A stretch of DNA of 64,000 nucleotides. It comes from Capitulum mitella. Its lineage: Eukaryota > Arthropoda > Thecostraca > Pollicipedomorpha > Pollicipedidae. The DNA lies in the NCBI GenBank assembly GCA_030062745.1, contig CP099839.1:16802733-16866732 (forward strand). Reading direction: 5' to 3'. The position numbers were made by a program, and so were the translations under genes. The notes beneath the pieces are model-generated. The model ran no database searches. It was given only the letters and a program-made list of their open reading frames with translations, and was not told where the DNA came from. Positions 1-64,000 of this stretch are shown here, piece by piece (position 1 is the stretch's first letter; every line of letters starts with the position of its first letter).

Positions 1-118
1 CTACTGATCACGGTTGTGGTACCCAAGGAGTTTCAATCCAAAGGTACTCCTTGCCCTTTTGTTTGCATTGCTACTGATCCTTCACAAAACACGAAATAGG
101 ACAACGAAAACGGCCGAG

Positions 119-165
119 TGTGAGGTTATGTGACAAGGTCAGGACAGGTCACGTCGGGTCTTTAA
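119..165 (+). repeat. Relic related to the 1.2-kb TTAA elements
   Basis: TGAGGTTATGTGACAAGGTC followed by further AGGTCA half-sites resembles the inner stretch of the element at 17.8-19.1 kb (TGAGGTTATTTTACAAGGTC near 18.17 kb). No ends are visible, so this is a fragment or a diverged relative. Confidence 0.4.
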
Positions 166-1644
166 CGTTCTACTCTGTCGGTATTTAAAACAAATATTTG
201 TACAAGTGACTTCTTCCGTTTTTGACGCATACATGGACAATAACTTGTCAGCGACGCTCAGAAACCTCAAATATAGAGAAACGAGAAACGATACTATATC
301 GGACCACCTGATGCCATATATTACTATACGCACTTTATAACTTATCCGTAATGCTCATTCTGTTATCTTTTTATTAGCATGTTCAGAATTGCTCTAGCTT
401 TATTGTGGGTCGAGCTGGAGCTCTTCTTAGAAAATCCTATCTTTTACATATATAGGCTAAAAAGTTGCATCATTTTCAAAATTTTCGAAAATTTTAAGCG
501 TTTCAAAACGTACTGATCGCGAGCTTTCCGGCGATATGTTTCAGTTTTCATCAGCGTTCCGTTCGCTCCATAGAAAGAGGACTCTATCTGGACTTTAAAA
601 AAGTAAAAAACGTCCCCCCCGTTTGAGTGAGGGTTAACATTCTTGCGCGCGTATGCCGTCATGGCCCCTCCTGAAATCGAAACTAATGGTGATTATGGGC
701 TGAAAGTGGCACCATTAGAAAGGCTCTTTCTTCGCCTTGCTAAAATCACCACACTTGGCCTACTTTGAGCGTTACATCTTCGGAAAGATCATGTGAAGTG
801 GAGCCGTGTTATAAAAGCTCTGGCGATCGTCGCTTTTTTGTCCGTTTGGTGACTTTGAGCATTTTCAAAATTCGAAAGCGGATCAAATATGCTGCTCATT
901 GGTACGATGCCAGGTAAAAGACACCTGAAAGTATGCCAGGCCATGTTGGAACATGGTTCTCGCTGGTGATTATGCCTCTGCCGACCCGCAGCGGGGTGGT
1001 GACCCAAAATGTTATAGTCCGATAAAAAATAATAATTTAGTTTCTGAGTTGCTGACGATTTCCGGAAGGGTATCCCGAGTTTCAAAAGAGTAACTTAGAT
1101 CGTTAAAAAAATATTAAAGAAAAACTAGGGTGGGAGACAAACTGAGCCACATCACGGAGTAGGTTAATTATAATCAGAAATGGTTTCCGTCTTGCACATA
1201 TTCATAGCTCGTCGAAAGAGATAAGAGCATGACTTCCAATTTCCGGGCAAAAACCAGACGCGTAGCCATGCAGAACATGCCAGGAGAAACAAAGCACAAA
1301 AATGGCTTCAGAAACAAAATTTCGCGCGCTAGCCTCATCCGGTACTACTGGGGCGCACAGTCGCTCCAGGGTACACAGTGTTAACTGAGGGGGCACATGC
1401 CCTCGATTCCCTCGTGGTAGTTACGGGCCTGGAGAGAGTGATAAATAACTTGGTGCAATACCACGCAATGAGACAGCCTTCCGCTGTGTACAGTGCTGAC
1501 CCTTTCCACACGACAATGTGGATTACCCGGACGTTTGCCCTGTCATCGCGTTTTCGACGTCGCACCAGTGTAATCACGTTCCCAACTTGGCTGTCCAGGC
1601 TACCATACGTGAGAATCATGCTCCCTTATGGAGCCGTAGTCCCA

Positions 1645-1790
1645 CAGACCGCCGAACGGGCCCACGTGACCGCGCCGCTCCCTCATTCACTGACTGTCGG
1701 AGGGGCCCAAGTGACCACGTTGCTTCCTCCTCCCACCGACTGCCGGACGGGCCCACGTGACCACGTCTCTCCCTTCTCCCACGTGTCTAG
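1645..1790. repeat. Short tandem repeat, about 46 bp, three units
   Basis: Three successive diverged units each carry CCGNNCGG(A)GGGGCCC and (A)CGTGACC motifs, with GGGCCC near 1658, 1704 and 1749. CACGTG E-box-like hexamers recur in two of the units. Confidence 0.6.
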
Positions 1791-4700
1791 GGCCGCCGTG
1801 CTGGCGGTGACCACCCACGCCGAGACTCCAACAGACTGCTCAAGACCCGACAGATTCAAAAGGTAAACAGCGAGCACGCTGTTCGTCGTTCTCGCACCTA
1901 AGGATCATCCCACAGATATAAATCTCCACCTACCTAGTTTAGTTCTTTGTCTTCGAATCCATCGGGGCATTTTGCGCTAAATTAATTTTCTTCTTGCTAT
2001 CGAATGCCCTTCTTCCGAATGGACGACGCACCTTTTCCTGTTTTCATCTGAACCACCTTAAGCAGAAAAATACACGCGTAGCGCGTGAATCGGATCAAAA
2101 ACCACTGGTATCTCACATCGCCGTATTATTTCTCACCACAAATGTAATTTATCGTTCCTCTAGCACTCTGAAGCTATTTATGCACTTCGCAAGTAATTGC
2201 ACCACAGACTAGCCATCGTTTCGTGTCGACGCTGGGTTTACATGACAGCCATAAGTAAAAAGCTGTCCGGTGCTCGTCTTTCGCTGTCGTCACCGACCTA
2301 AATAAGATCGTTTGGCGCAGCATTAGTCAAAGATATCGAATACCCTCAATAAATCAGTGGTTAATTGGACTCCCAGTCAATAACTGTCACCATTAAATAC
2401 TAAGGACACCTAGTTGTAACCAGTCGGCGATACAGCGATACTGGTAAGGGTGGTGCCTGGCGCGCGGCCCTTCCGCCTTGCTCCCTATAGATACGGAGCC
2501 GGCGAGGGTTAACAGATGTCTAGGGTCATCTGACGTGGCGTCGGCGAGGGCTGGACAGCCGGGGGCGACCCAGTGTTCTTGAGCCCGTCTCCCTTGGCGT
2601 TGTTAAGCTGATTCGGTATGTGCACAGCAAACCATGCTGTGAAGACAGACTTTCATAGTCAACCCGTTTCCAGCTTTGAACCTGAAGCCCGTTTGGTTGT
2701 CAGGATTTTGACGAAGAATTTATTAGTTGATGAAAAGAGCTTCGTCGATGACTATTAGAGGGCGTCATCCCCGACGTATATAGTATGACGTATGATATCT
2801 CCGTCATCACCGGCGTATATATATATACGTATATATCTGTGTCTATGTATGTATATATTTATGCTGCACATCTAACCTTGACATGTACAACGTACATATG
2901 GACAGCTGCTTTAACAAGAACAAGGCTATTTTTAAGCAATCGGTGTCACACGACGTCATCCTTAAGCTTCTGCTTTTTGCTAGTCATAATCGACCTTGTC
3001 TCGGTGGGGAGGTTTCTGCCGTGCCTCCCGGACACAACTATTGCCACCAGGGGGCGTTTGTGCTGCCGAACGGTGATAAATCCTTCTGCCCAGCGGGCAG
3101 GCCCGACAGGCGTGCAAACATCATCAATCCCAGCGGGCCAGAGGCACTGCGCTCTTCCGACGCTGCTGCACGGCGCAGCTGACCCAGTTGGGGGTCCGCC
3201 GGGTCGGAGCGGGGGCGACAATCGACGCGCTCGACGCCGGCGTGGTCTGTGTCCAGGCGCGGGCTGCAGCGGCGCGCCTCGACGGCTCAGGCGTCCTCTC
3301 GCCCCGGCGGCTGGTTCACTCAGCCATCGCCAGACATTTTATTCATTTTTACCAACGCGTATGACAAGGGTCGTTGCCACCTACTGACCATTTCGCTCCC
3401 AATGGAGATCGAGCAACGAAAAAACCGAGCGATAAAATGTTTCACTGGGATTAAAAGGTACATGCTTTGGCCTGTTCAGATCATATGGTAACCTACTGGA
3501 CCATGGCGAAAGAGAGAACCATATTGCTTAGCGCCTCCGTGACCATTACAAAAGCTTTGTAGCTAAACGGTCTAATAACCAAGTTTTTTGCAGTGATTTG
3601 GTTTCAAAACTGAGCCATCGTTTAAGCTTACGATTATTTTCTACCTTGGGGTCAAAGTCAGATCAATAAAATGTGATAGGATTATCATATTTTATGATGC
3701 TGCTAGTTTGTTTTATTGTCACAGAGGAAACCCATGTTCAAATTCTGAAATCAGCATAAACAATTAAATGACTGCTTATCATATCAAAGGTTATAAAAAC
3801 TTGATGAAGCAGGTACAAAGGGAGTTCATATAAGTCAGTGACCTTAATTAACCTTGGAAACATCACTGACCTTTCAAATTCCGAAATGTGCCAAACATGC
3901 AAAAAACTGACTCCATATCTTGTCAGACTTCTGAAACTGAAGTGGAAAGGTACCTCAAATCAGAAAACAGCTTACAAGCCCTCGAGAATAACGTCCAATG
4001 TCCTAACTTGGTGGCCCAACATGACCAGGTGTTTTTTGCTGTTGCTGAACCGGAAATGGCCGGTAAATGCCGCGCAGGGGGAAGGCAGGGTCGCCTTGAA
4101 ATCCGTATCGTCGGGACATGCAACTACCGAGTGAGATTACTGGTAGCAATAAGATTTGTCAAGATAGGGGCTAATCATTTTTTGAGGTGTCTCGATCATT
4201 TCGAGGTAACTCACTCCCTGAAATAATTAAACGTGCCGGCTTTCTGTCCCGTCGCCGCCCCTGTTGGTTTCAAAGGAAGGGGAGGGGAGGGGGAGTGTCA
4301 CAGTCGATCACGTGATGGTTCTGGGCGGCCAGCACCGTCGGCCGAGGTCAGCCGCGCCACATTTGATCTTGGCACGCTGATCGGAGACAGCGAGCGGCCT
4401 CAGCCGAAATCGCTGGCCGTCGGGCCGCCAGGTGGAACGTGACCGGGCCACTGTGTGACTCTCGTCCGTTTGGCTAAAAACCAGCAAACTGTAGCAGCCG
4501 GGCTCCGGTCGTCACCTACCAAGCCACAACCAAAACGAAGATCGGAAGCTTGAAGAAACGCCACTGTTGCGCTGCCTGCTCGTTGAGGACTCCGAATTCA
4601 CAACAATCACCATCTGCGCGACATCTGGGTCAAATGTTGATGTCCAGATTACACGACCGCAGCTTGCGAAAATGTGCTGGGAATCGACTTGGCTTATTTC

Positions 4701-5883
4701 TAAAATAACTCCGATGACCAAGATACGACGAAAATTCTGTTGATATAATTCATTATGATCTGTAGACAGACACCAGGTGAAAACCCACTGTCTTGGGTTA
4801 TTTTTGTCTTAACACCAACTCGAAAGCACTTCGAAACATTGAGGGGCATGAAACACGCAAGGAACTAAACCATAATTTAAAAAAAAAACATAATTTTGTA
4901 AACAGTGCAGTGTTTCTTGTATGCACAGGTTGACATAAAATGAGCTGGCAGAATGCTATGGTGTTGTGAAAACGCATTTTCTGAAACTTTTACTTCCTCC
5001 AAAACAGGGGTTTCATTTCGCCAGCGGACCCAGAAGTACTGTTCCAATTATTCTGTAATATCGCATGGCTGTTTTTTACCTTTTTACATATTGCCCCATA
5101 ATTTGAGGTCAATATCTTGACTAGTCACTAGCGCATGGCGCCTTTCCGAGGACATTTCACGGTGAAATCACGAAACGGTGATGGCCGCCATCGAGAAACA
5201 AACGTTTAAAGTTTTTAGGGAACTCAGTCTTACTACATATTATGCACGGGTGTCACCGACAGTGTCAGGGACCTCCACGCTTTGGAACACATTACGTCAT
5301 CCTACGTCAAAGTTACGAGCTGTCACTTAGCTTTCCGACTTCTTCGATGGGTTTTGATGTAATCGGAAATGGCTCCTTTGTGTAGTGGAAAGTAGTTCGA
5401 GTACTTACTCATTCTCAGAAGTTGTTTTGGGGCCCTTCAAAACGCCCTAATGTTACGTCTCATAGAATCCAATGAAAAACTGGATCCACTGACATGACCT
5501 CCTTTGAGGTCATATGCAAGGCCACTGTGCGCCGTAAAAGAGTCAAAAGGGATAATGTCGTTCAGCCAACAGACTAAGATACACTATCATTTTCGACTCG
5601 CCGCTCCATCACGCCAGGTTGGGAAATGGCTGGGAGAGAGAGAGGGGGTCTCGTACATCTACTATATCTCCCCCCGTACTGTCGAATGTGGCCAAGTGGC
5701 GAATGCTGCGACTTGGCCTTGAACGGCCAAGTCGCAGTCTCGTCCAAAATCTCATTTCCGACAGCTTGCGCTGGTGCCATGGTGGGACAAACATAACTAC
5801 AATGAAGAACTGGAGGCATAAAACCACACCAGACCGTTGCTCTCACGGATGTCGTTCGTTTTGTTTTGAGGGAAGACTGTTTT

Positions 5884-5960
5884 TTTTTATATAACTAAGT
5901 ATATATATAGAAATATATATAGAAATATATATATAGAAATATATATATATATTTCTATGC
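5884..5960. repeat. TA-rich microsatellite with interspersed TAGAAATA
   Basis: Runs of TATATATA broken by TAGAAATA units, ending in ATATTTCTAT, so that the right half can pair with the left. Simple-sequence DNA. Confidence 0.85.
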
Positions 5961-6297
5961 ATCTGTGTGTGGGTAAGAGAGTGTGCTGGTGTGTGTGGTG
6001 GATTTGTGGGCGCGTACTATCGTTGGTTTGTTGCATGCAGTTTCTGATTCTTGGTTTTATATTTTCATTCCATTGCCTTTTTACGTACATTGGTAATTAA
6101 GATTTTTTCCTGAAGAGGCGTTGGTAGGGCACAGTGGCACTACCAAGCGTTATGAAAAAGGACACCCCTGGTCACTGTGCCTGTTTTGATCACAATTTCT
6201 ACCAATAGTTATTTTCTAAATGTTTTAGGATATCTGATGTCCTAGTCTAAATCTCCTGTTGATCTCTTATGTTTTGTGGTATTTGTTTTTGTAATCA

Positions 6298-6345
6298 TTG
6301 GCTATTTCCCTCATTAAAACTGGCAGAAAATATTGGGGAGGGCCT
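6298..6345 (+). repeat. Dispersed repeat, copy 1
   Basis: ATTTCCCTCATTAAAACTGG followed by CAGAAAATATTGGGG is repeated almost unchanged near 10.79 kb. This suggests the end of a dispersed element; no complete boundaries are seen. Confidence 0.5.
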
Positions 6346-8289
6346 GAAATCAGCTTTGAAGGGACCGAGATCCACATTCAGCGGTGGGGGAGAAGGGGCA
6401 TGTCCCCAACGAAGGAATACAACTTGACACCCCTGGTGGCCGTATTTAAATTCAAACAGTGGCATTTAATGCAATGGGCCCAGTTTAAATCCCTGTTCTG
6501 CTGTGTTCCTACTACGCGGCATCTGGGGGTGATGACCTCCCTTGCCCACGACCGCGGCTGCTGACGAAAGTGATGTTTGTTGACTCAACAGGGGCGCGCA
6601 TGCGGCCATGCAGCAGTCTCATGACATTCTTCGCATATGAAGCAATCGCGATGCGAGGTATCTGTCTCGACATCGTCAGCATCTTGACATATGCAAACAC
6701 GCTACTTGAAACACATCATCGAAAGTAACGGAGAAGGCTCATTACGTCTAATCTGAACGTCAGTGTTTTTTGGCGCCCTCAAATTAGGGGTGATAACTTA
6801 TCTTGCAGGATCAGCAATGTACGAGACAAACAAATACAGAATACATATGTTTGCCAATCTTCAGCACAACGAGGATTGTCAAAGGGATTCAAGGTATGCG
6901 TACCTTGCATCTTAGCCAACTGGCACAAAACTTTTCAGATATAACTGCACTCTGGCAAACCATTGAAAGTAGCACCATTCTGAGATGTGCATTAAGAGAT
7001 TTCACGCGTCGCTAAGAGATGTGTGAAAGCTGCCAGGCAGCAGGGCTGCCCCAGCACTCCAAAATGACAATGGTATGTAATGCTTCAGTAACAACTGCAT
7101 ACAGAAGTTCACAGCAACAAAAGTTGCGAGTAGGAAGAAACTTGAAGCCGCTGTTGTGAAACAACCTCAAAATTTTGTTTCTGCTGGGACGTAGCTGACC
7201 GGACACTGTATGTTACAATGTGTTTTTTTGCTGTGGTTTTTACTATTAACTCAGCATTCACGTGCAGGTGGTCCAAAAGGCCACGATAGTGCCGCTTCGA
7301 CAGCGAACTTTTTACAAAGAATCTGAGGGGGAAACATTTCGTCCAGCCCCCACCGCTATGAACGGACAGGAAGTAATGGATCTCATGCAGTGGCTCCTGG
7401 CAAGTGACTGAAACCGTGTCAGCGGCATCACGCCATATCACAGCAGTACTGCAGTGTCGACCCGGGGAGCCTTGTTCCTGACGCAGCCGACCGTCCGAAT
7501 CGAGCCAGCCAAAAAGGTTGTCCGTGGTGCACAGCAGCACCTTTCATCCCTTTGCCAATATGATACGGATGTATCTTTTGGCCTTTCGAACAGTACTACG
7601 GAGCCTGCGATGGAACTAACCATCAGATGCACTCGATGCGAATCAGATTAACATAGAGCATGGATTTTGAGTTTATTTTGGTGTCAAGAGAAGAGACGCC
7701 ACAGTGGCAATTACTACTCCTTGGGTAGGCAGTGTTCGCGGATTGATACAACAAAACAACATGATGGTTGGTTATTGGGAAAAAACAGCATGAGTATTTG
7801 AGTATCTGAAATCATTTTTTTTGGTCCACAGCCTCAACGGAATCCGTCCATATTGTTAGATAACTTAACTGTTTTCAAATAACGTCAGAAATAAGATTTG
7901 AACCCTGAATGACAACTGCTGCATACCGTATTTATTACACGAAACGTACAGTCAATTTTATATAACGAAACGTGCCTTGCCCTGATCTCATACGTATGCC
8001 CTATGCTCATGATATATATAAGTAACGATATATGATACCCTGATGCCCTAAGACTATCATTTTCAGCGCCATTATGAGTTTAAGAGCTCTATAATTCACT
8101 ATTTTTTCAGACGTGGACACCATTTGAAATGAATCCTGCGCCATCCTTCAGAGAAACTCTGAAGTAAAAAAGTGCTGAAGAAAAACGTAAAACTCTGAAG
8201 AAAAAAGGACGTGACCTCAGAGTACGCTTACCCTGTGCAACTTTTCATGCTCTGATCCCTCAGCTTGTTCTGATATACTGGAGAGTGGT

Positions 8290-8520
8290 GGACCATGGCC
8301 AGGCATGTGACGCAGACCAACCGGGACTCCGCCGCACCAGCAGGACCCTTAAGCGTCATATGGCCCCGTCAATGCCACGGGACCCCCGTTGCCATGGTGC
8401 CTCTCCGGCGCCACTGGGACTCCCCGGTTCCATAACGGCCCTCCGGTGCCAACAGCACCCTGCGGTACCATAAAGACTCCCGGTACAACGGGGACCAGCG
8501 AAGAGCCAGGGGAACTCTCA
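8290..8520. repeat. Degenerate GC-rich minisatellite
   Basis: Repeated variants of CCACGGGAC, CACTGGGACTCCCCGG and CGGTACCATAAAGACTCCCGG at intervals of about 20-30 bases. The repeat is too diverged for a fixed period to be read by eye. Confidence 0.5.
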
Positions 8521-9118
8521 GAATTGAGCAGACCATGCTTCATGTCGGCCGGAGTCACCGAGGAATCGATCTAGGCTGCAGAGGGGCGTCTGAAGCCGCA
8601 GAGGGCCCCGTCACCACCAGCATGGTTAGCAGAGGCGGTGCCTTCAGATGTGTGCAGCCAGCGGCCGGCCGTGAGGCGCCGTGTCGTCAGAATGGTTAGC
8701 CGGATAAACCGATCATCGGCCAACTGACGTGTGTTTACGCAAGGGAAAATTAGTATTTGTGGTATGCTGACGATGACAACGCGGCCATTTGGGATCGGCT
8801 CAAGTGCAAGGCTCGCCTGCTTCGTTCTTGAGATATAATTGGCCTGTGATCGAATGCGATTCACCTATGTCACAAGACCATTGCTATGAAAGCATAACTA
8901 AACTGAACTGGACTTTGTGCTTCAGGACATTATTGTACGCATTTAGAAGTCCCTGAGCGGCTTTGAATCCGTATTGTGGGAAGCATGATCATCTTCAGTG
9001 TTATCTTCTTCATCGATAATGAACATTATCTCAAGGCAGGTATTCAATAGCAGAACCACTGTCGCGAAATTCAGCTGTGCCTTTGCTCTGCGCACTTGTC
9101 TTTGGTAGAAATTATTGT

Positions 9119-10346
9119 TTAACCCGTCCCCGACTGGGGGGGGCAGTTGACTGCCCCCCCTGAGGTTTTTCAGGGATTGCGAGAGAACGAACGAACACAG
9201 AGTCACAAAACTTTGTGTACCTTTTGCTCCATCAATTTTACGTCTCGTGTCAAAATTTTGACCTCAGGTCAGGTCAGGTGTCTGACCTAGACCAGGTCAA
9301 ACAGACCTAAGTCCAAAAAAGTTTAGCGCCCTCTAACTTTTTCGCAAAACAAGATATCTCGATAATACTTACAGGGATTAGTGATCGTGATAAATGCAAC
9401 AAATCTGCTATCTCGGATTTTTCGGAGTTTTCCGGGTCATTGACCTAAGGTCAAGCCCATTTTTCAGACATATCGCCGTTTTTTCTGAAATTGACGGAAT
9501 ATTTCATCACATTTTTAGTGTCGGCTGAAGCAGACATCTAGTTACCGTCATTGGGCAAAGTATCAGTGACTTCCAGCCATTGACCTGAGGTCAGGTCACG
9601 AATAACTGAAGTGGGCCAAAATGTACCACCGTCAAAATCGACGATGAATTACTCAGAATGGGTAGAAAATGGCACAACCATCTTGCACAGACTTAAGTAA
9701 TACCAGGAACCTCAAAAAGTTTGGAAAAGTAGCATATTTTGGAAATAAACAGGCTCTCGCGAATAAAGCTCCGCCAACTTTGTAGATTGGCAACCAATCA
9801 ATTTTTCCAAAATTTAAGCATGAGAAACCATCACAAGAACCACAAAGATCAATAAAATTTACATAGATCGTCTTTTTTCGTGAAAATAAAGGAACGCTAA
9901 AATTAGTCCTCGTCAATTTGGTACCGCATACGGCAGCGGCTCACAGTGACGCCTGACGGGAGAATTACGGTGTCTTTAACTCAACGTTTCGGCGTATATA
10001 TTGAACAAATCTGAGGAAATTAGACGTGTATCGGCATCCGCGGACATTTACTTGTGCGCTGGTGCCGTTACCTATGCGTTATTAGTTACAGCCCTTGAGA
10101 TTGAGGCCATTTCTCGGTCTCATGCAGTCGGCTATGAGAAAATATATATAGGGCGTAAATTGGCTTACATATTATCTAAAACTAAAAATGAGACCAGTTT
10201 CGAGCTCTACCCGTGACGGGCTTTCCAACGGTATGCTTATTTTTATCGTGCGACTAACCGTTCGTGAGTTAGAGGGGGGGGCAGTCAACTGCCCCCCCCC
10301 CCAGTCGCCGGTGTTCGGGACGGACCGACGGTCGTGCGCGGGTTAA
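9119..10346. mobile_element. TTAA-flanked non-autonomous element (piggyBac-type MITE), subfamily B
   Basis: TTAA on both sides (9119-9122 and 10343-10346) flanks a 1220-bp body starting CCCGTCCCCGAC and ending GCGCGGG. Just inside each end is a G-run, CAGTTGACTG and a C-run (near 9137 and 10268), in inverted orientation. There is no transposase frame. TTAA target duplication with CCC-starting ends is characteristic of piggyBac-superfamily elements. The interior carries AGGTCA half-sites, including everted TGACCTnAGGTCA near 9441 and 9580. Subterminal architecture is shared with the 17.8-kb element, but the sequence differs. Confidence 0.72.
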
Positions 10347-13300
10347 ACGTAACTTTTATAAACACCGGCTCATAATGGACATACAGAGCACCTGCAGTCT
10401 AACAGGCACCTGTTCCACTTTGCATAGATAGAACCAGCTGTTTCTTCTCTGAGATACATCACTATAACTGCTGGAGGATAATATTATGATCAAGGAAGTC
10501 GATTTATGTAAATGATTAAGGGAGGGGCCGAGCCGAGGCCCCGACAACCTAAACTCCCCCAAATGTGGATTTGTGAACGGATTTAGCCCGCTTTATTTTG
10601 ACCAACGAAAACTGATAAGTTTTTTTTCGTCACCATTTATCAACTAAAACATTGCATTAATCCCGATATGTAAAGGTTTATATATTGATAGAAGACAGAA
10701 AGATAGACAGATACATCGCTTCAGACTTTATTCTTTACTTTCTGCCTACTTATTACCTATTGCAGCCGTTCTTCTCGTTATTATTACTCATTTCCCTTTA
10801 AAACTGGCAGAAAATATGGGGCGGGGGGCAAACCAACAATGGGTGGGCGCAAATCAAAACTGGGTGGGCCAGGACCCTCTCAAAAGAATAGAGATCGATA
10901 CCCCTGATTATGATCATGCCGGTGTAACAAATGGACTGCCACAATGCCGTAATTTAAAACGAGGAAGAAAAACCTTCGTTTTTTTGGCTATGTATTTGGA
11001 AATCTCGAGCGTTGCGATGAAAATAATCCGGAAACACTCCGGAATGCAAAGCTGTAATGCTAAACTACGCTCAGTTATCAACAGGCAGCTATGCTGGCCA
11101 GCAGGACCTTTATCACTTATGAGACATCAGCCTATCAACTTGAGACCCGAAAAACCCTCCACCCGCACGATGAGTGACATTGGTATCAGTGGAAACAATA
11201 ATGCGGTCTGCAAATGCAATATCAAAAGAGCTCAAACTGCCGCGTCACCAACGAGCTATGAATATCACCCGTTTATAAGAACTGGCGATTCGAACATGGC
11301 ATTAGTTGTGAATTTCAGCCTAGTGCTGCACTACTGTTGCACAGGATGATGCAAAGGACACTGACCTCTTAGAGTCATCCATGCCTCAAAGCAAGCCCCA
11401 TGCAACGTTCCAGGACTGCTGCACGCCGTCGAACGACACACTGGACCTCCCTGACTCTCCGTGCGCCGACCACTTGGGTACACCTCCCGCGGTGACTTCG
11501 TCACCGTTCCAGCCCTCTGCTATTGGCTAGCAGCTCCCGATGACGTCATACACTTGACTTGGCGCATTAATTTCAGCCGGGTAGGTAATTAATTCCATTG
11601 GGGAGGGGAGCGAGGTCTTATATCGTTGTTCTCCATCGACTCCCTGAGCCTCACACGGAAACGTCAACAAAGGATTTGTGGTGTTTGAAACATGGAAATC
11701 AGACTAACAGAGTAATTTTGTTTTTAATGAGCTTCTTCTCCGAGAGGAAAAGGTCGGACAGAAGCGCTCCTGTTCGAGCTAAGCAGACAAAACAGATATA
11801 ATACAAATCCAAGCAAAAAGTGAAAGGAAATGTTTTCACTACTTAACGCCATCCATTATCAGCATAAAACACACAAAATATAACGGATCAGATGTGTTTA
11901 CGGCAGCGGTAGTTCTGCGAATCGCTGCATGTGTCAGGAAGTTGACTTCGGCGTATCATGAGCTAGAAGCGCAGCCGTCGCCCCGCCCGGCGGCGGTGCA
12001 CACATGCGGGCCGTTTTTGAGCTCGGTCCAGAGCTGTCAGGGACGGGGATGGCCGGCCCTGGCCCTGGCCGCTCACAGCACGACGAGGGTGGGCCGATCA
12101 CAGCACGGCCCGCACTTGCAATCCACATTTTGTGCCGGGCGCCGGAGGGATTACTCTGGATATTCCTTGGCTGCTAGGAGCTGAGTGCAAATGACTGGCC
12201 TACTTTTAGTGTCGAGAAACTACGCCTGCAGACGAAATGCAAGTAAAAGTCTCGGACATCCGGAACAACGGTTGCAACTGTTTCATCGCCTGAGATATGT
12301 TTTACTTTTAAAAAGCAGTTTTTCTTCGCGTCACCACTGTATGATATTCGTTGCAACAGACACCATCGCTGAGCTAGGAGAATACTGACCTATCAGCACA
12401 TCCGATCGAAGCCACAGTCGTCCTCGCAGCTAACAGCAGTCTGCCTTTGGCCAGCCCTTCTCAGCATCTGCGTAGAAGCGTTTCTTAAGCTGTAAGAGCT
12501 TGAGACATTTCGAGACATTATTTCCATTAAGTACCACAGGGTATAGGCTAATTTTTTTTACGGCTGCCGGCCTACCTGCTCCTTGGGCTCCAATATACGT
12601 CCAGACTTCTCAGCATGTCCTGTCATTGCAAGCGAAGTGGAATGATCCTATTCCTTGTCGATTATGTTTACTGAGATGTTGTGCAGTTAGCATGACAGGT
12701 CACGTGCTACCAGATTTGGATCAGAGCAAGACGATCACACAGAACTGTTTGCAGAGTAGTTGTTGAGGCATGCCGCTCAGCGGCAGGTGGAATGTTTATT
12801 ACGTTACAGAACGGAGGTAGAACAATATTTGGGATGTTTTTAAATGAAAAAATGTAAAATTTTGATTACAATTTCACGATACTTGTTGTGGGTGGATTAT
12901 GTCGAGGCGTTTTTGGATTTTATTCTATTCCTCCCATCCGAAAGCACAAAAAAGCATTCGGATAAATTCCAAGAATCATTGTGGGTGATTTTAAAGACAG
13001 GTAAAGGCATTTTTCAAGTGAGAATCGTGGTACTGCACAAAACGAAATACTAAGGAAGTTTGGAAAGTGCGTAGAATCTGAAACGAATCAAACTGTTTCG
13101 GTAAAAGTTAAACGACGAAAAAAACGCACATCAGTCACGCCGACAAACGCCGGCTGGGACTGCGGACTCAGAAATCACTTTACTCATGTGGCGTGATAAG
13201 CTGACTGCTCCGATCTAAAGAGCTGCACGATGACTTAAATTACTACTGTAATGAATTTTAATTCGTTGCATTCTTTTAATATGTGGGCTGGAGGATATCG

Positions 13301-16300
13301 TCGGTTTAAATCTGAAATTTAGAGCATGCTTTTTGAGCCGGAGGCCCAAAGGTCTTTTGATGTGAATATTGCATTCATTGGATGGTGTGATTAAGTCGAG
13401 ACTATTTACAATGCTGCCACGTTTACTAAAACTGCCATAGTTCTGCCTAAGCCTGTGTTCGTTACATTTCATCCAAGTTATGGCAAAAAGCGCAGCTTGT
13501 TTGAAAACTGACAGAAGTAGTAGCTGCATAACAAATTTGTAACAGTTACAAAAATGTCCTGCTAGTAGAGATGGATGGCATTAGATTACAGGACAGCAGG
13601 TTCTGGATTACAATCCCGTTATTTAGAAAAAGATATTTGCGTGTTTTTTAATATTTTGTATTGACATGTGCGACCTGAAAGCCGCGACCTGGACACCAGT
13701 CACTGCCCCGTGCGGCGTGGGAGTCGCCTGAAACCATTTAACTGAAGGCACTGTGCCACGGTGCCAGCCACGTTCGGTCGCCTAGTGCCGGAGATAATTC
13801 CCATAACAGCTGATGAAGGCGCCCGAGCACGTTGCGACATTAGCAGTAGGGTGTCTGAAAAAGAAATGATTTTGAAACAGCCAGGTGACTTTATCTGGAC
13901 CCAGAGCTAACAGAGTTAACTCAGTGAGTTGGTCCTCACTGTGGTCGAGGTACCCTAGCATGGGCAGCACCCGAGCCAATATCGAGACGGGCACAAGACG
14001 ATCACAAACTCCGAAACGATCCCACATTGGCGTTATTGCCACTGATAAGTGTTGGCCGTATCGGCTCGAGCTGTGAGTGACATTGGAGCAGAATGTAGAC
14101 GATCACCTGGAGTGCTGAGTTGACTATTATTATGTTGATGATTGACGATGATGATCCACGTGCCTTGAATATCACACAACATGGCTCTCCTTCACAAGTC
14201 ATGGGACCTGAAATGCAACGAGTCTGTCACAGGCGTAGACAACCAGTTACATCAGCTTTTATTTAAAGTGAACAGATTAACACAGATGGCACCTACACCA
14301 CACACATTGTGACTCATGGGACACTAGAGGTGGCAGACGGGAGGACTGCGCTATTATGTGTGATCTCTTTGGACCGTGAGTCCTTTTTCCTGCCCGACGT
14401 CTCTTGCGCAGAGTAGCTTGACCACGACGGGCGTCCAAAGCACTCGTCCTCTCAAGCGTTGCTGTTCCCCGAGGACGCCTGTGACGTTTAGATTTGAATG
14501 GTGGCTGCGGCTGGATTTTGGAATTCCAAAGAAGTTACAACTCTTGGGTTTCTGAAAGTGAAGGCTCCGAGGGAACCGAGCGAGTCGTGATCACTGGTGG
14601 GTCGGGGTGAGGTACCTCGGCCGTACCCCCAACCCCAATTAGGGAGGAGTAAGTATTTGTCCCCCCCAAAAAAGACGCATGGCTATTACTACACAGCCAG
14701 AGTTTGAAGTTGCTCGACACTCCGTACCCACTGCCAGCGTCTTCAACACCCCCCTCCCGGTCGCTGACCTACAATCCACGCCTAGCAAATTCCTGTTTAT
14801 CCCCCCTTCAAACAGAGCCGCTGGACCCGCCACTGGTCGTGATCCGTTCCATCCCTCGTACTTAAGTGATCGACATCAGCTGGGTATCTCTGGGCAGATG
14901 TGCCACCGCACCAGATGTGGCCTGCTCAGCCAACGCTAAGAGCCGCTGTGCGGTGATGTACGATAGGTCGTCATTTCTGCTCGTTGGGAAGCGGGTCAAC
15001 GTGACGATTATGTCGTCTGGACCGGACGCAAGGCCAGTCGTCATATTTCGACGCATGGTCCGTGCCAGCCAGCTCTTCCGCCGTTGTTGCGACAATGGCA
15101 CCGGACGTGGAGAAGCTGCCACCAGCGCTGCACGATGAGGTGCCACCGGTCAGTGCCTGAAGCACTGCACGGAGAGGAGTCACACCACCAGCACCGGACG
15201 TGGGGACACCGTTGTCGGCATTTGACAGTACTGAAAAGGACTGATACATTGCATGACAGGAATGGACCGGACTGAACCAGACCAGACTGGGCCGCAATGG
15301 ACCAGACCAGCACAGATCAGACCAATGAGCAGACTGGATGGGAGACAAAGCCAACCAGGAGGGGACAGGGTGGGGTGTAACAGGATCAGGCAAACAAGAA
15401 CATACCAGACCAGATCAGACCGGACCAAACCAGCCAGATCTAGCCGCCTGTCTTGTCTTGATCGGCATGTGATCAGTGGGGTTTAAATTAGTTTGGACAG
15501 GCATCAGGTAACATCTGTTGAGATCCAACACAAACTGCAAGTCAGGGGCAGCAGACTCACACACTCTAGGCAGCATTAGACGTTAGCTCTGTGGCAGTAC
15601 ATGGAAAGAAAGAAGGTAAAAATCGAGTTTGTTACCCATCCCCCATCTCCATAGAGGTTCCACAGCTACTGTGAGAAATAATATATTACGAAAGGTGTTG
15701 GCGATAACAACATTTGTCACGGAACAATCGGACTAACTGAAATGCAGCCTGGTCAAAAATATACATATTTTTGAAGTAACATCATGCATAGCATACTGAC
15801 AGGACATGCAGTGCCTGAGGGCACAGAAACATAATCTGGCCTGCTTGTTAAGTCTTCATCTGAGTCTGGCATGTTTGCTGCCTGTGAAGACAAAGCAGTA
15901 ATATTACACACAAAAAATCACTAAAAGGTACAGTTTGAAGACGTAAAAAGCAGGACACATTGTTTCTGGACTCAACAGTATGCAGGCAACCACATCAAGT
16001 TTCAGAAGAATTTATGTGCTAGAACACCGTAACATATGTGGATAGATAATTCAGCAATTTAAAACACTAATTCTCAAAATGCCTTCCCAGTTATGGCCGC
16101 GTGATACTTCAGACAGGCATGTTATTAATAATTACAGTTAAATCTAAAGTATTTATCTAGTTTTAAGTACACATCCTTATAAGAACTAAGATAATGCATA
16201 ACGTCAAAGGAATATAAGCACGTATGTGAGTCCGTGCCTCATCGAATGCAGGCCTCTACGACCTCGTACCTACCACGGTCAGACCACGAGATCACACGGA

Positions 16301-17841
16301 ACCCTTGCACACAATGGTGCGCTATTTTCCGCCCCTATTGCGCCATAATTGAACGCAGTGATTACTGGGCTCACAGCCCCAGCCACAAAAGACTGGCTAA
16401 TATTGTGCAGATACAAAATGTTCGAGCATCATCAGAAATGCGTTTCTGACAAGAATAAACAAGGAACAATAAGGCAGCTCAGTATAAACTGAGGAAAATC
16501 ACTTGGCAAGTTAACCTCTTCGGATTTACAGCAAGACAGGCTTGCTCAGTTTCACTCTGGTCGGTGTATGACGTGACGAGGGACGCCAGCACCAGATGAA
16601 GCATGAAAGCCGGTGCTGGAAGACATGATTGCCACTGCAGCGGCGGCCATATGTATGAACATGTGCGTGCCTAGGAGCCGTGTTCCATGAAAACTCCCAC
16701 TTCCCTGCCGTTCTTCATTGACTCACGTGAAAACTGGCGTAGTCTCATTTTTTCTGTGTGTCTGTGCCTGGACCTCGGTCACTTGGGGTACTTTTACTTT
16801 CTTCTCATATTTGACTTCAGCCCTTGCAGGGTTAGTTGAATATAAGACCGAGAGATTTCAAACCTCCGGGTCACAAGCCAGTGGGAGATCCCAAGGTTGC
16901 TGCTGACGGCGAGAACTGTTTCTTTCGAAGAAGAGCAGACATTTTCTCGGCGAACCTGACTTTGCCAGGACGTCAGATTTTGCAGCGCGCGTGCAATTTT
17001 GAGAGGACCTTACACAGGGAAATTCTAGATATACTCAGTGCTTTAAAATGTCTTAGAACAGGGGCGTTACAATGAATTGGGTTATTTGTCATACGGATTC
17101 GCCATCAGACCTCCGAACCCCTGCCCATCCAAAGATGCCATGATGGAGACAAAATTTTGTGGATCGTTGTAATTATATTCATCCGCGTGAAACATTAATT
17201 GGCATTCACATGCCCATTTTCTGGGTAATCCTCGTCTCCTTCCATGCTGTCCAGTGTCTGCCTTTTACTGCACGGCATGGCTGATAAGTTCGAGAACAGT
17301 TCGGATAGCTGCGAGACGAGCACGTGCGCATGGCCAGCAGTAGCGTCGTCAGAGGGAGTCAGAAGGGTCAACTGAACCCCTCAATTTTTGGAGACTTAGC
17401 TTAGCCAAAGGTTCCCAACGAACAGTTAACGATTATCACAAATGGTTGTTTAAAAAAAAACAGTTCAAAACTGAAAAGTAATGTATTTCTGAATTCAAAA
17501 TTTCTAAGTGTGTTATTTGATAGGTGCAACTCCCCCCCTGGTTAAAACAAAATGGTAAGAGTAGTACATATTGGACCTTTTTGTGCTAGCGTTGACCGCA
17601 CTCCGAACCCCCACACCGTTACGAAAATCCTGGCTATGCTGTTAATGACCAGTAAATTTATATTTCGGCGTTTAGTGAATCCGTTAAAATCTCATGGTTA
17701 ACGCTCATTCCATGACTCGTCTCAATGGTGGAATGATTGTACCCAAACTGCGAGAACAGAACCAGATCCTGTTAATGGTGGGACGATGCCCTCAGCTTCG
17801 TGATTTTGTAGCTTTGAGATCTAAGAAACTTGTTAATACAT
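10347..17841. other. Gene-free spacer
   Basis: Contains the second copy of the dispersed CATTTCCCTTTAAAACTGGC repeat (near 10.79 kb), a TGACGTCA site at 11541-11548, a CTGG/CCAGAC-rich degenerate repeat near 15.25-15.44 kb, and otherwise AT-rich DNA. Open frames at 10816-11349 (+), 13782-14042 (-) and 14862-15146 (-) have no recognisable homology or flanking splice pattern and are not called as genes. Confidence 0.55.
15245..15445. repeat. Degenerate ACCAGACCAGA-rich repeat
   Basis: Many variants of GGACCAGACCAGAC and GATCAGACC in about 200 bases. Low-complexity, probably decayed minisatellite DNA. Confidence 0.55.
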
Positions 17842-19056
17842 TTAACCCTATTCCCGGCAGGGGGGCGGAATCCGCCCTCCCCTCGGGTTTTTTGCTTGCC
17901 AATTCCAGGCTTTTCGACACAGCTTCACAAAACTTGGTGACTTTTCCTAGCTATTTTTTCTACGCGATGTGACAAAATTTCAAAATTCTACTTTGCTCAG
18001 GGGCGGAGCCAGGCAACGTTTTTGGGAGGCACCTCATGCCATTTTTGGCCATGTTGAGGGTGAAATGAAAATGTCTGCCAAAAACAGAGTTTTAAAGCTA
18101 GAACTTAAAATTTTACATAGATGTATAGCTAAATAGTTGGGAAATGTGCAGATATAATTTTATTATCTGAGGTTATTTTACAAGGTCAGGTCAAGGTCAA
18201 AAGTCAAAATTTGTTTTTTCGCTATAGTTTTGGCGACATTTTTTCAAATGCCAAACTCGGAATATATATGACGTAGAAAGGTGCCCTCTACTTGTGTACC
18301 AAGCTTCAGCTTGATATCAGGTCGGGTCACGGAGCTATGACCTAAAATGTCAGTGCGCGTTCCCTATATCGCAATAGCCATAAAATGAAATTTTTGAAAT
18401 AGAGTGAATTCAAATGATTGAAAACGTTTACAGATAATATTAAATGCCCACGAGATCATTCCAAGTGACCCCAAGGTCACTGAAGGTCATTTAAGGTCAA
18501 AGGTCACAAATTGATCTGAGAAACGTGTGACCGTGACAGTTCCTCCTTTTTCATGTCCCTGGCACCGCCTATGCTAACATTATACAAACATTGTAATGCG
18601 ATTTGTACTTCTTTAGTATAACATGACTAGCAGAAGCCAAAAAGGGTGTTTGCCTGTTTTGTTCATTCAGTTGTTAGAAAACTAATCCTCCTATTTTTGA
18701 AACCCTGTGAACGCCCATGAATTTTCTCGAAATTTCAGATTTGCGGACCCATGGTAAAAGCCCTATCCATAATCTCTCGATTCATGGCAGTTTCATCGAA
18801 ATCGGTCGATAAACAACAGGAGTTATAAGAAGTCCAAAAGTCCCCCATTTTGATATTTTTGCCCCCCTGTATCCACAAATTTCAAAATTTTGGAAATTTC
18901 CTTTTATAAAAATGTAGTTCACGTGACGGCAAATCGATTGCCGTTTGTTGCGATGAAATCGGACAAGTAGTTCTCGAGATCTCAGGGGGGGGGGCCGAAT
19001 CCGCCCCCCCTGCCGGCAATCGACCATACCATCTAGCCCTCCGGGAATAGGGTTAA
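17842..19056. mobile_element. TTAA-flanked non-autonomous element (piggyBac-type MITE), subfamily A copy 1
   Basis: A 1207-bp body between TTAA duplications, with exact 12-bp terminal inverted repeats CCCTATTCCCGG (17846) and CCGGGAATAGGG (19041-19052). Subterminal G-runs and C-runs with GGCGGA(A/T)TCCGCC follow, inverted at the two ends. There is no coding capacity. A nested block at about 18000-18575 starts GGGGCGGAGCCAGG and ends CCCTGGCACCGCC. The interior has AGGTCA clusters near 18.18 and 18.47-18.51 kb. The copy at 56.9-58.1 kb lies in the opposite orientation and is very similar along its whole length. Confidence 0.85.
18464..18511. promoter_or_regulatory. Cluster of AGGTCA nuclear-receptor half-sites in the TTAA element
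   Basis: Several AGGTCA half-sites in direct orientation, including AGGTCAaAGGTCA at 18494-18506. This is a perfect DR1, the layout bound by RXR/USP-HNF4-type receptors in animals. The same array is present in copy 2 (57463-57475, opposite strand). Binding is inference. Confidence 0.5.
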
Positions 19057-22000
19057 GGAATTAAAAAAAAAACAATAGTGTTTTCCGGTACGGTTTATCT
19101 AAAAACACATAATGTCAACAATGCCACTTAACTATGGGAAAAGGCCGCCGGGAGCTACAGACAAACACGCTTATGATGTTTTCAGAGGTATTCAGGAGCC
19201 CCGATGCAACTAGCAAACACAATTCTGTTGATATTCTCGTAAGTACTGTTTTTTCCGGTCTAGTTCTGGACTAGCTCTCTCTTTATCTCGACAGTTTTGA
19301 GCTGGAAGAAGTCGGACTCTCCAGAGCTATCACGGTGCTCAGACCGCCACAGCCGTAGCGTGCCGTCCAGACCTCGCTCGAACTCTACGGCCGGTGGGCG
19401 TGGCCTTAAACCATGCGATATCGGGCCGCGTCCCAGGCGGTGCTAATCTCACCGCCGGCTCGTCAGCTGGCTCGTGTTTTTAACCCTGGTCATGGCCGAC
19501 GAGCCCGCTGGGCAAAGGCTGCACCGACCAGATGGTATGCAAAGGTTTGCGGAAGTGAGCATGTACAGCTGGATCGCTGCCTGCGCCCCACCAGAATGGG
19601 GCGTTTGAAATCAGTTTCTGAGCGTTGGATACGGTTTTGTTGCTTTTTGCGCCCTGGCACCCCAAACAATTGTTCAGGAATCTTCCCCAGCCCTGCCTGC
19701 GAGGAAGGCTGAAGCAGCTGTGCACGACTGCTTGCGTGTTCCGCGTATAGTGTCAACGGACCATGTATGAGCATTATTCTTGAGATTTTCTTTTCACAGC
19801 CCTCTTGCGATGTTTCAGTTTGCAGAACCCGTTTTCGGAGAGATCAGCAAGCACCAGATGTGATGGCCGTGTTGGACGGAGTGTCGGCACTGGGCCTGCT
19901 GGCCGCAGAACAGCGGTATCCCTAACAAGGAGTGAACGTGCATTGATTAGATTGCTGAGTGTCGTTTTCAGTCTGCACCATAGTTTCCAGTTCTGCGCCT
20001 TACACGCGCAGCTGGCCAATTGGCGGCCGGCGCATTCTCATACCCATTCATCTCACACCCAGCTGTCGTGGCATGCGAGCATGCCGCAATAATCTCCATC
20101 TTTGAACGAGGTCGAGGTACTTGTTCTTGCCTTGCCTTGCTCCTTGCTAATACCCGCGGCCCCCGTAGCTAAAAGAAATCCCCGTCTTTTTCTTCGCCGA
20201 TTGCGTCCAAACCGTTCGCGATGGCACCACCAAACTTTCAGTACCTGCCAGGTTATCCATTTGATACTAGGATCTCGAAAAATTTCATATGGGTTGTATT
20301 TTGCCCAAATTAGGACCAAAATAATATCATGATGTCGGGCGCTTTTCGGCCCAATGTGTTGGCCGTGGTGCAATGAGCTTTTATTCGATGATTTAACCAT
20401 GCCTCAAGAAATACATAGCAAAACGCACATCGTCTTGTAGAGAACTGGACGTACAATCAAATGGTGTAAGTGGTCTGCCATTTCATTGATTAGATTTAGC
20501 AACAGAGAGCTAATAAGTTGACGGTCTAAAAATGTTACGGATTATGAAAATTATCCCACAACTGAGATCCAACGGAACCAAAGATCACGATCTTTTTCGG
20601 ACCATAACATCATTGCTTAGTTCTGAATGTAAAAGTATGAAACCATAATAATCAGACGAAAACCGTAGTGGCTATGGCCCTTCACACATCAGACGGACCG
20701 GCCTGTCGGCCATCGTCGGCCGGGTCGGGTGCCGCCAGGCGGTGGCGGGCGGCGCTGGCGCATTGCTGGTACTGTTCGTCGAACTGTTAACAATACGAGG
20801 CGTAAGGACCGTGCCGCGCGATGTGCATGTGGCCGTAAATTCAAACGGTGCAAGGAGAGAGGGAGAGGGCTGAATCTGATTAAGAAGCAGCAATGCCAGC
20901 GTATGAAAACAGGAAGCAGAAAGCAATGCCAGCGTCTGGCCATGACTGGCACTCATATGGTCACAACTTCACCACCGGAAGTTTGTGGGCTACTCCAGCA
21001 TAGCGCTTACTGTGCTTATGGCATAACGCAAGATTTGCCGAACTGTGATCTGTTGTTTGGTGCAGATTTTAAAGTTGCCGCTGAATTGATGTACTTCCTA
21101 GATCTTGTTAAAAACATCGCACATTTTTCGAGCATAAATTCCGACATTTTTCGACCTATGACGTGACGGGTGAATGCAAGAGGTTGCAGTTCCCATACTG
21201 AGGTGAGAAAGGCATGCCGTATGGATTCTCTTAGCTTCGAGATGCGATGAGGGGGTCGATTTCCCCCTCCCCGAATGCCGGGGGTGGCGGTCGATTTTAT
21301 CCCCCCCCCCAATGTTGGGGGTGGCAGAAAACTCCCGGCGGTGCCGAGATAAACTGGTAACGCTTTGTTCTAAATAGTTTGCCTAACAGCGAATGATTTA
21401 GAGGCCTAATTTTCTGGTGTCGAATCTAACGAACTATCGCAACGATGTTATGAATGGCAACGATAGCCAGGAAATAAACATGAATACCCCGACAGTCTTC
21501 AAACAACATGCAATCATTAGACACATTTTGACGTTTCAGAACGGCATGAAGTCGAAGATGATTTGAGCAATAAGCTGTAAACTCACTGGTCATCGATATC
21601 ACACACGATCTGTCTCTTGTAGGACTTAAATAACAAAAGCGTCAGACAGTTACTATTCCAGGTTGAAACCAGATACCAGATAGTTTTCTGTACATAGCAC
21701 ATTTTAGGGACTAGCTGATAAGTATGGACGCTCTGATGTAATATTAAACCTTACCGCGTGGCGAACCATTCCGTGGCCTCTCTGTGCTCCAAAATGCGTG
21801 TTGTTTTAATAATCTAACGTGTCTTAATCGGAAAGATTCTTGGGCCACATCGGTCACATTTCTGCTTTCCCATAAGTTGCGTCATCTCCTTGTTCACGAG
21901 CCAAAGCAGGAGCCTCGACGCGTCCCGTCGGAGTCCAGCGGCTGTGATACACACAGCGGCATTAAAACGTGCGCCGAGCCCGATCCGCGTTACGGAAAAC

Positions 22001-22675
22001 AGTTGGCAACGTGGGTCAAAACATTTCATGACCTCCAGCAGCAAGAAACATGTTAACACCAGGCCGTTTCAACATTGCACATATGTGTATTGTTTTCCAC
22101 GACACAACGTGAGCATGGCCACACATCTCGTCACCGCTGGTTGTGTAGGTCGACCTGGTAAACACTGGTGCGGAACAGGAAGCTCTAGAAATTCCCATGT
22201 CTTCCGAAGACACAAAGCCGTTACATAAGACAGTTAGGTATTCAATCGGTAAGTCGTGCAATGACGCATTCCGTATGCCGCCAGTGCAAGTGATTCGGAA
22301 AATGAGAAAAAACGTCCGACATACCACATTAATAACGCATTATTACCTATGGAAAGTGGGATGTACAAGCCAGGGCCCAATTCGGTAGCAAGTGACGCAG
22401 CGAAATCCTGGTCACTTGTTAATGACGTACACTGCTACGGGTTCCAAACAAGAATTACCAGAATATCAGCGTCCGAAATGGGTCCGTTGGTCGACAGCTT
22501 GGTTGTTCAGTCATACGCAAAACTTATTTCATGGCAGCCGGAAGACGAAGTGGCCTTCAGACTCGATCCCAAACCACCTGACACTGAATACGACTATTAC
22601 AAAAGACGTGCATTAGTAAACTTACATCGTAATCCCATTGCACTATGAGAGTTCTTTCCCATGGTGTCAGCTTAT
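19057..22675. other. Gene-free spacer beyond the TACC 3' end
   Basis: Mixed DNA without supportable coding sequence. The only notable structure is near 21.24-21.33 kb: alternating C-runs and G-runs with two GGGGGTGGC(G/A)G motifs that resemble the subterminal parts of the TTAA elements, but without TTAA-flanked ends. Confidence 0.5.
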
Positions 22676-22681
22676 TTTATT
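22676..22681 (-). terminator. Candidate AATAAA polyadenylation signal for TACC
   Basis: AATAAA on the minus strand (TTTATT at 22676-22681), about 580 bases past the TACC stop codon at 23263. It is the nearest canonical signal I found in the 3' direction. It would give a 3' UTR of about 0.6 kb. Chance occurrence is possible in this AT-rich stretch. Confidence 0.4.
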
Positions 22682-23262
22682 AGGTTATGTTTAGAAACTT
22701 AATTTGCATTCCCGGAGGAACGTTCTCGGCTGGTTTTACTTGAGACTTTCTATATTTTTCCTACGACATTTGACTCTGAACGTACCAGTTATTACCGAAC
22801 ACGGACATTACGCAGTCTGCAAAGTCCAGCTGGCATTAGCCACAGAAAAAATACATAACGCCAGTTGCGGTGTCAGCTGTCCGGAATGTTCAAACGCATG
22901 CCCACCAGCCGTAGACGAGGAGGCATGCGTCCATCAAATACACAGAAAACCTATCACAAGTGAACTTGGGCGGCGATCCTACAGCGCAAGATTCATTTCT
23001 GGTCCACGAAGAACAGAACAACTTGCGCGTGCTCTCTCCGTCAGTGCCCAATCAATGCTGCCGGTGCTCAAGCTTGCGATCCGCAATCCACGGAACCTTC
23101 ACGCAGAGCTTTCGATCAGGCACTTGGCACCTCACTTCCAGCCTCTGGCGCTAGCATCGCCATCTCTTGACTGAACATGCAAGCACGGTTTGACTATTGG
23201 CGACACAGATGTCCGCAGATGGAGCCAGCAGCGGGTAGCTTGTTAAACCCGAGCCGCCACCA

Positions 23263-23431
23263 TCACCGCGCGCCGCCCATCTTCTGTATCAACTCGTCGC
23301 AGATGGCCGTCACTTCCTGATTCTCCCTCTCCAGCTTGGTGGCCCTGTTCTCCGCCAGCTGGAGCCGCGCTGACATCCGCAGGTTCTCCGTCTCCTGCGA
23401 TTTCTGTTCTAACACCATGTCCGCTTGTAGC
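23263..23431 (-). CDS. TACC: TACC last coding exon (C-terminus)
   Basis: Encodes the final 56 residues. It starts LQADMVLEQK after a split arginine codon and ends ICDELIQKMGGAR followed by TGA at 23265-23263. The acceptor is a pyrimidine-rich tract with TTCAG just before 23431; entry is phase 2. The pattern of leucines and charged residues is a continuous heptad coiled coil. The last dozen residues closely match the C-terminal signature of TACC1/TACC3 (ICDELIAKMG-type). This is the strongest evidence for the family call. Confidence 0.92.
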
Positions 23432-26400
23432 CTGAAGGCAGAGGGAACGAATGATTACCCGCATTACAGACTGCACATATGGCCAGACGCTTAATTAATT
23501 CACGAAATCGGAAATCGATTCGACTCTGATTCACAGCCCATGACGGCGATGCTGATTCCGATTCTGACTCACGCTGGAAAACAAGGAATCGATTCGATTC
23601 TGATTCAAAGAACATTTTTAACTGCGCAGTATCGATTCCATTCACGATTTGATTCATAGTTCGATGTTAAGTCAAATGACAAAAACCGAGCCAGTCCGCG
23701 TTCTGCAATAAATACACTGGCCAAGTCCTGGGCCCTGTCTTATCTCAAGACCTGCTTGATATTATACGTCAAGGCAGGGACGTAGCCAGGGGGCATGGGG
23801 TCATGGCCCCCTGAGCCTACACTACACTACACCAGATATTAATCCATTTCGCCGGAATAAGGAAAAGTGATGATACATATGCTGCAAAAGTAAATATATG
23901 TTTTTCCAGTGCATTAAATATGAGGTTAATTGCATAAATTTGCCGTTTTTTCGTATAAATTTCCGTTGAAATTTGACCTTTGGGTCCCCCGAGAGAAATC
24001 CTGGCTACGTGCCTGCATTAGGGCCTGCCATATATTTCAGGGCAGCCTTATGAAATGGCGATAACGCGCCGTGATAAGCGATAAAAATGTCACACTGCAT
24101 GAAATTTTCATGCATGGCACAGAACACTGCACGAATTCAGTCCGCATTTAATGTCGAGAAATAAGAAAAAATCTCGGTAGTAAATACGCTGGTGTCTAGG
24201 GTCAAGGGTCATGATAAGAATGTCCACCAGCAGTCACCCACAAATAAGCCTTCTGACATTTACGTTTAACGAGACGTAACGACAACCAACGAAACAGTTC
24301 GTTTTGCATTGCATCATAACTGGAATTTTAGCTTGTTATTCTAGTTTAGTTCCCTGCTCTCCATCCCGACAGACCTCACAATTATTCTTTCAAATTCCGG
24401 TAATGAATGGTCTCATTTATTGGGTAAACCTAGTGTGCATTCAACTGAATCGGAATTTGGGAATCAGTTCACTGAATCAAATCCAACAGCTTTACGAATC
24501 AATTCGATTCTGATTCTTAAACCGAAAAGTGATTCTGATTCAAATTCGTTGAATAGGAAATCGATTCTGATTCAGTTTCACAGAGAGTTGCCAAATCAGG
24601 ACTGATTCCGATTCGATTTAAAATCGCTCACAAGTCTGCCTACGGCACAATGAAAATGGCATTCAAACAACGCAATGGAAAACCAACACAATCGGAAATC
24701 CAGATCACATGAAAACCACGACCGACAATTGACATGAATCAGAGTGGAAGCAATAGGATTAGCCACACCAGGTTTGATTCAAGGAACTACCACCCGGGTT
24801 TCTCGCAATTTTAATTAAAAATTATGGTAGTCATCGGACCTCGCTCATTTTCTGCACATTTCAAGTCAGATCTACATCTAAACAAAACGAGCCGTGCTAG
24901 GAGGAAGCACGAAATTAGGCCAAACGCGCCTTAAATGAAATATATTGGCCGTTCGTTTTCCACCAAAGTCGATAGGTCAACAGAGCAGAGCGTTTGCCCG
25001 GAATGTCAACAACAGATCGGCACGAGACAACTGAACGGTTAAGCTCGCGGCCACCGACCGTTGCATGGTCTCCTCGGCGTACTGCTGCAGCATGTCGTAG
25101 CGCTGCTGCTCCCGCGACACCTGCGCCAGCGCCTGCTCCAGCTCGACGGACACCAGGTCGCTGGTCTGCTTGTTCTCGGCCATCAGCGCTTTACTCTTCT
25201 CGTATTTCCTGCGACAGGACGAAGCGTGTCACCAGTAGAAAGAGACCATTCCCACGTGGCGCTGCAGTACGCAGGCGAAGCGAAGAATTCCGATTCTCCC
25301 GACTATTTCCAGGTTCTTTGGGTTCAGACCCTATAGATCTGTGCGCAACAAGACAAATGCTAAGCACAGCACTGTGTTAGTGGAGTAAAAGGAAAAAAGC
25401 ATTTGGCCCACTCACACATGCTTCTCGTTGTTGTGTTCTCAGCCGATCCACAATGGCGACGTAAATCCAGATAAAAAAACAAAGGCTTGAAGAATAGCCT
25501 ACTCCTGGGAACGACCACAAAGTGGAGACGACCACAGTACAGATCCCGGCCAACTGTGCAACTGTGAACGACGCCACAGCAAGGGCGCTCAAGATCGTCC
25601 ACAGGCGACCGCGGCGTCGGGCCAACCACCGGCTGGGGACGACCACACGGCCGGGAACAGCACTGGGCAGCACGGGAGCGCCGGGGACGCCCCGTGGCTG
25701 GGGACGACTCGGCGCGGCGGTCGGCTGCTGGCGTCCACTGACCGATGCAAGTCGGCGAACATGGTCTCGATGTTGGCCACCTCCTGTCGGGCCTCGTCCC
25801 GCTCGGCCGTGAGCCGCTGGGTCGTCTGCTCCAGCTGCGCCTCCATGCGACACCGGTCGGCGGCCAGACGGGCCAGAGCCTGCGTGTGCCGCTCGGCCAC
25901 CTGCAGGCCAGACAGCGGGATGCAGAGCGACATTACGAATCGTCATGAATCCGTATCCAACGTTTGGTTCAGATGACTGAGAGGGGTTCACCGCCAAAGG
26001 GGTGAATCAGATCCTTATCCATATACGTATCAGACGCCGTCAAATCATGGGTTTGAGAAATCGTTGCAAACAAAGTTCGTGATTACGCAGACATGTCCGA
26101 TTAACACTTCACACGGGATGACAAATAAAGGTAAAAAACACGCAGCTTCAACGAAAACTAAGACGTTGCCTAAGTCGTGCACATTGGAATAAAGGTGGAG
26201 TAGTTGGTGGTGAATCACATCGTTGTAGAACAATGAACACTGAGGGTGCGTGTTTCACCTGTCAATTTTTATGAGTCACACCCTCGTGCTACGGCGATGG
26301 TGTAATATAAAGTTGAAGTATGGAATACGAAGGCGATTAGATTTGATCCGATTCAAGACCGCCATATCCTCTGTCTTCGGACTGACCCTGTCTTAACTAT

Positions 26401-29400
26401 AACTTTCCCGACCCTGTATGATGTAATATGGGAATGATCGAATACAGCAGCCAAGCGCCGATGATAAAACAGCAATATGTACGCCTTCGCTGTCTGCATT
26501 CAACCCCCTTTCGTCAACGCACACCGCCACCACCACTGGCTTCCAGTTCCCCGTCTGTAAGTGTAAGGGCGAACCGGTCCCAATCTCGCCAGTCGGGAAG
26601 CGCGGGGTCTCAGACGGACGACACACAACTCTCTCCTCAGTGGCGGCCAACAGTGTGTCCGCCGCCGTCAGTCTGGAGGGGCGGGGACACACAACTCTCT
26701 CCTCAGAGGCGGCCAACAGTGCGTCCGCTGCCGTCAGTCTGGAGGGGTGGGGACACACAACTCTCTCAGCAGGGACGGCGGACTGCATTTTCGGCTGGGG
26801 GTAAGCTCTATCGGATCAACGGCCGACCTCATTTGGGTTACCTTCTCCCCCTCCAAAAAAAATCCGAATTCCGTTCTTTTTTGCCATTGCCCAGTTTTCC
26901 ATTCAATAAAAAACTGTTCTTTCCAGGTTTTTGCGCTGGTGAACACTTGTGTTCTCTAAAATGCATGGATTTTTTCTTATTCAGGTCTGTACCCTTTGAC
27001 ATTTTTCAGGTCTTTTGTCTTTGGGCATCCATCTGCATAATGACGAAGGATGCAAACTTCTGTTATGTTGTTTGCGTTTACAACACGAATTCAACATTAT
27101 TATAACGTACATTTGTGAACAGCTGAAAGACAGTTTCCTGACACAACATTAAATTATAACTCGAAGCTCAGTATCAAAACTCTTACAGACCACACGAGAC
27201 GGCAATCATTATCTCAAGCACTTGCCAAAGCAGCTTTGGCTGTCCCCCACACAAACATGATGCATTGATGCCAGCACCAAACCTCTGACATAATAAACGG
27301 AACCATCTTCCAGAGTGCCCAAGGGATTAACAATCAGTACCATGCCCAACACCACTACGCATGGTATACAAAAAAGAATCTCAACGTATATCAAGCTGAG
27401 TGACGCTAAAAACACACAGGGCTAATATATGATAAATATAGGACAATTTTCCCCATAGGGCTAATGTGAAACTTCAAAAAAGTGAGGGCCATGGCCCCGC
27501 CCTCCCTCTTCCCCCTGTTCCTACGTCCATGTACTGATGCCCACAAAAACGATTATATTTCTCTCTTTTGACGTCACGTTTGGCTGCTGTCACAAAAGGG
27601 TGCCGCGTTCACTTCTGCTGATTATTCCTGAAATAATCGCCAGAATCGTCGCGTCTTGTAATGCGCGCCGAGTGCCGTCAAATTCAATGACTACCACATC
27701 TGAAAAACCTTCGGATTTGTACTAAATTTTGCGAAAACAGTTATGGTCTGTCGCCGATGCTCCCACGATTTCTTTTTTTTAATAGCGTAAGGTCGATTTT
27801 TTACGACTTTGCTTAGTGTGGTGACCGAAATTTCTAGGAGGCAAAAACAAAGTACCGCCCCTCCTGCCCCCCCCCCTTTTCCGCCGTCGCTGCTCCTCAG
27901 GCTCTGCCGTCGACCTCCCCAGCTGGGCAGATGGACCGGGAGGCGGTCCGGGCGACTCGGCCGTGGCCGGCTCCACTGCAGCGGCCGCGCCAATCAGAGA
28001 CGAATACTGGCGCGGCTGCGACGATCAGAGACGAATACTGGCGCGGCTGCTCCCGTCAGAGACGAATACCGGCGCGGCCGCGCCGATCGGAGACGAATAG
28101 TGGCGCGGCTCCGGCGATCAGAGACGAATCCTGCGCGGGCGCGGCGATGAGAAACGAACAGCGGCGCGGCAGCGGCGACCAGAGACGAAGCGGACCGATG
28201 AGAGGCGCCGCCGCGCCGACGGCTCAGCACGTGCAGGCGACGTGGCATGCATGATGAAACGGTGGCGTAACGTCACACGGACTTCCACGGCTGCAGAACA
28301 CCCGCTCCGCGTATGTCGCAAGACCACTGTTCGCGTTTCCAAGGAAAAGCGAACTGGCCATCCGTGTTAAAAGCTGCGATAGTGCGGGGGCAGTTTTCAA
28401 ACTTCGGGCCATTTAGGGCAAGACCTAGGCTCCACGTAGAGGAAACAGCGACTTCACGATGACTGAAAAGATCCTATATCTATCAACTGCCGCAACTGGC
28501 ATGCCGGGGCCCACGTGATTTATTCCCGTCGGCAAGTGGACATACAGTGATCCGTCTACCATCCTTTGAAACAGCTCGGCGCACAAACACAGCCCGATAT
28601 CACCACATCGCCGTCGCTGTGCAGGCCGGAGAAGCGGAAAATCTAACCCGGTGGAACCCTCGATGTCACATCCGTCTGCCCCTCCCCGCCCGTGGTCCGA
28701 ATGTTTTACCACCGCAGAGCGGAGTCTCACCCTTCGTCCTTCACCGTTCCCAGTGAAGCCACGCGATGCCGTCGCCGGCCGGTAAACAGGCCCGGGACGG
28801 GGTTGTGGCAGAGGGCAGCAGTTCAACTGAGACCGCGCCGCCGCACGCTCCGGCCGGCCGGTGCCGCCGGACATTGCCCACTGTTTACTCAATCTATCTG
28901 AAATGACGCATCGCTCCCCGGAAGGGCCAATTAGCGCCACGTGGTCACCGCCAGTCGCTGGGTTTCTCGGAGCGTCGAGCGACGGTGAACCGGGCGGCGA
29001 ATACTTCCGCTCTCTGCTCTGGATAGTACTCGTATGCACTGTAGTGGAGCGCTGAATGAATGAGCCAAATAAAAACGATACGACCTGTCCGTAAGCTAAT
29101 GAGGAGTAACAGACCACGTCCTTAACGCGGAGGACACAACGAACCCTTCAGACCAGCCTCCCAGGCTCCTCATCTGGCCGACTACAGCTCTTACAGATCC
29201 GCCTCCCAGGCTCCTCATCTGACCGACTATAGCTCCTTCAGATCAGCCTCCTGGGCTCCTCGTCTGGCCGACTACAGCTCCTTCAGATCCGCCTCCCAGG
29301 CTCCTCACCTGACCGACTACAGCTCCTTCAGATCCGCCTCCCAGGCTCCTCATCTGACCGACTACAGCTCCTTCAGATCAGCCTCCCAGGCTCCTCATCT

Positions 29401-32400
29401 GGCCGACTACAGCTCCTTCAGACCCGCCTCCTGGGCTCCTCATCTGGCAGAATACAGCTCCGTCAGATCCGTCTCCTAGGCTCCTCATCTGTCCGACTAC
29501 AGCTCCTTCAGATCCGCCTCCTGGGCTCCTCATCTGACAGACTACAGCTCCGTCAGATCCGTCTCCTAGGCTCCTCATCTGTCCGACTACAGCTCCTTCA
29601 GATCCGCCTCCTGGGCTCCTCATCTGACAGACTACAGCTCCGTCAGATCCGTCTCCTAGGCTCCTCGTCTGGCCCACTACAGTTGGCACGCAGGATAAGG
29701 AAGTACGTGAACCGCAACATGCGTCATATTCACGACCCAATACACCACGCCCTCCCGCCGTCCCGTCGGCCGAGCTGCCAGACGCGCTTCAGCCTGAAAA
29801 GCCACTGGGGCTGGCCGTTATGAGAGACATCGCCCGTGCGACATTCCTTTAGTGCCGTTCGAAGGGGACACTCTCCGAACGGCCGCGTCCCACAAATGTA
29901 GGATGATGCTTCAAAGGCCAGTGCATGCGGCACTCTTTTACTGCCGTCCGGAAGGGGATGCTCTCCGGATGGCCGCGTCATACAACTCTAGGATGATGCT
30001 TCAGAGATTCCCCGGATCTTTGTGGCTAGTTGGATGAGTCATAATCTTCACTGACGCCTAGTCATTTTAACGGCAAAGCCGGGATACATGGACGAAGTCA
30101 TGACCTACTTGGACTCTGATTGTAATGATACTCACGCTAGACCGTTTTTTCCTCCTTCTACTAATGGAAAAAGGAAATTACGAAAAACAGTAATTATCGC
30201 AACGTGTTTTCCATACCAAGACGAAAAACCACCATAATGGACAAAAGGTGTCATATGACAGGTTCACTCACATCAAGAGTACATTTGGACAACTCCATTA
30301 CTCTCGAGTTTCACCCCATAACGGGTTGCTTGATCGTTGCGCTAAAACAACAATTTAACGACTATTTGGTTGGTTTGGAGGCTTCAGGGAAAACCTGATT
30401 GACTAATCGCTCGTAAGTAATTTTAAACTAGCCTGATTTCATAAAAAAATAACTGAAATTAAACTGAACGTGGATCTGCTGTCAATTGGAGCCGACAGCA
30501 ATGAGTAACTAACCTTGGCCATTCTTTGTTGCGAACTCTGGGAGGCGGCTAGCTGCTGCTTCAGCTTTACGATCGTTTCCTGGAGAGTGTGGATGTCTCG
30601 GTCCCGCTTCAGGACCTGAGGGTACACGTCACGGTATGAAACACCGGTTCATTGTTGTAGTCGAGTGAACCTCTCGTGCCTCATACAGTAATATTTTCGT
30701 GACAATGCCTTGTGCGTAGGAACTTCATTGTCAGTAAGGGTGATGCACCGTCAGAGTATCAAAACGTATGTTCTAGTCACGTTAAAATCACGACTGAGCG
30801 TGTGAAAACATTGCCACGTACACGGTTATCAAGCTGGCGACTAGGCACGCAATCAGTTGACCTAAATAAATAGGGCGCTGCAATCCGATGAAAGGATTGA
30901 ACAGACAAATTTCAATGCATTCAAGTACTGGTTTAAGTTGCAACCTCACTGCCACTGCTAAGCTCTGAGTACTCATAGCGACGCAGGGTCGAACGAGAAG
31001 ACTATTGCCATGTCACACAATACAGACAACCCACAAATGATGGTGACCGAGAATCCGACCAGGACAACGTCGGCGTCCAGCCGGACACGCACCTGTTCCT
31101 GGAACATCAGCTCCTGCGACTTTTGGTCCTGGCCCGAGGCCGGCACCTGCTGTGGGGTGGCCGGCGCTGGCGCCTGAGCTGGCGCCGGGGCTGGAGCTGG
31201 CGCCGGGGCTGGCGCTGACGCCGGGGCTGGCGCTGGCGCCGGGTCCGGCTGGGGCGTCGACCGAGCGACGTCCGGCGGAGGAGCGGACGGCTCCACGGCC
31301 GCAGACGGCTTCCTCTTGATTGAGCTGGTCGCCGGGGAGAAGGCAATCAGGTCCTCCTTGGCCACCGACAGCTGCTTCTCGCTCACCCGCGCAATCTCTT
31401 CCTGCTGTGAGCTGGAAAACGGAAACCAAACCAGTGACGACGCTGTCAAAAGATGGTGTGTTTTTAAGTCCCTGTCGAATGATAACGCTTCCGTCGAAGC
31501 ATTTCACAGAGGCGTGACACAGCAAATCACGCCAGGACGTAGCCATGATAGAGACAATTCAGAACTGTCGTTTCATAAGCACACATGGGTCGGTCGAACT
31601 GACCCAAACTGTGATCCACCCCGTTTAGAAAAGGTCTCACCACTAGACTGTGTCGTTAAACCGTATCTCTCAGAGCCAGTTTTACCGGACACGGGCAACG
31701 TGATTCGGATCTTACGGTACGCCAGCGCGGAGTTCTTTCGCGAGGATATCGAGCAAGGGCTGTGAATGGCAAAAACATAAATCATGATTCCTGCGAAAAA
31801 TTAAACCAGTTGAAGCCGCCTGTTTCGTCGAGTTCCTGGCGAAAGCACAAAAGTACAATTCCAGCCGGTTCCCAAGGTTTCACTGCAGGACGTCAGCATC
31901 ACCGGCTTTTATTTGTCCGATTCCTGGTCCGTGGCGATGGTCCCAGAGACGGCCTGTACGGCCAGCAATGGGCCAATGGACCGTCCAGCCGGCGAAGGTC
32001 CGGGGCATCAGTAGACCGTCCAGCCGGAGAAGGTCCGAGCATCAGTAGATCGTCCAGCCGGCGAAGATCTGAGGACCAATGGACCGCCCAGCCGGCGAAG
32101 GTCCGAGCATCAGTAGATCGTCCAGCCGGCGAAGATTTGAGGACCAATGGACCGTCCAGCCGGCGAAGGTCCGAGCATCAGTAGATCGTCCAGCCGGCGA
32201 AGATTTGAGGACCAATGGACCGTCCAACCGGCGAAGGTCCGGGGACCAGTGGACCGTTCCGCTAGCGGAGGTCCGGGGACCAGTGGACCGTTCCGCTAGC
32301 GGAGGTCCGGGGACCAGTGGACCGTTCCGCTGGCGGAGGTCCGGGGACCAGTGGACCGTTCCGCTGGCGAAGGTCCGGGGACCCGTGCACTGCCCAGCTG

Positions 32401-35400
32401 GCGAAGGTCCAGGGACCAGTGGACCGTCCCCGGCCGCGGCGGCGGCCCGGACCGGCCGAGCCTGGAGCCCGGCCCACGCGCCGTCACACCCCGCAGCCCT
32501 CCGGTAAACAGAGCCAGCCAGCCTCCCGCCGACGGCGGCGATCTCGGCGAGCCCATTTCCGGCGCCTACCCTCGTTACCGGGAGGGGGAGGCACACGGAA
32601 AGCGCCATTAGCCGACAAGGCCAGGCTGCAGCCGCCGCAGCCGCCGCGGCCGCCGCCGCCTCGGCCGCCGGCGCCAGGAGTGGTCCGTGCCGGCCAGCGG
32701 CACGGCTAATTGGAGCGGCAAGTTCCCAGCCGGCGGGCGCGTGTGTGGCTGCGGCCCGTCGGCCGGTCGGCGCAGCTCTGGTCTGCCGCCAGGCCGGGGT
32801 GCGGCTCAGAAGGGGGCGGCCCAGCCGAGCAGCTGAGTCAGTCGCGGACGGCGACAATGGCCGCAGGCGGAAGCGGCGCGGCCACCGCCGGCGCCGAGAA
32901 CCGGTGACAGTTGGCTGCACAGCTATTCCGCGGAACTGCGCCACATGCCTCACTGCGCGGCCGTCACGGGGACGTCACGGGCGCCACGGCTGAGCCACAA
33001 CCGTCACGGCGCCAGCGGTGACGTGGCGTCACTGGAGGCCAGGAGAAGCCGTGGCACGGGTTTCTCAGAGAATCGGTAGCCGCCTAAGCGGAGGTGCAGC
33101 CGTGGATGTCGGAAGCCGCCGACATCTCCTGAGGAGAAGCGACCTCAGCTGTGCCGCGACGGCCGTAAACTCTGATCAAAACGACGCTGGAGACGTCACG
33201 TCCATTCAGCGCAGATTACGACGAAACTGGCCCATCGCTGTCGCCGTTTCATTTTGCAAAACGCGGCGGGAGCAATGTAGTTCGCAGTGATACATCTCAA
33301 GAAGATGGCTTTCAAGAGCCGGCCCAGGATCGAGCAGGGTCCACTAAATTTTACAATGGAATGATAACAGATGGCCGCCAATTGAGCAGGCCCGCATTCA
33401 TCACAAACAAAGCACAAAGCGGTGCGGCTGCACCGAACCAGTGCTGCCGTCTTCATCCGAAGTCAGCTGAACAGCGCAGCTCCGGTCCTGATCATCTGAA
33501 CAGAGAGGCTTCGTTCTACACCAGGTGAACAGCGGAACCCTGGTCCAGACCAGACGAGCAGCGCAGGTCCGCAGCTCGGTCTCAGGCGGATGAGCTCTGG
33601 ACTCAGTCGAAGGTCGCCGGTCCAGCTGAGACCAGTGGCCGTGACCGTCCGTCACCGGCGGACCGGTATCGACCGGCCGCGGCCCGGCGCGGCCGTATCG
33701 ACCGCGTCACATCGGCCGCCAGCGGCACTAACGACCGGCCGCGGCCGGCTCAGCGGACAGGGCCGACCATCAGGCCGGCTCCGGTCAGCGGACAGGGCCG
33801 ACCATCAGGCCGGCTCCGGTCAGCGGACAGGGCCGACCATCAGGCCGGCTCCGGTCAGCAGACAGGGCCGACCATCAGACCGGCGCCGGTCAACGGACAG
33901 GGCCGACCATCAGGCCGGCTCCGGTCGGCGGACAGGGCCGACCACTCGACAGGCGACGTCGATCGCCTGAGCCGATGCTCAGGTGATCGACGCCGCCCGG
34001 ACCAGGCAGGGGGCGGTCGGCGGGCGGCGCCGGCGGCCGGCCTTTTGACCGGACGGCGCCGGTCAGCCGCCGGCCGGCGCCGTCCATAAAAGGCCGGCCG
34101 GCGGCGGCCCTGAGTCACCGCCGAGCGGCGCTGCGCGGTCTCGCGTGCCGCGCCGCCGCCGCCGCGTCGACCTTGCTGACCCGGCGGCGGCGTGACCCGG
34201 TCACCGGCCGCGGTCAGTCCAACCGACGTTCGCTCGTCCCACGGCGGCCGTCCCGCGCTGGCCTCTCCGGGTGGTCTGCGGCGGACAGCACGCGACGCAC
34301 TGACGGCGGACGCCGCTCCCGGCGGCCGCCGCCAGCTGCCTGCGGTGCGCCAGACCAGTTCACCCACACTGCGGCACCGAGCCGGGCGGGAGTGGCGAGC
34401 AGCGGCACCGCCGAGGCCACTGCTGCCTGCCGCCCACACTCGCTGCATCGCCGTCACCGGTACGGCCACTCTCACTGCGCGGCGCGACAGTTCAGGCGGC
34501 GGAAAACGCGGCCGAAACGACAGGCGGAACATATCCGCCAATCTGATCGATGCTGTGCCGCAAGCAGCCTTCAGCGGCGAGCGTAGATTTCCTGGAGTAT
34601 CCAAAGTTCCAACGCCCGCAGAGATCGCAGCACGGACACTTTCCCCGCTGACCACGCACACAGACTGCGCGACGCGGCCCTCAACACAGCCAACTCTGAA
34701 ACACAACCACCACAGCGCACAACCTGCAGCCTGCGCCACAGCGCGGCTGTGCCCACCTCCAACGCATGTAGACGAACTCGTCGTCGGCCCTCAGAGACGA
34801 CAGCGTCATGCCTGCAACTGCCGCTCGAGACGCACACTGTCACTCGCAGCGGCCGCCGGGCGGAGCGGCGCGCCTGCAGCGCCGGCACTCCGTGCCGCCC
34901 TCGGTGCAGCTGCGCTCGCGTGCGCCGCGCCGGCCCACCGCGCCCGACTGCCGGCCGGCCGCCGCCGCGCCGCCGCACTCAGCTGGCGCGCCGCGTCGCC
35001 GCGGCCGCGACCAAAACACGCGCCCGCGCGCCGCGCGCGACGTCCGGCGCCGCCGGCACTGGCGGTGGGGCGTCCCCCCACCGCGTCGTCAGCGGCTGGC
35101 GCCGACTGATGACGAGGCGGGGATGCCCGTGGATGGGTCCCACCGTTCAGCGGGATACCCAAGGGTCTGCGGGAGGCGCGATGTCGCGGCCCAGGAGAAG
35201 CTGCGTGGTGGATCGTCCAGCGACAGCCGGCCGTGATCGCTGCCGAGCGCGCGCATTCCCAGTCGCACGGCCCGCCGACCCCGCGGTGGCCTCAGCACCT
35301 GCGCCGGCAGTGCACAGGTGCAGCCAATTGCCGCCGGCTGTTCCCAGCGCTGCGCAGCGGCAGGAAGCAGGGGTCGGGCGGCGACGCAGCCCCGCCACCG

Positions 35401-38400
35401 ACCGGGCAGCCACCCCATCTGCAGAGAGTACCGCAGCCGGCTGCTCGGCCAACCACACCGGGCCCCGGCGACGCCGAAAGGGATCGCGGAGGGCAGCCGC
35501 GGAGTACGTGATGTTTACGGAATGTTACGGCGGCGATCCCAGGGGTTGTCGAACTCTGCAGGGCCGGAAACAAGGGCACTCGCCGGCGGCGGGCCAGGCA
35601 GCGAGCCGGCCATCTACAGCAGGTGCCGGCTGGGCATTGCTCATCCCAGCAGCAGTCCTATCCGTGACCAGAGGTCTTCTGGTCAGCTCCGGATCACAGA
35701 CAAACGAAAGGCGACAGATATGAACTCAGACAGACATACAGACAGGCGGTTAGGGAGACAACAAAATAGACAGGAATGCAGGCAGCCAGGTTGTCTTCTA
35801 GGTGGGCTGACGGGCGGATGGGAGGACAGGCGGACGGGCGGATGGGCGGACGGTGACAGTCAGACGGGCGAAGTGGCAGGCGGACAGCGGGGCAGGCGGA
35901 CGGGCGGTGGACGGGCGGACGGACGGTCTGACGGACAAACCAGCCCCATGACGCGTACTGGCACAGCCGGACAGAAAAGGAGAACGGCCTCGGGTCGAAG
36001 ATACGTAGGCATTTCTGCAGAGATCAACACCCGGGGCACGGATGGAAAAAGCATACAGAAAGATAGGCAGGCCAGCAGATGGACAAACATACCAGTCCCT
36101 GGGCACACAGAGGCATACATGCATGAAGACTGACAGGAGGCCGAGTACAAGGCCAGACACACAGACAGACACAGTCAAGCACACGGAGAGACAGACAGAC
36201 AAACAGATCGCGGGATAGGCAGGAGCGACGGTGGCTCGCTACCACGATCTCGACCGATTATCTGACGTCACTAGTGACTGATTACGGGAGCGAAATGATG
36301 GATGATTACATGGGTTGTGGAGGATGTAGCAAGGACAGGAAGTGGAGAGAGGGGGAAAGCGAGGTCGTCCGAAAAGGGCCTTCGACGACAAGGATTTTAA
36401 ATGACGACCAAATGGAAGCACGTTACGCGGTGAAAAGAGACCGAGTAGGTACTCTTGTCGTAATCTCAACACGTTCCTGTGGACTGGAGACAACATGGAA
36501 CGTGCCGCCATCTCTTTGTCTCGAGTAAACCAAATCGGACCCAAAGGACACTACTTCCTTTCCAGTGACACTTGTCCCAGCATCTAAGAAGTCTGTATCC
36601 TGTTTTGAAGGGTGAGAGGCCATGACGAGGTCCGCACCGACTGCTGGTCTTGCCCGCGAAGGCAGCATTCACACAGCGGACGAGACAAATTGGCTGATTA
36701 AAAGCGCAGACAACGGTCGTTGCGCCAACGGCAAAAACCGCCTGGGAGGCCATCATCTCGCGCTGGCCATGACTCATGGTGGACGCGGCCGCGGTGAAAG
36801 TGGCGGACCGGTTCGGCAGCCCACTGAGCTGCCTGCCCTCTGCGTCATTGGAGGGCGGCTCTACTGTCGACTGTGCTGCCATCTATTGCCAATTGTCACC
36901 AATCGAGTGTGCTGGAGCCCGCCGCTTGGGTCGTCCCGTCACCATGTCGTATTCGCGGAGGAATGAAGACCTTACCATAAGGTCAAGGATGCCACCACAT
37001 CCTTCATAATCCCTGTCCCCTGACATGAGTGTCATCAATGCCTGCGAGGCCTTCATAGACACCTGACGTCCGACAGTCGAATTCGCTCGGTGAAAACAAA
37101 GACACAATTCAAGGGCGGTCGGTAACGGTAACCCCTTCCACCCTGTTCCAGGAAGTCACGAAGGTCTGGGATATCAAAGTCAGTAGCATTATTCAGCCTC
37201 GACGGAATAACCATATCCGTTTCTTAGTGATACCAGGTCACATTTACATGTAGTTTGGACAGATAATTAGGGGGTGGGGCTTTCTAAATATCAGGCAGCA
37301 AGAGTGCAAAACGAGAAATGCACTGAAATTCTTTGGCATACCAACTTTATACAGTGTGACAAGACCATGCGTACATAGCTTTCATGATTTCATTATTGGC
37401 AAACAGTCTTGCTGTTGCTGTCTTTCAATGTATGGCAGCCCGGGCATCCACACACATATAACGTGGCCCACGCTGGGTTATCAGTCTTTTTACCAGGCCT
37501 ATAATGACATTCATAAGGAGTTAGTCCGACAGGTGCTGTACGAAACAGTGATGGAAGCAAAACTGGCACTAATTAGATGGTTCAGCGACGGATCCAGATG
37601 GTTTCGAGTTTAAAGTGCCAATGCACGGCCAGCTGCCTTCACAGTTCACATGCTGAAGAAACCTACCAAAATCCAAACATATGAATGCATAAAAACATAT
37701 GTACATAACATATAAAAACATTTTAGAGCAAGCAGCCCAAAGCCAACAAAGTATTGTGAAGCAAAGGCTCAGTTCGACACGTGGATTTCCAAATACGCCC
37801 TTAAAAATAAAAAATGGTCCGCATACCGACGTCACGTTTAGTGTGGAATGATTCATTAGAAAGCAAAGGCAACCAGCTGAAATGAAAATGAACTTAATCT
37901 TTCATATCTATTCCGCACTTCTCATCCCTAGCAACCTTACTCCTGGACTCATGGCGCCAGCCAAATACCTAGTCATGAAGGGAAAAAACAAAAACAAGGA
38001 CAAAACGAGACAACACGGATATGACTACAGACGGCAGCCTAAGCCTGTGGCTCTCATCACGGGCTTAGCCAACGGGGGGGGGGTGTTAAACGGGTCATGC
38101 ACACCTTGGGTTGAAAATTTAACTCTGTTCAGGAGGCCGAAAATAACTGGCCGAAATCCAACGGGTTTTCATTTTTGAGGGGGATTAGATTTGCTCTGTC
38201 TACTTCCTCGGCGAAATCTTGGCTACGCCCTAGACTCTTATCACGTATCCATAAGTTCGACACTGTCCAGCGGCCACCGGGTTCACCACGAACAGGTACG
38301 GACTCGGCAAAAGGAGCCGCCGCGTCCCGCCCAGCCGTTACTGATATCCGGCGCCACCACGCCGGACCGCCGCTCTCGGCCGATCGCAAAAACGGCGCGC

Positions 38401-40413
38401 CACGTGCGGCACGCGCGCCGAACAAAGGAGCCCTTCCGACCGTGGCGGCGAGCCGTCAGACAAATACGCACGGCAAACACAAACACGCCCACCCAAACAC
38501 ACAGCGCCGCGATCTCGTGCCCTCTCATTCATGCCGCAAACCGCACACTCGCGTCCGCTCCGGGGACCTCCCGGGAGATCGATACCACCCGGAGAGAACC
38601 ATGCTGCCTCCGCACACCAACCTCGACATCGGCGCCGACCGCGCACGCTGAGAGCCCGTCATCGGCTCGTTGGACCCGACCTGGCCTGGCCTCGGGCCGG
38701 TCGACGCTGGCCCTAGAGCGTGTCCGGTCGCAGACAGGCGCGCGCCGCCCGCCGTCTCCCCCACACCGCCTCGGGGCAACTGGCCGCGCCGGCCGTCGAC
38801 GCGGTCGATGAGCCGATGACGTCACCCGCCGTGCCGTCGGCCGCCGGCCGAGCGGGCTGACACGCTTTCGGCGGCCTGGTACACTTCCTGGGTGCGGCCG
38901 GGCGCCGCCGATATCCGACCAGCGGCGCCGCTCAGCGCACGGCGGGCCCGCTCAGCGGACTGTTCAGGAGCGCAGCGAGCTGCTCAGAGCACAGAGGAAC
39001 CGAGCGTAGCACAGACAGCCGCTGAGGAGCACAACGGACTGTTCAGGAGCACAGCCCCCGATCAGAGGACAGCGGGCCGCTCCGGGCACAGCGGCCGCTG
39101 AAAGCACAAAGGGACCGCCTCGAGCACAGCAGGCCGCCGTGGATGAAGGCCTGGCGGACGGACAGACGAGTCACAGGGACGCCCGCAGACGGCCGCTGCC
39201 ACAGCCGGGAGGACGGCCAACTCAGCCCGTACTGACGTCGCCGCTGTCGGCCGGGGACCGCGTAACGCCCGCGTGATGGCTGGAGACCGAGTGACGCCGG
39301 TGTGACGGCCTCCCTGGACGGCCGTCTGGCGCGACCGCCTCCGACCGCAACGGGGACAAGGTCGGAGCAGGGCCGGGGGCGGCGGCGCCGGGCCGCCAGC
39401 CGCAGGACCTGCGGGACTCTGGGACTGGCTGGGCCACGGACGCCGACAATCTGCTTCCTCACTGTGGCCACAGAATAGATTTAAAAACGGGGATGGAGAC
39501 GAAGAATACTCCTCTAAACTATGTAGGCTTCTGAGACTATTTCAAGGCATAGATAAGCATTCACCTTCAACATTCGCCACTTGTTCCATCAACTTTTCTA
39601 GGATTTCTTACTATGCCTAAGAACCGAAAGGCTACGCAGTATTCTCAGTTCCTGGCTTTAATCCGGGATGCACTCTTTCTGTGGTATCAGGGCTTCTAAG
39701 TCTCCGTCTGCTGCCGAGCGAGACCCCGGTGTGGCGGATACACAAAGAGGAAAGGCTGTGGAAGTGGCGAGAGCACTTGCTGACCGAATCATGGCGCACA
39801 GCACCCGGCCAGAGCCCAATAAGCTTTCTATACTGGCGCACCTTCCTCATAAATGTTATCTACAGAGAATCAGCACATTTCGCAGGACTATGTAAGCTTC
39901 ATCCGGTTGGGACCACTCGCGTTCCAATGAATTATTACGGTCCGAGCATAGGCTGCCATCTGTCGACGAAATGGTGAAACAGAACCCGACAGTTCGTGCC
40001 GGCGCTCTCGAGCACCGCAAGGCCGCTCGTCCCTATCAAGGGCGAGGCCAGTATCCAGTTCAGGAAGGACACAACTGCATGTTACCGACTACCGAACAAC
40101 ACAAATTATAAACTTTGCTCCATAAATTCTTTATCTGTTACGGCCCAACTGAAGCAAGTTTCCCATACACATTGAGGCAAACTCAGCTGGAATATAGTTA
40201 ACGGGCAACGAACGGAAACAGGTTTTAAGTACAACTTCCGCTTCCAGTGCAGATCCCGTCAGTGATCACAAACGGTTCATCACGTTACCTGGTCCTTGCT
40301 TCTGCTTATGATGTTGTCAGCAAAGAATAGATCCAAGACCGGCCAAAAGCGCATGCCCCGAAAATTCTCATGGTTAAGAGACATTGGTTACTCATAAATT
40401 TTGATGACACGAA

Positions 40414-40457
<44 letters not shown>

Positions 40458-40854
40458 GTACAATCACATATATATATGGAGACAGAGAGAGAGGGAGAGA
40501 TTCTTTAATTATATACAACAATGTTTCTGAATTAATTACAGGCATGAGTTATATCTTGTTTCAGCCATTCATTTGGCCAATCGATTCCAGACACCATTCA
40601 CCACCGGCGTTTTCGCCTCTGCCGCGGTGGTTGGCTGGATTCGTCCCTGTCCAAAAGCCAACTGTGATTCCAGGTACAGGCTGGGCCGTGCAAACCCCAG
40701 TTATCACGCAACCGCCGCGAACACGGCCACAAAGCCAACGGCACCAGAGCTGCCGGCGGCCAAATACATTCTCCCGCCCACAGCAATGCTGGGGAACTGG
40801 CGGGGTGTTCACGGGAACTAGCCCTCAGAACGCGGCAGCGGCCCCTGAACAACG

Positions 40855-40892
<38 letters not shown>

Positions 40893-43800
40893 TCTTCCTA
40901 TTCATTCTCTCCTATTATGATGTTTTACATCGACAGCTACGCTCCAGTTCCAGTAGTGTCAATCGACCATGGAAAATGAACAGATTCTCGAAACGCCCCA
41001 CGGGGAAGGCATCCAGAACCAGAAACTAGAACCATATGGCTACCGTATTCACCGGCCCGCCGGCCACTAAGCGAAAGTGAAACTACGTTCGAAGGAGCCA
41101 TAATGGATTGGAAGGCAACTACTGTTGCGTGTGCCCTTCAAGCTCGAATGGACAAAAACAACGCTATAAAACACGAAAGTGCACGGCGATGGCTGTCCTG
41201 GATAGCATTTTGACTTATGATTGGCGGATTCGTCTTTTGTCAGAAATGAAGCGCATAAAACGTATTTGTGTGACATCAGAAAGCAAAAAATAACACTGAA
41301 AACAAAAACACATACAAGTCAGAGAGATAATCGATAAAAGCGCGGTGAGTATTCCTCTGTTGCTGCATCTCAACAGAACAGGCAGCAAAAGCGCAGTACA
41401 ACGGCATTTTTTTGTCGCAAGATGTCCACAGAGGCGATAAAAGTGCAATGAAGCAGCGTTTTGCTCCGCTCCTCGACGCCCACATTGGAGCGCGGAAAGC
41501 CTGGCTCGGCAAAATCCACCCCCAGCGGCTGGACCTGTTGCGCTTGCCACCAGCCCCTGGCGGAGGAGCAAGTTCTGCTCGAGGTGAACGGCCCTCATTG
41601 TTGGGCAGGGCCAGTGGCCGGCGTTATGCGGCCAAATGACGACCGATGTCGGCTCCCACATATCACACGGACGGCAGAATCGACCGACAAACAGAATCAC
41701 CGACTGACTGACATCCCGGCTGACATACGGACCGACGGGACAGACCACCGACCGACAAACGGAATTACCAGCTGACTGAAGTCCCGGCCGACATACGGAC
41801 AGACGGGACCGACTGACAAACGGAATCACCGACTGACGTCCCGGTCGACGCACGCACTGACAGGCAGACAGACTAACTGAGCAGACAGACGCACATACTG
41901 ACGTTCGTCAAACAGTCTGACAACGGAATGGGGACTGGCATACTGTCGGACAGGCGGACAGATGATCCGATTAGCAGATCGGCAGATCGACTGACTAACT
42001 AACAAACGGACCGGCTGACGGACTGTCAGACAGCTGTAGCGGCGGGACAGGAACACGTCCGTCACCTCTGTTCCGGCGACCACGCAGGGGAGACCACCGT
42101 AAGGGAACGTCACGCTGGTCGCCGATTCCCACGTGCCGAGGGCACCGCTGTGCGGTGTCAATGCTATTTCTGAGCCTGCGCCATCCACGCCGCGCTGCCG
42201 GCGGGGAGTGACGTCACGCGGTGAGTCACCGGCGCGGCGGCTCGACCCCGGCCGGCCGCTTGGCGGAACGGCGGAACACAGGGCAGAGTTTAGTCTGGTG
42301 GCGCCGCATGGAAGGAACTGCCTCGAATTTTGACGACCGTCCCACCCTAAACGTTCTACGCATACTGGCTTTCCGTACTTTATCCAAGGTCGTTTCGTTA
42401 CCGTGATTTGTCTGACAACAGCATCAGACCGGCGCCCGCACGCCAATCCTGTAACGCCTGGTCGCTTGGTCAATACTGAGTCTGACCACATAAGGAGGTC
42501 CCCCTAAAGCATCAGACCGGCGCAAGAGTCTCCACACAGTATCAGACTGGTGCCCGCCTCAACACATCAGACAGGCGGCAGTTACCCAGTTTGTACTGGG
42601 CAGCTGGAGGAAATCCGAACCGAGCGGGGAGTGGGTAACGCGGCCGCTCTTCACCCGGCCCCGCCCTTACATCGGCAAATGCGATTTGGCGTCCAGTTAG
42701 TAATGGCGACTGAAATTAAATTCCAAGATCGGATTACGGGCGAAGCTGACGCTTCTGGGACAAACTACGTTCTGTTCTTTTAGTTCTGGGGAGAGTGCGT
42801 TTGGGCGTTGGATGGGGAGTTTTTGTAGCAGTTCAATAATATGTGGAGACATGGGATCATCAAGGCATGTCCAGGACTTCAAAGTTTTATAGCCACCGCG
42901 CTTCAACTGCTATCAGCGCTAAACGGGCTCCGCTGTCGGAACGCCGTCGGTCCGGAGAGGCAACGAGGACTCGGATGCCTCCTGCTTACCGCCATCCTGG
43001 CGCGAAGACAAGAGAGAAGGCGGAGGCGAGCATGGATGCGTGCTCGCTTGAGAGTCATGTGGTTCGAACCAGAGGTTTTGCAGTGGTGGGAGGAGGATCG
43101 CTGGCCTGAGAACTGCAGGATGAGTAGGGTGTCATTCAGAAAGCCATGCACGCCTGCTGAGGTACCAGATGACACCAAGTCCGAACGCCATCAGGATGCC
43201 CATCAACCTGGAGGCCAGAGTGCCTATGGCTCTGTATTATCTGGCAGGTTATGGAGAGTACAGTCACAGGGAACCAATTTGAATGTCGCAAGGCAACATT
43301 AACTAGAGGTTTGGAATGGTGCACGGATGTTGCAATCATATGTGACACTGGAGTCAGGAATTAAATGCGTTTTGCATGTAAAACATTGCACATGCACCTT
43401 CTCTCATCCTTTTATCACCTTTCATGTTTCATTACTTAAACATGAAGTTTATTATACATATGGTAGATTGTGGAGCAGAGCATTTCTTTTCTGAAATGGG
43501 TTTTAAACTTTTTTGCTTGTTTACTTGGGTGAAAGTCGCGAGGATGAACAAGATTTCAACCCGGCCAAAATTCCATATGTTTTCCTTTTTCGCTTTAAAA
43601 ATGGAAGCCTGTATGTTATGAAATGTCTGGATGCCTGTATGCATTTGTGCATCATCAGCCTGGCGCCAGAGTCGCACCGTACAGGGGGCGGCCCCACCGC
43701 GGTGGGCCGCCTCCCAGGTGGAGCCGGTGCCGGGACGGAGCGCCGGCCGGGCGGAGGAGCTGGCCGACCGGCGCTGATAATTGGAGGGCCAGCCGGACGG

Positions 43801-46800
43801 GCCGGACGGGCCGGCGGCGGCTAGCAGCCGGCCGGCGTCGGACGCTGTGACGACGCCCCAGGGGCCGGAAACAGGATGGCGCTGCTTCAGCGGCCCGGCC
43901 GGGACAGGGGCGTCCGGCGACTGGAGACGGCGGCGCTCACCACACCGCCGGTATGTCGCCCTCACTGACTTACCACGGCTCAGGTGTGGAGCGATCCATG
44001 GAACGACCGTGGACGGAGATCGCCCAGTGCGGCCGGTAACGCGGTCAGGGGACCTTAGAAAACGACGGAACACATGACAGGGGCTAGAAAGGTTTGGTGT
44101 GATCTCCAGGTCTGCAGAAGGGTAACGGATCTGGAGTGGGGTAAAAAAGTCCCATGCGTATGCAGGCAGCAATTACGCATTCCAGCAGGGCCTGTCTGCT
44201 TTTAGTTCAGCGACTGGCAAGTAAACAGTAGCATTATAACGGCGATTTTGCTCCCAATGAACAATCGAACAATTAAATGCAGTACTCAAGGGCGGATCCA
44301 GATCATGCACTAAAGGGGTTGGAGAATCTTCATCCACGGAACTAAATCTGCCCCCAAATGCTGATTTCGCTCCGGATTTCGGTCACTTTCTTTCGCCATT
44401 CCCGGAAATGAGCAGATAATTCAAGAAAAAACGTTGCATAAACAAAAAAACCTATTCCATCCGAGTGGTCCCAGTGGTCCCCCTGGTCCGCCAATGGATT
44501 CAAACATTCCAGATCCGATTCCTGAAGGATACTTCTGAGCCATCCTCTGCTCTGTTGTTCATTCGAGGAAATCCTTCTGAGTTCCTTGGTCTTGTCCCAC
44601 ACATTTGTTGCGTCTAGTGCCTGTTACATTCGTACATACTTCCCTTGTCATCTTTTCACAAAACTCGCGCTTAGAAAATTCGTTGCATTTGACAGGTGCT
44701 ACGTATGCCTACTCGCTTAACGACATGGTTACTGACTGTCCTAGATGAGTTAGACCATGTAATGGATTTGTCTGTTAGCCAATTTTACATTAACGCAATG
44801 TACCATCCCTACATGCTCGTTAATTGCCACAAATTTAATTAAGTCTGCACCATACGCGGAGAAACGGGGCGGGGGATGAACAGGAGGGCCATGAACCCCT
44901 ATTTTTTGGAAAATTTAACGTTAGTTCTCTGGGGAGAAAAGTCTTTGGCCCTCCACTCTTTTGGAAACTTCTATGCAACTGGTCTGCGGTTAGGCATTCA
45001 GTGAACGGCAATAGCTGGATCAGCGCCAGGGATCTGAGAACGGCATGGAGGCCTGGACACTGCCTGGGGAAACCAAGGGGACCCGAGCGGCGCAGCTGGC
45101 CAGACCTGAGCGGTCTAGAGCGCGCCGGCCGGTCCGTGACCGCTGCAGTGCCGGCCTGCCAGGCCGTGTGAGCGGCGCGGCGACCTCAGGCGGCCGACGG
45201 CAGTCGCCGCGGCGCCTCCTCCGTCCGTGGGAGCGGCGGGCACGACAGCAGGCGACGGTGCAACGACCGGCTGGCTCGGCCACGCGGCGGCCGCCGCCGG
45301 CCCGGCCGGCCGACACGCGTCGGAGCGGCCGAGACGCCGGTACAGGGAGACCATGGGCCGGCGTCCGTCCCAGGGCCAGCGGCCGCCGAGCAGGGGCCGT
45401 CCGGTGGGCCGGGCCGGGCCGGCGGCGCCCGGGGCGCGGCGGCCACACTCGCCGCGTCACCGCCACTCAACAGCCGGACGGCCTTTGTTCAGTCCGGCGC
45501 CATTGTTCTTTCCAGCGACACAAGCATGGCAGGGCTGAATTAATGCCCGTTGACGTGCATGCGAAAAACCTGTTCCCTCCATAGAAACGTGGCGAATCCC
45601 TGGCGATGAATCGGCAGGTTACTCTAGCGCAGGGTAGCCGGAGGCGGAGTCAAGTGCCGCGGCACGGCCTGACACCCGCCGGTATCATAATGAAACGCAT
45701 GACCAAAACGGCTCCGCGTGAATACTAATACGGCCGCGAACTGGTCTGAAAGTGCCTTAGCCGGTCTGGTCAAGGCCGACGCCCGAGCAGCCTGGCTGAA
45801 CGATCCGGCCACGGCGGCCAGCGACGCAGCGCGGCGATAGCGGCGCTGCGCGGCGGAAGACGTGGCCGCACACGTGCGATAGCGGCTGTGCAACCAGTGC
45901 ACGGGCCGGACGTCCGAGAGAACAAAATCGTCGGCAGGAGGCGCCCGGCTGGGATGGTCAGGAACGTATGGCTGGCGCAATCCCAGATGGAATAAAACAG
46001 CATCAGACGGCACCAGACAGCACCAAAAAGGGCTGGCTTGTCTCTGACAGTTTAAGTCAGCGTCGTTGCAGGGCAGGGCAGCATAGGCAACGCCTCGTCA
46101 GTTTTGAGCGCTTCCCACACCTAATTTGACTGTCCTTGGAACCCCGAAGTTAGTTTAAAGGCCGCTGCATAACTGTATCCGCCTGAGCGGCCACCCTCCC
46201 TCCGCCTGAACCACAGAGCCCTGCCGTCCGGCTGGGGTCGATGTGGCCCGGTGCCCACCTGTTCCGCTGCATCCGGTCGAACTCGATCTCGAGCGAGTGA
46301 TCCGAGTAGGCGTCCGAGTCGGAGGCGTACTCGCCCACGGCGATCAGGCTGTCTGCGTCACCGTCGTCCGGCCTGAGTTCGGCACCGGAGGCCGTCTGTC
46401 GGGGCGGCGTCAGCAGTCGCCGCCCGCCCAGCGGTCGCGTCACGCGCCGGGGGGCGGCCGACGGCGGCGACTCCTCCTTCGGCAGCGGCTCATCCTCCTC
46501 CTGCCCGTCCTCGGGCTCCTCCCGCATCCATTCCTCGTCCGCCTGCGCCAGCTCCTCGAATCGCTTGTGGTCGGCGTCGCCCGGTTCTCCGTCGACTTCG
46601 GCGGGCTCCTGGAAGCGGACCGTGGGTCCGGCGGTCGCCGCCGCCGCTGCGGTCACCTGGGCGGCGGCGTCTCTCTGTCCGGAGACTCGCGATGGCCGGT
46701 TGGCACGAGGTGCGGGGGCCGCGGCCGGGGCCTGCTCGGCCGGCCCGAGCGGTGGCTCCGGCTTGGCCGCCGCGGCCGCACGAGCCTGCGGCCGGCGGGG

Positions 46801-49800
46801 CCTGAACGGGTGCGGCGCGGCCGTGTCCGTCTCACGAGACGGCGCCGTGGGAGCGCCGCGGCGCCGCTCCGGGCTGGAGCTGAGCCGGGCCGCTCTACCT
46901 TCCGGGCTCGGCTGGCGGCGCGGCGTCGTGCTGCCGCTCTTGGCCGGGCTGTTGGAGCCGCGCGAGCGCGCCGGGCTGCCGGCCGGCTCCGGCTCTGGCT
47001 CCGGGCTGCTGGACGGCCGCGGCGCGAAGAGCCGGCCGCCGGGCCTCGCGCCGTCGCCGCGGCCGCCGCGACGGCCCAGGCTGTCGCGTTCGGCCGTGAA
47101 CGAGTCGCGTGACGGGCTGTTGGAGCGGCCGCTGCTGAAACCGGTGTCCTTGCCGGAGTTGTCCGACTCGTCGCTGTCGCGGCGCGTCTTGAAGATGCTC
47201 CTGAAGCGGCGGCCGTAGCCGTCGCTCCTAGCGGCCGAGTCAGGCGTGCTGGCGTCCCGGCCGGCCGGCTCCGCGGCGTCCGCCCTCGGCTTCAGCACGT
47301 CGGCCGCCGGCCGCTCCCGCTGACGGTCAGCCGTGGACCCCAACAGGCGCCTGTTCGAGCCGTGGCCATCGTCGGGCGCCGCGTCGCCAGCGGCCGGCCT
47401 CAGCAGGCCGGTTGGAGAGTCGGTGGCGCTGCTGGCGGTGCCCTCCGGCCGACCAGAGCGTCGTCTGGACGCCCGTTCCAGGATCTCAGACAAGTTGACG
47501 CGATCCGCCCTCTGGATGTTCCTGTCCGGTTCAAGCGACCCGCCCTCCAACGACGCGTCTGGCGTTTTCCGAGCGAAGATACCAGACGACGTCGTGTTGC
47601 GCTTTTCCTCCGCGGAATCTTTGTCCTTCTTGCCGCTGGGGAAAGGGGTGAAGTCCCTTGACGCCGTAAACGACGACAGATCGGGACTGGAGGACATGAA
47701 GTCCGACGCACCTTTCTCGCGAGACGACATCCTGGCTCTGCTAAACAAAGACGGCACATCTTCCGTGGAGAACTTTTGGTGACCCAAGCCGGTGAGGCCT
47801 TCTCTTCTGACGGCGAAGTTGTCGTCCTCCGAATGCATGGACCAACGGTTGCTGACGGTCGTCCTCTCTGTCTTGGTTCGCCTCGTGAACGTGCTGGTCT
47901 CAAAGTTAGCGCGGCCGTCCGGCTTGCGTCGCATCGTGACGCGGTAGCTCGAGGCGTCGTTGTCCTGCGGGTCGCTGTTGCTCGGCCAGGCCACGGTTGG
48001 CGCTTCACTGCGCTTCGCGTCCTTCTGTCGCCGCACGGGGTCCGGGGTGTCGTCCTTCTCGAACGTGTTGGAGCGGCGCAGCGGCTGCGGCTGCGGCTGC
48101 GGTTGCGGCTGCGAGCCGCCGGGTCGGCGACCCTTACCTGTGGCCGCCCTCTTGTCGCCGTCCTTCTCCGGAGTAGTGTCGCCATCGTCGTCCTTGTCCA
48201 TGTCGAACGTGTTGGAGCGCCGGTAGTCGGTGGGCGGCGACGCTCTGGCCGACTCGCGCTTGCCGCCGCCGGCGTCGGAGCGTCGCTTGCCCGCCGAGCC
48301 GGCCGGCGCGGCGGACGAGCGCGGCTCTCGGCCGGGTCCCTTCGACAGCCGGCTCACCAGCCGGTCAATGTCGGCCGTCCTCATGCGCGGCTTTCTGCGC
48401 TCCACACCCGCCTCGTTGATGGACGTTGATGAACGCGAGGTCTCCAGGCCGCGGCTGGAGGAGCGCGCCTCCCGGCGCACGCTCAGGTTGGCCGTCGTCA
48501 CCGACTTGGAGAGGCGATGCTTGCGCGGCCGCGCGCCGCCCTCGAGCGAGTCGCGCTCCCAGCCGCCCGAGCTGTCCGAGTCGTCACTCTTGGTGTACGT
48601 GTTGAGCCGCTGGTAGGAGCGCGACTCAGTCTCGGCGCCGAACACCTTGCGCACGGAGCCGGGCGAGGCCAGCGGCTCGGCGCGGGGCCGGTCCTTCACG
48701 CGGAACGTGCGCTGCGCCTCCCGCTTCATGCCGGCCGCCTGGCCGGCCTGGCGCGTTTCAGAGGCGCCACCCCAGCGCGAGCGCGCCTCCAGCCCGTCGC
48801 GCGCCGCCGCGCCGCGTGCCGCCATGTCGCCGCACCGCACCACCGGAGCGCACTGCCGCCGCTGCTGCTACCGCCGCGGCCCGCCGCCCGCCGCCCGCTC
48901 GGAGCGCCACGCAGACCGGTCCGCCGCGGCGACGTCACTGTGTTACTCGAGCGCGCGTCCGGCCACCGGCGCGCGCGACCGAGACTGGCTGCCGCGCCGC
49001 CGCCGCCGCCGCCGCCCACCGGCCCGAGCCCAGGGGGTCCGCCCGTCACGGCCGGCGCGCCGCCGCCAATCGGCACGCCGCTACTAAATCGGCACGCGGT
49101 CCGGGCCGTGGCGCTGCCGTGCGCGCCGCCGCGCCGCTCCGCTTCGACCGAGCGTATTTATGAACGCCCCGGCGAGCCTCCGGTGCGTTAACACGGCATC
49201 GGAAACGTGCGCGCCTCTGGAGTGACCCCGGCCCGCTCGGATTGGGGGGGGGAGCGTTTCGAAACGGGCCCGCGGGCGCGGCTATCTGCCCGGCATCGGC
49301 TCCGTCCGCCGACTAGCCACCGCCAAATATGGACGAGGCAGACAGGACTGGTGACGTCACCCACTCGGACTGCACGGGCGGCGGCGGCGGGCGGCCGCGA
49401 TCTGTCCGCGGACGAAACCGTCCAGAGCAGCGGTCGAGCTGCAGCTGGCGGCCGCACGGCGTCCTGCTGCGGCCGCTGATGGCCGCCGGGCATCGAGCGC
49501 GCGCTGCCGGCCGTCGCCACGGTGGTTGCAGGACACGAAGCGGCGCGGCGCGGCCGACCGGCCGGGCCTCGTCAGCTGATGCCGGTATCGGTCGCCGGTC
49601 AGGCGGCCGTCTGAAGGTCACAGCACAGGCAGCGGACGGACGGGGCGGCGAGCCTGGCGCGCTCGCTCGGGCCCCAGCCGGTCGGGCCTTCCGCCCACCA
49701 CCGTCACAGCTGAGGCCGGTCCCGGCCAAAACCGCAGCTGAGCGCGGCTGGGCGACTCGGGGCGCTCTCTATGGATACGGTATGTCGTTCCTTTCGCATC

Positions 49801-52800
49801 GGCCGGACGAAATACACTGCACGCACGCGGCTAACTGTTGCCTTTAGGCCAATTTACATGAGGGTTCATTTTGCCGTGGCGGCAGGGCGACCGCGTCCCA
49901 CAACAGTTGACAGGGGTTATCCCGTGTTTCCTTACGTCATACATGTGTCGTGATTCGTCAAAGCTGTGGTCCCGCCAGCCCTGCTCGAATACGATAACTC
50001 AAAATATTTAATTCGACCACGGCAAACTGAAATCTTATGTTTCCCGCAGTGCAGTAGGCTTCGACTTGTTGATCTGTCGCGCGATAAGCCTCCGAGTCCA
50101 AGAGATCGCTGATTGGCGCAAATGCCATACATACGTCATAAAACGTCATCAGTCGTCACCACACGCAATAGCGAGACAAAGGCGGCCGTCCCAGCGGCAG
50201 AACTGAGTGCGCCTGCGCGTTTTCGCCCCCGCCCCCCCGTGTAAGCTGGCTTTACGCGCCAACACGCATACATCGCAGCTCGTGCACCTAGAGCGCTGTG
50301 CACGCCGCCGGCCTGCAGCGCCGGTCTCTCGGAAAAGTGTGTGAATGAGGATTTGTCGCAGCCCTGGGGCATGAACATCCAGCACGCCACACAGATCCGC
50401 GGCAGCGGCCGCTATCCGGGCGCCGGTTTTCGGGCCGGCCCGGCGTGCGGGCATCCGTCAGGCGCGGCTGCGCAGCCACCAGCCGGCGGACGATTCCGCG
50501 CTGTCGGGATCCATCAGCGGGGCCCGGCGCTCCGACACATTCGTGACTCATCAGAGAGTCATGGTGGCGGCGTGGGCCGCTGACATGCGCCGGCTGGTGT
50601 TTGGGGTCAGGTGGCGCCGCCAGCCGGGCCGGGACGCCGCAGCTGCGGCTCGGCTCAGCCATACTGGGGCGACAGACACTGGGCGAACGGGGACCGGTCG
50701 TGGTGACCTCGGTTCTTCGCGGACTCACGGATGACTGAACGTGAACGCGAATTAGAATTACCGCAACACATTTCCTCAGATCTGCATGCATTGCAGGAGA
50801 CCCAAGGCTACAAATACATACATGACACCTGAGGTTCGATACCAAACCGGGCACAGATCAGCCACCAGGACGTGCTGGCCGTCGTTAAAAGCACCCGTCA
50901 CCGCTGCGATTTCCCTGCGCGCCGTCGCGGGCGCCGCCTGTCCCGAATGCCTGACGACGCCGGCCGTGCGGCCTGTCAAGGACACGAGCCGCCCGGCGGC
51001 ATCGATCGGGAGGCGACTGTGCACCGGACGGCCCGGGCCTGGCCCCGAGTCGGCTGCACACTGGCCAGGTGTGCGGGGGCGGCAGGCACAGCAGGGCCGT
51101 GCCGACACCGCTGCCTGTCGCGCCGTCGGCCGGCGCCGGGTGACGTCACCCGTAGACGGCGGCCGGTGACGTCACGGCGAGCCGACAAAAACCGGAGGCG
51201 GCTGTCGCTCGTGACGCAGCTGGAACAACGGGAAGCCGACTGCACCTGCGGCTGGCCCCACGGGCTATGTCCTCTTGTGCAAACGTCATTTGCACGATGA
51301 CGAACAAGCGCAGGCAAGAAAAGCGTCAGAAAGCCGAGCTTTCACTGTTCACGGAAACACTGCCACCTGAACGGAACCTGACAGGAAGGCTGGCACCAGT
51401 CGACGGGTTCAGCAGTCAACTATACGGTGCGGAGGGTTTCCACATCGCCGTCTCCAATTGGCGAAAGTGGCGCTGACGGGTGCCCACGATGTTCGGATCC
51501 TGGCAGGTTGCCAGACCGACGGTACTGAGTCACGACAGCTGGATAATGGTGTCAGAAATGTTTCCAACAATGACTCGAAACTCTGCATCTCTAATCAAGC
51601 AGATGTCGACATTCTGCATGCGACTGACTACTTAAGTCCGGCTCCCAGAGAAACGTTCCCGACGGCAGACCAAGACAGATGACGGCGTACCGACTACGTG
51701 TCGGTGCGCCGCGTATTTCATGCAATGCTTTGGCTGGCTGCCTATCAGGTTCCTGAATGACGTCATTGCGATGACCTTGAGCCTCGTGACTGTACAGCCG
51801 TGCGATGGGGAGCGCTGAGTGACTGTTTATTAGTCGTCGTGCCAGACAAAGGACCAGCAGCCGGTTATCCAGACTCCATTCAGATTGTGAACAACTGTAT
51901 TATGAGCGCCGTCTGTCCAATGCAACGAGCTATACATACGGTCATAGGAATATGTGTCATTTGAACAGGATTGCTGCTCAAGGCAGGGTGACCTGCTCAG
52001 AAGTGTGAGGCAGAAACTGCAAACAAACACAACCATCATAGCAAAGCCCCAATGATCTGATATTGCCATACTGTATACCGAGGACGCTGTACCAGAACCA
52101 ATGTTACCAACACGGAAGACGCATTCCTGTGATCAAGGTTACCTTCCATGGACGGCTGAAAATTCAGGTCACATCCCACCCAGCAGGGACGTCACCACGG
52201 TAGGGGAGGGGGGCCTCTTCGGACCGAACCCTCCCTGGATACTTGACGCGTTGTCCGTTCCCCGAGCGTGGTCCGGCGCAAAAAAAAAAAACACCTTGCT
52301 GCTGCTGTGATAAAACCGCATGGAATTCGCGTTGCTAACAGTGAAGATGCGTTCAACAAACTTGCAAACAGGCTGAACTGCGCAACAGGGTGAATTCGAC
52401 AGTCCACGGACCGCTCGGATTACGGCTAAGACGGTTTAATCGACGCCTCGTCACTCTGACGCTTGCAAGGGCACCTCTGACATGCACCCTCTCACAGGCA
52501 TCTCTATACGCTGGCTACGAACGTCAGCAGGGGTAAACAAGTCCAATTCTGACTGATTCTGATTCTGTTAAGACTTTTCCATGTCAGGCTCTGCAGGGCC
52601 TTCCTGCCATTGCAAAGACAGCTTCAGCATGTAAATCGTCGCACGCCACGATGCTGTCCCTCATCCGTGTCAAACATGCATCTCTGCGCAAGGCATTACA
52701 ACCACCCACGTGACTAACAGCGCCCCCCGGCTGGTGGCCGTCCGGTCCTGACTCACCGTTTCGATCTGTCGCTGGGAGCGACGTCGCGCCGGGCCGGCCT

Positions 52801-55800
52801 GAAATCACGCCGCGCCGACAGCGAGCCGGCACCGGCAGTCGGCACCAGACCGTTCCCGTTTCCGTTCCCGTTCCCGTTCTCGGTCAGCAGATCCACGACA
52901 GACGTGTCCTGAAAGACTGGACGGGGGGCTGGAGTCAGAGTCAGACGCGGATCCGGGGGGGGGGGGCGATGGGGGCGACCGCCCCCCACGCCTGAGAAGG
53001 GGTTCCGCTCAGACTCAAAAAGGGCCCAGAAGGGGCCCGATATCAGCTTTGCGTGGTCTCTGTGAAAACGCGACGGGTTGTTGATGCAGTGTCGGGGCCT
53101 CTGGGAGGGTTAGATGACCGCTGGGATGCACTGAAGAGTTCCTAGAACTCCCAAAGGGCCTCAAGACGGCTCCAAGATTGCCCCTGAGGCCACCAGAAGG
53201 GTCAAAGGGCCCCTGAGACGGCCAAGATAGGGACTGAGTCCCTAGGACGGTATTGGGGACCCTGGAATGTTATAGAGGGCCTGAATGGGATTCACGGACC
53301 TGTGTGAAAGGCTGAAGGTTCCTGATGCAGTCAGAGAGCCTCCAGGAGCGTCAATGAGACCCTGGACGGCAAGATGGTTTCTAAGATGGACAGAAGGGTC
53401 CCTGGAACTCTCCAAGGGTCCCTGGGACCGCAGGAAGGGCTCCAACACGGCAAAGGGTCCATGAAACCGCGAAAAGTGCCAAAGAGGCCCCTGAGACGGC
53501 AAGAACTTAGGAGGGTGCCTAGCACGGCATAGGGAGATACTGGCTAGCTAGAGTGGCCCCCTAAGCAGGGATTCATCAGTGACCTTCTCAACATCAAGGG
53601 GGCCCCCAAATGGACTACACTGGTCCTTTTGTGAACCTAAGGGGTTCTTGATGCAGTCAGGGGGCCCCAGGAAGGTCAGGTGGGTCCTGAGACGGCAAGA
53701 TGGACCCTTACACGACCGGTGGCCCCTGAGACCAGCAAAAAGGTCGGAGGGCCGCCTGCAAGGCAAAGAAGACAAGAGAACTTCTCGGACGGTATGAAGG
53801 CCCTGGACGACCAGAGGGCCCCCGAGTGTGTTAGGCGGGCTCCTGCCACGGAAAAAATCCCATTGGTACTGCCCGTGAGGCCCCTGAAGCGCCAATAAAG
53901 GCCTCTGATACGGCTAGAGACGCCCTAAGTCTGCCAGATATATCCCATGTAACAGAGGAAGGTCCCTGATGCTGTCATAGAGACCACCGGAGACGTTCAG
54001 ACGGCCCATGACACTGTACAGGTAAAATCACAAAGAAGGTCTTTTGTACTTGTCGGTGGGTTTCTGAGACGGCCAGGATGTTCCTCAGAGACGACAAGAG
54101 GGACATCTAGGGCAACATTGGTTCCCTGCAACTGCTAGAGAGGGGCCCTTGAGATTGTTAACTAGCATTCTCAAGCAACAGGGGCCCGTGAGACGACCAA
54201 AGGGGCCCATGAAACTACTATACCTTGATACGTCCAGACAGCTCCTGAAACGGCCGAAGGACATAGAACACTGCCAAAAGTTCCTCCGTCAGGACAGACA
54301 GAAACTTACAGAGGGCTCTTGATGCTGCCTGAAGGGCTCCTTAGACGGCAAAAATTCCCCAAGAACGACAGGAGGGAACCCGAGGTGGCTTAAGTGCCCC
54401 TGAAACTGCGAGATGGGTCCATGAAACTGCCCGAGATGCCCCTGAAACCGCAAAAGGGGCGCCTGAGACGTCACGAGGGACACGTGAAACTGCAATGGAA
54501 AACTTAGACCACTAGAAGGCCTTGACATGGCAGCAGTAGCGTCGAAACCTCTGATGAGACGAGGGGTAAACGTGATTTTTACCAAGTCTCTTTTCATGCA
54601 CCGCCATAAGGTTAATATTAAATGTTGCTCAAAGTGGACAGGAGGACAGCTGCCCCCTGCTCCCCCTCCGTTCCTACGTTCCTGCACGGCAGACGGCCCG
54701 AGACCACCAGAAGTGTCCCTGTAAATGCAAAAGGAAACCTAACCTAAGCCAGCAAAAAAGGTTTCAGAAACTACCAGGGGCAGAGGGGCTCTCGGACCAG
54801 ATGTAGACACGATGCTTCAAACAGAGGGAGGAACGCAGGCGTCTAAAATCCCGCCGCTTTTGTCACATTTCGGCCGCTTTGAAGGGGAAGAAAACACACA
54901 ATTTTGTCAAATAAGGTGACGCTCTTGAATTTTTTTCGGGTTCTTTACATGACAAAAAAAAACGCCAAATTACATCAAATGTTTTTCACTGGACCCGAAA
55001 AGATCAACGCTTTTTGTCTCTGAAGAACGAGAAATGGGGGAGCCCCCGGCGGAAGAGGACCCCGTGCTGACCATTCGCACTCCCTTAGCGAAATCCTGGA
55101 TCCCCTGAGCCGTCATACAGTCCAGGGTTGCTAGGGTGTTTCCTCAGGATAAGAAACCTTCTCTTTCAGCCATACTCCATAAGCTCAGCGTGAAATCCAC
55201 GAACAACGGGATCCAAAAGACTCAAACCCCCTTATCTCTATCCATGCTCAAGGTCACAACTACGTTCACCGGAGCCCCTGACGCCTTTGCAGGTATGCGC
55301 AATGAGAAAGTAGTGTGTGACCACGGCGGTCAGTTTAAACCTCTTTAACTGGCACAGTCATTCAGAAACTACATTCGACTGAAAGTACTCATATCAGGCA
55401 GCTGACTTCGCACGTTTATCGATCGGCCATGGGTGAGAGAATGAAACAGGATACTTTTTTCACAGGGTTGGATTTATCCGATACTTTGCTGCGAGGTATG
55501 ACCACTGAGTCAGTGCAGGCAGGACTGCGTAATAACGTACAACATTCAGAACATTTGTCAGTGCTCCACATGCAAAATATTTTAGTTGGAAACAGCCCTG
55601 TACATTAACTGCGGTATACCTTACCTTACCTACCTCATACGTGGCAAAGATATGGGACAAATGCATGAGCGTAGAAATGGGGGCAAACAGATGTCCCCAC
55701 TTTTTTGGAAGTTTCACATTAGTCCTGTGGGAAAAAACATCTTTGGCTCCCCACTTTTTCTGTATGCTCCTACGTCCTAGACAAATGACATGTATCGTTG

Positions 55801-58800
55801 CGCAGCCTGATACAAGCTGTTGTGCTTGAAATTGTAACCGGCTTGCACATCTTTAAGTTATGGCACGAAATCCATCCTTCTGTCTGTTTACGAACCGCCG
55901 TGCACTTTTCACTTACATTCCGTAGCTGGATCCAGGAGGTCTTCGGGTAGCAGCGCCACCTCTGGGCCCGCTTCTGAATCTCTGAATCCACCTTTTACCG
56001 GCGCCGGCGCTGAAAATAACGTGATGGCTGCAGTCATGCAGGAAACAACCGAATACTGACATAGAATGACCCGCTGCAAAGTTAAAGCAGGGAAAGGACC
56101 ATAACATGATACCAGGTATCAGACTGTCTTCATATCACAACCTTGACGAAAGATACTGCTTGCTGGGATGCCGCTAGATGCCTGAGAACTATGTAATATG
56201 TATTATATAGTTACCCCATAATTTTGCAAATCAGTTATTGCGACATCTTTCTCAGTTTTCGTGCAAACTGCAGGAGAACATCTTAAGACATACTCATAGA
56301 GCTGCAGTACCTCCATAAATACATCAAAAGTAATTCAGCAACATTTCGTTAATGCTTAACGTTAGAATTTTATCGTTTCAACACTTCACAGCCTCACATG
56401 TTACGAATCGATAGACGTTTAATGGAATCGTGAGGCGACCAGGTTATGGTTTTCGCCGGTTTCAAATCTCTCTCAGGTTTGAAACCGCAATTACATATTG
56501 TGCGGAAACATTGTAAGAAAAAGAATATTAAATCATGTGAGCTTAACTACTTCACTACTTAGTTCAGCTAGCGTCGCTTTTTTATCTTTAAAAGTTCCAG
56601 CTAGGCAGCGGAAACGTATGCTTGCCTTCATTTCTGTTACGTGTTTGTTTTGTTAGTCGTTCTATAAGTATTTAGATAGCCTCCTCGATTTTCTTTTGTT
56701 TACTAAGGGTGTCAAATGCTAATGCTTCCATGCTTTATCAGTCGTTAGAGCCTCTATCTGTGTATTCGTGTTGTGCTGCGTGAGTTGTTTCAAATGCTCC
56801 TTTTTGTGTCAGAATTTTACTTTCGTGACCTGAGATTAATGAGCACAAAAAGAGGTGCCCTGAAGCACCACGTACCTTTGTGTAGGTGTAGGTTGGCAAA
56901 CACTGAGGGCAAAGTTTAACCCTATTCCCGGAGGGCTAGACGGTATGGTTGATTCCCGGCAGGGGGGCGGATTCGGCCCCCCGTGAGATCTCGAGAACTA
57001 CTTGTCCGATTTCATCGCAACAAACGGCAATCGATTTGCCGTGACGTGAACTACATTTTTATAAAAAGAAATTTTCATAATTTTGAAATTTGTGGATACA
57101 GGGGGGCAAAAAGGTCAAAATGGGGGATACTTTTGGACTTCTTATAACTCCGTTGTTTATCGACCGATTTCGATGAAACTGGCATCAATCGAGAGATTAT
57201 GGATAGGGCTTTTACCATGGGTCCGCAAATGTGAAATTTTGAGAAAATTCATGGGCGTTCACAGGGTTTCAAAAATAGGAGGATTAGTTTTCTAACAGCT
57301 GAATGAACAAAAGAGGCAAAGACCCTTTTTTGGCTTCTGCTAGACATGTTATACTAAAGAAGTACAAATCGCATTACAATGTTTGTATAATGTTAGCATA
57401 GGCGGTGCCAGGGATATGAAAAAGGGGAACTGTCACGGTCACACTTTTCTCAGATCAACTTGTGACCTTTGACCTTAAATGACCTCCAGTGACCTTGGGG
57501 TCACTTGGAATGATCTCGTGTGCATTTAACATTATCTTTAAACGTTTTCAATCATTTGAATTCACTCTATTTCAAAAATTTCATTTTATGGCTATTGCGA
57601 TAAAGGGTACGCGCACTGACATTTTAGGTCATATCTCCGTGACCCGACCTGATACCAAGCTGAAACTTGGTACACAAGTAGAGGGCACCTTTCTACGTCA
57701 TATATATTCCGAGTTTGGCATTTGAAAAAAATGGCGCCGAAATTATAGCGAAAAAACAAATTTTAACTTTTGACCTTGACCTGACCTTGTAAAATGACCT
57801 CAGATAAACAAAATTATATCTGCACATTGCCCAGCTATTTAGCTATACATTCATATAAAGTTTTAAGTTCTAGCTTTAAAACTCTGTTTTTGGGAGACAT
57901 TTTCCTTGTACCCTGAACATGGCCAAAAATGGCATGAGGTGCCTCCCAAAAACGTTGCCTGGCTCCGCCCCTGAGAAAAATAGAATTTTGAAATTTTGTC
58001 ACAGCACGTAGAAAGAATAGCTAGGAAAAGTCACCAAGTTTCGTGAAGCTGCGTTAAAAATCCTGGAATTGGCAAGCAAAAAACCTGAGGGGGGCGGATT
58101 CCGCCCCCCTGCCGGGAATAGGGTTAAAGGGTGCACATTCAGAGTGAGATCAGATTGCTATTCCGGAATGGGCAGTAGACTGAACGTCCTGATGTGTGAC
58201 AAATCATAAAAATCATTAATAAGCATTCAGTTGTAATGGACAGTTGGATAAGTGTGCGCGGCAGGACTCTGTTTGTTCATTTGAGGACAACAGAACTGAT
58301 TTCAACCAGTCCAAAAACCCAAATAAGTACATTTTACAAACCGAAAACTTTGAGCAGTACCAAAAATCCGGACCTTGCTGAGGCTGCAAAGCGTGTCTCG
58401 GGGGTAAAATGGAAGTAAATGATAAAGCTGCTCTGTAGAAGTGGATGGATTTCGGGTCTGATACAATCTCGGCGTACTTTTATTACTTTTTTCTTGTACT
58501 TGACGTGTTTTTTTATAACAAACATATTCTTTGAAAGCGCTTAGAGGAACGCCACAGACCTATTAGGTGTTACATGATTTACTGGCTTAGACGAATTAAA
58601 ATGTAACGCTCAGCTACCTAAGCACATATATTTATAGTGCTACTGATATCTATGCATACCTTGGCCTGTCGCTGGCGCATGCGTTATGTTGGGAAGCTCT
58701 CTTCTGATGATCAACGCTTTACCCTGCGTCTTCCGAAACGTGGACGCGTTGCAGTTGCCCTCCTCGTCGAAGGCGACGCCGCCGCGGGCCCTGGCCGCGT

Positions 58801-59677
58801 CGCCGGGCCTGGTCGTCGGTCGCCGGTCGTCCGGCCGGCCTCCTCGGGGCGCCGCGTCCGTGCCGCCACCACGCCCGTCCGGCGAGGAGCACGGCCCGCT
58901 CGGCCAGCGGTGGTTGTTGTTGAGCGAGCAGCCGTCCTCGGCGGCCGTCCTCGATGAGGACGCCGCGCGGGAGGACCTCTGTGCGGGCGGGGTCTGCCCG
59001 GCTGAAGACGGGGCGAGCCGCCGCTGCCGCGCCGGCGAGCCCGTGGTCAGTCCGGGCGCGGCGCCGCCGGCCGGCATCCGGTTGAAGTTGGGGTCTTCGG
59101 TGGGCACCATGTCTGCCGACGCGCGGTCGGCAGGCGGCGCCGCGTCGGCCGGCTCGACCGGAGGCTTCAGCTGCGGCAGGGACTTCTGCGCGGGTCGGCC
59201 CGGCTGCTCCTGCCGCCGCAGAGGAGAGCCGATCCTGGAGACGGGCGGCACAGCCCGCGACGGGGTGGTGCAGACAGGTATCTGGCGCCGGCCTGCCGCG
59301 GCCGGTCGGGAGGCGACGCTGGCCTGGGCAGCGGCTGGTCGGGAGGCGACGCTGGCCGGGGCAGCGGCTGGTCGGGAGACGGCGCTGGCCGGGGCAGCGG
59401 CTGGTCGGGAGGTGACGCTGGCCAGAGCAGTGGCCGACAGCCGCGGAGAGGCCTGTTCGTCCCCGGCCTCCGACTGGCGGCCTCTGCCCGCTGCAGCTGC
59501 CCGCAGCGGGGGGAGTTTGGACTTGGGACTGGGTCCGGGGGACGACGGAGGACTCGCCTGGGTCACAAGCTTAGTCGAGAATGAGGTTATGCTTTTCCCG
59601 TCAATTTTGTTCACAAATTCCCGATTGTACGTTTTTCTAGGAGACGACTGTGCCTTTTCAGCCCTTGCTTGTAGCAT
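23263..59677 (-). CDS. TACC: TACC family centrosomal coiled-coil protein, whole gene model
   Basis: TACC proteins sit at centrosomes and spindle microtubules. The C-terminal coiled coil (TACC domain) recruits XMAP215/ch-TOG polymerases, and Aurora A regulates the family. Here the last five exons join in phase into about 190 residues of coiled coil. Family hallmarks in order are FADLHRKYEKSK, EQQRYDMLQQYAEE and the terminal ICDELIQKMG, close to vertebrate TACC1-3 as I remember them. Two alternative 5' parts reach the same acceptor: exons at 59677-58723, 56009-55917 and 52928-52757 (about 705 aa in total), or one exon at 48825-46259 (about 1154 aa in total). Introns run from 0.5 to 21 kb. The family call rests on the 3' exons; the 5' parts are attached by phase and splice-site match only. 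Further exons in the large introns, or upstream of 59677, cannot be excluded. Confidence 0.88.
23490..23660 (+). repeat. GATTC-rich degenerate repeat, intron side 1
   Basis: Repeats of AATCGATTCGATTCTGATTC and variants. A similar tract occurs at 24440-24620 in the same intron, and a short one near 52.54 kb. Confidence 0.65.
23774..24016. mobile_element. 243-bp MITE with CGTAGCCAGG inverted ends
   Basis: Left end GCAGGGACGTAGCCAGG (23774-23790) and right end CCTGGCTACGTGCCTGC (24000-24016) are inverted repeats with one mismatch. There is no coding capacity. The superfamily cannot be assigned from the ends alone. It lies in the last TACC intron. Confidence 0.7.
24440..24620 (+). repeat. GATTC-rich degenerate repeat, intron side 2
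   Basis: Same motif family as 23490-23660 (AATCGATTCTGATTCAG-type), here beginning with CTGAATCGGAATTTGGGAAT. The two tracts may be the decayed ends of one element or a scattered simple repeat. Confidence 0.6.
25059..25208 (-). CDS. TACC: TACC coiled-coil exon (YEKSK...QQRYDML...YAEE)
   Basis: A 150-nt exon entering and leaving in phase 2. The acceptor is GTCGCAG before 25208. The donor is CAACG|GTCGGT at 25059, which is weak but forced by phase. It encodes KYEKSKALMAENK through EQQRYDMLQQYAEETMQ. This lines up with the vertebrate TACC block RYEKMKEVLEG ... EEQRYQALKVHAEEKL. Reading on past the donor loses the coiled-coil pattern, which supports the splice. Confidence 0.9.
25743..25900 (-). 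CDS. TACC: TACC coiled-coil exon (VAERHTQ...FADLHR)
   Basis: A 158-nt exon, phase 0 in and phase 2 out. The acceptor GGCCTGCAG precedes 25900 and the donor is CATCG|GTCAGT. It encodes 52 residues from VAERHTQALARL to ANIETMFADLH, and its last codon is split. Joined to the next exon it gives FADLHRKYEKSK, the equivalent of FSDLFKRFEKQK / LADLFRRYEKMK in vertebrate TACCs. It is regular heptad coiled coil throughout. Confidence 0.9.
26575..26790. repeat. 66-bp tandem repeat, about 2.5 units
   Basis: Units start GGACACACAACTCTCTCCTC, run through GGCGGCCAACAGTG and end CTGGAGGGG(C/T)GG. Two full copies near 26.62 and 26.69 kb are nearly identical, and a third is truncated near 26.75 kb. It is intronic. 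Confidence 0.85.
27448..27535 (-). mobile_element. Dispersed short element family M, copy 1 (partial)
   Basis: On the minus strand: GGACGTAGGAACAGGGGG, later GGGGCCATGGCCC, then ACTTTTTTGAAGTTTCACAT and TAGCCCTATGGGG. The same order of motifs occurs at 44866-44990 and 55664-55785, and partly at 54600-54685. Probably a non-autonomous DNA element; its complete ends are unclear. Confidence 0.55.
27985..28215. repeat. 31-bp GC-rich minisatellite, about 7 units
   Basis: CAGAGACGAA recurs every 31 bases (27995, 28026, 28057, 28088, 28119 and on), followed by GGCGCGGC. Flanking DNA to about 28.25 kb is CpG-rich. It is intronic. Confidence 0.88.
29125..29690. repeat. 45-bp tandem array, about 12 units, with 90-bp higher-order part
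   Basis: The unit contains CCTCCCAGGCTCCTCATCTG, GACTACAGCTCCTTCAGATC and CG. The right part (from about 29.43 kb) alternates two unit types in an exact 90-bp repeat (CTGGGCTCC...CTCCGTCAG / CTAGGCTCC...CTCCTTCAG). As 45 is a multiple of three, the minus strand stays open with a 15-residue period, but there is no sign of an expressed exon. Confidence 0.9.
29838..30010. repeat. 88-bp repeat, two units, each with a hairpin
   Basis: Two copies share GCCG(T)(T/C)CGAAGGGGA(C/T)(A/G)CTCTCC, GGCCGCGTC and TAGGATGATGCTTCA. In each, an arm such as CCGTTCG pairs with CGAACGG around GAAGGGGACACTCTC. Confidence 0.7.
30514..30615 (-). CDS. TACC: TACC coiled-coil exon, N-terminal part of the TACC domain
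   Basis: A 102-nt, 34-codon exon with both ends in phase 0. The acceptor is TACCCTCAG before 30615 and the donor is GCCAAG|GTTAGT. It encodes VLKRDRDIHTLQETIVKLKQ and onward to QQRMAK, a coiled-coil start like the EEIVKK...YEKTIAQM stretch of vertebrate TACCs. Both neighbours are phase-compatible. Confidence is high as an exon and slightly lower for exact homology. Confidence 0.85.
31093..31411 (-). CDS. TACC: TACC shared linker exon with Pro-Ala repeat
   Basis: A 319-nt exon, phase 2 in and phase 0 out. The acceptor TTTTCCAG precedes 31411 and the donor is GAACAG|GTGCGT at 31093. It encodes SQQEEIARVSEKQLSVAKED, LIAFSPATSS, a basic KRKPSAAV patch, then about 35 residues of Pro-Ala repeat and QKSQELMFQEQ leading into the coiled coil. 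Its phase-2 entry accepts both alternative 5' ends. The KQLSV...IAFSP stretch may correspond to the conserved RKQSLYLKFDPLL-SP segment before the TACC domain of vertebrates; that is inference. The Pro-Ala tract is simple-sequence DNA and probably varies in length. Confidence 0.82.
31977..32445. repeat. 34-bp minisatellite with 68-bp higher-order left half
   Basis: GGACCGTTCCGCTAGCGGAG and GTCCGGGGACCAGT repeat every 34 bases (32251, 32285, 32319, 32353). Left of about 32.24 kb, related units alternate as a 68-bp pair (CCGAGCATCAGTAGATCGTC / GAGGACCAATGGACCGTCC). It lies in the 14.8-kb TACC intron. Period 34 is not a codon multiple, so the open frames across it are chance. Confidence 0.9.
32446..33700. 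other. GC-rich intronic block, no gene supported
   Basis: CpG-dense DNA with long open frames on both strands, as expected at this base composition. No conserved domain, and no splice pair of convincing quality, was found. It could hold an unrecognised promoter or non-coding first exon. Confidence 0.4.
33739..33955. repeat. 35-bp minisatellite, about 6 units
   Basis: GACAGGGCCGACCATCAGGC plus CGGCTCCGGTCAGCG repeats every 35 bases (33791, 33826 and on) with few mismatches. Confidence 0.9.
33960..35720. other. Very GC-rich CpG island inside the large intron
   Basis: About 1.7 kb of dense CG/GC sequence with overlapping open frames on both strands (up to about 300 codons). None has a recognised domain, and codon content follows base composition. 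Best read as an island, possibly an internal promoter, not a gene. Confidence 0.45.
35800..36240. repeat. Degenerate GACAGGCGGACGGGCGGATG / ACAGACAG low-complexity tract
   Basis: Successive short units of GGCGGACG(G), then ACAGACAGACA-rich sequence. There is no constant long period. Confidence 0.7.
40417..40451. repeat. TA microsatellite
   Basis: Nearly pure alternating AT over about 35 bases, followed by further TATATATG. Confidence 0.95.
40857..40889. repeat. CT microsatellite
   Basis: About 16 uninterrupted CT dinucleotides. Confidence 0.95.
42955..43345 (+). pseudogene. PIF/Harbinger (HARBI1-like) transposase fragment, broken
   Basis: In one frame, RRQERRRRRAWMRARLR...EWW-type residues and RWPENCRMSRVSFRKPC match the N-terminal region of Harbinger nucleases (pattern W..NFRMS...F..LC). 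After a frameshift near 43150 the next frame continues IRMPINLEARVPMALYYLAG followed by YGEYSHREPI. This is the family's RV.vALwyLA...Y+ block. It is then interrupted by a stop near 43290, and an FG-V-like remnant follows. The catalytic DDE part is absent. It is a dead DNA-transposon relic within the TACC intron. Confidence 0.72.
43690..44060. other. CpG-rich block in the intron
   Basis: GC-rich with GGCCGGACGGGCCGG-type short repeats near 43.79-43.82 kb. There is no supportable exon. Confidence 0.4.
44866..44990 (+). mobile_element. Dispersed short element family M, copy 2
   Basis: GAACAGGAGGGCCATGAACC, ATTTTTTGGAAAATTTAACG, TCTCTGGGGAGAAAAGTC and TTTGGCCCTCCACTC occur in the same order as in the copy at 55664-55785. 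Confidence 0.55.
45020..46150. other. GC-rich island next to the large alternative exon
   Basis: CpG-dense at 45.03-45.5 kb, then mixed DNA. Overlapping open frames on both strands reflect composition. There is nothing recognisable and no phase-matched exon. Confidence 0.4.
46259..48825 (-). CDS. Large alternative first coding exon, 855 codons, probably TACC short-promoter isoform
   Basis: This is the longest open frame of the window. I start it at the ATG at 48825 (MAARGAAARDG), which has G at -3 and +4; an in-frame stop lies at 48870-48868. A donor CGGAACAG|GTGGGC at 46259 leaves phase 2, which exactly fits the acceptor at 31411 and gives MQRNSSQQEEIARV. Unspliced, the frame would stop at 46150. 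The protein is low complexity and rich in Ser, Arg, Pro and Ala. It has three RxNT(F/Y) plus acidic motifs near residues 71, 201 and 249, a Q-P repeat at 239-248, NLSEILERASRRRSG in the middle and an acidic region before the C-terminal end. I recognise no domain. It could instead be a separate gene, but no other acceptor partner was found. Confidence 0.7.
49154..49163 (-). promoter_or_regulatory. TATA-like box in the CpG island of the large alternative exon
   Basis: On the minus strand the sequence reads CATAAATAC, about 330 bases upstream of the ATG at 48825, within a GC-rich, CpG-dense island (about 48.85-49.75 kb). Transcription would then start near 49.13 kb with a 5' leader of about 300 bases. 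This is a motif-and-position call only; a TATA-less island promoter is equally possible. Confidence 0.4.
49200..52756. other. Upstream CpG islands and spacer, no gene supported
   Basis: Islands at about 49.2-49.75 kb and 50.2-51.3 kb have open frames only of compositional type. The second carries two TGACGTCA palindromes 26 bases apart. From 51.3 to 52.7 kb the DNA is ordinary spacer with a 12-base A-run at about 52.28 kb. Confidence 0.45.
49352..49359. promoter_or_regulatory. TGACGTCA (CRE-type palindrome) in the promoter island
   Basis: A perfect CREB/ATF consensus about 200 bases upstream of the TATA-like box of the large exon. Further perfect copies lie at 51141-51148 and 51167-51174 in the next island. 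Confidence 0.5.
52757..52928 (-). CDS. TACC: TACC long-isoform exon 3
   Basis: A 172-nt exon, phase 1 in and phase 2 out. The chosen acceptor ends GACTCCAG before 52928, and a second one (GTCCAG) lies 9 nt inside in the same frame. The donor AAACG|GTGAGT at 52757 is near consensus. It encodes PRPVFQDTSVVDLLTEN, a five-fold NG repeat, then ARRDFRPARRDVAPSDRSK. The exit phase matches the acceptor at 31411. No domain is recognised; the exon is called from splice signals and phase. Confidence 0.68.
53030..54530. repeat. 1.5-kb degenerate tandem array
   Basis: Dozens of variants of AGGGCCCCTGAGACGGCAAG, GGTCCCTGAAACTGC and CATGAAACCGC at about 25-40-base spacing. It is an old, strongly diverged minisatellite, beginning just upstream of the exon at 52928-52757 and filling much of the intron. 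Confidence 0.75.
54600..54685 (-). mobile_element. Dispersed short element family M, copy 3 (end only)
   Basis: On the minus strand GGAACGTAGGAACGGAGGGG, GAGCAGGGGGCAGCTGTCC and CTTTGAGCAAC correspond to the start of the family, then similarity fades. Confidence 0.45.
55664..55785 (+). mobile_element. Dispersed short element family M, copy 4
   Basis: GAGCGTAGAAATGGGGGCAA, AGATGTCCCCACTTTTTTGG, AAGTTTCACATTAGTCCTGT, AACATCTTTGGCTCCCCAC and GCTCCTACGTCC. The outer motifs GCGTAG(A)A and CTCCTACG are inverted relative to each other, suggesting short terminal inverted repeats. Confidence 0.6.
55917..56009 (-). CDS. TACC: TACC long-isoform exon 2
   Basis: A 93-nt exon, phase 1 at both ends. The acceptor is GTTATTTTCAG before 56009 and the donor is GGAAT|GTAAGT at 55917; both are strong. 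In phase it reads APAPVKGGFRDSEAGPEVAL, then LPEDLLDPATE, with no stop. The other two frames give poor or interrupted peptides. It is phase-compatible with the flanking exons on both sides. Confidence 0.68.
56916..58127. mobile_element. TTAA-flanked non-autonomous element, subfamily A copy 2 (inverted)
   Basis: A 1204-bp body between TTAA at 56916-56919 and 58124-58127, with the same 12-bp ends CCCTATTCCCGG / CCGGGAATAGGG as the copy at 17.8 kb. Reading from its left end (GAGGGCTAGACGGTATGGTT) matches copy 1 read from its right end, so the two are inverted. The nested GGGGCGGAGCCAGG block and the AGGTCA cluster (TGACCTTTGACCT at 57463-57475) are present. It lies in the intron between the exons at 59.7 and 56.0 kb. 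Confidence 0.85.
58723..59677 (-). CDS. TACC: TACC long-isoform first recognised coding exon
   Basis: 318 codons plus one base (phase 1 out), from ATG at 59677 (MLQARAEKAQSSPRKTYNRE) to donor CGCAGG|GTAAAG at 58723. The product is basic and Pro/Ala/Ser-rich. Four copies of an 11-residue repeat (SRPAAAPASVA type) lie near residues 90-128. DPNFN at 195-199 resembles the DPNFNPF-like motifs of vertebrate TACC N-terminal regions, and FDEEGNCNASTFRKTQ ends the exon. An in-frame stop lies 33 nt upstream. A pyrimidine-rich run ending GTGGAG directly before AATG could be an acceptor, so the true start may be on an exon further upstream. Confidence 0.65.
59290..59425. repeat. 33-bp tandem repeat inside the first long-isoform exon
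   Basis: GGTCGGGAGG(C/T)GACGCTGGCC plus GGGGCAGCGGCT, about four units. It encodes the SRPAAAPASVA repeat on the minus strand. The period keeps frame, so length changes would be tolerated. Confidence 0.85.
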
Positions 59678-60299
59678 TCTCCACAGGTAGAAGTAAGGTC
59701 CAAGGAGAGTTCAGCAGATAGCAAGTGTGGGTTCACATCTTCGACGCAGGATTTACGACGTCAGCACACAGATCACGCAGAATGCTGCTGAAGCGTTTCG
59801 TTTACGCAGCGTTCTTGTTCGGTTCCCGGTTTTGAATCTGAAAAATGATAAAATGCCACTAAACATGGAATGGAAAAAACTGGCGATACTTAGCACAGCG
59901 CAGAACAAAATAAAATTAGTTCGTATAGGCGTGCTATAGCCAGTATTGACCGACGGAAGCATGCAGTATAAAACATGAACCGATAAAAGTGCAGCCGACA
60001 TGTTCTGCAGATTATGGATACACAAACTAAACTATAATATGAGTACTTGTACCAATCAAAAAAACGGCTTTTAAAAAATTGTGTCGTAATCCAGATTCGG
60101 TTACAACAATCGGACCAAATACCATACGATCGCTGGGGGTACCGAGTGATTTCAGTGTCAATGTCAATTTCCACTCATTTTTAGTATGCTTCAGAATGTG
60201 TCTCCAGTCTTCATTTCCCACCACCACAAAAGAATCAAACTCTGGCCCTGCTTTCCGTCACAACAGCCAACGCTGGTGCAGCTAACCGACTCTCTCCAT

Positions 60300-61200
60300 T
60301 ACTGGTGCTGGCGGTCCGCTCAGGCAGGCACACGGCCGATCGATACCACCGCGGCCAACTGAGCGGGCGCAGCCGGCCTGCGCTGCCCAGGGCTGCCGGG
60401 CCTGCACTGGCCCGGTCTGCCCCCTCCACTGCCCAGTCTGCCAGGCCTCAACTGCCCCGGTCCACCGGGCCGGCGTCGGCCACCGTCACCAGGAACGGAC
60501 GACCGTCGGGACACTGCCGGGTACCCCCACTGTCCAATGTCGGTCACTGTGTATCAGTTGCCGGCGATTTCTGTCGGCTGCCGTGTTGCCACTGCCCGTA
60601 CGTCTGGAGCTGGTCTTGCTGGCTGCCGCGGAGCACCAGGCGCCGTCAGCGGGTCTGGAGCCTTCCCGCTGCTACGTTTCGCTCTCTCCGTGGCTGCCTG
60701 AGGCAATCTCGGGCAGTCTGCCTCAGGTAGGCCTGCTCCACGTAAAGTCATGTTTCTCCGACCCCCCTGCGAGACAGGCTCAGACAAGTCTATTCCACGT
60801 CGGAGGATATTTCTCCGACCCTTCCCCCACCCGAGGCAGCCTCAGGCAGGCCTGCTCCATGTCGGGCGTTGTTTCTCTGGCCCTCTTTCACCTGAGACAG
60901 TCTCAGACAGGTCTGCTTCATCTTGGACGGTGTTTCTTCGACCCCGCTCCTCCACCTGAGACAGCCTCAGGCAGGTCTGCTCCAAGTCGGGCGGTGTTCC
61001 TCCGACCCGCTGGCCGCAGCCGAACGGTCCGCTCGCCGCCGGCTGTTTGTTGTTTTTCTGCCGATGGCTTGGATGACGCCAGCACCGCTGACGGAGCGCC
61101 GACTCACGCCGATCGGGCAGCACCAGGCCGCCCTGCTCAGCCACAGGGGCGAGGTCGCGCTGTAACCCGTAAAGTTCCCACGAGTTTGAGTCCCGGCTCA
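60300..61200. repeat. GC-rich block with a 62-bp tandem repeat (about 5 units)
   Basis: From 60723 to about 61015, units of roughly 58-64 bases carry CTCAGGCAGG(C/T)CTGCTCCA, then TTTCTCCGACCC and ACCTGAGACAG. Left of this (60.37-60.49 kb) is a diverged CTGCCCNGTCTGCC-type repeat. There is no coding evidence. Confidence 0.75.
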
Positions 61201-61384
61201 TGAGCAATGCATGTCTTGAGCCCGCTGGCCAACGAGAATCACCTTTGGTGCGGCGCGGAACGAAAGATTGCGTGACTCGCCGACGGAACAGCGTGTCTGA
61301 CGCGCGTACACGAGAGACGCTAGGGGCAGAGGTCGGGGGTTGGTGGGCCTGGTACACTGGGTTGAGAGACGCTAGGGACAGGGG

Positions 61385-61885
61385 CCCCGTCTCTGCAGGC
61401 CTTCCCAGTCTCTGTAGATTGTTCCCAGTCTCTACAGGCTGCCCTCAGTCTCTGCAGGCTGCCTCCAGTCTCTGCAGGTCGTCCCCAGTCCCTGTAGACT
61501 GCCTCAGTCCCTGCAGGCCGCCCCCAGTCTCTACAGACCGCCCCCAGTCTCTGCAGGCCGCCCCCAGTCTCTGCAGGCCGCCTCCAGGCTCTGTAGATTA
61601 CCCTGAGGCTCTGCAGCTGTCACCAATCTCTGCAGGCCGTCCCCAGTCTCCGTAGACTGCCCCCAGTCTCTAAAAGCCGCCCCCAGCCTCTGCAGGCTGC
61701 CTCCAGTCTCTGCAGGCCGCCCCAGCCTCTGCAGGCTGCCTCCAGTCTCTACAGGCCGCCCCCAGTCCCTGTAGACTGCTCCAGTCTCTGCAGGCCGCCC
61801 CCAGTCTCTGTAGACTACCCCCAGTCTCTGTAGATTACCCCCAGTCTCTGTAGACTACCCCCAATCTCCGCAGGCCGGCGCCACT
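61385..61885. repeat. 20-bp minisatellite, about 24 units
   Basis: CAGTCTCTGCAGGCCGCCCC and close variants (GTAGACTACC, GCAGGCTGCCT) repeat every 20-21 bases over 500 bases. There are no spacers between units, so it is not CRISPR-like. Confidence 0.92.
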
Positions 61886-61889
61886 CTGT

Positions 61890-63150
61890 CGAGATCGATC
61901 GGACGCTAGTCACGTTCCGACCTCCCTCCGCGCTGCGCCGACACCGGCGGGCCGGCGGACCGACACGACAGTCCGGCTCTGACGACGGCGGGCCGGCGAA
62001 CCGTCACAACCCTTCAGCTCTAACGACGGCTGGAGCTAGCCGCCAGCGTCGGACGTTCGACTTGGACCGCATGGTGTCAAGTCTAATTGCTTGTCTCCCA
62101 AAGGTTTGGTTCAGTTATAACCTTTTAGGGTAAAAGTCTTCGAGTTCACCATAGATGTGAAACGCTGGGATTGGCTGAGAGGCAGTGGGAAGAAGCCAAT
62201 TAAATTCCTCATCCTGAAATGCAACTTGTCATCAGCAGCTTTGCTTCGATATGTTTAAGATCAGCCCACGCAAACTTTCTGTTCTGCGCAACAAACGAAA
62301 TCTTACAGTGTATGAAAACTTACCGGATTTTCATGAGCATAGGTACAAGGGATACTAACGTGCACGGAGTTGTGCGTGTTGTTTGCCAGGTCATACGAGT
62401 TAGCGACTGTGTTTATGAGAAACTGAAAGTTGAGCCCAACCATGTATACTTTTAGAGGGCTTTCACGACGAGCCATGACAAACAATTCCGAGTGTTATCG
62501 AGCTGTCATTCACGGCATTATTGTACTGTTCCTAGTTTTAGCATACACCTGCTGTCATCATCCACTCGTAATGTCAATCCTGAGGCTTTCTTATAACGAA
62601 AATCATACCATTTTCGCATATCATTTTCTCCACGAAGTATTATATTCGCTACATTGGCAAACGTTTGATCACTAGTTACGGCCACTAGTCAAGCAGGCTG
62701 CGTCTTTCCAGAAGCATTCTTTCTTCAGAGTCGCAACACTGAGAACAAAACAGACTCGCAACACAACACTTCAGAGTCGCACACTGAGAACCTGCAGCCT
62801 ACCTGCGCGATGCGTCTTCCCCTGCGCGCACCGCTGACCTGGCCTGGTCAGGGAGCGGCCGGGCGGCGCCGGATCGACCGCACCGGGCCGAGCGGCGGCC
62901 GCGCCCCGAGAGATTTCATCTCACGACTGGCGGCCGGGTCGCCGTGCAGCATTGACCGCGCAGTTGAATCGATCGACGGCCTTCAGCCCGGCCGCGGCGG
63001 GAGACGACCCGGAGAGGAAAGCTGCACACTTGGCACGGAGCCCAGCTTTGCTGAAGACGTGCCGCACACACTACAGTCTCTCCAGTTGGCATGGACTGCA
63101 ACGCAGACGTGGGGGACGTGGAACTGATCGTGGCACCTACCCCACATAAC

Positions 63151-63221
<71 letters not shown>

Positions 63222-64000
63222 CGTGCGTAAACAGATGAACAAAAACCACATGCGGATACATGGGATGGAGAAGCCCCAGCAAGCACACGACAGTCAAACG
63301 GGATCAGATACATACAGCAACGCGGAAAACAAGGAAGCTGACGATCACGCCACGCTGAATTTCATGCAAGTCGGTAGAGCTGCAGAGGACGTTGGTATCC
63401 CGCAGCATCTGGGACTCTGACGGACCACTGACGACAGATCACACTCACCGAATCCGGGCCTCGTTCCCGTATTGTGTCGCCACGCCTCTCGGCACTGCAT
63501 TCTCACTGCAGCGCCGCGTCCCGGCTCCCCGACTCCAGCGCCATCTGGTGCCGAGCAGCCCACTGGGCCGGCAGTCAGCTGACTGGGCCCGCGCCAGTAC
63601 GCCCAGCAACGTCACTTCGCAGTCGGCAATGGCCCTCCCCTCCCCCGCTTCACAACGGTTGACTGCCTGGCTGAAATCAATCGCTGCATGTGTTGCGGAC
63701 CGGACATAACAAAACGAAAACGCGGTACGGTGTAGCTGCTTTCATGTCAGGACACCTTGCTTTACCATGAGTCATTTTCCATTTCCCGGTATGCAGACGT
63801 GCAACAGTTCAGCCAGGCGGGATCACAAGGCTGAATATCCCTCCTTCAACATAACATTATGAACGATGCCGTTGGCCGAATAGTCTTAGCTCAGCTAGCG
63901 AAAAACGGCGCGCCCAGCCGGCTCGACCCAGCCTGGCCGTAATGTTTTTTTTTGTACCTTTATAACTTTGCGACCAGTTAGTGTTTAGTTATGCAGTTTT
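61890..64000. other. Gene-free right edge upstream of the TACC model
   Basis: Short CpG-rich patches near 61.9-62.05 and 62.81-63.06 kb, a long TA microsatellite at about 63.15-63.22 kb, and otherwise ordinary spacer. A non-coding 5' exon of TACC could lie here, but no splice pair stands out. Confidence 0.45.
63151..63217. repeat. Long TA microsatellite
   Basis: About 33 uninterrupted TA dinucleotides. Likely polymorphic and cruciform-forming. Confidence 0.97.

What the first reader, a model, noticed from the sequence alone, without database searches (positions are those of the whole stretch)
31411..59677. Two alternative N-terminal arms for one TACC coiled coil
Exons 52757-52928 and 46259-48825 both end in phase 2, and both fit the single phase-2 acceptor at 31411. 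One predicted product is about 705 aa with a Pro/Ala-rich arm; the other is about 1154 aa with an unrelated Ser/Arg-rich arm from its own CpG-island promoter. That would let one locus make two centrosomal adaptors with different cargo or location.
Basis: partly seen in the sequence, partly recalled or inferred. Interest (0 to 1): 0.75.

Follow-up and report, generated by a model that had tools for sequence, protein, structure and literature searches.

The report
TACC gene with three alternative starts
One gene for a cell-skeleton (microtubule) scaffold protein, in what is probably a barnacle, appears to have three separate beginnings that all lead into the same coiled-coil tail, and an older second copy of the gene keeps the same layout.

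Summary
The minus strand carries a TACC gene (tail matches Pfam TACC_C, 4.2e-19). Exons A2 (ending 52757) and B (48825-46259) both leave two bases over and fit the acceptor at 31411. The decisive evidence is a paralogous TACC locus on another contig of the same genome. It keeps the order A1-A2-B-tail on one strand. Its B exon is homologous by colinearity (chain score 250; 0 of 400 shuffles reach it; z 5.9 against -0.7 to 2.4 for seven control pairs) and ends in the same phase at a strong donor. An identical CArG decamer lies 507 and 504 bp upstream of the two B starts. The locus most likely makes three TACCs of about 695, 1154 and 316 residues. Weak points: no RNA was seen, arm A rests on weaker evidence and a poor A1-A2 acceptor, and 'CpG island' discriminates little. 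Alternative TACC promoters are known in mammals; the arms and their conservation here are the new part.

The parts
58660..59677 (-). Exon A1: start of arm A (ATG 59677; end either 58660 or 58723, same phase). Its 5' side has a strong acceptor at 59837, so the A promoter probably lies further upstream
   Evidence: Open frame and coding score; acceptor 59837 10.0 bits, rank 16 of 3621. Match to the A1' frame of the C8 copy: phmmer 16.2 bits against at most -43.8 in 500 shuffles, but pairwise and chain tests (z 1.8-2.8) do not exceed the A1-against-B' control
52757..52928 (-). Exon A2: end of arm A, phase-2 donor at 52757; acceptor 52928 or 52916 in frame with A1, stronger 52908 out of frame
   Evidence: Donor 10.0 bits rank 5 of 3989; RPVFQDTSVVDLLTENGNG resembles RPAVFQDATELDQLAEHGDG in the C8 copy, E 0.054 on its own, whose donor is 10.1 bits and, counted from the printed coordinates, also phase 2
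49323..49332 (-). CArG box CCATATTTGG, 507 bp before the B start codon
   Evidence: Same decamer 504 bp before the B start of the C8 copy; it occurs once on this strand in each region
49352..49359 (-). CRE-like palindrome TGACGTCA, 27 bp upstream of the CArG box; none found within 1.1 kb upstream of the C8 B start
46259..48825 (-). Exon B: alternative first coding exon, 855 codons, Ser/Arg-rich arm, phase-2 donor at 46259
   Evidence: homologue in the C8 copy: colinear score 250 against at most 205 in 400 shuffles, z 5.9 against controls; no acceptor of 5 bits or more at 48820-49700
34757..34809 (-). Exon D: third, short alternative first exon MTLSSLRADDEFVYMRW, phase-2 donor at 34757 (7.0 bits)
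   Evidence: 46 of 53 bases identical to the C8 copy, changes by codon position 3/0/4, 60-base flanks 32% and 35%; blastn E 2e-12; alignment
31093..31411 (-). Exon C1: common exon that receives all arms; linker
   Evidence: C8 counterpart STQQGESAPG..., same phase
30514..30615 (-). Exon C2: coiled coil
25743..25900 (-). Exon C3: TACC coiled coil
25059..25208 (-). Exon C4: TACC coiled coil
   Evidence: Pfam TACC_C on the raw frame 6e-05
23263..23431 (-). Exon C5: end of TACC domain and stop codon (23265-23263)

Best explanation
The locus is a single TACC gene with three alternative 5' ends. Transcripts begin (i) upstream of 59.84 kb and carry A1-A2, (ii) just upstream of 48.8 kb and carry the large exon B, or (iii) near 34.8 kb and carry the tiny exon D. 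Each start ends two bases into a codon and is spliced to the same acceptor at 31411. Three proteins of about 695, 1154 and 316 residues thus share a linker and the 192-residue TACC coil. The coil would provide dimerisation and docking to the TACC partners, and the arms, low-complexity and probably disordered, would set localisation, phosphorylation and scaffold behaviour; the D form is little more than the coil. The CArG box in front of B suggests that the B form is switched on by an SRF-type factor, perhaps in contractile or cytoskeleton-remodelling cells. Shown here: the exons, the phases, and their conservation in a paralogous locus. Inferred: transcription starts, junctions in RNA, disorder, tissue and function.
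For: TACC tail: Pfam TACC_C 69.5 bits and TACC3 chain 5lxn by phmmer, E 0.0011, third of eight matches. A paralogous TACC on contig C8, coil 108 of 192 identical, with five tail exons placed by homology. In C8 the same order A1'-A2'-B'-D'-C1' on one strand. B and B' form a colinear chain scoring 250 (0 of 400 shuffles, maximum 205); repeated with controls, z is 5.9, against -0.7 to 2.4 for seven control pairs (reversed sequences, other arm, wrong-frame, antisense and intron decoys). Their N-termini align from Met to Met (of 14637 segment pairs 2 score as high, one of them the observed pair itself). B' ends at a 10.7-bit donor (rank 8 of 6107) with 2 bases over and reads into C1' without a stop. 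Same CArG decamer at -507 and -504. Exon D conserved exactly from ATG to donor and phase 2. Of 416 intron frames (20 residues or more) between B and C1 compared with the C8 intron, six matched at E 0.01 or better: the D frame (2.7e-8), two antisense frames of the same segment, and three elsewhere at 1e-4 to 0.004. No Pfam match at E 0.1 in 31.4-46.3 kb in six frames except a plant-family match below its cut-off.
Against: No RNA evidence. B against B' fails ordinary tests: tblastn with composition correction finds nothing; phmmer scores -79.3, below the best of 500 shuffles (-66.1) and close to the B-against-A1' control (-84.9); pairwise alignment scores are about 3 standard deviations above shuffles, the highest of 200 shuffles exceeds the observed score in both modes, and a control pair that should be unrelated (A1 against B') reaches z 3.4. 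The C-terminal anchor is unremarkable (626 of 14637 control pairs as good). The one DNA match inside B (46919-47060, 70%) lies off the protein chain's diagonal. Homology of B and B' does not by itself prove splicing to C1, because a nested gene would have been duplicated too. The C1' acceptor is weak (2.2 bits). Four polyA-like hexamers lie between B and D and a fifth between D and C1. Strong splice-like sites occur inside B (donor 48138, 11.4 bits; acceptor 47737, 9.5 bits).
Confidence: 0.85

Rival explanations
1. Exon B is part of a separate gene nested in the TACC intron, on the same strand, ending before 31.4 kb.
For: B has its own apparent promoter and an unrelated sequence. Duplication of the whole locus would keep a nested gene in place. 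polyA-like hexamers lie between 46 and 31 kb.
Against: Coding signal stops at the 46259 donor and the 35 codons after it score negative. In C8 the frame also ends at a strong donor of the same phase. Among candidate exons with sites of 4 bits or more between 46.1 and 31.45 kb, leaving out those that run into C1, the best phase-compatible internal one scores 21.8, the best phase-compatible terminal one 14.1, and the best internal one of any phase 37.0, against 95.7 for C1. The only clear conserved coding block between B and C1 is D, which has no AG of 1.5 bits or more at its start in C8 and only a 1.9-bit one in the window.
Confidence: 0.1
2. The large exon, or its part after acceptor 47737, is a cassette exon spliced between 52757 and 31411, as the 5.3-kb exon of human TACC2 is.
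For: By coordinate arithmetic, acceptor 47737 (9.5 bits) is in frame with both 52757 upstream and B downstream. TACC2 has such a large optional exon (PMC8087818, introduction read).
Against: The start Met region and the CArG box of B are conserved and no acceptor of 5 bits or more lies at 48820-49700, which points to a first exon. AG at codon positions 1-2 is common in Ser/Arg-rich coding sequence, so in-frame acceptors are expected.
Confidence: 0.15
3. Exon A1 does not belong to TACC, and B or D forms are the only real products.
For: A1 leaves 1 base, but the best A2 acceptor (52908, 7.6 bits) needs 0. Only weak acceptors (3.4 and 3.8 bits) fit, and the two A1' donors of 5 bits or more in C8 leave 2. 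By pairwise and chain scores A1 is no closer to A1' than to B'.
Against: By phmmer A1 matches A1' (16.2 bits) and not B' (-71.7); A2 has a counterpart in the same order; and the A1' frame carries two YNLDFL...DDPNF(N/D)PF repeats like those of TACC proteins (recalled resemblance). An undetected small exon between A1 and A2 would resolve the phase.
Confidence: 0.1

Closest known systems
Human TACC1 alternative-promoter and splice variants (PMC8665927, passages read)
   Same: Alternative promoter events in exons 1, 1a, X5 and 1b; many transcript variants, classed as long and short isoforms
   Different: Vertebrate locus. No Pfam domain was found in arms A and B of this locus; similarity to the TACC1 N-termini was not tested
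Human TACC2 with intronic promoter p10 and an optional 5.3-kb exon (PMC8087818, abstract and introduction read)
   Same: Intronic promoter, one very large exon upstream of the TACC domain, variable exons confined to the N-terminal side
   Different: There the large exon is described as the 4th exon; here B looks like a first exon with its own start codon and a CArG box shared by both copies
Drosophila TACC (PMC11804907, passages read)
   Same: Arthropod TACC; [quoted passage not shown]
   Different: Only isoform PA was seen described; whether the fly gene has arms like B or D could not be compared
C. elegans TAC-1 (mentioned in PMC11804907)
   Same: Lacks the disordered N-terminal region, as the predicted D form largely would
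   Different: There it is described as the protein itself; here it would be one of three products

Membership tests
TACC family | C-terminal TACC coiled-coil domain above the curated Pfam score | tested here: met
   TACC_C 69.5 bits, cut-off 29.9, covering profile positions 7-201 of 201; two copies found in the genome (best candidates only)
TACC family | Domain at the very C-terminus, variable low-complexity N-terminus | tested here: met
   Domain at residues 105-292 of the 299-residue spliced tail; no Pfam domain in the arms
TACC family | Binding to ch-TOG/XMAP215 and Aurora A, centrosome or spindle location | not testable with these tools
   needs experiments
Gene with alternative first exons sharing one acceptor | Several start exons with the same donor phase, fitting one acceptor | tested here: met
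   A2, B and D all phase 2 to C1 in the window; B and D joined in frame to C1 also in C8
Gene with alternative first exons sharing one acceptor | Separate transcription starts seen in RNA | not testable with these tools
   no transcriptome held
SRF-regulated promoter | Conserved CArG box near the start site | tested here: inconclusive
   Identical decamer at -507 and -504 from the start codons in the two copies; found post hoc among eight patterns; binding not tested; motif names recalled

The most novel reading that the evidence does not exclude
Before the duplication that produced the two loci, possibly the barnacle whole-genome duplication, TACC already had three promoters, giving a canonical arm, an SRF-driven Ser/Arg-rich arm B for contractile or remodelling cells, and an almost bare coil D that could compete for partners. 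The coil would then work as an exchangeable dock with regulated full-length, specialised and minimal versions.
Probability: 0.3. Interest if true: 0.6.

Novelty: new variant of a known kind. Interest (0 to 1): 0.5.

Why it matters
TACC proteins link Aurora A and a microtubule polymerase at centrosomes and spindles (established knowledge, recalled), and their N-terminal arms may govern scaffold behaviour. A locus that attaches three very different arms to one coil, and keeps that arrangement in two diverged copies, offers a natural arm-swap series for asking what the arm contributes. It also suggests that the alternative-promoter layout known from mammalian TACC1 and TACC2 occurs in what is probably a crustacean.

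Tried and rejected
Pfam and PDB sequence searches of the arms gave no homology (Pfam; PDB: B only), so the arms could not be named. CpG-island evidence was set aside because CpG observed/expected is near 1 throughout. Rfam gave nothing at gathering scores. A plus-strand gene in the GC-rich 31-46 kb stretch was considered because of long open frames; no Pfam match in three frames. A genome-wide search for B relatives away from TACC was asked many times and never answered, so it is open. Structure prediction of the arms was not possible (machine full). The genome search with the Pfam TACC model reported no match, not even this locus, presumably because it is split over exons. One Pfam match in the intron frames (BES1_N, a plant family, below its cut-off) was treated as chance. 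Pairwise alignment scores were dropped as a test of arm homology because an unrelated control pair did as well; the chain test with controls replaced it. One further DNA match in the compared introns, 48 bp at 45284-45329 in opposite orientation (E 6e-4), was not pursued. The literature searches listed nothing on alternative TACC starts in crustaceans; only PMC-licensed papers are held and I saw only the top rows (20 of 104, 15 of 29, 3 of 3, 10 of 15, 10 of 160, 8 of 78, 8 of 18, 8 of 158).

Full report
What is there. The window lies at C1:16802733-16866732 of a 477,042,490-base genome in 16 contigs; C1 is 45,521,341 bases. These figures are close to the published goose barnacle Capitulum mitella (16 chromosomes, longest 45.43 Mb, PMC8416341, passages; another assembly of 478 Mb is mentioned in PMC11331182, passages), so a barnacle, perhaps that species, is my inference. 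On the minus strand the exons 31411-31093, 30615-30514, 25900-25743, 25208-25059 and 23431-23263 join in frame into a tail that matches Pfam TACC_C with 69.5 bits (cut-off 29.9). Phmmer against the PDB also found TACC3 (5lxn, E 0.0011), third among eight matches, the others mostly to the Ala/Pro-rich linker.

Exon A2 (donor 52757, 10.0 bits, rank 5 of 3989) and exon B (48825-46259, donor 8.0 bits, rank 29 of 3989) both leave two bases, and the acceptor at 31411 (10.4 bits, rank 12 of 3621) takes one. A second acceptor, 31471 (8.1 bits), also fits the phase but scores lower (68.3 against 95.7). The B product is 1154 residues; the A product is 695 (or 691 with acceptor 52916), not about 705. The arms are not similar to each other (best BLASTP E 5.1). 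Splice scores come from a simple matrix written from recalled metazoan frequencies, so ranks matter more than values.

Is B coding, and does it end at 46259? Its frame is open for 905 codons; 300 second-order Markov sequences of the region reached at most 672. A codon model trained on the TACC tail plus arm A, not B, gives B 169 bits and the 35 codons beyond the donor -19.6 bits. A retrained model (tail plus A1) puts the best end at 46261, while a model trained on the tail exons alone fails to recognise B. Among acceptor-donor pairs of 4 bits or more between 46.1 and 31.45 kb, leaving out those that run into C1, the best that fits the phase scores 21.8, and the best of any phase 37.0, against 95.7 for C1.

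The decisive comparison. A search of the same genome with the coil found seven matches: the four coil exons here, and three on contig C8. I fetched 100 kb there; 5,000 bases read N. In coordinates of that stretch, minus strand, the copy has five tail exons that could be placed by homology, with a coil of 192 residues of which 108 are identical to this one. Upstream, in the same order, are a frame with YNLDFLDDPNFNPF-type repeats that matches A1 by phmmer (16.2 bits against at most -43.8 in 500 shuffles), an A2-like exon (RPAVFQDATELDQLAEHGDG, E 0.054 alone) with a 10.1-bit donor, and a 903-residue frame. That frame, B', ends exactly at a 10.7-bit donor (rank 8 of 6107) with two bases over, as B does.

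Are B and B' homologous? Standard tools say no: tblastn with composition correction finds nothing, phmmer gives -79.3, below the best of 500 shuffles (-66.1) and close to the B-against-A1' control at -84.9, and pairwise scores are only about 3 standard deviations above shuffles, with the highest of 200 shuffles exceeding the observed score in both modes and an unrelated control pair (A1 against B') reaching z 3.4. A test of colinearity is clearer. The best chain of ungapped matches scores 250, against at most 205 in 200 local and 200 full shuffles. Repeated with controls, B against B' has z 5.9 (0 of 200 shuffles); the seven control pairs have z -0.4 and -0.6 (one sequence reversed), -0.2 (B against A1'), 2.4 (A1 against B'), and 0.6, -0.7, 0.7 (wrong-frame, antisense and intron decoys against B'). 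In the same test A1 against A1' has z 2.2, no better than the A1-against-B' control, so arm A rests on phmmer, order and A2. The B chain includes MAARGAAARD/MLARGVSGRD at the two start codons, RADRVNLSEILERASRRRSGR/RVGRRDLDEILERAARRRSSR, SSPDL, and a segment ending SSGRSNS/SSGRSSS. Single matches alone are not significant (18 of 200 local and 6 of 200 full shuffles reach the top one). The N-terminal anchor is unusual (of 14637 segment pairs 2 score as high, one being the observed pair), the C-terminal one is not (626 of 14637). One DNA match lies inside B (46919-47060 against 20091-20230, 70%, E 9e-5), off the diagonal of the protein chain.

A shared promoter element. The CArG decamer CCATATTTGG lies 507 bp before the B start here and 504 bp before the B' start; each minus strand holds it once, among 7 CArG-type sites here and 9 there. 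The search was post hoc, eight patterns having been looked at. A CRE palindrome beside it was not found upstream of B', and the surrounding promoter DNA is otherwise not clearly alignable.

A third start. The intron between B and C1 has one clear conserved coding block: 34754-34810 against 15370-15426 of the C8 stretch, 88% identical, E 2e-12, of the order of coil exons C3-C5 (82-91%). It encodes MTLSSLRADDEFVYMRW here and MTLSSLCADDEFVYVRW there, runs exactly from ATG to a donor (7.0 and 7.5 bits), and leaves two bases. Of 53 bases 46 agree; the 60-base flanks agree at 32% and 35%. The AG just before it here scores 1.9 bits and C8 has none of 1.5 bits or more there, so it looks like a first exon. 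Joined to 31411 it gives a 316-residue TACC. Of 416 intron frames compared, six matched at E 0.01 or better: this exon, two antisense frames of the same segment, and three elsewhere at E 1e-4 to 0.004.

What remains uncertain. A1 leaves one base, but the strongest A2 acceptor (52908) needs none; only 52916 and 52928 (3.4 and 3.8 bits) fit. The C8 copy has a tandem acceptor at the same place, and its A1' donors of 5 bits or more fit neither, so a small exon between A1 and A2 may be missing. The acceptor of C1' is weak (2.2 bits). There is no RNA. Whether the two loci come from the barnacle whole-genome duplication (PMC11331182) was not tested by synteny.

How it probably works. The shared coil would give dimerisation and partner binding. 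Arm B is rich in Arg and Ser, with 8 sites of the form [KRN]R.[ST] not followed by Pro, against 1 in A and 1 in the tail, as its composition would lead one to expect. [quoted passage not shown] elegans TAC-1 lacks it; the authors caution that in-vitro behaviour is not strong evidence (PMC11804907, passages). I infer that A, B and D forms differ in scaffold strength and placement, with D as a minimal or competing form and B under SRF-type control.

Compared with what is known. Human TACC1 has several alternative promoters (PMC8665927, passages), and human TACC2 has an intronic promoter and a 5.3-kb optional exon (PMC8087818, abstract and introduction). The kind of arrangement is therefore known; the arms, the minimal start and their retention in two diverged copies were not seen in the rows listed by the searches made.

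Noticed in passing
   Followed up: yes
52908-52916: Two acceptors 8 bases apart at the start of A2, also present at the same place in the C8 copy (26192 and 26200 of the fetched stretch). They give different frames, so the choice would matter.
   Followed up: partly
47737-48138: Strong splice-like sites inside exon B (donor 48138, 11.4 bits; acceptor 47737, 9.5 bits) bounding a 400-base stretch that would shift the frame if removed.
   Followed up: no
17842-19059 and 56915-58127: About 1.2-kb repeated element in opposite orientations, with further copies in the right flank (L001) and in the C8 stretch; transposon-like. A second repeat lies at 9134-10347 and in the left flank (L002).
   Followed up: no
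29145-29682, 31973-32429, 61385-61877: Minisatellite-like tandem arrays (periods 45, 34 and about 20-119).
   Followed up: no
59075-59098: Arm A1 here has EDPNFNRM, while the C8 copy has two full YNLDFL...DDPNF(N/D)PF repeats: the two copies may have divided this function between them.
   Followed up: partly
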